A DNA stretch of 64,000 nt from Panagrolaimus kolymaensis (taxonomy: Eukaryota > Nematoda > Chromadorea > Rhabditida > Panagrolaimidae), in NCBI GenBank assembly GCA_028622995.1, contig JAJQJQ010000043.1, positions 2,108,001 to 2,172,000 on the forward strand, read 5' to 3'. The position numbers were made by a program, and so were the translations under genes. The notes beneath the pieces were generated by a model. It was not told the origin of the DNA. It searched no databases and worked only from the letters and a program-made list of their open reading frames with translations. Below are positions 1 to 64,000 of the stretch, piece after piece (the first letter of the stretch is position 1; the number at the start of each line of letters is the position of its first letter).

Positions 1-2450
1 ACAGTTAATTCCTTTTTCATACTTAGTTGATCTTTCTTTAACCTAAAATAAAGATTTCTTGTTCTTTGAATTTTTTTCTTCTCTATAAAAATTTGTTTAT
101 TTTAAATTTTAATTAAAATTTCAACGGTTTATTCCAGTTTTATAAAAATACTAAGTAATAAAAGTTTTTTATCCTGCTTTTCATCAATGCAGTTATTATC
201 TTTCCCTAAATTTTTTTCTCGCAGCGCCCCAAGATATTCAAACTCTCAGTTAATATGTTTAATTTTAATAAAAAAAAAGTCAAAAAGAATTTTATTTTTA
301 ATGCCCAAGTAAAAATTCTATCGCATGAAATAACAGTTTATAAAGGCAATAATAATATATTTTGAACAATAATTATTACTCAGTTACTGTCCTCACCATA
401 AATTTCCAATCAAATACCCAGTTTTGTACTTTTACTTTTTCCACAAAGAAAATCTTATTCCAGTTTTTAACTTCCTAAAATTAAAAGGACAAAAAATAAA
501 GATTGGTGACAATTGTCAAAAAAAGCCAATTGCCTCTTTTCTCCGTGAAACAAAGCAAAAAAATTGTCTCAGTTTTTATTTTATTTTTTTACTCTTTTTT
601 TCTTCAAAACCCCAAAGAAAAAAATTGATGGAAAAAGGTTCCTTTTTTTCACAAACAAAGAAAAAGTGATCAGTTTGAGTGAGTAAATGTTCTCATTAAA
701 AAAAAATACGAAGCAATTTTTCATTTAATCTGTCACCAAGTTTTCGTTTCTTTCACTTTTATCAAAAATAACAAATTTGTTAATCGTTTAAAAAAAAAGA
801 GAGGCTCCCATTTTTTTAAATTATTTTTTTAAGAAAAGATATATTGAGTAAAAATTTTTTGTGTAAAGAGGAATCTTCTTCGCAATTTTAACGAGATTAA
901 TTTAAAAAAGATTTTTAGATAAAAAAATAAAATAAATTTTAAATCTTCTTTTTCTTCTATAAATTTTGGTTGCCAGCTGATATTCAGTTTTTTTTTAATT
1001 CTCTTTTGTATCTTTCAAAGTGTTGTTAAAATTAAAATTTTCAACAACCTTGTTATCTCTCTTCACCAGTTTTTTTTCTTCATTGACTCCAAATTTTATG
1101 TGTCTTTTTCAGTTAAACATCTCGAAATTAAAAAAAACCCCAGCCCAATTTCTTATTCAGTTTTATAATGCTATTCCTCCTCAGTTTTCTTGATTTTGAT
1201 ATTCTTTAAAAAAATGAATCACTAAATTTTTTGTAAATTTTCTTCTGAAGAAATCCAGTTTTAAATTTTATCTTATAAAATTTTTTTTTTCTTAAATCTC
1301 ATTCGCTCCACTTTTTATTCAACAACTAATTACTTTTACTCTTAAATAGCAACAAGTATGTGTTAGTTACCACATCATTCAAACGTACAGTTTAAAAGAA
1401 GTTAAAAAAATTCCAAAATCCAAAACAGTTGTCAGTTATTTTTTTATTTATTTTTCATTCAAAAAACGAAATAAGACAATGATAGTTTAAAATAAAATTT
1501 TTATTTTTCCGAAAACGTAAGAATTACACAGTTTTTTCATCATTATTTGGAACATTTGGAACTGAAGTAGCAGCAGCAGGAACATGAGGATTCTTTTTGG
1601 ATGGTGGTGCTGTACATGTTGCAAGTGGAAAGATTTCCATATTTGATTTTGATTTATCTTTCATTTCTTTTTTACTTTTTTCATTATTTTTATTACCATT
1701 ATTAGTTGCTGCTACTACACCTTCATCACTTCCGCCAGTTATTTCACATTCGCCTCTTTCTTCAGCACGTTTTCGTCGCATTTCATCAAAATAATTTGCT
1801 GGATATACTTGACCATTTTTTGTTTTAGCCATTTTCTTCTGAAAATTTTTTTTGGATTAATAAGTTTTTGTGTTCGAACAAAAAAACAGTACTGTACAGT
1901 TTTCGAATCAAGAAAAAAAGTTTGAATTAAAAAGACTTACATTTTTGTTTTGTTGTTTCAATTCCTGTTTTTGTTCATGTTTAATCACAAATTTTGATAG
2001 CTTTTCTTGTTTGAATGCAGCACAATAACATAATACAGCAAGAACTATTCCAACTACGATAACAATAACACCAATAATTGAAAAGATTACAATAACTGCG
2101 ATTAAAACACTTGATAATTCACACTGAAAAACAAACAAAAAATTATTGAGATTAAATACACTGTTTATTTTGGTAATACAGTTTTTGATTTATACCCTTA
2201 TAAGGAAATGCAGTTTCGAATAAAAAATGATCAAAATAAGAAAAATGACAGTTTTTAGTCTTTAGGCCTTGTAGCTCCGGCAATTTATAATCAGACAGTT
2301 ATTTCTTTAAAAAAAATTTAAAACCTTTTGGTTAATCGTCTTCAGATAACTGACACTAAAGAAACCCAGTTATTTATCTCTCATAAACCCAACGATCTTA
2401 ATCTACAGTTAAAAACCCCTTCAAAAAAAAAAGAGAAACACATACCTTTT
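1..2450 (-). repeat. Minus-strand array of AACTG units (left array)
   Basis: On the plus strand this stretch carries CAGTT, usually CAGTTTT or CAGTTAA, about every 60-100 bases (for example near 131, 188, 247, 380, 461, 571, 1066, 1158, 1256, 1427, 2210, 2249, 2368, 2405). Read on the minus strand each is (A/T)AACTG followed by about 20 bases of mixed sequence and then an A/T tract. I count roughly 26 copies and almost none in the other orientation. Part lies in introns of the minus-strand membrane-protein gene; the rest (1-1500) lies beyond its stop codon, where I see no exon, so it may belong to an intron of another minus-strand gene outside the window or to a long downstream transcript. 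Confidence 0.75.
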
Positions 2451-2619
2451 TTTGATTTCCATCTTTTAGAACACAATCATATCCATTGGAACATTGAGGA
2501 TCACAAATAATTTTTTCTTCCATTTCGTATTCATTTGATCCATTAATAATTGTTGTGAAGCATCCAAGAATAATTAACAATATTTTCAATATTTGTAATT
2601 TCATTTTTCGTTCTTTCAA
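1524..2619 (-). CDS. Small single-pass membrane protein with cysteine-containing ectodomain
   Basis: Three exons on the minus strand, 2619-2446, 2123-1941 and 1838-1524, all joined in phase 0 with GT donors and AG acceptors, give about 223 residues. The first exon encodes a hydrophobic signal-like segment (residues ~6-26) and a short extracellular part with three cysteines (ICDPQC...YDC); the second begins with a fourth cysteine and a very hydrophobic I/V/L helix (residues ~64-93), then a charged Q/K-rich segment; the third is a basic, then N/S/P-rich cytoplasmic tail. This is a type I membrane protein layout. I do not recognise the family; the cysteines might be a degenerate EGF-like fold, but that is a guess. 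An internal Met six codons in could be the real start. The first intron (2445-2124) contains AACTG units in the sense of this gene. Confidence 0.6.
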
Positions 2620-4200
2620 TCAAAAAAAAAACAGCAGTGGATTTTCAAGCAGCAGGAGCGGCAGCAAAGCAAAATTGAAAACAAAAAACAAAGTGGAATT
2701 TTTCTTTTTTCGTGGCTTTCTCGTCGTTGGTCGTCGTTGTCGTCGTAGCTTTTTTGTTTTGGTTTTGATGTTGATGATGATCGATTTTTGGATAAATTCA
2801 AGTCGCCTCTTTCAAATCGAAGAAAACTGAAAAATGAAAGTTTTTTAGTTTAATTTTTGTGAGAATGAATAAACGCTTGGGAAAAAATCGTAATAATGTA
2901 AATTTTTTAATTTTCTTTTCACAAGCATTTTAGTGGCGAGAAAGAATAAAAAATTAGAATAACTGGAGTTTGTAAAATAAGTTTTGCTCAGACGACTACA
3001 ACAGTTCTCAATTTTAGATTTTATTAGTTTTTTTGGTAAACTTATTTTGATATTTAATTTTTTTATGGACCTTCGATGACCCAACTTTTAAGAAATATAT
3101 AAAAAGATAAATGTATTCACTGTAATTTTCAAGCTTTTTTTTGATTAAGAATTTTTGACCCTTTAGGATTTTTTATTAAAATTTTTAGTTTGTCTTTTGA
3201 GTGGATAAAGTTTTAAACTGTAACTCCTGTCTCGGTGGTTTACTTTTGCCATTCGGGTGAAACATATTCCCATCATTTTTGTTTTCATGTCTTCTCGTTT
3301 TTTTTCATTGATCGAAAACATTAATGAAATAAAAATGCCCCATTTCTTATTTTTTCAGTTTTTTTTAACTCTCTTGCCTGTCCATCTTTTGCCATTTTCA
3401 CCTTCTTTTTTTTTAAATATTTTTCTAAGTTTTTGATATAACTTTTTGACATTTTTCATAGGTTTGTTTTGCTGCTATCGCGGTTGGCGGCAGCAATGAT
3501 CGAATCCAAATTATATTTTCTTCTTTTCTTTTCATTTCCGTGTCCTTAAAAAAAATTTGTATAATAATATTTTTTTCCAATCTATCTTATTTATTTTTTG
3601 ACAATCAATCAATCAAAAAGTTAACGAAAAAAAAGTGACAAATTTTTCTTTCTTATTTTTTTTCTTCTTCCTTGGATCGCAAAAAAAAAACGTGCAACAT
3701 TATTTTATTTTTGCTAAAATATAAAAAACTTTGAAATCAGCGATTTGAGTTTGAGAAAAAAGAAAAAAAATGTATTTTTTTTTCATTTTATTTTTTTTCT
3801 CGATTACTTTTTTTACTTATCAACATTTATTTTTGCGAGAGACAAACAAAAAAAAGTGATTTATTAACTCATGTTCTATTTTTTCGGTGATAATTTATGT
3901 TTCATGTTTGCATATTTTTTTATATTTATAACTGATCGGAAAGAGAGAGAGAGCGGCCGGCCACCTATGTTTGTTAGAAGAGCGATAAAAAAATAAATAT
4001 ATTTGAAACATTTATCACACATTTTTTTTGTCACCTCTCAATTTTTTTCTTTATTATTTTTTTATTGATCGATAAAAAGCAGCATCATTTATTTTCATTT
4101 ATGTATGTTCGTAAAAAAAAAGCATGAAACTTTTGGGGTTTATTTTTTTTTTATTGGTTTGCTTTTTTTAGGTGTCTAAAACAAAGTAATTTTTATTAAA
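2620..4200. other. Divergent intergenic/promoter region
   Basis: No coding exon seen. It lies between the start of the minus-strand membrane protein and the plus-strand vab-8 unit. AACTG words are sparse here (about 2823, 2958, 3216 on plus) and the orientation changes across it. A GA tract at about 3939-3953 runs into an 8-base GC palindrome, GGCCGGCC, at 3955-3962, unusual in this AT-rich sequence. A non-coding first exon of vab-8 could lie here; I cannot place one. Confidence 0.45.
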
Positions 4201-5311
4201 AAACTGACGACTAAGAGAATTGGGTGGATTTTTTGATGTATTTTTGTGAGGTTTTTTTAACTGTAAAAAAAATAATGCCATCGCTTACTTTTAACTGTGC
4301 TTTTAGGTTTCAAGTTTGATAAGTTTAAATTATAACTGAGAGAAATTTGATTAGGCGGCGAAATTTTAACAATAAAAAACACCATTCAAATTTATAAAAA
4401 ACTGTACCAAAATTTAGTTTATCTAATTTTTTGTTTGGGAAATTTTTTTTATTGTCTCGATGAAATTTTTACTTTAATTTTTTCACTTTTTAATTTCTTT
4501 TTTATTAACTGCTATCATTCTCTTTTATTCAATTTTTTTTTTAAACTGCGACTTCGATTGACAAAGTGCTAATGTGATTGATGAAAGATAAAACCACAAA
4601 AAAAAGTAAAAAGAATTTTTTATTTGTTTCAATTGATTTTATGATAATAAAAAAATCAAGTTTCCATCCATTTTCTATTTTAATTTTTTTATATTTTTGG
4701 GAGAAACCAATTGCAATTGGGATTTTTTTGCTTTCATTTAAAAATGAGAAAATAAAGTCGATGAAAAAAATATTTGTTACTTCGAATAACTTTTTTTCTT
4801 GGGAATTGTTTGATGGGTTAAATTTGGGTGCAATAATTTAAAACTGTAATCCCGAAAAAATAGGCTTTGTAATAATTTTTTAATTTACTTATTCAATAAT
4901 TTTTTTTGATATTTAATTTTTTGGTTTTTAAACTGAGTTATTCGTTATTCGGTGGTAAAATAAAACTGAGAAGTTCTAATTTATTTTTTTCTTTTATTTT
5001 TAACATTTATTTTTAAACTGCGTAGCCCTGCACAGTGGGAGCAAAACTGTCATATTTATAGTATACTTAAATATTAGCGATTTTTTAAATTGCATTTGTA
5101 ATAATATTGCCAAATTATAAAAAAAACTGAGTCGCAAAACATTTTTTTTATTATAGAATTTTTTATTTTTAAACTGTTTTCGTAGTAGTTCGTTGTTTTT
5201 TCCAATCGCCTTTACAATATTTTTTAATATTTTTAAACTGTATTAATTCAATATTAGCTAATGAAACTTTTTTTTTTTCAGAATGAAACATACGAAACAC
5301 ATATTAATTTA

Positions 5312-8300
5312 ATGCAACCCCAATATTTATCAATGCCATATTCAAATTATTCTCATCAACAACAAAGGTAAGCTTAAAAGTTTTTTTAAAAATTTAAACT
5401 GCTTTTTTTTTCATTTCCTCTGTTGCAAATTTTTCTCGATTATCTTATTTGGTTTGTTTCAAAACTGTGTCCATTTTTAAAATGATTCTTTGATATTCGA
5501 CAAGCAAAAAAATCCATGCTCATCCCTTTCTTTTTTTTTTTTTTCATCGGGTGAATATCAAATTTCAAAAAAGGATGATCAAGCTTGATCGATTCTTTAA
5601 TCAAACAACAAATTTTTTTGGTTTTTTCTTTTAAATATCTCTAATTTTTTTTGGTTGTTGTAAACATAAGCAAACAAGCTTTTTACATACATTGAAATGG
5701 TAAACTGACCATGTTGAAAGGAAAAAAAGGGAAGGAAAAATTGAACGCTTGTTTTTGCGATGTTTTTCGTAAAAACAAATTTTTCTTTGATGAATTTCGT
5801 CGCAGCATCGTCAGTGGCGGCAAAATGATTGATGTATGAAATAAATGAATAAAATCTTTTTTCGGGTGCACAATTTTTTTGGCGATAAATATTCTAAAAC
5901 TGAGATAAATGAAAAATGGAAAATCCCGAAAGATATCTATGTATTGCGTAAAATTAATAAACGGAGGAGTATCGGAAAATTTGATTTAAGATTTTAAAAA
6001 TAAATAAATAATTTTTATATTATATTTTTTTTGTCGGTCAAGTACAAGGTTAATGACACTTTGTTTTTGGGTGTGAAGATTTATCTTTAATTTATTTCTT
6101 TTTGATTATTTTTAAAAAAGGTTATTTTTTGAGTTTTAAACTGGTAATAATAATTAATAGCTCAATTTGAGAATTAAACTGTCAGAATTGATAACATTGT
6201 GTTTTACTCACGAAAAAAACTTAAAATTTAATTTATCTGTTTGTTATCTCAGCAAAATTTTGAATCTTTAAAAACTGCCAAAAATCTTTACGATTTTATT
6301 TATTTTGAATTTACTATAAACTTCTTCATTTTTATTTTTCTAATTATTTTATTCATTAAAAAAAACTGTTAATTTGTCTTCACAAGAGACATCTTTATTT
6401 TAAACTGTTACATATTGAAATTGTACAAGGTTTCGCATAAAAAAACTGCCAAAAAAAACAGAATGCATTATTAACACATCAAAACTCATCACTTTTGGAT
6501 TTTTTGGTAAACATAATTTTTTATTTAAATTAACTGCCTTTTGTTTTTTACGGTCTCCTTTTTTATCAAACTTTTTTTTCTTCTTGAAATCGATCTGTTA
6601 ATTTTTTTTTATTTCCATAAATTAAGCAAGTTTTTTTTCTTTGATGAAAACTGTGTTGATATTTTTTTATTTCATAGGTAAAAATAAACTGTTATAAGCC
6701 TAACAAAAAAAAACTTATTATAAAATAAAAACAGATCACAATAAATTCCAAATGATCGAAAAATAAAAACTGAAATTGAAATTAATTTCTTTTTCAAACA
6801 TTTAATAAAAAGAATTTAGCCAATTTTTTTTCCAAAAAAAAAATAAAACTGCACCAAAAAATTTATTGCATCTATTTTCGAAAAATTAATAACTGTCAAA
6901 GATCTTTGTATTTGGTTGAGGTAATGCATTTCAAAAATCCCTTTGATTTTTTTTATAAATTTTTATTTTAAAACTGATCCCTTTTTTTCGTATGTCTTTT
7001 TTTTTCAATCACTCATTGTCTGATTTCATTATCCTTATTTTTCCAGTGTCTAAAAAAACGAACACCTACTATATTTTAACTTCTTTTTTTTGTTCTTGAT
7101 TTATAGACTCCATTCCATTTTCGACATAGCACAAAAAAATACATTTATTTTCATTCCCTGATTCTAATTCTTCTTTCTATCCTCCATTTTTTCCAACAAC
7201 AAAAAAATCAACTAACAATTTTCCCATTTTTTTGAAACCGCTTCGACTCTTCCATATTTTTTGCTTTTTTTATGGATCTAACTCTTCTTTTTTTTTGTTA
7301 CCATCCTCCAAGTATTTTTTTTTTATATGTTTTCTAATCTGTCAACAAAGATTTTATTAAGCATTCATCAGACAGAATAAGAGAGGAGTGGGCAACTTTT
7401 ACGAGCTATTTTTTTTTTTTCGATTGGGCATTTTTTCTTTCATATATTTTTTGCGCAGAGTCATCTTCTTTTTTTCTGTTTTTTATTTATTTATTTTCTT
7501 CTTTGGGGATTTATTTATGCAAGAATTTGGCGCCAGGTGGTGGTAAAAACAAGAAAGAGAGTCATAAAGCTCCGTCTCTTGTGTTTTTATGTTTAGGAAA
7601 AAGGAGGTCTTTTGGAAATTGGTTGATTCATTCTTATTTTGTTTTTTTGGAAACTGTAGAAAATCGTCTATTTTTTTTTGTTTGACAAACTGAGTTGGAT
7701 AATGTATGCGGATTGTAAAGAAAAAACTTTTAAACTCTTTAGATCTTTATTTGATTGAAATATTAACTGTATTGCCTTGAGATTCTTATTATTCGATTTA
7801 AAGATTTTAAATTTCTTGAAAATTTATCTTTTTAATTCTTTGCCATATAACTGTCTTAAAAGAAAACTGGAATCTTTGAAATTATATCGAAATCTTTGTT
7901 TAAAGACAAAAAAAACTGTTCGTGCTTTGAGTTCTCGAGCAAAGCCAAGACAAAATATAAAAGATAAATCAAAACTGTTTTGGTTTTGAAGTTTGGGAGG
8001 TTAAGATTTAAATCATAGTTTTTATTAAACTGTTTGCTTGACAAATTTTGTTTTTTAAATTAAACTGGCACTTTCTTTGTTAAGGCATTAATAAAGAGAC
8101 ATATTAGCATTTTTCGTTCTTTATCCCTTTTCTTTGGTTTGTCTCTCATTCTCTCACTTTCCTTTTGTTATTTTAGCTAAATTCATTTTGCAAAAAAATA
8201 AGCTAAAAAAATATAGCCGAAAGAGAAAATAACGAACGATTTGAAAAAAAAAATAAAGTGATGATTGATTGCAGAGCAGAAAAAAAATAGAAAGCAAAGC

Positions 8301-11300
8301 CAAAACGATTGCGGCGTCCATTTTTTGTTTTGTTCTAAAAAAATCTCGCAAAAATAACAAAATGTGTCACTTTTTTAGCCAGATTTTATTTTTTGCCGGT
8401 CGCAATTTATTTTCTTCGTTAAACGTGTTGAATTTAAAAAAAAACTGAACATAGTTAGTGTAAAATAAACTGTCCATTGCGTGCTTGGACCTGCTATAAA
8501 ATGTTGGGAGTTTAATTTCCTTTAGGGTAAAAAACTGATTTTGACTATATTCATATTGATATGTTTTTTCTTTTTTTATTTAACTCGAAAATTTTTATTT
8601 ACTGTAAATTATCAAGGCATTATTTAAAACTGGCTTTGATGCTTGATAGGCTATGTTTTCATTTTTTTTATATTTAATTATTAATTATTATTATTTTTTG
8701 ATTTAAAACTGACATTTGATTCTCTTCTTTAAGTGGACAAAATTTTTTTAAGAATAAAAAAATTCTCCTTGTCTTTCAACAATATTTGATCACATTAAAA
8801 TTTTTTAACAAATAAACTGAGTCATTGTGGATATATAGGATACAGTATAAGAATTTATGAATAGTTTCAAACTGTACGCGGATAAAAATGACGGATTATT
8901 CATTCGTCAAAGGTTATATTTAATTAAAAAATAAACTGGGCGAGTTGATTAATTTTGGACCAAGGTTTTTGGATTTAAGAATATTTTTTCAAAAAGTTTA
9001 ACTGAAACAGATTTCAAAAATAGGAATTATAAACGCGAAATTTTTGTTTGCTATTTCAACAATTCTATGGGTAATTTTTAACTGTATATTTCAGTATCAA
9101 TCTTATTAAGATTTTAGGACACTGATGCTTTAGCAAAAATTAATTTAAAACTGCAAGTTCTTTGGTTTTGTAAAAAATTTAAAAAAAAAACCTTTTTCGT
9201 TTTTACTTTTTATTTTTTTACTTTTTCCCACAAAAATAAAAACATTCACGAAATGGAATGATAAATTTTTGATTTATTTTACTTGCGTAAAAAATTTGCT
9301 TTGAAGTCAGTCGGTTGAATGAAACAAAAAACATAGGAAAATAAAGTCTAATTTGTTCTTTGTTTTTTCTTTTTTCTCCAAAAAATATAAATGTCCGAAA
9401 AAAAAGTAATCCCCCGCAGAGGTTAACAAGATGATAGTTTTTTTCTTTTTTCTTCAGCCAATTTTTTTTTTGGTTTTCTCCCTCAAAAATAAAAAATAAG
9501 CCAAGAAAAAAACTGGGTCTACCCGAACAATTGGGTTTTTTTCAATTCTTTTTAGTGTGTTTTTTCTTCGAAGGTTAAAAAAGCAGAAAAAAAAGAAGCT
9601 CATTCAAAATGAAAATAAAAACTGTGGCGAACTTTGGCCCCATGAATTTTTTTGTGGTATAATTTAACTGACCCTGTGAAAATTGCTTGAACCATTTAAA
9701 TTTAAAATAAAAATTATGAAATAACTGCGAAGAGAGTTTGTAGCTTGAGTTTAGATGAAAAAAGCTAGAAAAATGCGTGGTTTTGGCTGCCTACTTTTGG
9801 CGTTCATTTTAGTTTGTGGTTTTTTAAACTTTTGTTGGTTTAGCTAAACCTGAATCATTTTTTAATTAAATTTTTATAAATAAAAATAGAAAAAACTGTA
9901 ATATAAATTCATTATCATCCTAAGCATAAAACTTTGAAAATAATAAAAACTGCGTTTCCTTGAATTACTTTTTTTATGCTTTAATTTAGTAAAGTTTAAC
10001 TGTCGAGATCTGTGTTTGAGAGAATAATTTTTTTATTACTACATTTTTATATAAAATAAAGGAAAACTGGATGCAACAAAGTCTAAGTGAATATTAAAAA
10101 AAAACTGTTCACATTTATTGTCTTCTAGACAAATTTTTACTGATGGTTGGGAGGATTGATTAATAATAAATTTTAAAATAAAAAAATCTTTAAATAAACT
10201 GGATTTTATTATTAATTTTATTTGATTTGGATTTGGATTTTTTATTTACTTTTTTTTTGCAAGTTAATAAAGATGCAGGAGCTTTTACTGTTGTGGATAT
10301 TTTTTAAAAAAAACTGTGGTCGGATTTTTCAAATTCTTTTGCATTTCTTGATTTCAAAAGATTTTTTAATTAAAAAATATTCGTAACTGATTTCTTCTAT
10401 TCATTTCTTTTTGCTTTCATCTTTTAAAAAAACTGACTTCCAAAGATGTGCCATTTTTGTGTGGCTTTTTTATGCTTAAATTTTTTTGTTTTATGATTCT
10501 GAGACACAAAGGCAAAATGTTTAATAAACTGAGACAAGTATTTTAAATCCATAATTAAAATAGTCACAAAATTTATAAGAAGAAAAAAACTTAAAACACT
10601 GTATCCATTTGAGCCGCAATCAGCAAACAAAAAAATTTAAATATCTTGCAATAATAAAACTGAATTTCCAAAAATAATAAGGTTTTTTTTTATTATTAAA
10701 AACTGTTTTTCTTTGGATTCCATTTTAATTCACAAATATCTAAATTTTTTAATAGTTTTTTTGTGATTGTTTTTTTTCATTCATCCTTATTTTGGATTCT
10801 TTTCTTTTTGTTGTTTTTTTCTTCATCCATCGCCTTTTTTACCCTCTAATAATAAGCTTCAAAAGAGTAAGAGAAAGAAGAGTCAATGCTTGCTTAAAAG
10901 CAAAAAAAGAAAAGTCAAGTACTCAAACACACAAATACCTACTTAGCAAGCAAAAAAAAAATCATTAGTCCCATTTTTTTCTTCTTCTAAAAAAGGAGAT
11001 CTCTTTCTTTTTTTCGTTTAAAAAATACACCGCTGCAAAATGCAAAAAATTGAAGCGAATCACCTTTGTGTTGATCGCTTTTTTTTTTTTGCCGCACTTA
11101 AATGCATACACATTAGTCTCATCGATACATACACAACGAACACAAACATTAAGCAAAAAAATAAAAAATGAAAGAGAGAGAGAGAGAGTAACCAGTTGCC
11201 AAATCGTCGCCATCTTCTTTATTTTCGGCAACGATGGCTGCGATGCTATGCAAATTTGTGTTTCACTAATCTCTTCTTTTTCTTCGACACTAAAGAAAAA

Positions 11301-14300
11301 AAAATGAGCGGCAAAAAAGCTTTGTTTTTTCGTTCTTGTCTTCGCTTTTTTGAGCTTTTCTAAAACAAAAAAAAACTGACTTAGTTTTTATTTTTTTGAA
11401 TGTTGGATCCAAACAAAAACAAAAATAAAAATAAAGAATTTTTTAAAACTTTTTTTGTAAACTGGCTTCAGGTCGATTTTTAGTGGTCGTAAAATCTTAT
11501 CACTATTGATTATAATTATTAAACTGAACTAGTTTATATTTTCCTTCATTGCCATTTATGCAATAATAGCATGGTAGATAAATATTTTTAAACTGTTTTT
11601 TTCAATCTTTTCTTTTTGAAAGTTTTTTTATTTTTAAACTGTTGGCCGCCAACAGCGTTTAGTATTTTTTTTATATCTCCTTTTCTTCTTTTCTTTTTTT
11701 TTGAAACGAAGGAAAATCTTTTGATTCTTTCTTCTTTTTTTGTGACAGAAAAAAATATTATATTTATTTATTTAACTGCATAATACAAATTTTTTTTACA
11801 AAATTTAATATTTATCATTTATTTAAAAACTGACTAACATTAAGGTCAATCAATGTCTTTAAATTTAGAATTGACTCTAAATCACATTGATTTCAGGCAA
11901 CGCGGATCTTTTTTTTCATTATTAAAACTGATGTTTGTCTTTAACAAATTTGAATATTTTTTATTTTTGTTTTCAAATAAGAAAGAAAATTTTCATGATA
12001 GCAGTTTAGGTTTATAATAATTTTTTTTCTTCACTGGAAGGAAGCTCTTCAGCTCATTGGTTTCAAAAATTGAAGTAATTATTCTTCATTTTTCTTATCC
12101 ATGGCATTTTTTTGTTGATAAGTATTTTTTAAACTGGATAACATCCCTTGTAAAGATAGATTGCGGTTATTACTCATTTTATAAACTAGGGCAAGCTAGC
12201 TGGTATTGTCTTCAGCTAAATTAAGAAATTTATTTTTAATTTATATCAAAAACTGAGCGGATGAGCCTCAACAGGGGAAGGTAAAAATATTTTATTTACT
12301 TTTCTAGGAATTTCACTGTAAATCGCTTCCGTTGAGAGCCATTTTATTTATATAAAAAACTGGCTGGAAACACCATGTAAGGGTTTTCATAATCTATTTT
12401 TAAATTAACTTTTATGCAAGCCATTTAAATTAAGGGTAATATTTTTTTAAAACTGATTAGGAACGTTTCTTCGCGGTATTTCAAATACTTAGTAATTTTA
12501 ATGTTTTTTTTTTAATTTTTGCCATTGGCATTTTGGTATTATTAAAACTGGGTTCAGATTCCATTATATTAAAATTATTTTTAAACTGCACCATTTTCTA
12601 AAGTTCCGCAACTATTCAAGATCGTACTTATTTTCTTAATAACTGGGTACGAATGTTGTTTTTTCTTTTACTATAGTCTTTCAACCATTGATTTTACCAA
12701 ACAAAAATATTTTTATCTATTTTATTATTTTTTTTACAAAGTTCATTACCCCTTTTTACTTTCTTCCCTTTTTCATCTTTTTATTTTCTCCCAAAATTCC
12801 TTCTTTTCTTTTCTTAAAAGAAAGCTTAATACTATCATTTTCAACCGAACCCAACAAACAAAAAGGAAAGAAAAGCCAAAAAAAAAGAAGATGGAAGATG
12901 GAATGGAACAAAACTAACTCAATCAACTCTGTCCTTTTTTCGGTCTTTTTTTTCTTGGCTTCAAAAACATTTTTTTTCTTCGAGTAATTTTTCCTTATTT
13001 ATTTTTTTTGTTCAAAAAAAATTGAAAGAAAAAAGAAAGAAAATGACGAAAAAAATTTTTTCTTCTTCTTCTGTGGCTTTTATCTTTTTTTTCCTTTTAT
13101 TTTTCCAATCCGATAATTGCTTCTTTTTCTTTATTTATTTTTTTTAAATTTTCCATTTCAAAAGAAATTTTTTTATTTGTTTTCTTTTTTTGTTTTGTTT
13201 TACGTTATACAGTAATCAAAAGAAACAAGAAAAATATTGGAGATAGGATATTAGGGAAATTTGGCGGGATAATATTAAAAGAATAAAACTGAAATAAAGC
13301 TTAGGTTAGGAAAAGATTTTGACTGCTTGGATTGGTGGCTAAAAACCATATGAAATAAAACTGCAGGTTGTAGTTTTGTTGCAATAATTAAAAAAAATTT
13401 TAATTGGCTATCCTTTTTTTAAAATTTATTTTTATTTTTTAAACTGAGCTAGACTGTGTTTTGGAACATTAAGTTTTATCACAAATTTTTTAAAATTTAG
13501 ACATTTCCTAATTATTTTTGTTTGTAAACTAACTCCCCAAAAGGCACAATTTTTGTGAAGAAAAATAAATAAGTCTGACAGTTGATTTACTTTTTTTTTA
13601 TTATTTATTTAAAAACTGTATTGGCCTTCCCTTTTTTAATTACATATATTCTAAGCTTATTATATATCATAATTTTTATATTTTAACTGTGGTTCGAGAT
13701 TGGGGAAGTAACTACTAATCTAGATTCTTTTTAAAATTTTTGATGTGGGATAAAAAACTGTAATGTTTTTTTCTATATTTTCCTCAAAATTTTTAATTAA
13801 CTGAACTTCAAAAAAATTTCAGTAATTCGCTTTATTCATTAATTTTATTAATATTAAAAACTGTCTGGAAATTTGTTTTTTGTTTTAAACAAAAAATAAA
13901 CTGAAACCATGTGGTTATTAAATTTTAAAGAGAAATCTCTATTTTTAATTTTTTATAAACTGGGAGCATTTTTGACCTTTTTTCTCATTAAAATTAAATT
14001 AAAACTGATTTAAATAATGCTTTCTAGAATTTCGTAAGACAGTATAACAAATTTTAAAACTGTTGTTCTTAAATTTGCGGAGATTTCACTCGAATCCAAT
14101 GCTTTTATAGCAATTTAAAACCAATCAAAACTGCATTCAATTTCGCTAAAATTCTTTTAAAATGCCCGAGCTCAAGTCATTGCAATTTTGCAAATTTTTT
14201 TCTTAAATGCCTATACTTGAGCTATAACCAAATTTGCTTTAATTTTTTCTCCCAAAAACTGCGAATTTAATTTTAGACCGTTGACAAAATTTAAAAAAAT

Positions 14301-17300
14301 TCTTTTTTGCGCGCAAAAGAAAAACTTTTTTCTTTTAAAAGTTCAAAAATAATTTTTACTCGGGTTAGAACTTCGAAGGAAAAAAAAGATGGAAGAAAGC
14401 TTCCAAAAATAATTTTTTTTTTGCGCGAGAATGGACCAACAAAACCAAGTAATGGCATTTTTGTTGTTACATTTTCTCGCAGCTTCGGCTTTTGTGGGAA
14501 AAAAGAGAAGAAAATAAAACAAGCATCATCAAATTAGCGTTCGGTTTTTCTTTCTCTCCCCAAAAATGATGGTGGTGGTCATTTTTTTCTTTTTTCTTCA
14601 CCAAATAAAAATCGTTTTTCTTCTTATTTTTATCCTTTTCTTTCTAAAAAGCGACAGACATAATAAAGCTTTTTAAGCAAATAAAATAAATAAAATACAT
14701 GCATGAAAAATATAATGGAGCGAACGAGCGAGCGACAATTCCTTTACATTCTAATTTTCTTTTTTCTTTTTTTGGGTTTTCGCTGAAGAATGGTTGTTGG
14801 AACATGAAATGAGATGAGGAAAGTTATGATGATTGTTATATTGCGCGGAAAAAAAGAAGGAAAATAATAGGCTTCTTAGAAAAGATGGATATACTTCCAA
14901 ATAAAAGTCATTGTAGTATAAAAAATTTATAGGGTTTATTTTATTTTTTATTTTTTTATCACTGTGTCCAATCTTTAGAGGAGGCAAAGGTGATTGCTTT
15001 GAAACTGTCGCACGTGTTTCTTTCCTTTGTCAAAATAGATGTTTAAGTTTTTTGTTGTAAACTGTGTACAAATTCACCCATATTCGGCTTTTGAAGATGA
15101 ATGCTTCTTACAAAGTCATTATTCTATCATGAAATTTCATTGATTTTTTTTTTATAACTGTGTCGACCCGATTTCTTTTAGCCGTCACGAAACTGATCAT
15201 AGCTTTTTTTGCCACAAGCAATATTAAACAGTTATTTATTAACTGACTGCAAATAGACAAGTGACGACCCTTTTTAGGTATTAGAACTTTTTTGTTTTAT
15301 TACATTATTTTTTAAAGTTTTCAAACTGCTTTTTCTTGTTTAAAGCTTTTTCTTTCAATTTTATAATTAACCTAACTTTTCTATTAAACATAATTTAAAA
15401 AATTTAAACTAGTTTTTGATAAATTTCCCAGTATATAAAAAAATATTTAACTGTACTTCTTCTTTGAGATACTTCTGATTAAAAAAGATACACCAAATTT
15501 TTTGTGGTTTACTTCTCGACAATTAAATTTTCTATTTTGTTAATTTAAACTGTCTGCAACGACGTTTTCTTTATTTTATCTTTATTAATAATATTTAAAC
15601 TGAGGATTGTTGGAGGGGGAATAAAGAAGGAAATTTTGTATGAAAAAGTTTTTTTAAAGGGAGTGTCCCAAACGATGAGAAAACCCTTACAGCGGGTGTT
15701 CCTAGCCCGAAAGTTTTTCTTCACTGTCTCCAAGTCTTACAAACTTTTACAAAGTTTTTTCAAAAGCTTACGAAATTTTCTCAAAATGCTACAAAAAGCT
15801 ACAAAAATTCGTAGCACTTTGTAAGCTTTTGAGACAATGAAACTTTCGGGCTAGGAACACCCGTCGTAGTAAAATTATTCTCATCGTTTGGGACACTCCC
15901 TTTAACTGTGGTAGGTGAATACTTCTGTATTTTTTTTTTTTTTCAATTTGCTCCACCTTTTCTTTCAAACAATCTTTTCAATTTTAGATCAAAACTTGGT
16001 TACATTTTCACTCACTTGAATCTTATTCCTTTTTGATTCTCAAAATTCTCATAATTTTTTTAATTAATATAAACTGTGTTGAGTTGATATTTTATAATTT
16101 TTTAAATTAAGATTTATAATGAGACTTATAACTTGTAAGTGTTAATAAAATTCCTAAAACATGCTGAGATAGGTTCAATCAATTAATTTATTTTAACTGT
16201 GCATATTTTTCATCACAGCAAACAAGTTTTTTAAACTGAGTATCAATTTTTTTGATTTTTTTTTCTATTTTTTCAAAAATTTTAACTGTTTCAAACTAAT
16301 TCATTTTTCCTCCTCATGACGAAAAAAAGAAAGAATAAAAAATCAAATTATATATTAATATTTATTAACAATAATAAAAAAAACATGCATATAAAATAAA
16401 ATTATATGCATTTTTGTTGTGTGTAAGCGTCGTCGATGTTGCTGCAACATTCCTCCTTGATTTTTTTTCATATTTTTTTTCCATACATAACTGTTTCTCT
16501 TTTCTTTCCTCTCTCTTCTCTAAATTCTTTCTTGGACTTGATTATTGTGCAATAATCATTGGTTATTTTATTTTTTATAACTGGTGGTGCTTGTTTTCCT
16601 AATTTTTTTTCACATTCTTTTTTTGGTTGATTTTTTAATATTTTTCTTTTTGCTTTATGATGACAGAAAATTTAACTGATTTCTGGACTAGAAATGAAAA
16701 AATAAAAAGTAATTTAATTACGTTTTAATTTTTGTTAACAAAAAACTGTAGAACATGTGGGGTTTTTAAATGGCGGCTTTAATAACTGTAGTAGGAGAAG
16801 CATCCATTTAAATAAAACTTTAACTGTCTTTTCATATATCGATTGTGAATTTTTAAATGCAGGTCATTTTTTGTGTGTTGAAAAATTATGCATCTTAGAA
16901 TGCAATATTACTTTGCTTTTTTTTAAACTGTAATGTTACGGTATTGCTTTTACCGAAACACCTGGTTTTTAAAAATTTAAATAAGGAAAAAACTGTAGAG
17001 TTGGTTATTTGTTTGATTTTAAAGATTTCATGTTAAAATTAAACTTTATATAATAAGTATAAAAACTGCATTCATTTTCGCTTTTTGCAAAGCTCAAAAA
17101 AACCCTTGGACATTTTTTTAACTGGAGTCGATGAACATCATGTTCATTAAAGCTATTTCGCGCTTTTTAAAGCTTTCAATAACTGTATTTCAGATTCTTT
17201 TTTGGAACATTACCGGAAATTTGTCAATTTCCTTTCAAGCTTTAAAAAATATTTTTTGTTTTCATTATTTTTTTTGTATTGAAAGGCATTAATTTTTTTC

Positions 17301-20300
17301 TAAATCAATTTTTATTTTTTAAACTGAAAACAGTTTTTATACCATTTGTCTTTTTAAATTTTATACATAAAATTTCTTAAATAAAAGCAACACAAAAATT
17401 CATTTTCCATGGCGCCGTCGATGCCTCAACCAAAAAAACCAACAATGAATCAAAAAAATAAAATAAAAAAAAGAATCTCTTGACACCATTGTCTTTCCAA
17501 AAAAACTGGATAAAAAGAAAAAAAAGCTTTTCCCGAAGACTTTTCTTTTATTTTTATAAATATTTTTTTTTGAAACAAACACTTTACGCTTGTTTCTCCC
17601 TTCTTTCATTTTTCATTTTTATTCCATCGTCTGCTACTTCTTCTTCTTATTCGAAGCCTTTTTTTGGAAGAAGGAAAGGAGAAAAAATTCATTTCCTGTG
17701 TTTTTGGTTTTTTTTGTTTTGGTTTTTTGATACTCGAGATTTTTGGCACTTTTTTTTCAAAAGAAAAAAATAAATCTTAAAATTTTAAACTGCCACGCTT
17801 TTTGTTTGCGTTTTTTTCTTTTTAATTTTTTTAGGATTTTTTAAAACTAAAAAAAAAATACTTTTATCTTTCTTTTCTATTTTGATTGCGCGAAGAAAAA
17901 AATAAGGATTTTTATAAATTCTTTTGGTCACTTTTTTTCTTTTTCCGGAACGGAAATTGTAGCTCTTCCTTTTTCCTCATTTTTCTTTTCTTGCTGCTTT
18001 TTTTTTTGCAACAAGAAAATATAACAATTTTTCACTTTCATTCAATTTTTGAACGACAACCACGACGACAAAGAAGGAAAGGAGGCGATGAGGGAAAAGG
18101 AAAAAAGAAAGGAGGATATCAAAGAAGTCGAAAGACGTTCGCTTTTTTTTTATTTTGAAGGAAAAGGAAAAAGAAAATAAAAATTGAGGACATTCCTTCT
18201 TTCTTTTTTTCATTCTTCATCGTCGTCTTCTTTAGTTTTTTTTTTATTTTATTACATATCTTTTTTTTAAATTTTTGACTGACTTCGTTCGGCCAATTTA
18301 ATTCCTATTTTTTTTTTATAAAAGTTTTATTTTATTGTTATTATTGGTCAATGGGTGGAGAAAAAAATAAAGGGGTAATGGGGTGATTTTTCTAAAACTG
18401 TGGCGTGTGTAAATAGGCGGATTTAAATAAGAATTTCAACGATAAAAATTTATTTAAAAGCAAATTAAAACTGCGTGTTGTGATCATTTTTAAGTTTTTG
18501 ATCATCATCATGAAAGGGGATTCTTGAGCTTAGAAATATTTTTAAAACTGACAATAATAAAAATAAATTAATCTCACGACTCGAATTTAAATTTAAATTT
18601 ATTTAATCAAACACATTTAAAACTGAGATTGTTTTTAATTTCTTTGACCATAATTTAAAGAGAAATAACTGTGTCAGCTTTGACATATATTTTTTTTAAT
18701 TCACACAAATTATATTTAGTTTGGCGAAAACAATTAAAACTGAGGAACATTTTCTCATTTGACCATCAATGAATTGAAAAAAGATCGATTTGAAGTTAAG
18801 AGAAATTTTAAAACTGGATCGATTTTTGTTAATTTGAAATGTTTTTAAACACAAAAATTAAGTATATTTTTTATGCTTTCTTTTTAACTGATGATAGTTA
18901 ATAATCTTTTTTTTTCTATAATCATTGTGATTCATTTATAAATCTTTTTTTTTTTTCTCATGAAAACTGTCTTCAGTTGAAAAATATAATAACTGTGTTC
19001 GTGACTTTATCTTTTTTTTCTTTAAATTTTTAACTGCGAACTTTTAAACATAATTTATTTTTTTCAGCCTTTATAATAAAAACAACGAACGACAAAATTA
19101 TACGAAAAATATTGAAAAAGCTCTTCCTTCTTTTTCTTCAATGCCAACAACTACGGCGGCAACCGTAGTAGCAGCAGCTTCTTCCCCACAGCAACAGCAA
19201 TCTTTATATTCAGCTTTATTGCCACCTCGTCAATTTCAAAATCAAAATCATCAACATGACCCAAATCAACCTTCAACTTCAAAAGCATCAGCTGTGGCAG
19301 AATCCCCATTAGCAAAAGTGATGGTTACTAAATCAAATTCCAATGGAATTTCCCTTCCACCAAATTTGTTAAGAATTGTTAATTCCACAAATAAAATTGG
19401 ATCTAATAAGGTTGGTAAAAAAATTTAAAACTGGATATGCATTCATAATTCGGGGTTTTTTTCTTGGATTAAAATAGATATCAAAAACTTTAAACTGGAT
19501 TTGCTGATTGATCGAAAAAGGAAAATATTTGCATAAAAGCTAGGTTTCGAGTAAAAAAATTTAAATTAAAGAAACTTTAAGTTTTTTATTTTTTTAATTC
19601 AAGAATGATTTAACTGTCGAAATCCTATTTTGAGGTCTTTTTTAAAACCAAAATTAACTGTTTTTTAAATTTTTTTTATTAATAAAATTGTTTTTTTAAT
19701 TTTTTTAATTTTTTAAAGGTTCTTTTTAAACTGAGGAAATAGATGTAAGTCGGAAAGTATGGGACATATTTAAATAATATTTAATAATTTTAAACTGAAT
19801 TCACAGTAGTTGACATTTTCGGCATAAATTTTTTTTCTTTTTCTTCAATATTTTTTAAACTGGCTCCACGCTTTTTTTAATAAATGGAACGAATGGCAGA
19901 AAAACAATACATTCCACCATTATTTTTTTTTCAATGGAAAATTTTTGAATCGAAGAAATTTTTCGATTTTTTTACATTATTTTATTCATTCAAAATTATT
20001 TGAAATTTAAAAAAAAAACTTGAGCTTAACGACTTTCGAATTAAGATTTATAGGAAATAAAAAAAACTGGTTGCCTTCAAGCTCGTTGGGGAAAAGTATA
20101 GTTTGGCAAGAGTTTGTTTTCATGCTGACGGTTGCCTATCTTTTACGATTATAAACTGTATTTCTTATTAAAAAACTTGAGTTTTTAAAAGTTTAAACTG
20201 CGCCATTTTGTGGGCCTTTTTTTTCGGGCTTAAATTAATTATCTTTTATTCAAAGTAGTTTAAACTGAGAGCCTCCAAACCCTTCTCTTTTTTTAAAAAA

Positions 20301-23300
20301 CAAAGATTTAAATTCAAAATGGAATGAGACAAAGTAAATAAATATAAAACTGAGTACTTGACCAAAAAGTTGTTAACATTTTTTTTCAAATTAAAGGGTT
20401 TTTTATATAAATATTTTTTAAACTGCTTTGCATTGCCACAAAACTTGGAAATTTAATATTTAATTTAAAAAGTTTAACTGCCTTCAAATTCCTCTTTTTT
20501 AATCTTCAAATTTTTTTAGCTTCGATTATATTTAAAATTAAATGAAACAGATGCCACGAATCCAAAAATTTCATTTGAATTCCTTCCAACTGAATATGAT
20601 TCCACCCAAGAGCCTCAATTCGTATTTACTGTTGGAAGTCATAAATTATTTAGTTCTGAAACGTATGATCTTATATTTCCACCTAAAACTTCACAAACGG
20701 ATATTTGTATTAATTGTTTACCAGAATTATTACAAACTTTATTTGCGGGTTTTGATGCAACTTTAATGTATTTTGGCGCCATTTCGAGGCGTAAGTATTT
20801 TTTATTGGAGTTTTTAACTGTCGTTTTTATAAACAGCCTTGCGGGCGATATATATTTTATTTATCATTTTTTCTTAGAAATTGACTGATAAAAAAAAATT
20901 TTAAACTGTGTCAATGAGTTTCTTGTTTCTAAAAATAAATTCACTTTTATTTTTTTCAACTTTAAAACTGAGTTCGCTGTTATGTAATTTTTTTCAACTG
21001 AAGCAAGCCTGTTTGATAATAAAAAAAACAGTAAAAAAAATAAATATTTCGGCTTTACATTAATTAAACTGATACACATTTCCAGCATTTGTGTTTTTAA
21101 AATAACGAAATTTTATTTTATTTGAATTTTTTCATGGCCGATTTAAAATTTAAAAGAAACTTTTTTATTTCAAAAACTGTTTAAAAATTGTGAAAATTTT
21201 TATTTTTTTTAACTGCAAATCAGGTTCTTTATTTGATGAAATCATGTGCGTAAATTTTCACGATATTTCTTTTTCTTTTAAATATTTATAGCCATAGTAA
21301 AAAAATTTTAAACTGATCCCGGTGTTTTATTGGTTTTCTAAAAATAATAGCAATTTTATTTAACTTTTTAAAACTGGGTTTGTTTTTTTTTTTTTGATTA
21401 ATTTAAACTGATTCTTGTTAGATCAAAAAATCGCTGAAAAAGTAAACATTTTGACTTTACATAAATTTTTTTTCTTAAAACTGAGGCCATTTTTTAGCGA
21501 CTTTAAATTTTTAAATTCCCAGAATTATATTTTTTTAATAACTAAATTTTGCAAATTTACTATAAAACTGGCAGCTTTTTTAATTGGGTTAAAACCATCC
21601 ATTTTTTTTTTAGAGAAACAAGATCTCCTTTATTCTCGATTTCAATATTCTCCATCTTCAAATGGAATCTTTGTTTGCGCCATTCAATGGATATTTAAAT
21701 TGATTGAAGAATATCGTCTCAAGAAAAAAGATATTCGTTATTCCATTCGAATTTCAGCATTACATTATTCACAAAAATCTGATAAAGTCATCGATTTATT
21801 ATCAGATTTTGCGAATGAAGATAATTCAGAAAATGAAGTTAAATGCACTGAAGATCCAGCACTTGGAATATTAATTGAAAATCGTAGTGAAATTCGAGTG
21901 GAAACCGTTGATCAAGCTTTATATTATCTTGATCGAGTTCATGATCATCGAGCTTCAGGTATTTTTTTAATGGGATTTTTTGGGATGAAATAAACTGAAA
22001 AAATTATAAATAGTTTTTTATAAATTTTAATTAACTGTATTCTTGAAGTGTTTGTGGAAACAAAAAAGGAATGGAAAAGTTTCTTACACAAAATAATTAA
22101 AAGCTTTAAATAACTGAATCGAAACAATTCTTAATTATTATTTTGTGGGAAACAAAAGTTAGGTTTTTTGTTTAAATTTAAAATAAACAAAATAATTTTT
22201 TAAAGTCAACTTAAAAACTGCCTTGACCGTTGTTACGTTTTTTTAAAAGTAAAACTGTGAACAAAAATACAAATTACTTAGAATTTTTAATTTGAATTCA
22301 AAATTATTTTTTTGCCCTTTTTAAAGGAATTTTTTTAACTAAGCTAAGTTATGGAAAGACCACGTCTTTAAAAAAAACTGTAATAACAACTCTTTTCAGT
22401 TTGGAGTCATTTCTATAAAAATAAAAGCTTCTTTTGTTTTATTAAAGAAAAATAACGACTTTTTTCTAAAATAATTTTATATAAACTGCGCAATTTTGAT
22501 TTTAAAGGGAAAATATTTTAAAAAATTTATAACTGCCCCCAGGTTTTTTAAAGGGAGTGTCTCAAGCGATAGAGATTTTTTTTACGACGGACGGGTGTTC
22601 CTAGCCCGAAAGTTCACTTCTTCGAATTTTCGTAGCTTTTTGTAGCACTTTGAGAAAAAAAAACAAAATGCTACAAAAAGCTACAAAAAATCTGTAGCTC
22701 TTTGTAAGCTTTTGAGACAATGAAAAAAAACTTTCGGGCTAGGAACACCCGCTGTAAGGAAATCTCTATCGCTTGAGACACTCCCTTTAATAGGGGATGC
22801 ATATAAAAACTGAATTAAAGATCATAAAATAAAATTAATTTTAAAAACCATAAAACTACAAGAAATAAAACTGATGTTAAAAAATAATTTTTTAGAAGAC
22901 GAAGAAATTCAACGATCATCTCATACATTTTTCTATTTAACCCTTTATCGATATGAAACCCAATCAACTGGTTTGCTATCAGGAAAATCGAGACTATGTT
23001 TTATTGATTTGGGTTTGGGTGAAAAGAATTCAAAAACTGGATACATGACTATGCCAGTGTTGGGACAAATATTATTATCTATTTTTCAAGGACAAAAACA
23101 TTTGCCTTCCAGGTAAGCATAAAATTAATTTAATATTATTATTTTTTAAACTGTTTCCATGAAGCATTTGCAAAGTTATGGGTATTGCAAAAAAAGTTTT
23201 TTGTTATAAAACTAACAATTTTTTAAAACTGTGTTCAGTTTAGATTTTGCCTTTTAATTAATTAATTCAAAACTGTTGGTTGAACTACCCTATTTTTTTG

Positions 23301-26300
23301 AATAATTTTTAAAATTTTTTTAATTAAGTTAAAATAAAACTGATATGCGGTTCCCATTGCTGAGAAAGCAGTCAAAATCTTTCAAATACATTTAACAATT
23401 TTTGTAAAAAAAAATTTAAACTGTCTTTCACTAATTCAAGAACCTCAGGCCTCAACATTTTTGTTGATAAATTTATAAACTGTTCTTTTCCTTTATCTAC
23501 ACTTTGAAGTTCAATATTTTGTTGCTAAAATTTTAATTTATAAAATGCATCAAGCCTGGTTGGGTTTGTAATATAAAAAACCCATCGTTTTTTAACTGCG
23601 TAACTTTAAATCCGTTTTACTACTTGAAAAAAATTCTTATCTAAAATACAAATTTTTGAAGATTATTGTGGCTAGCAACATTTGAAACTAAAATTTTTTT
23701 TTTTTGAATAATTCTTAAAACTGTGAAACCTTGTCATATATTTTAATTCGGTAGCATAAAACTGTGACTCGTCCCGCCTCCGTAGACCTGTCCCTCATTT
23801 TTTTCGTAGTAATAAAATTAAACTGTGCTCATCATTAGAAAGTAGTTGTTAAAGGATTAGTTCTTTAACTGCATTCGTTGCTTTCTAGAAAGTTTCAAAT
23901 TATTTTAACTGTATTTCAATATAACATTTTTATTTTTTTTACTTACTCCTTCCGTTTCAAGAGCAGGCCTCTTCCTTCGGCACGTCCAGCCCGGCCCGGG
24001 CCGAGGCCGGGCCGGCAAAACCCGGCCCGTGGAAGAGGCCTGTTCAAGAGCATTACAAAATTTTTATAATTTTTTAAATGACATTCAATTTAATATTGCT
24101 TCTAAAATTTTCTTTTGTATGACTTTTAAACTGAGCATAACTTTGAATAATGGAAATTAATAAAAAAAACTTTTTAACTGTGTAAATTTAAGCGATTTTG
24201 GAAAAATTTTATTAACTGGATTAAAGATTGTCCCAATATATTTTTTTGGAGGGCATCGAATTAGGGAATAATTTAAAAAAAACTGTTTTCTTAGCTTGTT
24301 TTTCGTTTCTTTACTTTTTATTTTGTTTTATAGTCTCCAAGGCATCTTTTTTTTTAACTTTCTTTAACTTTTTTAAAGGAGCAATAAAAACAAAAAAAAC
24401 GATGGGGCGGCAAACAACAAGAAAAAAATAAATTTGTCAAATTCATTTTTTTCTTTCGAAAATGAATTCCTCCGCCGTTGGAAATGGTCAAGTTTTTTTC
24501 TTGAGCCGCTCGCTTCCTTCTTTACTTTTTGGCGGAGGAAAAAAAGACTTTAGGGAATTCATTTTTTTTATTTTGTTTCTTTGCCTTTTGTTTTCTTTCT
24601 TCTTTTTTCTTTGCCGTCGTCAACGCAAGAAAAAAAAATATTTGTACAACAACAATCAATTTGTGTGAATCATAAGCCTCAGGGGAGAAGAAGACGAAGA
24701 AGAAAAAAATGCGGGAAACATATAATAAAAAAATATAAAAGTAAAAAAGCAGCAAAAAAAATTAATTTTCCATTTATTTTATTTTTTTTATCGAAAAATT
24801 GTTTTTTTTTCTTTTCGGTAAAAATAAATCAAAATATCAAAAAAAAAGAATGTAAGAAAAAATTATGGCACATCAAAGGCGCGAACAAAGAATAAAAATA
24901 TTTGTTGAAAAAAAGAAGAAAAAATTATATAATTCATGGTTATTGCTGCTTGGGGGCGAAGGAGGAAGAATTTATTTTAAGGAAAAAACTGTGACTGGAT
25001 GACGGAATCGGAAGTTTTCGAAGAATCAAAAAACTAAAAAAAAAAATCGAGTTTCGAAAAAATTAAACTTTGAAACTGGCATCTTCTTCTTTGCTTAAAG
25101 CAGGGTAATTAATAAGAAATGTTTCAAAAAGGCCCCAATTTTCTATTTTTTTTAAGAAACTTTTAAAGATTAATTCAAAACTGGTGGATCACTTTGCTGC
25201 CGGATAAATTATCCCTTTTATTTATGAAACCTTTACAAATTTTTAACTGCCATTATCATTATCCTTCTCAAATTTATTAAGTCTTCAGAACCTAAACTTT
25301 TGAGATTCGTTGTTTTTTGGTTTTATTTTCGGGGAACAAAAATTTTAATATTTTTCAATAAACTTTAATTTTTTATCCTCTATGCTCCATTAAACTGATT
25401 GGATCAAAATTATCTGGGCCTTTTTTTGTTTTGTTTGGAATAAATTTTAAATAATAAAAACTGCAGAAACCTTTTCAGAATTGTATCAAATTTAAATTTT
25501 AAAAGGAAGCTTATTAATTTTTAGCTAGCAATAAACAAAAAAAGTTTTAATTTAGGAATAAACTGAGATCTATGGTACATATCTGTTTTCTATACAGTTT
25601 AATAAAACAACCATAAGCTGAAACAATTTTGTTTACTAATAAAATTTAATAAAATAAAAACTGAATTCATATAAGAGCAAGAAATTTCTTTTTCATTATT
25701 AAACTGAAGTTTGATGTACTGTGTCTTATATTAATTTAATTTAAAACTGTTACAAAAAAATTCTTACATTTTTATAACACTAAAAAACTGGATGTCCATG
25801 TTCTTCGGCATAAACTTATTTTAAATTTAAAATTTTCTAAAAGAATAAATTTTGTTTAAAAAAAACTGAATATTTGTGTCATATGGCAAATTATGTATTT
25901 ATTTTTCAGACAAAACACTTTGTGTCGATTGTTAAAAGAATCAATGGGAAATTCGAAAAACAAAACCTCCACCGTAATCAGCACATATTCACCCGTGGAA
26001 AATCGATGTCCAATAGAAACTGAGAATTTAGTTCAACTTGCATCAAAAATGCATAAAATTGCAAATAAATCATATACAGCTTCACCCAATCATCATCGAA
26101 CTTCATTCAAGGTTTGTCCTTTTTTTTATTACTACTTTTTCCATGTATTTTTTTGAGTAAACTATCTTCCGTCAAAAACGGTTTTTTTGTTTAAAAAAAA
26201 AGTTTTGAAAAAAACTTGGTTGACAAATTGCTGAACGTCGGCGGCAGTCGTCTTTGATGAGTCAAAAAAACTTTTTTTTGTTTTACCTTAATTTTTTTTT

Positions 26301-29300
26301 TTTGCGAGCGAGGGAAAGGAAAAAAAGAAAGAAGAATTTACATGGGAAAATCAGAAAAAAAGGAAGCAAAAAATTTCTGAAAGATTTTTATCGTTCATCG
26401 TTTTGTATTAAAAAAAAAGGAATGAATGAATCAAATAAGCTAAGAAAAAAATAATTGGAATTTTATATTTTTATTTTTATATTATTTTTTTATTGCTACT
26501 AAAAAAATAAAGACGGAGGAAATTGAGGAAAGAATCTTTCTTCTTTTTCTTCACTCTCTTGGCAGCTGCTGCATTTTTTTTAGATATCTCTTTATTTTTA
26601 TTTGAATGGGTTTCTTTTATTTTTTGTTTTGTAAATGGGGTTTGTAAAACTGTGAAGGAAGTTTTTAGCGCGGAAAAGAAAAAAAAAGAGGGGAACAAAA
26701 AACTGTGGATCTGATACTAACTTTTTGGGGATTTCGTTACAATATTTATAAATCTCTGATGGTTAGCCAAAATATATATCTTTTAAACTTTAACTGGTAA
26801 GAGATCTGCGATTAGGCATAATAAAATTCTTTATTTATAAAAAACTTATTTTTTAACTTAAAAAACTGCTGCGAAAAAAGTTTATTGGTTGAAACAAAGA
26901 CCAAAGTTACTTACAACTTTAAAAGACCGATATTTACAAAAAAAAAACTTTTGAAGTTTATTTAAAAAAAATTTTGAATTCAAATTTAAACTGGAGATCT
27001 TCGTTGAAGCTAAACTCTAAAGAATTTGTTTTATATATTTTTTTGATAAATAAAACTGTAGGTAGAGCTGTAAGGTTTCATTAATTCTAACCAAAACTCT
27101 TAGGCATTTAAAAAAAAATTAAAATAGCATTTTAAAGAATAAATTTTAAAATTATAAACTGAGGTTAACTATTTGATGAGGTTATACAATCAAAAATATT
27201 TTATTTTTATTTGGTTTATCGTAAAAACCCTTCTTTTTTGAGTTCAAATTAAAACTGTACTTTAATAAACTTTTGATAATTCAGAGGCAATATTTTTATT
27301 ATTTTTTTTGTTTAATAAAACTGCAGCATTTGAATCATTATTCCAGCATTTATCGTAATTTTTTATTTAAAATACAGACTCAAAACTTTATTATAATTAA
27401 AAACTAAAAATCATAATTCATATTTTCTTTTTTAAAAATAAAAATTTAAACTGAGTATTGTAATTGCGGCTCGGCCGTTTTCATGGGAGAAGCTTCTTGA
27501 GAGTCATCCATGTCACCACAGAATCCTCCACAATCAGGTTCACAACCTTTCAATGATGAGTGCATTCCCAAAAATGCAGGAAAAGAGATAAAATAACAAA
27601 CCTTTAATCAAAGATTATCACCAAAACACAAATCCACCAAAGAATACTTTTAAACAACTTTATTTAATTATTAAATTACCAAAACAAAATAATAACCAAA
27701 CCAGCAAGAAAGTTGAATCAGGAATTGAGTGTCGAAGGAATCGAAGGAAGTCGAGTGTCGAAGGAAGTCGAGTCAAGTGATCAAAAAAAGATGAAAGCAA
27801 GCTTGAATAAATGAAAGAGAGAATTTGCGTGTCAGTTTAAGAAAGAACATAATGCCAGAGAAATGGGTATTTGAGTGTTTGATGAAGAAGAATTTATGTA
27901 CCTTCTCAACATGCCGCCCCATACGCGAAATAGCGTCCTCGCTATTGGAAAGCTTGAAGATCTTCTGGATCACGAACAAAGTTTTCTTTAGTATATCCAT
28001 GAACAAGTCGATCACATAAAAGTTTATTTCCTTTGAAAGCATAATAACCAAGCGAAATATTTGATTTCTTTGCCATGTTTGAGATTGAGTTCGATGAGTT
28101 GTAGTTTAAGCCAAGAGAACATTTACCAGGATCAATCGAGTACGTTTCATCATCTGTCGCCAGAGAACAAGGAACAAGAACATCAGAACCATTGAAAACA
28201 TCATGCACGACCTTCACAGGAACATTTGGAAGTTGACTTGGAGTATCTGCATCTACCCCGCGAATAGCCATTAACTTTGCATTAAGCCTTTGGTACACTT
28301 GAACATTTTTGTTCCAAGATACAATAGAAGAAACTCGTGGAGGAAAAATCGGAGATTTGGTTGCAAGTTGAATTCCCCCAACTGCGCAAATCTTTTCAAT
28401 AACATTCGATGATAATGGTATTTGTTGAATCTTTACAACAGTACCTAACTTTTCAGCATGCAAAACACTAGCAACTTCATGAATCTTTACATGAGGAGCA
28501 CCCTGTTGCTTTCGACGCTTTTTGGAGATCGGTGTTTGAGGTTTAGCATCCTTACTAACCACACCTTTACGAGAAACTGCGCAATGATCATCATCACGAC
28601 TTATCGAAGATTCGCTTTTAGCAGAAGTTTTTCCAATAACTTCGCCCATTTCAAAAACAACCTTGTTACTATCGTAGTTACAATATTGTACATAACCATG
28701 ACCATTTGAACTTCGAACAATACCAGAAGCAAAACCTTCCATATGACTTACAAAAAGCAGAGGAGAATCGTCTTTACAAAATTTAACTTGAATCATTTCA
28801 GCAGTTCCGCTAGCTATTTCAAACCTTCCAGTTGTAATAACCTGATGAACATCGTCGAGAGAAGTGTGCACACCTTTCTCAATTTCCGTCACATCTGCTT
28901 CAGTTGCTTCAACATCACAAGATGACAAAGTCGCAAATAACAAAGCTTTTGCCCAGCGTTTATCACTTCTTAAAACGTTTGTCCCAATTATCAAGCAATC
29001 GACCAACGTAGGAACAACATAGAACGGGATTATCTTCGGTGGAATCATTCCCCAAGAAACAGAAAATTTAGCTATGCCTTTAACTTTCAAAGGTTCGCCA
29101 TTAGCAGCAACTAACCCATCTTCACATTTATCGAGAACACCATTTTGATTTGAAAGCTTTTCAAACAATTCATAACTCATTATCGAAGCAACGGCGCCAG
29201 TATCTAATACAGCATCAACACGTTTACCTTCAACCAGAATATTCAAGCATGTTCGATCGCCAATGTTTTCGAATTCTTCCTTCTCAGAAAGAATTGTACT

Positions 29301-32300
29301 TATCGGAGCAAGTTTTACACCAGAAATATGTTTGGCATTAGAAGTACTTTGACCAATAGGAACTTTATTAGAATCGCAAGCATTAGCATAATGGCCTAGA
29401 CGATTACATTTGTGACATATCGGAGGTGGTTTAGGAATAAAAGTATCATTTCGAAAGTTGTTTTGAGCTCTTCCACCATGAACTCTGTCATGTGTACTAG
29501 CTTCGGATTCATTATTAAACCTTGAGAACGTGGGACGAGTAACATCACTAAGACGATTTGCAGCTTCAAGCCCAATTACCAACTCTTTTAACCTTCTATA
29601 GCTTTCGGAGGTGTGGGACAATATCTTTGAGTAGTACATTTTGTCTTGATCTTCCTGAGTAATTCGTAAAAGGATAGTTTTGAGTTCACACTCAATCATA
29701 CCTTCGTGACCAATAAAAGCTTCAGCGACCTTTTCTTCAACTTCTCTCAGAAAATGTTCGTAAGATTTTGAGGATGGTTTCTTCTTTCGATTAAGCTCGG
29801 CTCTAGCACCATACATTGCAACATCATTATCAACCCCAAGGAAGCATAACAAGCTATCTTTAACTTGATCATAATCGTCAGTCGTTTGCACAACACTAAA
29901 GTAATGTTTACGTAATGCACCAGTGAGGTAGGATCCCAGCATATCGGTTCGCAAGTGTCCGTCATATCCTCGATATGTAGTGGAAACTTCGAAAAAATAT
30001 AAAAATGTTTGAAATTCTGCTCGAGTTTTACCAGTAAATTTGTCGGGCATTGGATAGTCTTTAACCAGCGGTACCGAATACGATGATGAAGATGACTTAC
30101 GAATCTTTGAGGTGTTGAATACATTCTTCGGTGGATGACCTTGTAGTACACTTTGTTGTTGTTGCATATTCGATACACTTTGCATTTGAAGACGAAGATT
30201 TGTACCAGTCATAGGCATCATTGGCTTTCTTTGAAGTTCATTTTGAATTTCATCATCTTGATTTTGTTTTTCTTTAACAGTTGATTCCACTTGATTCATT
30301 TGCTTCGGAACATCCATCTTCTGATCGACCATCTTTTGAAGAACACGATTATCAACCTGTAAACGAATCATCTCATTAGCAAGTTCTTTAATTGTTTCAC
30401 ATTCGAATAAATCAAGCAAAGCACGATCTTTCGGGCTTAAACCTTCATCTTTAGCTTCAAAATCGTTAACCTCACGGCTAAGTTCATCAACTTTAAGTAA
30501 AAGGGATTTAACAAAAGCTTCGGATTGGTGGAACAGTTCACTAACATGAGGGGTCGTAGAAGAAGCACAAACTTCAAGTTGAACGATGTCATTTTCAGGG
30601 ATCATAAACCTTTTATGATTAATCGACGATAAATCAGCATTCGCCTCACGAATTTTAGCTGCCATAACTTTCACAATATCATCAAGCTCGGTAACAGCAT
30701 TGTTAACCTTCTGAGAATCAGTTAAAGCCTCAACCTCAGATGTCACATCTTTGGAAGCGCTATTTCCACCTTGTACTTCATTATCTGCAGGAGTTGCCTG
30801 CGCATCAACCATGCCAACGACTAAACCTAGTCCTTTCGTATTAGCTAAGTACGATCGGCTGGGCCCTCCATGTAATTGCGGCTCGGCCGTTTTCATGGGA
30901 GAAGCTTCTTGAGAGTCATCCATGTCACCACAGAATCCTCCACAATCAGGTTCACAACCTTTCAATGATGAGTGCATTCCCAAAAATGCAGGAAAAGAGA
31001 TAAAATAACAAACCTTTAATCAAAGATTATCACCAAAACACAAATCCACCAAAGAATACTTTTAAACAACTTTATTTAATTATTAAATTACCAAAACAAA
31101 ATAATAACCAAACCAGTAAGAAAGTTGAATCAGGAATTGAGTGTCGAAGGAATCGAAGGAAGTCGAGTGTCGAAGGAAGTCGAGTCAAGTGATCAAAAAA
31201 AGATGAAAGCAAGCTTGAATAAATGAAAGAGAGAATTTGCGTGTCAGTTTAAGAAAGAACATAATGCCAGAGAAATGGGTATTTGAGTGTTTGATGAAGA
31301 AGAATTTATGTACCTTCTCAACAGTATTGAAAATGCAGGTGGTTTTTTTGTCAAAAAAAAAGTAAAAAACTGTGGTTCACTGATAGTAGGAAAATTTAGA
31401 AATTTTTAAAATTTTTTTAAAAAAATGTTTATTCTTTCTGATTAATACAATTTTTTTAATTTGCGGATAATTTTATTTTGTGTTAAACTGACATAGATAA
31501 ACCAAAAACAATTTCAGGGAGATTATTATCATCACCCACCCCATCCACTTCCTCCACCAATGGATGCCATGGAATATACATCCTCATCGGAGCAATCATG
31601 CGCGGAAACTGTGATTTATGTTGGTCCACAACAACATCAACAAAATCATAATAATTCATCCCATCCTTCATCCTCATCAATTGGATATAATGGAGTTTCT
31701 TTGCCTCCACCATCGAATTCAAATTCAGGGCCTTCTTCGTCGATTCATAGCCCATTGAAGCGACGATCATCCAAAGGTTCTAAAGGATCTTCGTCATTTG
31801 GATCAAATGGTCGAAAATCAAATACAAATATTTCGGGGCATAGTAATAATGGAGCACCGATTTCTGAACCCCAACAACCTATACAAGTGATCCCAATTGA
31901 TTGCCCACCCAATGCGATAATTCATTCATCTGCGAGTTTTCAATCCCTCTCAGTTCATAATTCTCCAAAAAGGCCAACAAATTTATTTCAAAGAATTGGA
32001 AATTCTATGCCTGGCACCCCTGTTCTTCAAAATCGATCCTCTTCAACTATTACATCTTCCAACAATGCCGCGGCTGCTGCAGCTCGACAATCATCAGTTC
32101 CATCTGATTTAATTTTATGTAATCCCATGGCGCGAACCATGTCACCCAAAAATCTTGGCAATGGCAATGGAAATTCTTTAAAAAGAACTAAAAAGCAAAA
32201 AGAAAATAATATGGAAGATGAATTTTATAATATTGATCCAGAAAAAAGGGATATGGTTTTAAATTGGATTATCGAACAAAAAGTTGAATATGGAACAGAT

Positions 32301-34596
32301 ATTTGTGGAATAGGTAAACCCTTTCCCAATGAACCTCGAATCTCCTTCCAACGAAAAGTGGATGTAAGTATTCAATGTAATGAAGATGAAATCGATGCCG
32401 AACTTTTAAATGTTTGGAATCAAGCTAGATTTCTTGATGATATCGTTGAAGATGAAGAAGAAGCTTCCACCGCTTCTGCGAGTGTATTAACTCGAAGTTT
32501 AACAACAAACACAAACACAAATGGAATTAAAAGAGAAGCATTGGCAGAAAAATTGCCATCAAATGAAAATCTTATAAATAATTTAAATGAAAAACAATCT
32601 TTAAATTTAAATATTTTAAGTAAAGAATCCGATATTCTTGGAGAATTAGGCCTTCTTGCATTTGAGCGACTTTCAATCATGGGTGACGACGAAAATGAAA
32701 ATGAAGAAAATGAAAGTGTTGAAATTTCTGATGATGAATTAGAAAAAGCTATGGCAGCATCAATAAGCTCAATAAAATCTCATGAAATTTTATCTAAAAT
32801 GGTTACAGAATTTCCTAATAATGAAATAGCAACCACGAGTTTATTATTTGATTCATTTACAGCTTCAGCAGCGACGACGGATTCCACAAAAGTTCCCACG
32901 GAAATGGATTTCTATCGTCGAGCTTCACATTTGGAAGCATATGCCGCAGAAAGATTAAAAGAGCTTCAAGCTTTGGATAAAAATAAAAAGGATTTCATTT
33001 CAAATGGAATTAAACAAGTTAAAGATGCAATTAGTAAACAACTTCATTGCGCCACCACTTCGGAACCTGAAAAACCATCGACAATGTCTATCAATGCTGA
33101 AAGTTGTTCATCAACATTTTATAATAAAAAATCCGATAATCTTGGTCCAACAAAGAAAAAAGAAGAAATATCTTTATTATCTAAATTTAAACTTAAACAA
33201 CTTTCATCATGTTGTCATGCGATGACAACTTCATCAACCTCGAGTGCTTCAATTGGAACAAATACAATTCAATCAAGTTTTAATAATTCAAGCCCATTTA
33301 AAACTATTAAAGTTTCAACAACAACAACCTCAAATGCACCAACAACAAAAACAAATAAAACAATGGCAATAGGAAAATCATCCAAAAAAGAAGGACACGA
33401 TGATGATGAAGAAAGAAGTGAATCAACAACAACAACGACAACGAAAATAGTTTCACCATTGCCACCAGAAATAGCTAAACAAATTACCGATCAACTTCGA
33501 AATGCTGGGCTTGGAAAATCTCCATCTCATATTCCTGCAATGACGAATAATAATAGTTTATTACAAAAACCTAAAAATGTTATCGTGGTTCATCATTCTC
33601 AATCAAGTTGTAGCAGTCCCATTCGAAGTGGAATTCCTCAATCTGCATCATATTCTCTTAAAGATTTGAGAAAAGCTTCAACAACCACGACAACAACAGC
33701 AACTAATAATAGTTCTCGAACGAGAAAAGATTCAGTGGAATCAGTTTCAAGAAAATTGCCAAATTGCAAAGGAAAATCACGTAGAAATTCAGCAGATTCA
33801 GCAAAATCTTCCACCATTGTTGCTTCTGCGGCGAGACATGGACAACCAACAACTAACACAACAACAACTTTGCCATCGCCATATTCCAAAGTTACTACCG
33901 CTAAAATACCAATTTCATCAAATGGTGGCGGTTGTGGCGGAGGAGCATATTCATCCGGGCATGGTTCAGATGAAACTAATTCCAATTCTGGAAATGTTCA
34001 ACAACAACAACAACATGGAACAACATTATTACCAAGGCCAATAATTTCATCTGGAACAACCCAAAACATAAAAACTTCGCCATCTAAAATTCCATCTGGC
34101 ACTTCGCTATTATTAAATGGAGGAAATAATAAAAATCGTCCTAGAAATCGTGAAAGCTTTTCAGCAAGTAGTGGATATGAATCAGGTGATTATGGAAAAT
34201 ATCGAAATGCAACAACAACTATTCCATCTCCAGATCTCATAATCGATTCTAAACTCAAAGTAAGTATAACAAAAAATTTTATTATGAAAATTTAAACTAA
34301 ATTTATGTGTAGAAAAATTTTAGAAACCAACAACAACATCGCCATCTTCGGCAATAATAATAGCACAAAAAGAAATTGCATCACTCAAACAACTTCGAGA
34401 TTCATTAAAATCACAATTAAGTGATGCTAAATTGAGATTGGGCCTCGATGAAGATGTGATAATTGAAAGTGATGAAAAATATATTGGTTTAGCAGCTGAA
34501 ATTGTAATCGATTTATTAACACAAGAAACTAGACAATTGGAGAAACGATTGATTGCGTGTCAAAATAGAATTTTAATGGTTACAACATTTTTGTAA
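5312..34596 (+). CDS. vab-8: VAB-8/KIF26-like atypical kinesin
   Basis: Eight coding exons join in frame: 5312-5367 (exon from acceptor at 5282), 19068-19410, 20520-20790, 21614-21958, 22896-23112, 25910-26111, 31518-34259 and 34324-34596; about 1,482 residues. Residues ~134-478 are a divergent kinesin motor domain: the filament-like AGFDATLMYFG strand, SHTFFYLTLYRYE (switch I region) and a weak switch II FIDLGLGE, ending in a segment like the usual motor C-terminus. The nucleotide P-loop is missing (GAISRQKQ where GxTxSGKT is expected), as in the KIF26/VAB-8 group, which are regarded as non-motile. Residues ~479-1392 are low-complexity S/T/N/Q/P; the last 90 form a probable coiled coil. In C. 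elegans VAB-8 directs posterior cell and growth-cone migration. Start is the first in-frame Met after a good acceptor; an upstream exon is possible. Introns 1-6 are 0.9-13.7 kb and full of AACTG units; the last is 64 bases. Confidence 0.85.
15654..15905. mobile_element. TTAA-flanked hairpin MITE, copy 1
   Basis: Near-perfect inverted repeat of 252 bases including flanking TTAA. Tips read TTAA-AGGGAGTGTCCCAAACG and the complement, followed inside by a second conserved block (GGTGTTCCTAGCCCGAAAG). No transposase. TTAA on both sides suggests piggyBac-type insertion. The right TTAA runs directly into CTG, so it appears to have landed in the TTAA of a TTTAACTG motif of the intron array. Confidence 0.8.
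22548..22790. mobile_element. TTAA-flanked hairpin MITE, copy 2
   Basis: Same family as the elements at 15.7 and 50.8 kb: TTAA then AGGGAGTGTCTCAAGCGATAG, a GGTGTTCCTAGCCCGAAAG block and a mirrored right half, 243 bases. It differs in the outer arm (CTCAAGCG rather than CCCAAACG) with matching compensatory changes in both arms, so the hairpin is kept. Located in vab-8 intron 4. Confidence 0.8.
23956..24050. mobile_element. 79-base GC-rich hAT-like foldback element with 8-base target duplication
   Basis: The element 23964-24042 begins CAGGCCTCTTCC and ends with its exact complement GGAAGAGGCCTG. It is flanked on both sides by the 8-base direct repeat TTCAAGAG (23956-23963 and 24043-24050). 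CAG-type tips with an 8-base duplication are the hallmark of hAT transposons. The interior is strikingly GC-rich (repeated GGCCCGG/CCGGGCC) in an intron that is over 75% AT, and can form an inner stem. Too short to encode anything; it must be moved by an element elsewhere. Confidence 0.85.
27459..27911 (-). repeat. 3' LTR of the retrotransposon
   Basis: 453 bases, TG...CA on the plus strand as on the minus. It contains a short internal repetition of a TCGAAGGAA/GTCGAG motif at about 27728-27776. Nearly identical to the 5' LTR. Confidence 0.9.
27942..30977 (-). CDS. Retrotransposon Gag-protease polyprotein
   Basis: One uninterrupted frame of about 1,011 residues from an ATG at 30977, which lies inside the 5' LTR, so roughly the first 35 residues are LTR-coded. 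Middle: a Ty3/gypsy-like capsid region (PMPDKFTGKTRAEFQTF onward). Then a CCHC zinc knuckle, C-x2-C-x4-H-x4-C (CHKCNRLGHYANAC), which binds RNA, and a retropepsin motif (AVLDTGAVAS). After the protease comes a segment resembling the protease-to-RT linker of gypsy elements, then ~250 residues including a basic KKRRK cluster that I do not recognise. The frame stops 30 bases before the 3' LTR, leaving no room for reverse transcriptase or integrase. No frameshift or stop is seen, so the protein could be functional and packaged with help from another element. Confidence 0.85.
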   Translation of the reverse strand: MHSSLKGCEPDCGGFCGDMDDSQEASPMKTAEPQLHGGPSRSYLANTKGLGLVVGMVDAQATPADNEVQGGNSASKDVTSEVEALTDSQKVNNAVTELDDIVKVMAAKIREANADLSSINHKRFMIPENDIVQLEVCASSTTPHVSELFHQSEAFVKSLLLKVDELSREVNDFEAKDEGLSPKDRALLDLFECETIKELANEMIRLQVDNRVLQKMVDQKMDVPKQMNQVESTVKEKQNQDDEIQNELQRKPMMPMTGTNLRLQMQSVSNMQQQQSVLQGHPPKNVFNTSKIRKSSSSSYSVPLVKDYPMPDKFTGKTRAEFQTFLYFFEVSTTYRGYDGHLRTDMLGSYLTGALRKHYFSVVQTTDDYDQVKDSLLCFLGVDNDVAMYGARAELNRKKKPSSKSYEHFLREVEEKVAEAFIGHEGMIECELKTILLRITQEDQDKMYYSKILSHTSESYRRLKELVIGLEAANRLSDVTRPTFSRFNNESEASTHDRVHGGRAQNNFRNDTFIPKPPPICHKCNRLGHYANACDSNKVPIGQSTSNAKHISGVKLAPISTILSEKEEFENIGDRTCLNILVEGKRVDAVLDTGAVASIMSYELFEKLSNQNGVLDKCEDGLVAANGEPLKVKGIAKFSVSWGMIPPKIIPFYVVPTLVDCLIIGTNVLRSDKRWAKALLFATLSSCDVEATEADVTEIEKGVHTSLDDVHQVITTGRFEIASGTAEMIQVKFCKDDSPLLFVSHMEGFASGIVRSSNGHGYVQYCNYDSNKVVFEMGEVIGKTSAKSESSISRDDDHCAVSRKGVVSKDAKPQTPISKKRRKQQGAPHVKIHEVASVLHAEKLGTVVKIQQIPLSSNVIEKICAVGGIQLATKSPIFPPRVSSIVSWNKNVQVYQRLNAKLMAIRGVDADTPSQLPNVPVKVVHDVFNGSDVLVPCSLATDDETYSIDPGKCSLGLNYNSSNSISNMAKKSNISLGYYAFKGNKLLCDRLVHGYTKENFVRDPEDLQAFQ
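30871..31323 (-). repeat. 5' LTR of the retrotransposon
   Basis: 453 bases, TG...CA. It carries the first ATG of the gag frame about 107 bases inside the LTR, so leader and coding start sit in the repeat and the coding frame reads through the LTR/interior junction and the presumed primer-binding site. Confidence 0.9.
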
Positions 34597-34602
34597 AAAA
34601 AA

Positions 34603-35060
34603 AAATAAAATAATGTTATTGCTTTCTTTTATTTTTCTTATTTTTGGCTGAAAGAAAAGAAAATTAAACCTGTCGCAGTCAATTTTCTTCTTTAATGATT
34701 TTATTGTTTATTTTTTGGGGTCTTTTTTTCCAAAATCTTTGAATCACTTTTTCTCTTTTTTAATTTTTTTTAAATGTTTAGGTTTATCATTTTTTATCTT
34801 TAAAAATATTTGTTTTATCAAGTCCTTTTTTTTGTTTGCCTAACTCATCTTTAAATTTTCCATGTCTTTTTTTAAATTTGAGATTTCCCAAATTTTTGTT
34901 GAGACCTTTTTTATCGATGGTCCAATTATTTCCTCTTTTTATGCTTTATGTGCACAAAACCCGTCCGGTCTTTATTTTTTTGTTGTACTTTTTTTTAAAA
35001 ATGACAAGATTTTATAAAATATTTATTAATAAAAAAAAAATGTCTTTAAAAAAACTTGTC
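34603..35060. repeat. Direct repeat copy A (3' of vab-8)
   Basis: About 455 bases closely matching 38286-38755 in the same orientation, with small indels near 34665-34690 and at the right end. It starts about 7 bases after the vab-8 stop codon and so probably holds the vab-8 3' UTR and polyadenylation region (ATAAAA words at the start). No coding potential recognised. Pieces such as TGCACAAAACCCGTCCGGTC are identical between copies. Confidence 0.85.
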
Positions 35061-35346
35061 GCATCCTCCATGTTTTTGGTTTCACGATTTCATAGAAATT
35101 TTATGTATTTATTTATTGGAATCAAAAATTATTAAACAAAACAAAAAAGAAACAATCATTAAAAAAATAATGTTAACAACCGTAGATAATTTAAGGGTTT
35201 CTCCAATTTTTGTTCAATTTGATCCATTACCAAAGCCTTTCAAGCAGCAATCTAAAAAGTTGAAAGAATGAATATATAAAACCTTTGACAACAAAATTAA
35301 CTTACAAATGTCAAAAATGCATATATTCATGAATATCATAAACCAA

Positions 35347-37536
35347 TTAAGAGGAAAACGAACCATCCAAGGCTTCATCACCAGAAAAGTTTTCAAACTA
35401 AAAAAAGGTAATTAAAAAAGTTAAAAACAAAATTAATCAAAACATACAGGTGGACCATGTGATGCATCACCTTCAACATAACTTTCATCATCAGAACTAA
35501 AATCTAAAAAAAGAATTAATTAATACTTGTAAACAAGATAAACAAGTTGCCATTCGTAACTACAAATAAGAAAAAATAAACAAACCGCTAATTGTTTCAT
35601 TTGAATCTTCTTCGGTTTCATCTGAGTCTGAATCTTCTGTATCATGAGTTTCATTTGAGTTTGTTTCGTTATGACCATCTTCAGAATTAAGCTTTTCTTC
35701 GGATCGATATTCTCCATATTCCATGACACCATTCAACCATGGATGAGAAAGTAATTCATCAGTAGATTTTCTTTGACTTGGAACAGTATTAAACATTTGA
35801 ATCAAGAAATCAATAAGCTCCTCTCGATCATCTTCATGCATTTGTAGTTTTTTAAATTTATTTTGTAAAAGTTTCTTGATTTGTTTTTCAGCTTTTTCAG
35901 AATTATATTTTTTGGTCGTATATTTCTTCATATAACCACGAGGATCTTTGAAATCTTTAAAATGACTTCGAGAAAACTTCCCAAACATTTTTCTTAATGA
36001 ACCGATTTCGCTAAAAGCAAATTTGAGAAACGTTTTGTTGGTTAAAATCACAACTATCTAGAAATCGTCAAATAAGAGTTTTTTTTATGAAAGTAAAAAC
36101 AAAGTTACTGTAACACCAAGGGACCATATATCATGAGATTGAAGCAAAGTAGCGCCAAAACAGTATTCTGGAGGACGAAAACCATAAGTACCTGTAGGAC
36201 TTTCTCTTCCTTCTTTCTGAAAATATGTGAAATTTATAAATGATATAAATTTATAAGAACCTTACCATAACATTTCCAAAATCAATTAATTTAAAGATCA
36301 ATTCGGTTTCATCCTTAAGTTCCAGCTTTGATACTTCAGCAAATTCTTTTTCCAACAACTTTCCATTTTTATTTACATCAAATTTTGAGGTGTCACATAC
36401 CATTCGAAGCAATGGAAGAATTTTTCCCGATTTCATAAATCTAACCATTTTCCCAAATTCTTGGCGCAAACTTACTTGAGAAACACGTGGAGCAATGTTG
36501 TCGAGTTTGATATCACTGTGAACAACTTTTAGATCGTGAAGAGTTTTAAGTGCCATTAGAATATGTTTTGCAATCTTTTTGACAATCGAAATTGGCAAAC
36601 CACCACGTTTTGCATGTTCTTTCACCAACGTATTAAGATTTTTTCCCATTGGTTCATAAATAGCAACAAAAGCATCACGTGCACCATAATGAAGGACGAA
36701 ATATTCATAGAAGCGTAATATATGAGGATCGGTTATAGTTCGTTCAAGTGTCTATAAATAAGTGTTCAATTACAAAAAAATTTAAATTATCAAAGAATAT
36801 TATGAATTCCAAATTCTTCGAAGCTGCTTCGCCATAAAAATAAACCTTTTTCAAGGTATTTAAGCAGGCTTGATTGGTTAAATCCATTTTTAGTTAAAAA
36901 ATTAAACTTACATTAACTTCTAACATTGTAATACGATTTCCATATTTAAAAACTTTTGCAACTTTGATTTCTTTGGTTTTCATATCAATGACGAGCCAAA
37001 CAACCGAAAATCCACCATATCCAATTTTACAGATAACACAATATTCATTCTTCGTTCTAAAAAATATATTCGTACATAGTTATAAAAAAAAAATCAACAA
37101 CTTACTTATTGCTTTTTATTTTGCTACCCATATCAAGCTTGAAAATTGTATTTGTATTAAATTGTCTTACATCTTCTCGAATATTTTGATTAAAAAGGTC
37201 CAAACTATGATTGATACATTCTACCGTAATTCTACTAACCAATATACATTTACTAAAATTATTTAGCCAATTATAAAAAAAGATCAATAAAATTTAAAAA
37301 ATTTACTTTTGATTTGTTAAAATTGTTTTATCTTCTTTCGATGAATTTGATTGATCAGGTTGAAGCGCTTAAAATTAACAAATAATTATTAAATATAATT
37401 TATAATATTTTTCTTTAAATATCTTACCAGAAGGAATGTCAGCTGCTATCAAATTTTCTTTTGTTGTTGGTTCATCTCCAATTTCACTTTGAGGTTCAGC
37501 AGGTTCATCATTCTTACTTCTCGTATTATAGCTCAT
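35347..37536 (-). CDS. SRPK-like serine/threonine protein kinase
   Basis: Nine exons: 37536-37428, 37367-37307, 37252-37106, 37056-36912, 36751-36266, 36216-36109, 36057-35586, 35503-35448 and 35397-35347; all phases agree, about 544 residues. Kinase landmarks: glycine loop IGYGGFSVVW (~117-126), VAK lysine ~140, catalytic loop HSDIKLDNI (His ~232, Asp ~234), a ~70-residue insert, DFG at ~311-313, and TGTYGFRPPE with HDIWSLGV in the C-lobe, then a basic segment and an acidic S/D/E-rich tail. The GxGxFSxVW loop, the insert after the catalytic loop and the acidic tail point to the SRPK group, which phosphorylates SR-type proteins, but the catalytic loop and activation segment are divergent, so the substrate is open. 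The first 100 residues are polar and unrecognised. It sits between two copies of a direct repeat, antisense to vab-8. Confidence 0.7.
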
Positions 37537-38285
37537 TTCATAAAATACTGTAATAACACAATTTCGTAAAATTAATATCAATGAATAAATATTTTGCCGT
37601 ATTTTGTAATTTAAGAAAAAAATGGAAAATTGATATACAAATTTTACTTTCAAAAAATTCCAAAAAAATTGTTGAAATTTTTCTTATCATTTTTTTTTTG
37701 GTTTCAAAACTTTGCCTTACATCGAAACATCGAAATTACTTTTCGGAGCTTTAATAAATTTGTAAACTTTCGTTAAAATAATTTTATAAATATATTTTTC
37801 ACCAAAAATAATTATTAATTTCTGTCTTTTTCGTACCAATATTTTGCGGGATTTGTTTCAATAGCAAAAACTTTATTACCTAACTATTTTTTATTATTGC
37901 ATATTTTTTCCATTTATTTTTTATCATAAACGCGCACTTCATTTTTGTTGTTGTTTTTTTCTATCATCTTCATTGCAATCTCTCTTTTATTGGAGCCACA
38001 CCTAATCAAATTAAATTTTTCTTTTTCTCTTTCATTTAAAATTTTGGTGAAACCAATAATTGTGGCCTCCATCTATTACATCTATCTTCGACGACTCCTT
38101 TTCACCTTTCTAATTATCTATTTTATTTTTATTTTTATTTTTATTTTTTAAACCGGTCAAACCTGTCTTCAAAAAATGAAAGAAAAAAAAACGTTATTAC
38201 TTTTTTTACTCCTTTTTTACTTTCTTTAGAGTTTTAAACTGCTTCACATTTTTTGTCCCATATTAAAAATTATTTTCTTGCCAAA
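37537..38285. other. Upstream region of the kinase, no gene seen
   Basis: AT-rich, no exon or RNA gene recognised. One isolated TTTTAAACTG at about 38236. Probably contains the kinase promoter. Confidence 0.4.
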
Positions 38286-38755
38286 CGAAAAAATAAAATA
38301 ATGTTGTTGCTTTCTTTTACTTTTCTTATTTTTGGCTGAAAGAAAAGAAAAAAATTAATAAATATGTCTCTGTCAGTCGTCTTCTTCTTTAATGATTTTG
38401 TTGTTTATTTTTTTGGGGTCTTTTTTTCCAAAATCTTTGAATCACTTTTTCTCTTTTTTAATTTTTTTTAAATGTTTATGTTTATCATTTTTTATCTTTA
38501 AAAATATTTGTTTTATCAAGTCCTTTTTTTTGTTTGCCTAACTCATCTTTAAATTTTCCATGTCTTTTTTTAAATTTGAGATTTCCCAAATTTTTGTTGA
38601 GACCTTTTTTATCGATGGTCCAATTATTTCCTCTTTTTATGCTTTATGTGCACAAAACCCGTCCGGTCTTTATTTTTTTGTTGTACTTTTTTTTAAAAAT
38701 GACAAGATTTTATAAAATATTTTGTAATGAAAGAAAAATATCTTTAAAAAAATTT
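38286..38755. repeat. Direct repeat copy B
   Basis: Second copy of the 34603-35060 sequence, same orientation, about 3.7 kb away, so the two copies bracket the kinase gene. Identity is high through the middle and decays after the TTTTATAAAATATT word at both right ends. No open frame shared in a way that suggests a protein. Confidence 0.85.
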
Positions 38756-39084
38756 AAGCAAAAATTATTTTGCGATTGAGCCATTCTTTCGAGGAAAAAA
38801 ACAATCGATCATTTTGTTCGCAAAAAATTTTAATATCACTTTCTTTAATTATTTTTATGAAAGTTTACCAAAAATGGATCAATAAAGGGATTTTTAATTT
38901 TGGTGAAAAATGAAATAATCAGACAATCTTTCTTTAATAAAAAAAACAACAACTTTTTGTCAAGCTTTTTTTTATCTTCAAATTTACTGTCATTTTTTCA
39001 TTTTGCGGTCGTCAAATTATTTTACATGTGTTTTTGTAGCTTTTAATTCTCATCCAAAAATATACAAACAAACTTTTATAGATC

Positions 39085-40144
39085 ATGAGTAATTTAACAA
39101 AACTTTATAGTCCATCTGAATGGAATCATAAAGGAAAAGATTCTCAAGAGGTAACAACACAACTGCCACTCAGCAACCTAATTTCCATAAAAAAATAATG
39201 GTTAAAATAAAATTATAGGTAATTAAAGAATTTTGTGAAGTCGTGGAAAAATCATATGAAGAAGCTAAAAAGAAAATTATTGCACTTCGAGATGTGGATT
39301 ATGGCCCACAAAAGCTTGATATTTGGGGCGCCAATTCTCATGATGCCACTCATGTATTTGTTTATTTTCATGGTGGTTATTGGCAAGAAGGATCTAAAGC
39401 TGATGTTGGACCTTTAATTGATTTAGTTGTAAATGGAGCTGGAATTCCATGTGTTTCTGTTGGCTACGATATGGCCACTCATAAACCTCTCAAAGATGTG
39501 GCAGAACAAGCTTTGATTGCATTGAAATTTATTCAAAATCGTTTTACAAATGCAATTTTTACTGTTTCTGGACATTCAGCGGGAGCTTTTTTAGCTGCCC
39601 ATGCTGTAAGCCATTTAGAAGATTCACGAAGGATTAAACAAGTTATTCTTATTTCGGGAATATACAACCTTGAAGAATTTGCTCAAACTCCAATGGGACA
39701 AAAAATTCAGTAAGCTTTTTACCACAAAAAATAGTTTGGAAACTGATTTTGAAAATATCCAAATTGTAATTTTTAGTTTACGAGAATCTGAAGCAAAAGA
39801 ACTAAACATTTGCCCAAAAAAGCTTGGAACAGCAATGTATCGACGAAGAGTAACAATTTTCATCGCAGAAAATGATTCACCCAAATATCATCAACAAGCT
39901 ACGGAACTTCAAAAGGGCATCATTGAAGCTTCTGAAGAAATGGTTGAATGTGAGCTTCTTGTAAGTACATATATCAGCATCGATAAATAAAAAATATTTT
40001 TTAATAATAACCAAAAAATAATATTAATAATTGAATTTTTTTAAGCTCATTCGCGATGATGATCACTTTTCAATCATTCAAAATATGCTCGATCGAAGTT
40101 GTGATCCTGCTCGACATCTTTTACGTCGCCTTCGATTTTTCTAA
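39085..40144 (+). CDS. Arylformamidase (kynurenine formamidase)
   Basis: Four exons, 39085-39150, 39219-39709, 39777-39960 and 40046-40144, give about 279 residues, a normal length for the AFMID family. Alpha/beta-hydrolase hallmarks are present: oxyanion motif HGGYW (~73-77), nucleophile elbow GHSAG (Ser ~142), a likely acid Asp ~219 (AENDSP) and histidine ~254 in DDDHF near the C-terminus. The family hydrolyses N-formylkynurenine to kynurenine and formate in tryptophan breakdown, in the cytosol. C. elegans has paralogues (afmd-1, afmd-2); I cannot tell which this matches. A good acceptor, TTTTATAG, ends at 39081, three bases before the ATG, so the mRNA may be trans-spliced there. An ATAA-type poly(A) signal follows at about 40187. 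Confidence 0.85.
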
Positions 40145-40184
40145 TTACTTTTGTTTGATGTTTTTTTTATATGTAAACGCCAAA

Positions 40185-40222
40185 TTGAATAAATAAATAA
40201 ATAAATAAATAAATAAATAGAG
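40185..40222. repeat. (AAAT)n microsatellite
   Basis: About nine tandem AAAT units directly downstream of the arylformamidase stop codon; it also supplies several overlapping AATAAA poly(A) signals. Confidence 0.9.
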
Positions 40223-40614
40223 TTAATAAATAATACTTGACTTTGCAAAGCAAAAAAAAATAAGTAAATAGCCTTCTTGGTTTAACAGAAACACACTAAA
40301 CAATTTTTTTAAAAGTAAACTTTGGAGAAACTAGTACTCATAAGAAAGGATGGTGCAATGTTCATTATTATCAAACAAATTCATAAACATTACAAAAAAA
40401 ATTAAAGAGTTTTTCCATTAACAAAAAACAGTTTTGCACCATTGAATTACGATATTTGTGCCTTCACATTATTTTTGGACTCTTACCACGAGAAAAAATG
40501 CCCAATGTTTGATTGGTTTTTTTTGCCTAAACTTTTTTTTCGTAGCAACTTTTTCTTTCTTTTGATGTTTTGCTGTTGCTGCTTTCACTTTAGTTTATTT
40601 ACAAAAATATTATA

Positions 40615-41477
40615 ATGTTATTATCTCGTCATTTAAAAATATGTTTATCATCTTCACGTTACATGGAACGAACAAAACCAAAACCTGGGTATGTAGCTTT
40701 TTTCTTCGTACATTTTTTTGATAGTTACTTTTTTTCAGAAAGCCTCCAATACTTCCGCCATCAAAACAAGTGCTATATAAAGTTGTACATCCACCATGGC
40801 AAGAACCAAGTAATGTTCAAGATCTTCTATGGCGTCGACATGCTTACAATAATGCTGTCATTTCGTTAAGAAAAGTTTTCAAAGAAGAAATTGAAGCCAA
40901 AGAAGCCGCTGGTGCTGGTATTGAAGCGATGAAAGCTCTTGAAAAGGAAGAATTTGATTCATTAATTCGTGAAAACGATAGAAGAAATCTGCAAGGAGCT
41001 TTTAGACGGTATGTTTGTAACACTTCTTTTACTATTATTGTACATATTCCTTTTATAGCCTAAAACAAGAAAAGGATGAATATGAAAAAATGAAAGCTGA
41101 ATTCCTCGATGATATTGAAAAACGCCTTAAAGCTGAAGCTCAAACTGCTGAAGAAAGTGAAATCGACGTTAAGAAAATAATTGTATGTTTAACCGTTTGT
41201 ATTTCTCCTTTATCTTATGCCTATGTTTTTGCAGGAAGAATCAGCATTATTCGTTAACAAAGAAAACTTGGAAGAAAAGTTAAAAGAAGCTTTGGATACT
41301 CCTGTCGTCTTTGATTACTGCATCGATCTCAATGGAAATAAGTTCTATGATCCACTTCCAATGAAATATGTTGAAGGCACGCCAACACGTCAAAAAGCTA
41401 GAGTATTCGACCGAACACTTATACCATCAAGAAATATTGAACCAACTGTTCCTAAAGAAGTTCAAAGTAATGTGTAA
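40615..41477 (+). CDS. mrps-26: Mitochondrial small ribosomal subunit protein mS26
   Basis: Four exons, 40615-40688, 40739-41008, 41059-41182 and 41235-41477, give about 236 residues. The N-terminus is basic, hydrophobic and free of acids (MLLSRHLKIC...), a mitochondrial import signal. It continues with a KPxILPPSKQ segment and a long charged, alpha-helical middle rich in E, K and A, as in MRPS26. The protein is a structural component of the mitoribosomal small subunit. It is the first gene of a tight same-strand trio: pen-2 begins 167 bases after its stop. A poly(A) signal AATAAA lies at 41513-41518 followed by a T-rich stretch. Assignment rests on size, composition and remembered family pattern, not an alignment. 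Confidence 0.75.
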
Positions 41478-41639
41478 AATGTATTTATTAACTATTTGTT
41501 GTTATATTATTGAATAAAGTACATTTAATTGTTTTTTGTTGTTGTTGTTTCATGTATCTTTCATTTTTATGTCGTTTCCTTCGAATCACTTATCTTACTT
41601 ATAACAAGCTTTAAAAGTTGTTTTTGTACATAAAATTTT

Positions 41640-41641
41640 AG
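41640..41641 (+). promoter_or_regulatory. Probable trans-splice acceptor for pen-2
   Basis: AAAATTTTAG ends here, 3 bases before the pen-2 ATG. The preceding gap holds AATAAA (41513) and a T-rich tract, the arrangement expected where one polycistronic transcript is cleaved and the downstream message capped with a spliced leader. Confidence 0.6.
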
Positions 41642-41644
41642 TGA

Positions 41645-42047
41645 ATGATTAAATTGAGTAAACTTCAGGACATTGAAAAAGTGCGCCTCTGCCGCCAATA
41701 CTTTTACAGTAAGCCAACTATTGTTTTGCCTTCTTTCTCTTACCTGTTCCAATTTTAGTCGGATGTATGTTTCTTCCAATCGTTTGGTTGGTTAACTTCT
41801 GGTGGTTCTACGAGTATGCATATCGAAGACCTGAGTTTCCTGGTCAAAAATTGATCAAAAAATGTAAGTTTTTTTCTTGTTTTTATTCCTCTCTTATTTT
41901 GAGTCATTTACAGACATCAAACTTTCTTTCCTTGGATACATAGCATGGATGGTAGCTCTTCTTGCATGGAATGTTTTATTCCATCGTTATCGTACTTACT
42001 TCAAGGAATATGCTGATTATTTAACCTTTGTGAATATTTTTGGTTAA
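41645..42047 (+). CDS. pen-2: Presenilin enhancer 2, gamma-secretase subunit
   Basis: Three exons, 41645-41708, 41759-41863 and 41914-42047, give exactly 100 residues (human PEN-2 has 101). The sequence keeps the family pattern: an LCRQYF segment near the N-terminus, FLPIVWLVNFWWFYEYAY in the first hydrophobic hairpin, a basic linker, a second membrane segment (SFLGYIAWMVALLAWNVLF) and a C-terminal DYLTF close to the conserved DYLSF. PEN-2 completes the gamma-secretase complex and triggers presenilin endoproteolysis, needed for Notch cleavage. The start is fixed by an acceptor 3 bases upstream and by length. Situated between mrps-26 and dif-1 on the same strand. Confidence 0.92.
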
Positions 42048-42175
42048 AAGTAAGTTTCAGAAGCTGCGAACACTAAAGCAAGTGTGATCGCTCACATTTT
42101 TTCATTTGTTTCCCAAGTCAATAGAAATTTGCATCGTTCCATTTCTTTTGCTTCATTTTAACATTTTCACTTTTT

Positions 42176-42177
42176 AG
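42176..42177 (+). promoter_or_regulatory. Probable trans-splice acceptor for dif-1
   Basis: CACTTTTTAG ends here, 129 bases after the pen-2 stop and 56 bases before the first ATG of dif-1; no ATG lies between acceptor and start. Confidence 0.55.
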
Positions 42178-42233
42178 GTTTGTTTATTATTGCTGGTGAA
42201 AATTTGAACGCATTCAACGACGAACGAAAATTT

Positions 42234-43265
42234 ATGTCAAATACAAACTTCATAGAAAATTTCGTTGCTGGTGGAGTTGGTGGATTTTTCTCTGCTGTAG
42301 CTGAGCATCCATTTGATACAGTAAAAGTTCGACTTCAAACTATGCCAATATTGCCTGATAAAAATGGACAAATGTATACTGGAGCTTTGGATTGTGCGAA
42401 AAAAACTGTCAAAAATGAAGGATTTCGTGTATATTGTTTCTTTGGAATAATCGAGTCAAAAAAAACTTTTTTATAACCATTTTGATTGATTGAAAACCAT
42501 TCTTCGAAACTAATCTCTTAATTTTTAGGCTTTTTATAAAGGAATGTCAACACCTCTTTTTGCTGAAATACCTTTATATGCAACATTTTTTGGTGCCGTG
42601 GGAATTGGACGATGGCTTCAACAACCTCCTCCTCCTGGTGAAAACTTTACTTTTATTCAAAATTTATTTACTGGAGCATTTGCTGGTCTATTTACATGTG
42701 TTGTTGAAGTGCCAACTGATCGAATCAAATGTGTATTACAAGTTCAATCTGCAGGAAACTTTACAAAATATGATGGTCCTTTGGATGCTTTTAAGAAACT
42801 TTATAAAGAAGGTGGAATACGAAACCTTTATCGTGGAACTGGAGCTACTATTGCAAGAGGTTTTGCTTTTTAGTTTAGCTGTTAGCTTTTAACAAGTGTG
42901 TTTTAGAAATACCATTTTCTGGCCTTTACATTGCTGTTTATGAATACCTCAAATATCGTTTTTCCATTGACAAAAATCAAGCAACATTATCTCCAATTGC
43001 ATCTTTATTCGCTGGTGGTTTTGCTGGTGTTGCATCATGGTCAGTATCAATTCCACAAGATGTAATCAAATCTCGTCTTCAAACATCTCATGGAAGCAGA
43101 TATCCTAATGGTATGAGAAGTGTTATCCAAGAAATAATGAAACATGAAGGATTGAAAGGCTTTTTCCGTGGTTATGCACCTGTTTTGCTGCATGCTTTTC
43201 CTGCTAATGCCGCATGCTTCCTTGGAATTGAATTAACATTGAATATTTTTCGTGCTTTTTCATAA
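42234..43265 (+). CDS. dif-1: Mitochondrial carnitine/acylcarnitine carrier (DIF-1)
   Basis: Three exons, 42234-42428, 42529-42859 and 42907-43265, give about 294 residues, normal for the SLC25 family. All three carrier repeats are present with their signatures: HPFDTVKVRLQ, VPTDRIKCVLQ and IPQDVIKSRLQ. The PANAACFLGIE block near the C-terminus and the second-repeat DRIKC are typical of the carnitine/acylcarnitine transporters (SLC25A20), C. elegans DIF-1, needed for maintaining differentiated tissue in embryos. It acts in the inner mitochondrial membrane, exchanging acylcarnitines for carnitine. Third gene of the presumed operon; a poly(A) signal AATAAA lies at 43295-43300. Confidence 0.9.
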
Positions 43266-43581
43266 CGATTTTTTTATAACCATTGTATTTAGTAAATAAA
43301 TTATTTTTAAAACTGTTTTTTGTTTTGTTTAGTTTGTGTGTATCCTTAAATCAGCCAACATTCAAAGCAAGTATCTCTTCTTTTTCTAATTCACAATTAA
43401 GATTTCATCTCATTTAAAACGTACAGGAGGGAGACGTGAAAGAAATGGCGATGTTTCAATTACTAATGATAAATTTTGCAAAGGGTTAATAAAGATGTTA
43501 AGTAAGGTTCAGTATGATAACAACTAAATTTATTGAAACAAATAACAAACAAGAAACAACAAACATAAAAGTAAACAAAAT

Positions 43582-44392
43582 TTACGATGAAGAAGATTTA
43601 TGCCATTTTGTAAAAGATGTAAAAAAATGACTGGATCTAAAGGCGTTGATATGATTTTCTTTTTCAAGAGTTGCACCAAATGGAATTAGATCATAGATAT
43701 TGAAGGATAATGAATTGGAGAGATGAAAAATGCAGAAACTAAAACATAATGATTTAAGCTTTGGACCAAGGGTTTAAAAATAAAACTTACTGAAATCGAT
43801 CAAGATGAGTTAAAGATTTGATAAAGTCCATAAAATCTTCCATTGAACAATCTGAATGAATACCAGCAGTACATCCAAATCTCTTTAAACCAGGTGGCAT
43901 AATCATTTTCAAATCATCCAATTTGATACTTCGAACATTCAGAATAAGTCGTTTACATGAATCGAACGTAAACGGTAAAGATTGAAGATAGCGAGCATCA
44001 GTTTCGATATGTTTGTTTGCCCAATTTTCAATTTGAATAAAGCTATGAACATCCAATTTCTTTTTCATTGATGATGATGATAGATTAGATTCAGAGATTC
44101 CACGACAAAATTCATTTTCTCTGCAAAAACATGAAAGAGTATATTTGCAAATTGAGATATCATCATTTTCGATTACAGCTTTTTCAATAATATGGCATCG
44201 TTTTACGAGATTAGTGGTTGCTGCATTGATTTTAGAAAATGTCTTCAAAGTTGTTGGATCCAAGATTTCTGCAAAACGCTTTTGACAAACATATGGAAAA
44301 TCAGGAAAGTTGAAAGTTTCTTTTTCATCGAAATTTGATTCCATAAAAGCAGCCGACAAAGAAGCATCATTCATATTTGAAAGAGAATCCAT
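43582..44392 (-). CDS. F-box-like protein, nematode-specific type
   Basis: Two exons, 44392-43791 and 43738-43582, joined through a split codon, give about 252 residues. Residues ~28-66 (FPDFPYVCQKRFAEILDPTTLKTFSKINAATTNLVKR, cited here only by its ends F28 and R66) resemble an F-box: an amphipathic opening, an L/F-rich middle and an N-x-L ending. The rest has leucine-containing segments like the degenerate repeats in the expanded nematode F-box families, which serve as substrate adaptors for SCF ubiquitin ligases. No other domain is evident. Convergent with dif-1. The F-box call is by pattern only. Confidence 0.5.
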
Positions 44393-44794
44393 ATTTTAGA
44401 AGCAAGAAAAAAAGAGAGAATCTGAATTTGAGAAGCAAAAATAAAAGTTTTTGAATGAATCACGAAAGTAAAAATTTCAAAGTCACACAAAAAAGAAAGT
44501 GTGTGACCTTGATTGTGAAAAAGCCTCTCAGAGCTCAAAAATAAACAAAGCGCCATTGATAGCTGCTTTCTTCAAAGGTTATTAAAATGGCAGCGATTTT
44601 TATAAAACCATTCTTCTTTATTTTTATTATTTTAAATCAAAAAGGAAAAATATACAACAAAAAATAATTAATTATTTGAAAACTACAAACAGAAAATATT
44701 TTTTTTGTAACAAACAAATAGGATTTCTTTTTTGAGGTTTAAACTTGGAACTTCAAAACAAAAAATAGCTTCTTTTTTTCACCGTTTTTTAATT

Positions 44795-47157
44795 TCATTT
44801 AGTTACATTCATTTTAGCGGTAAACCTTCGACGATTTAATAAAAATAATGAAATCGATGCAATTAATAAAGTAATAATATTACAAATAACTAAAATTATA
44901 AATGCTGTTCTACCGTAGCTTTCTTCGTTGCATGCGTTGTTTGATGTTGACAATAATTTGGGAGATGGAGAAGCTAAAAAGCATTTTTTTTTGTTTTGGT
45001 TATTAAAAAATCTGAAGACAAGCAGCTTACTTTCATAATGAATTATTGGTGAAATCACTGCTGCTGGATGATTATGTGGATGTGGAGGAAGTTGTTGTTC
45101 AGGTGGAAGAACTAAAGCTTCCCTTTCATCTTCTTCCATTATTGGCTCATCTTGAAATTTATTTTCTTCTTCTGTTGCCGTTTCTTGATTTGCTGTTTTT
45201 GTTATTGGTTGAAGCATTTGAATATTAATTCGATGATTATTATTATTATTTCGTTGTAAATCACGAAATTGACGAAAATTTGTACTTGAATTAAGCATTA
45301 ATTCGTGGACCCCATTTCGAAGGCTACTAAATCGTTTGCCTCTTGAAGCAGCAGATTTTTTTCCATTTGTTTTTCCACAAGCTGGTGGAACAGAATTTTT
45401 ACACATTATATCATTTTTTGGACACATATATAGCAAACAATTAAAATACATTTTATTTGAATCAGAAAATTTGAAGACTTTACTTTGAGCATAAACCAAA
45501 TTTAAATTTGCGTCATAAGTTAGTTCGGGCATGATTGATGGATCTTTCGAGCATCTGAAATAATAAACTTTTTTAGTTTCGTAATTTTTAAGGGTCAAAA
45601 TTTTTTGGATCATTTTTAAGCTTTTTTTAGAAACTTTAATAATTCTTAATAAGTTTTACTAAAACTAACCCATTTTCATCAATCAACATATATCTTCGAT
45701 TTGCTCCATCATGAACATAACATTCATAAACTTTAATAGCATATGTATGAGTTTCACATTTCCATTCATGATAAACTTTATCTCCAAGTTGAGCATTCTC
45801 AGCTGTTGGACCTCCCAATGAATTAATGTGTAATGAATAATGACAATTTGGAGTATTATTATCTCCAATTAAATATGTTTTTGCATATGGCGCAATTTCC
45901 ATCACAGTTCCAACTGAATTTTCATAGGCAAAATAACGGCAAACTAGATTATAAAGCTGAAATAAGAAAAAAATAATTAAATATTAGTTATTATTCAATT
46001 TTTTTTAGGAATCATTAAGATTAAAAGTTTGATAAATAAAAAAATAATGTTTTTTGATTCAATAATGAAAAGACAAAGCTTTTATTATTAAGAATTTGTT
46101 CAAAAAAATTTTTCCGCCAATAAGAAAGCTTACAGTAGCCTTTTTTGATACTCTAGACAAAATATTTAAAGTTTGCGTCACATTTTTTTCTTTCTTTTTT
46201 GATTTAATAAAAATTTTACTCATTTTTTTTCAAGTCTTTGATTGGCAAAATTCTGTCGTATGCTTTTTTTCGATGCTGCGAGGTTTAGTAAATGATGGTT
46301 AACTTACTTCATCATCTTCAGTCATTCTTGAATGATCGTATGAAACTACAACATTTAAAGTATATTCAATTCCAGCGTTTGGATAAGTCTAAAAAATAAT
46401 GAAAAAATTTTTTTGTCAAGACTTTTAGTGTCAGACGACTTACTAATCGCTTAGATTTAATTCCGCATGGCATAAATTGTAATGGCAATTCAAACTTGCT
46501 TTCATCTTCGGACTAAAAAAATTTAAATATGGGATTAATAAATGCTTAAAAAAGTATTTGTTTTCTTACATTTGCTATGTATCGAACGCAACTTGGATCA
46601 TCCTCAAATCGACTAGCAAATATTCGGCCACCAGAGAATTGACCTTTATTAAATTCAATTCCTATCGAATTTTCACTGCATAAAACATGAGGGGAAGCTA
46701 AAAACAATTATTAATAATTATTTATATTTTAATTTAGCAACGTGGCTTCAAAAAATCCACTGGATTCGAATTTTTTTGGAGTTTTTGGTTCGCAGAAAAA
46801 AATGCAAACAGAAAAGTTTTTATTAAATTTTGTTTCATTTTTTTCCAATTTTTATTTATTATTTTGTTTCTCAAAAAAAACTCATAAAATAAAATACTTA
46901 CATAATCGATTATTTGAAGATGGTTGAGAAAATCGAATGTTGCTTTTATTGTTCCATTTTTTTATTTTTGTTTGAAATGGATATGGCACGTGCTAAAAAA
47001 ATGCTTTTTATACAACAACAAAAAAAATTAATAATAAAATAAAACAACTAACAAATACTGAATTTGTTTCTAATTCTCCTTGTTTAAATCCTCCTAATGT
47101 TATTGAAGTTATTGGCGTGGAAGATAAACATAATAATAATAATATTATCATCAACAT
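44795..47157 (-). CDS. Cuticlin-like ZP-domain transmembrane protein
   Basis: Eight exons: 47157-47053, 46992-46902, 46697-46570, 46512-46444, 46388-46308, 45956-45670, 45554-45031 and 44973-44795; about 487 residues with consistent phases. It begins with a signal peptide (MLMIILLLLCLSS). The middle is a zona pellucida domain: regularly spaced cysteines, a TLNVVVSYDHS strand, the LVCRYFAYENSVG stretch and a C-terminal ZP half ending in paired cysteines (CLLYMCPKNDIMC). A dibasic furin-type site RGKR (~325-328) follows, then a Q/N/P/E-rich spacer, a membrane helix (~452-474) and a short basic tail. This is the exact order in nematode cuticlins, which are cleaved, secreted and polymerise in the cuticle, for example in alae. 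I cannot pick the C. elegans orthologue. Confidence 0.88.
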
Positions 47158-50100
47158 ATTATTTTGAAAAATAAATTATTTTGTTTAATTAAGAAATAAA
47201 GGAAAACGAAATTAAATTAAATATGTGTGTCTAAAATTTGGGAAAATAATAGAGTAAAAATAGGGAGCAAAAAATCTAAAAAATATGTAAAAGAAAATAC
47301 AGTAAAAAAATTTCGCGGGGATGAAAAAATTTTAATTATAAAAAACAGTAGGTTCTTAAAAAATAATAAACCTAGGTAAAGCAAAGCGGTCACGAAAAAA
47401 AAAGGCATATTCTTTTGATTTATAAACATTTTCCTTTGAATACATATCAAATTTTTTTCGCGGATTTCCTAAAGTTTTACATATCAAAAATAAAAAAAAC
47501 TTATTCAAGAGTTTAATCGAGGAAAGTTTGTGCTATTTTTAAGACAAAAAAACGTAAGAAAAAGAAAGTTTAGTTCTTAAAAAAATCGATGTCTATCATC
47601 CTCAATTTTTTCTTCGTGGGCTATTTTTTCCTGAAATTTTTTTTTGCCGAAAATGATATCCATGATTTTTTCTTTTATTTTTTGGTTGATTGAACTGAAC
47701 TGATTTTGTCGGTCTCAAGTGTAACTGTTTCATTTTCATTTCTTTTTTTTCTTTTTTTTTTGGTGCGCATGGATATGAAAATATACATACAAATAATAAA
47801 AAGTTTTTTGCTCTCATGAAAATAAAAAGTTAAACACACACGAAAAATTTTTTTTGAGAGTTTTGTAAAAATAAAATAAAATCGTTGCCGAAGCGCGAAA
47901 AAAAAGAAAGAAAAAAAGATGAAACAAAACTTATAAAATTCTCTTTCGACAAAATAAGACAGAAATAAAAAAAACTTCAAAGAAAAAATAGAGTTGTAGA
48001 ATAAAAAGAGTTGGTGGTATTTAAAGAAAATGGTTTATAAAATTATGTTTGTATTTGGGCATCAAATTTTTTGACCTAAATAATTCAAGAATTTTTGTTT
48101 GTTTATTTTTGCATAAAAAAAGTTAAGAGTTTTTCTCTTGAATTAAACTTGATTTAAGCAAAGTAAGAAAAATGAAAGTTTTATTTTTTTTTAAAATGAA
48201 ACAAAATAAAATCCATCAAAAATAATTTCATGGTTAACTAACTTGTCTTAATCAAGGATCGTATTTCAAGCTTTTTGAAGGAATTAATTTTGGAAAAAAG
48301 CAAATCTCAAAGTTAAATTATTTAAAAAAAAATTTCATAAAAAGCTTTTGCACATATTTTTTTTGATAAAAATTTGTTGGAAATATTATTAATCATTGTA
48401 TTGTATTTCGATCAAAATGAAGTAAGAAAAAAGAAGAGTGAACGACAAAATTGTATCAAAAAAAGACAATAATAAATAAATCAAATAAATAAGTCTCACA
48501 CAAATCCATAGACTTTCTTTTCTTGGAGGATCATAGAAATTTTTTAGAGACTTTTTTTTTTCATTGAAGCTTTGATAAAAAAAAATAAACTTCATAAATT
48601 TAAAGATTAATCGCTTATATAAATTTTTCCACTAATTTTCAAAGATATTTCAAAGATACTAAAATTATTAAAGCTGCGTGGGCTCCTTTCAAATTAATTA
48701 ATTAAAAAGTTAATAAAGCGTTTTTTTTTCTACGGTTTTGTTAATTCCAAAACAAACAACAAACTTCCTCCTATTAAATTTTACTACAAAGTTAAAACCA
48801 AATAAATTAAATTAATTGCGGCATTTAAGCAAAGAAAATATTTTACGAAAGTGTGGGTGTTTTTTTGAAAACAAAAATTTTATAAAAAAAACGCTAAAAC
48901 GTTAGAATTTTTTAAATTCACGCCCAATCTTTTTTTTTGCATGCATTAAAAAAAGGCTCACAAAAACTTTAAAAAGTCAAGATTTTTTTTAATATTTTAA
49001 ATTAAAGCGGCAGCTAAAAACAAAACAATTAAACCGAGAAAACAAAAATTTAAAAAACGCAAGAAAAGTAAAAGAAAAAATAAAGTTGGAGGATTACAGG
49101 AAGGAACAACGCTGGAATTTTTAATAAACACCAGAAGAAGAAAAACACATAGCATCGGTGTCATCATTTTTAAATCCCAACGAACGAAAATAAGAATAAG
49201 AAGAAAAAATTGTAATTAAAAAAAGAAATAAAAGGGGAGCTATGAAACCTTAAAAATATATATATTCTTAAGAAATGGATATTTAGATGGATGACTTGCT
49301 TACTTGCAAATTGCAATGCCAGACAATTAATTTTTTGATAATAAAAATGATGAAGGAAGAAAAAAATCCACCAAGAAAAAGATGATGATGATGACGAAGC
49401 TTTAGGCCAGGCAGGAAGAAGAAATGATAAAAAAATAAAAACAAGCCTTATTGAAAAATAAAAGAATTTGATTTTGTTAGAAAAAAAGTATAATATTAAT
49501 ATTTGAATCAAAAAGAAAAGTTTTTTAAAAAACGAAGCAATATTTTTGAGATCAATTTTTTAGCTCTTCGTGACAGTTTTGGTTTTTACAAACAAAGAAA
49601 GAATGCAAATCCAAAAAAAATTACTAACATTTTTAAAAAGTAAGAAATTTTAGTTTAAAAACTCAAAAAAAGTTGCTAACTTTCTTATTATAATTTTTTC
49701 TTTAAAACCCTTTTCAAACCCATAAATCACTGCAACTTGAAGAATGTTTGAACATAATTTTTTTCTGTACTACCACTTCTCCTCTCCTCCTCCACTTTTC
49801 ACGCAAACAACATTCACTTTTTTTATTTATTATTTTAAAAACGGTAACTTTTTTTTCATTTTTATAAGTTTTTAATAAGTGCCCTCTTCTTGAACAACAG
49901 CTAAAATAATAATTCGCCTTCTAAAATTCTTTCTATTTATGTAATAATAATTTTTTTACCAATCAAAAAATTGAATAGAAAAAAAGAAAGAAATTTGTAT
50001 TTTTTTAAATATAAAAAAAAAGAGCATTTCTTTCCATTTATTTTTTTTCTTGCAAAAAAAAGGAAGAAAGAATAATGTCTTTTAGAAATAGTTTTTTTGT

Positions 50101-50716
50101 CATCAAAAAAAAAGGAAATGCGCAACAACCAAATATAAGAATGAAAAAAATAAATGAATATTTTTTTCTATTAACATCATCGTCGTTGCTTCTTTCTTGT
50201 TCGAAAAAAGGGGAATCCTTATATTTTATCCATCCACCCTTTTCTTCCTCCTGTTCCATATCCTCCCTTTTTTTTATCTTCCATTTTTATCCTTCTTCTT
50301 GTTCATAAATTTTTTTTGGAGGATGAGTTTAAGACTCTTCCTTTTTTCTTGCAAAAATTGCAAAATTGCAAAAAAAATTTGGAAGACTTATTTAACCAAA
50401 AAAAATTTTTTTGATGAACTTTTTTAATAAAAATTATGATTATGTTCAACCAAAAAAGAAAACGAGCATCAGTTGCAGAACGGATTAAAGAAGAAGAAGC
50501 AAAACTAATTTTTTTTTTCTCGCGCAAAAATAAAAAGGTTTTTTGGTTATTGAAATAAAATACATGGATGAAAAAATTTTAAATTTTTTTTGCAATTTTC
50601 CACAAAAAAAAAGAATTATCAAAAAATATGAAACGAAACCATAGAATTTTTTTTGGAAAAATAAAATAACCGTTTTTAATTTTTAGATTTATGAAATTTA
50701 AAAAGTGATTATTATC
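47158..50716. other. 3.6 kb without recognised genes
   Basis: Very AT-rich with long A, T, GA and CT runs; short frames here are K/F/S-rich low complexity with no family resemblance. No AACTG array is present despite similar base composition, which shows the array is not a by-product of AT richness. May include the ZP gene promoter. Confidence 0.5.
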
Positions 50717-50968
50717 TTAAAGGGAGTGTCCCAAACGATGAGAATAATTTTACTGCAACGGGTGTTCCTAGCCCGAAAGTTTCATTGTCTCAAAAGCTTA
50801 CAAAGTGCTACGAATTTTTGTAGCTTTTTGTAGCATTTTGAGAAAATTTCGTAAGCTTTTGAAAAAACTTTGTAAAAGTTTGTAAGACTTGGAGACAGTG
50901 AAGAAAAACTTTCGGGCTAGGAACACCCGCTGTAAGGGTTTTCTCATCGTTTGGGACACTCCCTTTAA
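50717..50968. mobile_element. TTAA-flanked hairpin MITE, copy 3
   Basis: 252 bases, in the opposite orientation to copy 1 at 15.7 kb and nearly identical to its complement over the full length. TTAA at both ends, AGGGAGTGTCCCAAACG tips. A frame encoding the same ~55-residue peptide can be read through copies 1 and 3, but it only reflects the shared repeat. Confidence 0.85.
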
Positions 50969-51136
50969 ATAATGGCAAAAGTTTTTAGAGAAAATATAAT
51001 AAAAAATAAATGCATCATAAAAACTAAAACTTTCAACAACAACAAAAAATGTTGTCCTTTTTGTTTCACTTTTTTTTTTGAGAATATAAAACTTTCTCAC
51101 AATTAAAGCACATAAACGATGAAGAAAAAAAACATC

Positions 51137-51611
51137 TACAATGTCGGCCCCTCAACTGGATTCAAAATCATCCGTTTCAATACGGTTTGATACGGATCGC
51201 TCCGGACGGGGTATATAGCTATTTTTTTTAAATTTATAGAAGGAGTAAAAAGGACAGGTCGATGCGTAATTTTTTGCTCTACAAATAGTATTCAAACTTA
51301 CTTTTATAAAAAATAAAAAAATAGAGGAAGTTATTGTCGATAATTATTAATTTTTTGACAAAGGAAGTTTGCATGTTGCAAAATAATACCTTAAAATTTT
51401 ATAAGTTTTTTGATTAACTTCCTCTATTTTTTAATTTTTCATAAAAGAAAGTTTGAATACTATTTGTAGAGGAAAAAATTACGCATCGATCTATCCTTTT
51501 TTGTCCTTCTATAGCCTTTAAAAAAATAGCTATATGCCCCATCCGGAACGATCCGGATCAAAACGTATTGAAACGGATGATTTTGAATCCAGTTGAGGGG
51601 CCGACATTGTA
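51137..51611. mobile_element. 475-base palindromic MITE with TA ends
   Basis: Left arm begins TA-CAATGTCGGCCCCTCAACTGG and right arm is its complement ending CCGACATTG-TA. The pairing continues with small mismatches almost to the centre near 51360 (for example the GATACGGATCGCTCCGG block against CCGGAACGATCCGGATC, and the GATGCGTAAT block against ATTACGCATC). TA at both ends suggests a Tc1/mariner-type target duplication. No coding sequence. Confidence 0.8.
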
Positions 51612-51968
51612 TTGCTTTTGTGGCCTTTATGAATGTGTTTAAGAAAAAATAAATGGCGCTATAATAAAAATCGTAGGTTTTGAAAATATGTAATCGTTAG
51701 TTCGAACAAGAAACACCACCGGTTTGGTTTTTATTCCAAAAATTGTCTTTTTTTATTTTCTAAAAAGTTTTTACGTGAATGGTTTTTTTTTCGCGCATGG
51801 AAAATAAAAAGGCATAATAATGTTGTAATAATTTATGGTTTCATGAAATTTTTGTGAATGTTAGAAAAAAAAATGTTAGTTTAAAACTTTTGCTTCAGTG
51901 AAGGTTGTTGGCTTTTGTTCGCGATTTGGAAGCTCTTGGTTGATCCAAAAAAGGCAAAAATAATATTT

Positions 51969-52041
51969 TGAGCATGACAGGATTCGAACCTGCAACCGCT
52001 GGATTCGAAGTCCAGCGCGCTATCCATTGCGCCACATGCCC
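51969..52041 (-). tRNA. tRNA-Arg(TCG)
   Basis: On the minus strand 73 bases fold into a complete cloverleaf: acceptor GGGCATG pairing with CATGCTC (one G-U), D arm GCGC/GCGC, anticodon stem CTGGA/TCCAG around loop CTTCGAA with anticodon TCG, variable loop CGGTT, T arm GCAGG-TTCGAAT-CCTGT, discriminator A. No intron. A T run follows the 3' end on the minus strand (TTTTATT-like), suitable for Pol III termination. Confidence 0.95.
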
Positions 52042-52136
52042 GTATATATTATTCTTTTCAACTCATTTTTTTCCAATCTTCAAAGTTTAAACCAACGGTG
52101 GCCATAAAGTAATTAAAAGGAGATACAAAAAAAAAA

Positions 52137-52862
52137 GGCGCACTGACTTTTGCGGCTTTTACACTTTGCGGCTCGACACTTGCGGCGCCGACTTTTGCGG
52201 CGCGACTTTTGCGGCCCGTCATATGCGGCCCGTCATATGCGGCCGACAGTTGCGGCTTTTTCAGTTGATGCCCAGAAAAAGTTAAAAACTAAAGAGACAT
52301 ATACAAGATACACTATGATATACTTCTTGTTCTAAATGGATATATCCGGATTCGGGAACACTCGATATGCCCATTAACAAAGTTTCAGAAAGTCAAGATC
52401 CAGAATTGATAAGTTACATTTCTGAATTAATAATTTAGAATTCTGAATATATAAATAACTTTATAAATATGTTTATAGATTTTATAAATATATTTTTAGA
52501 TTTTATAAACATAAAAACAAATTTATAAATATATAAATAAGAATTCAGAAATAGAAAATCAGAAATCCCATTTACCATTTTAGAATAATTACCTTAAATA
52601 AAATTGAGTTAACCGGTACGCCGGTTACACTAAGACACTGAGAAACTAAGCCAAACATGGATCCTCCTTCGGTGGAATCTATGAACTGAGATTCTAAGAT
52701 ACATCCTAAGGTTGAAATAAGAGCATATTGGGTGTATTGGATGTATGGGTTTATGAATGTACCAAGCATATCTTTGAGGATCCTTGGAGCCGCAAATGTC
52801 GGGCGCAAGTGTCGCGCCGCAAAAGGTTGAGCCGCAAATTGCAAAGCCGCAATTGTCGTACC
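52137..52862. mobile_element. Element bounded by inverted clusters of TGCGGC repeats
   Basis: The left end (52137-52262) has about ten TGCGGC/GCGGC words in a loosely tandem pattern with spacers such as ACTTT, CGACAC, CCGTCATA; the right end (52787-52862) has the complement, GCCGCAA, four to five times. The ~520-base interior is AT-rich with TATATAAAT-type repeats and no frame I trust. The mirrored GC-rich subterminal repeats suggest a foldback transposon; I see no clear target duplication. Confidence 0.6.
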
Positions 52863-53308
52863 ACCAAAAAAAATAACTCAACCTTTTCTTTTAAATGCAT
52901 GCCAAATCCTTTTTCAAAGCTACAATTTGGATAAAAATATTGCTAATTTTCTTTTTCCTAAAAAAACTGTAAAAAGCCCGAAAGCAAATTATGCAAATTT
53001 TGATTTACATTATTTATTCACTTTCAATCCATTATAAAAATTTCTTCTCAATCAAGTGATTTTATTTTCACATTCTTCTTCTTCTCCTGAGAAAATCGAG
53101 AAATACAACAACAAATTTCCTGTTTTGAAAAATTCAGAAAGTGCTTCTTCTTTTGTTTTGGTGTGTGGCTGCTGCTGCTTGCTTATTTACTTCTTCACTG
53201 ATCTTCTTTTTTCTTTGGTAATAATAAACAAATCAAACGAACGAAAGTTTTTTAAACAATCAATTGTGAGTTTTTTTGAATGTAAAATAAGAAGAAACCT
53301 TTTCAAAA

Positions 53309-53977
53309 ATGATGAATGAATCAACATATTCTTATGTTACTCAAGTCTTGGTATGTTTGCTTCTTTCTTTTTTTTTAAATAACTAAACTGCAAAAATATT
53401 TCGACAAAAGCATGGTGAAGCTAATTGCTAAACATAATTTTCTAATGCTTGTTCCATACAATTGTCAATCGCTTCTAAATAAGCTTTTTTTTAAATCCAC
53501 TTTTCCTTGAATAAAACAACTTTCCACATTTTGTGGTTGAGTTTTAGAAATTTTTTTGTGCCAAAGATTAATGTGTTTTTGCTTTCTTTCTTTTTTTCAG
53601 ATATCTTCAATTGTATTATTTCTATTAACAACTTTCATATCAATATGCTGCCGAAAGAAGAATAAAAAAATAAAAACTATAACAAAATCGATATCAAAAG
53701 AAAAAAGTAAGAAATCTGTAATGAAAGAATATCCAAGAGCTCCACCAATGTAAGTGTTTTTTTTTTGATTCCGATAATGCAATTTCTTTTTCTTATTATT
53801 TTCTTTGAAATATGGCAACTAAAGCATACATTTATTTACTAATTTTCATACTTTCAAAACGTATTAACCAGTTTCACTTTTTTTTTCAGCAAAAATGTTC
53901 CAATTGCTCCTCCACGAGAAGATGATGATACGTTACGTGGTGTAAATTCTCTCAAACATGAAGCTTCACTTAAATAA
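53309..53977 (+). CDS. 92-residue single-pass membrane protein
   Basis: Three exons, 53309-53350, 53601-53749 and 53890-53977, phases consistent. Short polar N-terminus (MMNESTYSY), a membrane helix (ISSIVLFLLTTFISICC, ~15-31), then a strongly basic K/S stretch and a tail with two PPxxP-like pieces (RAPPI, IAPPRED) and an acidic turn (EDDD). Orientation by the positive-inside rule puts the tail in the cytoplasm. I do not recognise a family. The exon boundaries, in-frame joins and proline motifs argue for a real gene. A poly(A) signal AATAAA is at 54053-54058. Confidence 0.6.
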
Positions 53978-54292
53978 TAATTACATAATATTCAATTAAT
54001 GTTATATGTTTGTGTAATCTCTCACTTTTCTTGAATGCAAAAAAAAAAGAATAATAAAGACTTGATTCCTTTTTTTGGTTTTTCTGTTTTCGGTATTCTG
54101 TATTTTCATTATAGCTATTCAATGCATTTTAGAATCATCTTTCCATGGAACGAAAACACAGTGGTATGAAAGAAATTTTATTACAAAAACACGAATAAAT
54201 AATAATATGAAAACATATGACAAAGATAATAAATTCTAATAAAAGCACCGTTGGGAGTTAAACCCATTGATGCAATTTCAAATCCATGAATC

Positions 54293-55801
<1,509 letters not shown>

Positions 55802-56393
55802 TCTTGGGTGATGCTTTTAGATTTGATAAAACTGAAAAATGGAATGTCCAAGTTTATCAGAAGAAAAAAATTAAAGCAATGATAAAAAAAACTCGGAAAA
55901 TATTTATCACGAAATTTTACTTACAAAATGAGTGACTTTCGTTTTAGACTTTTTTCTTATTATACTTTTTTGTTTTTGGAGAAAAAGCGCAGCAAAAAAA
56001 CCACGACCTTCTCGGTGTGGGTGAATCGAATCATACAAACAAATAACTTTCACTTTCAATAAAAATGTGCAAGGCCAGATAAAAAAGGAAAACAAAAAAC
56101 GAAGCAAAAATAGAGAAGAAAGACAAAATTGTCCATCATGATTGGTCAAAGATCAATAGAAGAAATAAAAATGGAAGTGTTCGTCTTGCATAATAACGAA
56201 CTAACTAAACCATTTTTAAGGCAATTTTTAGAAACAAAAAATAATCAAAAAGACAAATTTTTTATTATAAAACAAAAAAGTGAGAAAGAGCTGCGTTCAA
56301 AAAAATGATAGCGAGAGAAATGCTCAGCTTTCTATTTGGTGTGTCGTTTGCTTTTTTTAACAGAAATAGCAACCATGTCAACTCTTCATTGCC
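55802..56393. other. Upstream of adh-5 and tRNA-Glu, no further gene seen
   Basis: AT-rich; no exon recognised. The stretch just before 56394 is the tRNA 5' flank. Confidence 0.4.
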
Positions 56394-56465
56394 TCCCTAA
56401 TGGTCTAGTGGTTAGGATTTCTGGTTTTCACCCAGGCGGCCGGGGTTCGATTCCCCGTTAGGGAA
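56394..56465 (+). tRNA. tRNA-Glu(TTC)
   Basis: 72 bases forming a full cloverleaf: acceptor TCCCTAA pairing with TTAGGGA, D arm TGGTCTAGTGGTTAGG, anticodon arm TCTGG-TTTTCAC-CCAGG (first pair T-G as drawn) with anticodon TTC, T arm CGGGG-TTCGATT-CCCCG, discriminator A. B box GGTTCGATTCC is canonical. Followed by TTTTTT at about 56472 as Pol III terminator. Confidence 0.96.
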
Positions 56466-56771
56466 GTTATCCTTTTTTCATTTTTTTACACCCGATATTT
56501 GTTTTATCGTTAGCTTTTTTGCGCCGCAAACATTGTTATATAACCTGCTAATAAATGTTCTTTTTCTTTCATAAAGAAGTTTGAAACCTTCAAAAAAATT
56601 TGTTCAACAATGGTCCAAGTTTTACAAGCTGCTGTTAACAACAAACAATAGTATAGTACAATAACGCGTCAAAGAAATCAAAAACATGCAAACATAATAA
56701 CCATTAAAATTTATATCAAGTCAAAAAGAAATAATTATCATACAAAAAATACATAATTATACAAAAAACTT

Positions 56772-58284
56772 TCATTTTTTAGATGATGATGCATTATGAA
56801 GTTCTTCCAAATTTTTACTTCTACCAGCTTTAACAGGTCGTTGTTGTCGATTGCTTTCTTTTTCAATTGTGAGATTTGAAGAAATAATTGTAACATTTTT
56901 CTTTTTATAAATTGAATCATCCACAGAAATTCTTGGAGGAAGAGCATCAAGAGCAGCAGACGATAAAAGTTTTTGACTTTCACTTTCTTGATTTGTTGTT
57001 TTGAGTAAAGATCTTTGATGTTGAATTTGTCGTTCACGTACATCATTTTCAGTTCGAAGCATTTTAACAAATTTTGTACAAGCTTGAAGGCGAGCTTTAC
57101 GACGTTTAACTTCGGTGAAATAGTACAGCCACATGTTTAGAGGAATTGTTGTGAGAATAACAAGGAGAAGGAAGATTGACATAACCTGAAATTTTAATGA
57201 CGAAAGTTAAAGAAGCCAAAAAGTTAGGATTGATAGAAACATACCAAAGTGAAGCGAAAAATAAATGAAGCTTCAGCTTTGAGGCAGCTTTGTTCATAGT
57301 AGAATTTGTGGGATGACGATGCGTTGAACTTTTCCATAGCTTTAGTACAGTTTGAATAATAGCAACATGAATCAGGAACGCCAATACGATCTTCATTGAT
57401 ACTGGTTATATTTCGATTTTCTGGCTGAAAAGTAAGTATGATAGGATTAAGCGAATTTGAACATTAATGGAAGACAAAGAACGTCAAAACAGTTTACATC
57501 ATTGTTTGTAAACATCACAAATACAAAGTGGCTAGCATGTGTGAAATAAACCCATATGGAATCAAAACTTACAATGGAATTACCAGAAGCATTAGGATAC
57601 AATGGTTTCCAATCATCATGTCCATGATATCCACAACATCTGAGATCTTTTTGAAGACGATTAACATCAGAATCAACGTTATTAATATCAGCGAGAAATG
57701 TTTTCCTACTCTGAAAACGTAAAGCATAGAATTATTAGGCTCCAAAACACATCCATCAAAGAAACATACATGAATAGTATAATTTTGAGGATCAAGAAAG
57801 TCAAGTTTCCAACGAGGTTCAAGATGATTTTCAACGCCAATTGAAGTTAAAACAATCACTAAAACCATAGCAAGATAACATAACAGTGGGAAAAGCAAGA
57901 TAAAGGTAAAGAAACTTACAAGCAATCAAAATAGGTAAAAAGCATAAAGTTTGAAACCATGCATCAACAGCAGCAAGCCTTTTAGTAAAATTGTAATGTG
58001 CTGTTGACATAGATACCAATAAAACAGCATCAAGAATAAATGAAATTGAAGCCATAATTATAAATCCAATGACGATGATGCTGTAGCTAATTGTTCGGAG
58101 ATCCACTTCGATCAAAGGTGATTGAGTTATAAAGAAGTTCAAACATTGAGAGAAGACTGAAAAAAAAAGATTAAAAGATCAAAGAAATGTAAAAATATAA
58201 AAAGTACTTACTGACATAATAGAAAGAAAGTTTTAGAGCATACAAAGTTGCTAATAAACAACCTTTAGTTGGAGCTGAACCCAT
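56772..58284 (-). CDS. Tetraspanin
   Basis: Six exons: 58284-58212, 58156-57920, 57858-57770, 57710-57573, 57424-57245 and 57185-56772; about 376 residues. Four hydrophobic helices: near residue 10-33, ~45-70, ~88-112 and ~240-262. The large extracellular loop between the third and fourth carries the family hallmark CCG (~158-160) and a second pair CC at ~199-200 plus C ~205, expected to form the disulphides, with several N-x-S/T glycosylation sites. The C-terminal tail of ~110 residues is long for the family, charged and Q/S-rich. Tetraspanins organise membrane microdomains; I cannot assign the tsp number. Confidence 0.85.
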
Positions 58285-59535
58285 TTCTTGCAAGCAAATT
58301 GATGAAGATCAACAATCAACGTGAAAATGCAACGACGAAGAATGAATGAATGAAGAATGAAAAAAAAAAGTTGCAAAAAAGTTTGGCACAAAAAAAAAGT
58401 GAGAAAGAAGGAAGGAAATTTGCATGCACAAATTTCAAAGGAAAGCATTTTGAGAATTTTATCTTTCACAAAAAATTTCAAATTTCTTTCACTGGTTGTT
58501 GTTGGAATAAAATTTTATGGAAGATCCTAATATTTCTAAACAGGGACATTGTTTTAGACGAACCGAATAAATTTTGTTTTTTGGAAGGAAAAAGTCAAAA
58601 CAAAAAACGCAGTAAACTTAAAAACAAAATATTGAAACCAAAATTGCCTTTGATTGCGGCTTTAAACAAAAAAACGATGCAGTGTTTGTATTTTCGGAAA
58701 TCGTTGATCTTTTTTTTGAAACAAACATAAACCGGGGCTCATAAATTCAATATTGTTGTGGAATGAAACTAACATAAATATTTCGAGGCACCACTCTTGT
58801 GATGCAAGAACAACAACATAGGCACTACAAAATAAATATATCGATGGATGTTTTTAGACATTATTTGACCAAATACAAAGCTTATAATTTTCATTACTAC
58901 CTGGTGTGATTAAACCCAAATTAAACATAGGCTTTTTAAAAATTTAGCGAATGTATCATTGAAGTTTTTCTTGTTTTGCATACTTTCTTTCTTTAGGTGT
59001 GCGACGATGAGAGAATTTAGAATGTTTCAATGTCACAAATAATCAGATTTTTTGGATAAAAAGAGTCATTGTAAAAGGCTAAATCGTGTATGTAACTGAT
59101 AATTTTAAAAAAATTAGGGGAAGAGGAAGTTGTTTATCGGTGAAATATTAGTTTCATCGCAAATGATATCTTTGGCTTTCAGGAGATTTTTATTTTGTTT
59201 GTTCCTTTGTGTTACGTTACAGCTTCCTGTATATGCATATTTTTGATAACCTTTATTTTTAATTTCGTGAAGAAGAGCTTTTATTAAAAATTAGATCAAG
59301 GTTTTGAAAAACTAAATTCAGCTTTATCAAACATCAAAAAAACAAACTTTTTCTTTTTCAAGCAAAAGTTTCTGCTTCCTTATTTTTTTCATTCCCCAAA
59401 GTTTTTCTCTTTCGTGTTTGGACATTTTTTTCAAACTAAAAAAACGAGTTTTATCAACAAAAAAAAAAGAAAAACTTTTTATGTTTGATCGTTTTTTTTG
59501 TGATTTTCAATATTTTTTTAGATTGCTGAATTTCA
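58285..59535. other. 1.25 kb between tetraspanin and SHQ1 genes
   Basis: Divergent promoter region. Frames seen here are lysine-rich low complexity. No repeat, tRNA or array found. Confidence 0.45.
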
Positions 59536-59556
59536 ATGTATGTTAAAGAAAAATGA
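59536..59556 (+). promoter_or_regulatory. Short upstream ORF overlapping the SHQ1 start
   Basis: ATG TAT GTT AAA GAA AAA TGA: a six-codon frame whose stop TGA overlaps the SHQ1 ATG in an ATGA (59553-59556). A possible trans-splice acceptor, TTTTTTTAG, ends at 59521, so the mRNA would keep this frame. Confidence 0.55.
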
Positions 59557-61108
59557 TAACACCAAAATTCAATCTTCAACAAACGCATGATTATGTTATA
59601 ATTGAAATAAATGTTCCATCGGCAAGGCTTGAAGATGCGGATGTCGAATTTTCTGATAAACTTTTCATATTTTCTTGTAAACCGTATTATCTTCGAATTC
59701 ATTTAACTCATGATGTTCGTTCAATTGATCAAGAAAAAGATATATCTAAAGTTATTTCCTGTGATATTGATAAATGTAAGGATTTTTAAATGGATTTATT
59801 GTTTAACTTATCTGTTTGTATCTTTCATTTTTAGCTATATTTAGTATTCAATTAACTAAAGCAAATCCTGGTGAAGAATTTGGCAATCTCAATGATCTTT
59901 CAAAGCTGCTTAATCCCTCAAGTTCGTCTGAAGTTACGGAAATAAATGGTGGAACATTTGATGCTGATGGAGAACCAATAGAAGAATTTATGAAACAAGA
60001 GCTTCCAAAAGATGATGAAGAAAAAGACAAAGCTGAAATAGAAGAAGCTATCAAAAAGTATGGTTATGGTTTTGCATTCAAAAAGCATGGTGAACTTGGA
60101 AAATTAAAGGAAGAATTGGATGAATTATTTGATATTGCAAAGTTTATTGAAGAATTTGAAATTGATAAAAGAAGTGAATATTCTCATGCTTTGGATAGAG
60201 AAAAGTTTGATCCACAATATTTTTTGTATGTCTCTTTTCTTTCTCACTTTTCGTTGTTACTAGTAGCTTGTTTTAGAGCAGATTATTATGATCCACCTGG
60301 TGAACTTGCTGAATGTATCGCTTTCAAATTGCAAGATGCTGCTATCTCTTTAACTGCTGCAGACAAAGCTGAACTTTCCAATATTCGTAAACGTAAACTT
60401 CCTGAACTTGATGATATGGATTTGAGACATGTTATGCTGGGATTATTAGATGTTTTATTTGCTTATGTTTATGATTTGAAAGTATGCTTTATAACAACGT
60501 TTCTTTCAACTACAGAAATCTTTTAGGCGAATCTCGGTGAACCTACTTGTGAATCTTCATGGACTTATGTAAAATTAGCTCCAACTTTTTCTTGTCTGGC
60601 TTGTTATGAAACTGTTAGAGAAGCATTATTATCTGGAATTCGAAGATCTCTTTGTTATGCACTTTATCGAAATTGGGATTTTGCTATAAGTTGTGTGGAT
60701 GAAGTTGAAAAGATTATCAATCAAGGTAAGTTAAAAGGTGGTTTAGTTACAGCTCCATTAACTTCCGTTTTTTCAGGACCTCAAGCTATTATTCATTGCC
60801 TTTTACAAATTCGCAAATCTCTTGCCATTGAACTTCATTATCGTTATTTGCTCAATAAACTTTTCCTCGATGATTACATAGTATTTTTACAAGATTTACC
60901 AGCAAAGGATTTTAGTTGGCTTCCAATTGAAATAAGTTATGTCAAGAAAAGGTTAAAGATTAGTGATGTTTTTATGGATTTTGATTTGGAAGAATGCATC
61001 AAAGAAGGAGGACTTGGTCAACTTGAAGTTGAAGATCCTGCTCTTGTTACTGCTGCTGTTGCTGGTGGTGAAGCTTTGGATTCCGATGATGATCCTGATG
61101 AATCTTAG
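59553..61108 (+). CDS. shq-1: SHQ1, H/ACA ribonucleoprotein assembly factor
   Basis: Five exons, 59553-59775, 59835-60225, 60277-60481, 60527-60725 and 60777-61108, give about 449 residues. The N-terminus MITPKFNLQQTHDYVII opens a CS/Hsp20-like domain (~1-95), with the KPYYLRIHL strand and the IFSIQLTKANPGEEF strand close to the family pattern. Residues ~200-420 match the helical SHQ1-specific domain (WTYVKLAPTFSCLACYETVREALLSG, given by its ends; then LYRNWDFA). The tail is acidic. SHQ1 is a chaperone that holds dyskerin before H/ACA snoRNP and scaRNP assembly in the nucleus. The start agrees with the family's MxTPxF opening. A poly(A) signal AATAAA is at 61224-61229; the gene converges with leo-1. 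Confidence 0.9.
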
Positions 61109-61301
61109 TTGATGCCTTATAATTTGTTTTTGTTTTACAGGTTATTATTATTTTCCACTTATGTTGTTTTACATATCAAAATTTTTATTGTATGTATGTA
61201 TGTGCCTTTTATAATTGTCAAAAAATAAATACAAAATACAGTAAAAAATGTTAAATTCAAAAACTAATACAAAGTAAAAACAGAGTTAATAATAATAATC
61301 A

Positions 61302-62929
61302 TTAATCCTCATCTTCATCAGAAATAACAATTTTGCGTTTCTTTTTCTCTTCTTTCTTTCTTGCAATATCTTCTTCATCATCCGATTCAATTTTGGATCG
61401 TTCAATTCTACGAGAATCCACTTCTTCGTCTTCCTCATCTGAATGAGCATAGCGACGAGTAATTTCATCAAATCGATCAAATCGATTATTTTTATATGAA
61501 CGCTTGATAGCCGAAAGGGATTCTGGGTCATCATCAATGTCATCCCGATCTTCCAAGAAATTATGAGATAATCCAGTTCGATATTGACGTTCTTTAGCTT
61601 TACGTTGTTGGGCTTCTCGTCGCATATTAGCTCGAAGTCTTTCTTCTTCTTTTCGAATGAGAGACTGAAAAAAGTAGGAGATCAATAAGAATATACATTT
61701 CGAAGGTATGGAAAAATTTCTTATTACCGCTCTTGATGATTCAGGATCCAAACCAACATCACCAATCATTTTAACTCGTTGAGATTTATTAGTTTTTTGA
61801 GCCATTTGCATTGTCATTTTACGATGAGTAAGGGAATCGGTTGTTGCTGGACGAAATGTGTAACGTTTTTTAAATACTGCATTACCATGAAGTCCAGCAC
61901 GCATTCGCAAAAATAACTGATTATATTCTTCAATTTTATGTTCGTTTATTTCATAAACTTCTGTACCAAGATTCAATGTCATCCTAAAAAAAAAAGGGCA
62001 TTGGTTATTGATTGTTAAGGAAGGGAATTAACAAAAGCTTACGATCCATCAGACCATCGAACAATTTTAGCATTGGATACTTTAATTTCTTTACCATTTT
62101 CATCTCTCATTACATTTCCATCCTTATCAAGCTTATTTCTCCAACGAATACAATTTTCAACTTTTATTTGAAGGCTGGAACGTCCTTCAGCATCAACTGA
62201 AGCCCCTACAGCATCAGCGGGGTCATAAGTTTCTTCATTGAATGGACGTTGATCAACCGAAATAAAATTAGGCCATCGAGTAGGAATGGGCGCTTCTTTA
62301 CCATAATCTCCATGAATTAATGGAACATCATATTCAATTGGTGGTTGTTCAGGTTCGGGTTCATCCATATCTTCTGGTTCAAAATGAAGTCGTGGACCTA
62401 CAATATCTTCATCGCTATCCCCATCATCTTCAGCTGAGGCTTTGGGTGATGTTGCTTTTTTTCGTTTTGGTCCTTCATCATCTGAATCAGATAAATCGGG
62501 TACAACGTTAGAAGCTTCATCTGGAGATGGATCCGGAGATGGTGAAGCTTTATCTTCTGCATCGATGGAAGAATTAGGCGATACCGAACCAATGGTATCT
62601 GTTGGTTTTGAAGGTGCCGGAGGAGGTTGTTCTGTTTCAGATTCAGAAGATGATGAAGAAGATTTTGACTTTGATTTTGACTTTGATTTACTTTTTTCTT
62701 TAGTTTTTGGTTGGATTGGTTCTTCATCCTTTTCATTATCATCATCTGAAGAAACAGCTGCAGAAGAGGAAGATTTGGAACCAGGGGTTGGGGATTTTTT
62801 CATTTCGGGTGTTTTTGGTTGAGGTGACGAAGGTTCTTCATCTGATAATCCCGAATGGGATGATGGGCGTTCGTTTACTGGAGCTTCATCTGAACTTGAT
62901 GAACTGCTATCATCTTCACTTGACGACAT
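61302..62929 (-). CDS. leo-1: LEO1, PAF1 complex subunit
   Basis: Three exons, 62929-62043, 61983-61728 and 61664-61302, give about 501 residues. The first ~190 residues are a serine/aspartate/glutamate-rich disordered region with a run of alternating K and S. The LEO1 core follows: HFEPEDM, the RWPNFISVDQRPFNEETYDP segment (by its ends), NCIRWRNK, VRWSDGS, then GTEVYEINEHKI and RYTFRPATTDSLTHRKM. The C-terminal third is basic then acidic. LEO1 is part of the PAF1 complex that travels with RNA polymerase II and supports histone modification and elongation in the nucleus. A TTTTATAG acceptor lies 14 bases before the ATG (plus 62944-62951), suggesting trans-splicing; the nucleoporin gene lies 440 bases upstream on the same strand. 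Confidence 0.92.
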
Positions 62930-63371
62930 TATTCGGTTTCGAACTATAAAAGGGAAGAATTAATATCTATGAAAAAATGTATGGAAGAAAAATGGTTTGA
63001 AAAATATTAAAGCCGCAACAACAAAAAGTCCAATTCAAAGTTGTTAGATGGAATAAACTCCATTCAAGCAAACAACCTTCAATGATGTTAGCTACATTTC
63101 GCCCAAACCGCACAAACAATCAAGCTTTGAAGCTGCTAGTATCAAAATTCCTCAATGCAACTTGTTAAAGTATCTCCGAAGTTGGATAACTTCTTTAAAA
63201 AAATAGAAACCAAACAAAAACAAAATATGATAACCGGCAAAAATTTATGTCATAATAAAATTTAAAAACATTGAAAGTAACAAGAAAAACAAGAAAAAAG
63301 TAAAACGAAATAAGCAAGAACACTTTTTGAAAGAGACCATATTAAACATCATCAAACAAGAAGAAAACATT

Positions 63372-64000
63372 TTAAAGTTGCTTGATTTCTTCTTCATACA
63401 TTCTAAGTTCTGAAACCGGAGATTTCTTTCCACGAGCTTCGTCAGCATGAAATTGAAGAGTTCCAATAAATGATAAACATTTTTCTTTGAGAACAGATCT
63501 AAAAAACACTGAGTAAAGTAAACCATTATAAAAGAAAAAAATCCATACCTCTCAGTAAAGTTCATTTTGTTTTGTGTTAAAGTAAATTGTTCAAAGATGA
63601 ACTTTCCCATATTGACGATGTATTGAAGTTCATGAGGTTGACGGAAGAAAGGATCTTGACGAACTTCATTACCAACGATGTGAAGAAGAGCAGCTAAAGT
63701 GATTCCACTATCTTTGCAAATCATTGGTAGCCATGAAGCTGGAGCATCCATACGAATAGCTTGCATTAACAATTTACGAAGAATAAATTCAATTGGAACA
63801 TAATCTTGTGTTGAACCATAAACACGATATAGCTTTGATAAAGTTTCAGTAATTCGTGTTCGAAGAGTATTGACATCATTGACATTCTGAGTATCTTGAT
63901 CCAAAATTTCAGCCCATATTTCTTCAACTGCACCAGCTTCGAAATGATTTGCACATTTGAGGATAGCAAGTTTGATTTTAGGAAGGTTGAATGGTTTTGC
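63372..64000 (-). CDS. NUP155-like nucleoporin, C-terminal part (runs off the window)
   Basis: Two exons seen, 64000-63549 (cut by the window edge) and 63498-63372, giving the last ~193 residues with stop at 63372. The all-helical sequence includes KLAILKCANHFEAGAVEEIW, LSKLYRVYG, DYVPIEFILRKLL, DAPASWLP and GITLAALLHIVGNEVRQDPFFRQP, matching the order of helices in the C-terminal solenoid of NUP155/Nup170 (C. elegans NPP-8), an inner-ring scaffold of the nuclear pore. The identification is by remembered pattern and the N-terminal beta-propeller is outside the window, so the exact name is left open. Same strand as leo-1 and possibly cotranscribed. Confidence 0.65.

Follow-up and report, generated by a model that had tools for sequence, protein, structure and literature searches.

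Strand-pure WAACTG arrays in Panagrolaimus kolymaensis: putative 21U-like small-RNA genes with fast-changing bodies

The introns of vab-8, a kinesin-like gene of the nematode Panagrolaimus kolymaensis, carry WAACTG in dense arrays that keep one strand over kilobases, and most copies of this conserved word adjoin a 19-nt body that has diverged about twice as fast as its flanks. From the anatomy of the DNA we think it probable that such units are thousands of putative 21U-like small-RNA genes with diversifying guides. We analysed a 64,000-nucleotide stretch of DNA (the window), 240 kb of contig C42 and homeologous copies elsewhere in the triploid, 266-Mb genome.

An earlier note on this DNA had reported about 210 sense-strand words and some ten reverse complements at 4,200–31,500, and we counted 214 on the plus strand and 9 on the minus. 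Between 4.2 and 27.7 kb, 211 WAACTG were seen against 16.8 ± 4.0 expected (first-order Markov model, 300 runs) and six reverse complements against 12.6 ± 3.5 (first-order Markov model), in agreement with the earlier estimate of fewer than 20 per strand. The dinucleotide-shuffle comparison that had been proposed, run on the whole window and both strands, gave 83.9 ± 8.1 for the 279 copies present, a number reached in none of 100 shuffles. One-letter variants of AAACTG on the plus strand were not clearly enriched, TAACTG excepted. The word had been described as missing from other parts of the window; it is sparse there, with one copy per strand at 47–50 kb and 13 plus-strand and 6 minus-strand copies at 39–64 kb. 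The extent first given held as far as about 27.7 kb, where the run ends at the start of an insertion, retroelement-like and about 3.4 kb long, with only two further copies beyond it. At 0–4.2 kb there are 28 copies on the minus strand, the run at 0–2.4 kb lying on the opposite strand. That the word is not a microsatellite was confirmed, no tandem repeat being found; a tandem or transposon-derived repeat was rejected, as bodies and spacers vary from unit to unit.

Nor does the word belong to one gene, as had been supposed: the 240 kb of contig C42 carries five strand-pure arrays with 41, 157, 212, 68 and 37 WAACTG copies (Table 1). The minus-strand array reaches about 19 kb left of the strand flip, and in the C3 copy triplet matches switch strand at about the equivalent place, between C3:7500140 and 7503198. 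Gaps between units have a median of 73 bp (508 gaps in the five arrays), within the 70–80 bases first estimated, and gaps under 32 bp are rare (21/508), so that units hardly overlap. Helical or fixed unit spacing was rejected, the gap analysis revealing none, and the T/A skew of the arrays was inconsistent. Word-free islands considered as repeats showed no clear kinship by BLAST among the matches listed, two MITE-like elements excepted.

Table 1 Positions of array and host-gene features in the window
Feature	Position	Strand	Detail
Minus-strand array, right end	1..2411	-	Whole array C42:2092000-2110900, 157 copies
Switch zone	2412..3928	.	Few copies, both strands
Plus-strand array in and around vab-8 introns	3929..27700	+	212 WAACTG
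Spliced exon, AG before and GT behind	5282..5367	+	Intron on left starts at C42:2107680 and holds 32 minus and 22 plus copies
Example unit, word AAACTG (0 to +5)	8627..8632	+	Identical in C3 copy
Example unit, hypervariable body (+6 to +24)	8633..8651	+	5/19 differ from C3
vab-8 (kinesin-like) matches	19204-19413, 20421-20807, 21616-21957, 22895-23113, 25866-26105	+	
Insertion splitting the array	27700..31185	-	Long open frame, gag-type aspartyl protease; short-repeat copy each side
Final pair of array copies, past the insertion	31186..31496	+	
vab-8 exons	31497..34593	+	Open frame 31497-34292, match 34354-34593

Genome-wide, WWAACTG occurs 102,473 times on the plus strand and 101,123 times on the minus, and the reversed word is at least as common (116,556 and 108,491), which makes the enrichment local. 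The earlier note had proposed this count and would have taken equal strands as refutation; the balance did appear, but that yardstick would have misled, because the strands balance genome-wide while each array is strand-pure. All 69 strict WAACTG triplets lie in two homeologous Mb-scale blocks or three small contigs (the reversed control gave 11); the contigs with dense triplets are seven large and three small, the small ones closely resembling the blocks. With dense triplets restricted in this way, the word is not an intron feature across the genome. Argonaute landmarks suggest that the two blocks probably lie on one chromosome.

The placing of the word in vab-8 introns was borne out by tblastn with Halicephalobus, Panagrellus and Steinernema proteins, whose match ends, rather than exact exon borders, are those in Table 1; no vab-8 relatives were found in viral contigs. 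The strand bias had been taken to mean that the word is read in RNA or marks the direction of transcription, and its strong directionality stood, although it is not tied to the host sense strand. A motif read on the sense strand of the host pre-mRNA, as the earlier note viewed it, would suit the larger part of vab-8, where the word is in sense orientation, and a cytochrome b561-like gene (27/28 copies in sense). However, the word is antisense in 8/8 copies before the last TGF-beta exon and in 36/36 at C42:2061267-2064203, upstream of a spliced plus-strand exon (C42:2064204-2064464), and a single intron between two plus-strand exons at the vab-8 5′ end holds both orientations (32 minus, 22 plus). 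Already contradicted by these cases, the pre-mRNA motif is scarcely credible, and the direction is better explained by the unit's own small RNA than by a pre-mRNA mark. In literature searches we found no named intron element of such a form, as had been stated.

We compared homeologous copies within the one genome, setting the vab-8 array against its C3 and C18 copies and adding a second array. WAACTG, scored intact with W as A or T, was kept in 107/128 aligned units (C3), 71/88 (C18) and 81/98 (second array), whereas control 6-mers from vab-8 with 0–4 G+C were exactly kept in 51–57% (C3) and 42–59% (C18). Bodies had diverged more than flanks by factors of 1.88 (95% 1.68–2.13), 1.92 (1.64–2.23) and 2.34 (2.05–2.70), a speed-up found at two independent arrays; it was weaker in the C3–C18 pair (0.819 versus 0.880). 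The maximum likelihood over all units placed the fast segment at +6..+24 (19 nt), 4.1 log units above the next, with the fastest divergence at +6..+12 and, at the second array, an edge nearer +26. A slow mid-body was clear at vab-8 (z 5.4; three non-independent pairs) but not at the second array. Around the example unit at 8627 the flanks differ from C3 at 1 of the 27 bases shown. For the four control words that had 10 or more aligned copies in every comparison, the drop behind the word was at most 0.04; the rare control words AACTA (10 copies) and AACAG (6 copies) dropped by 0.08 and 0.10 in one pair and by less in the remaining pairs. Base composition was rejected as the cause of low body identity, the expected identity being 0.88–0.90.

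The body is G+C-raised with AT-rich sequence on both sides, and G+C falls past it from 0.38 at +25 to 0.25 at +26 and 0.17–0.24 at +31..+40. Some of its positions favour one base (G at +7, C at +10, G at +24/+25), an unevenness that is also compatible with a bipartite protein site. Untranscribed arrays of protein-binding sites on the DNA (AACTG with GG some 20 bp on), organising chromatin, replication or pairing, would draw together this bipartite composition, the rarity of gaps under 32 bp, strand-pure arrays that flip at one point and the presence of dense triplets in two blocks only. A binding site should nevertheless be conserved or drift rather than change about twice as fast over 19 bp, and the positions with base preference (+7, +10 and +24) are themselves fast; we regard such arrays as quite improbable.

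From the T of AACTG (+4) through +24 is 21 nt with a 5′ U, its edges set by conservation and fast change; in the example unit the proposed RNA is 8631-8651. In the small-RNA reading, each WAACTG would mark one tiny gene, transcribed on the word's strand into an RNA about 21 nt long, with its 5′ end at the T (5′-UG), then 19 variable nucleotides and an end near +24. The constant part of the unit, AAACTG together with A/T-rich DNA, would serve as promoter and initiator, and transcription would perhaps begin, as it does for nematode piRNAs, 2 nt ahead of the U, here at an A; the YRNT start signal is matched in part, A-C-T fitting RNT and the preceding base being A, not Y. The AT-rich DNA behind +25 may stop the polymerase, and the change of composition there resembles the fall in melting temperature described for the 3′ ends of piRNA precursors (PMC6436959). 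Such units would number in the thousands, spaced at about 70 bp within strand-pure arrays and dense only in the two Mb-scale blocks. With the T as nucleotide 1, the fastest positions, +6..+12, become the seed. The 19-nt bodies would then be guides, and an advantage of novel guides would explain why they change at about twice the rate of their flanks. Bodies were rejected as matching targets in the rest of the 240 kb, where matches were fewer, not more.

We found no Ruby motif (CTGTTTCA / GTTTC core), and a second element was likewise missing from the roughly 100 bp on each side; promoter comparison with snRNA genes found none in the 240 kb, which held two tRNAs only. A small RNA could instead come from the other strand and end in CAGUU, making the word a terminator or processing signal: CAGTTT is reminiscent of the Ruby core GTTT, a T-tract comes next on that strand, and units lacking an upstream neighbour (148/513) show a faint G+C rise 26–40 bp beyond. 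Within 110 bp, though, that strand gave no YRNT start signal and no T peak, on which ground a Ruby-type promoter there was rejected, and the fastest positions would fall at the 3′ end of the guide rather than in its seed. We consider this origin improbable, if marginally less so than the protein-site arrays.

The more serious rival to selection on guides is a targeted or transcription-associated hypermutation, in which WAACTG is occupied by some protein, or by an initiation complex that has stalled, and mutation is raised over the next 19 bp, which have no guide role. It fits a window of fixed length adjoining a conserved word, an effect strongest near the word, as with a melted bubble, and the rise of every substitution type: all 12 are up in bodies (1.7–3.1-fold) with ts/tv unchanged (0.74 versus 0.70), which gives no deaminase-like spectrum. 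C-to-T (1.9-fold) and G-to-A (2.1-fold) lie below the average rise, against single-strand deamination, and A/T-to-G/C changes are up slightly more than the reverse. Bodies are also less repetitive than their neighbours, 168/513 sharing a 13-mer elsewhere against 250–291/513 neighbouring 20-mers, and the raised span is that of a 21-nt RNA minus its two fixed first bases. Hypermutation seems to us unlikely, while deserving more weight than the other rivals.

A 21U/piRNA-like system, or its successor, in this clade IV nematode would use an Argonaute other than Piwi. The best match of a PIWI C-terminal probe reached 41% and adjoined an AGO-type exon; none of the 18 stretches read by eye among 143 PF02171 matches carried a PIWI signature; and two Argonaute stretches compared with solved structures both scored higher with AGO-type than with Piwi chains. 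According to one report, clade IV lacks Piwi, Panagrellus redivivus has no piRNAs, and 5′-U-biased small RNAs do not occur outside clade V (PMC4323106). Such absence of Piwi and of 5′-U small RNAs in clade IV counts against a 21U-like reading.

The proposed units resemble Caenorhabditis elegans type I 21U-RNAs (Ruby motif, PRG-1) in number and setting, with thousands of them, each for one RNA, placed in introns and intergenic DNA that are AT-rich; in their two Mb-scale blocks, which there are clusters of 2.5 and 3.7 Mb on chromosome IV; and in a unit that would fit 21 nt with a 5′ U and a G+C-richer body followed by AT-rich DNA. They differ in lacking an upstream Ruby motif, the conserved word overlapping the proposed 5′ end instead; in having strand-pure arrays and, in a partial search, no PRG-1-like gene; and in bodies that outpace flanks, for which literature searches found no 21U counterpart. 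C. elegans introns also hold periodic An/Tn clusters (PATCs), an AT-rich signal of long introns, whereas the Panagrolaimus word is unphased, strand-pure and six letters long with a fast 19-nt body. No prominent strand bias is described for C. elegans 21U loci (PMC3597512), which counts against a 21U-like reading of strand-pure arrays. Strongyloides ratti, a Piwi-less clade IV nematode, is reported to have 5′-U RNAs of 21–22 nt in AU-rich surroundings, clustered on the same strand in two regions of 1 and 2.7 Mb; some are transposon-derived, with no upstream motif found in that account (PMC9203780), while the Panagrolaimus units are known from DNA alone. Pristionchus pacificus P-type piRNAs likewise lie within gene introns with a marked melting-temperature drop behind the RNA (PMC6436959), but are dispersed autosome-wide with a Ruby motif, where Panagrolaimus has two blocks and another word.

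Worms use guide RNAs of the 21U kind to recognise foreign genes. If 21U-like RNAs are made here, either their loci survived the loss of Piwi and moved to another Argonaute, or a similar system evolved independently and came to show the same clustering on the Mb scale. One word at the RNA 5′ end would then serve as promoter, a simpler arrangement than the published nematode piRNA promoters that we found. With such fast bodies, diversifying selection on guides can be tested within a single genome, where hundreds of units align and the flanks serve as control. More tentatively, at rather less than even chances, this Piwi-less animal may keep a heritable, self-diversifying guide-RNA library: tens of thousands of 21-nt guides, each with a fixed initiator, in which either diversifying selection or a specialised mutator renews the sequence about twice as fast as in the surrounding DNA, the seed most of all.

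The earlier note had pointed to a plus-strand abundance of AACTG words at 4,200–31,500 of the window, and counting bore this out: WAACTG (W = A or T) occurred 214 times on the plus strand and 9 times on the minus strand. Under a first-order Markov model, 16.8 ± 4.0 plus-strand copies were expected at 4.2–27.7 kb and 211 were observed, with 6 on the minus strand against 12.6 ± 3.5 expected. Its view that the run is not a microsatellite also held in a tandem-repeat check, in which no tandem array explained the run. Among one-letter variants of AAACTG on the plus strand, only TAACTG was clearly enriched. The run is split by a retroelement-like insertion and interrupted, in the vab-8 introns, by word-free islands (see table). 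These islands showed no clear kinship to one another and may be cis-regulatory modules that the arrays have left free. The translation of a minus-strand open frame at 50801–51151 (about 50.8–51.0 kb) was identical to that of the first MITE-like element, and the two tRNA genes were the only Rfam gathering-score matches in 240 kb of the contig, C42.

Features of C42 and placement of word triplets (window positions unless a contig is named)
Feature	Location	Strand	Detail
Array 1	C42:2059800-2065500	-	41 copies
Array 2	C42:2092000-2110900	-	157 copies
Array 3 (the finding)	C42:2111900-2135700	+	212 copies
Array 4	C42:2224000-2236000	-	68 copies
Array 5	C42:2244500 to contig end	-	37 copies
Spliced-looking exon nested between two plus-strand exons	1527-1856 (C42:2109526-2109856)	-	MAKTKNGQVYPANYFDEM...
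Retroelement-like insertion, splits array	27700-31185	-	~3.4 kb; 1025-codon open frame, gag-type aspartyl protease (Pfam)
Short repeat bounding insertion	27720-27773 and 31132-31185		two copies (repeat search)
Word-free islands, vab-8 introns	7.01-7.62, 10.74-11.34, 12.68-13.26, 14.30-14.97, 17.83-18.36, 24.32-24.96, 26.11-26.62 kb		~500-700 bp
Two related MITE-like elements	about 15638-15873 and 22571-22777		inverted CGGGTGTTCCTAGCCCGAAAG ends
14-bp tandem repeat	52165-52256		TTTGCGGCCCGACA; G+C unusually high for window
tRNA gene	51969-52041	-	Rfam
tRNA gene	56394-56465	+	Rfam
TAAACTG triplets	C3 6.98-10.01 Mb		10
TAAACTG triplets	C18 0.30-3.28 Mb		19
TAAACTG triplets	C42 0.09-1.92 Mb		9
TAAACTG triplets	C40 0.06-0.39 Mb		3
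TAAACTG triplets	C5 0.26-2.60 Mb		6
TAAACTG triplets	C20 0.10-2.41 Mb		8
TAAACTG triplets	C23 0.30-2.90 Mb		11
TAAACTG triplets	C104, C218, C275		1 each; highly similar in sequence to sites on C23, C20 and C5

Searching with nematode proteins (tblastn) identified the host gene as the kinesin-like vab-8, with plus-strand exons at 19.2–34.6 kb; its closest named protein matches were from Panagrellus (47%) and Halicephalobus (46%), and one ENA protein matched at 70%. vab-8 was present three times in the genome searched (265.8 Mb, 807 contigs), the other two copies, on contigs C18 and C3, having 96% protein identity. According to PMC10374039, P. kolymaensis is a triploid whose 266 Mb are divided among 856 contigs; 49 mitochondrial contigs are also mentioned there.

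Across 240,555 bases of C42 we found five arrays, with boundaries drawn by eye, each confined to one strand and together holding 515 copies. WAACTG density was 6–9 per kb inside arrays versus 0.39 per kb and strand outside. For WWAACTG, subtracting the background outside arrays (0.226 per kb and strand; 79 matches in 174.6 kb) from the genome count left an excess of ~42,000 per strand, and a density of ~0.27, from the first 100 matches listed, on contig C1, left ~31,000. As a rough estimate, there would be 60,000–85,000 array copies genome-wide, or 20,000–28,000 per genome copy, if the excess lies entirely in arrays. Repeated genes resembling mitochondrial carriers by eye were seen at C42:2088–2092 kb, at C42:2221–2223.6 kb and at 42.2–43.3 kb of the window; two of these sets adjoin arrays.

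The suggestion that the word is a sense-strand signal of its host gene was contradicted when we deduced host-gene strand from exons with splice signals. In vab-8 proper the words ran in the sense direction, as did those of a cytochrome b561-like gene (Pfam E 2e-5). However, in a plus-strand TGF-beta gene (Pfam E 1.8e-24) all eight words from C42:2227310 to the last exon, which starts at 2228102, were on the minus strand, as were all 36 upstream of a plus-strand exon with AG/GT borders (C42:2064204-2064464), back to 2061267, a stretch (2061267-2064203) that is either an intron or sequence preceding a trans-splice site. At the vab-8 5′ end, a single intron between phase-compatible plus-strand exons ending at C42:2107679 and starting at 2113282, both likely part of vab-8, carried 32 minus-strand words on its left and 22 plus-strand words on its right. 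The minus-strand exon nested there had no Pfam match. These antisense runs, and the strand flip within one intron, indicate that word strand is a property of the array and not of the host gene.

Profiling the 513 of 515 copies with full flanks revealed a T-rich stretch (−17 to −11), an A/T-rich stretch (−10 to −1) and the word (0 to +5), followed by a body with T depleted and G raised at +7, C raised at +10 and G at +21 to +25, background resuming at +26. No second element stood out within ~100 bp of the word. Median spacing was 73 bp, with 21 of 508 gaps below 32 bp and no helical phase across the 508. The 20 nt after the word were repeated elsewhere less often (168/513) than neighbouring 20-mers (250–291/513).

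We compared vab-8 with 14.5 kb from each homeolog, C3 and C18 (identity ~84%, gaps counted). The word, accepting A or T at its first base, was intact in 107/128 aligned units against C3 and 71/88 against C18; control 6-mers (G+C count 0–4) were exactly unchanged in 51–57% and 42–59%. Over +6 to +24, identity (gaps omitted) dropped to 0.61–0.85 in both pairs versus a composition-based expectation of 0.88–0.90, recovering towards background from +25. Body and flank distances were 0.253 and 0.134 against C3 (125 units) and 0.248 and 0.130 against C18 (84 units), and the effect was weaker between C3 and C18 (identity 0.819 versus 0.880). A second array, on the minus strand to the left of the strand flip, behaved likewise when compared with 10 kb of C3 (0.232 and 0.099, 94 units; word intact in 81/98). 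The body fared worse than the flank in 92/125, 66/84 and 78/94 units for C3, C18 and this second array, with 7, 8 and 4 bodies unchanged. Eight control words were examined at vab-8. Four of them (AACTT, AATTG, TTTTG, AAGTG/AAATG) had 10 or more aligned copies in each pair and dropped by at most 0.04; AACTA (10, 7 and 7 copies) changed by −0.08, −0.04 and +0.04, AACAG (6, 5 and 5) dropped by 0.10, 0.02 and 0.05, and TACTG and CAGTT had 1–4 copies, too few for inference. In the second array, four control words (10–45 copies) dropped by at most 0.03; CAGTT had 2 copies.

Pooling the three comparisons, the best-fitting fast segment was +6 to +24, 4.1 log units over +6 to +25. If an RNA started at the T at +4, it would be 21 nt long with a 5′ U, and its guide positions 3–21 would be the variable ones. 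A raised body rate would be expected from diversifying guides, or from a mutator acting on a transcribed stretch. All body substitution types were raised (1.7–3.1-fold; ts/tv 0.74 versus 0.70), and because no class stands out and the fast span equals a guide, we put selection on putative guides first. Substitutions per unit were overdispersed (mean 4.2–4.6, variance 6.1–8.0), so units differ from each other. At vab-8 the body middle (+13 to +16) was slower (0.83 versus 0.754 in the rest of the body, z 5.4, from three non-independent pairs); in the second array the front (+6 to +13) was fastest, the middle resembled the back and the edge fell closer to +26. The seed-like divergence peak is supporting, although not decisive, for selection on guides. 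A word-based search of open-licence PMC literature found no report of a WAACTG-type word or of faster-than-neutral nematode guide bodies, and titles and abstract openings there held nothing relevant on Panagrolaimus and piRNA.

The Argonaute set is large: at least 143 stretches matched PF02171 genome-wide (130 of 249 candidates scored), many in threes, which reflects the triploid state. The 18 inspected by eye, two of them compared with solved structures, were AGO- and WAGO-like, the latter prominent, with several mutual homeologs and no PIWI-type end. An approximate PIWI C-terminal query gave 33 matches, the best three (41%) at an AGO-type locus. This lack of a Piwi match is consistent with the absence from clade IV nematodes reported in PMC4323106 and PMC6436959; a divergent or unassembled Piwi is possible.

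Genome-wide, AAACTG triplets (gaps 10–40) numbered 766 on the plus and 817 on the minus strand versus 135 and 171 for the reversed control. The bulk of the first 100 listed lay on C3 at 6.77–8.38 Mb; the outliers among them (one on C1, three on C2, two at C3:1.13 Mb) look like repeated sequence. The stricter TAAACTG triplet gave 69 versus 11 for its control, and the table places all 69. By vab-8 and TGF-beta, C3, C18 and C42 are homeologs, while C5, C20 and C23 have another TGF-beta-like match in common and similar triplets. Two Argonaute landmarks tie C3 to C5, one at C3:3.18 and C5:6.51, the other at C3:4.94, C5:8.07 and C40:2.05, placing C5 ~3.2 Mb ahead of C3. From these two landmarks we infer that the two array blocks would lie on the two sides of one chromosome, ~7 Mb apart. 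Small-RNA units lie in two Mb-scale blocks in C. elegans (PMC6436959), as do the 21–22U RNAs of Strongyloides ratti, which belongs to the same clade as Panagrolaimus (PMC9203780).
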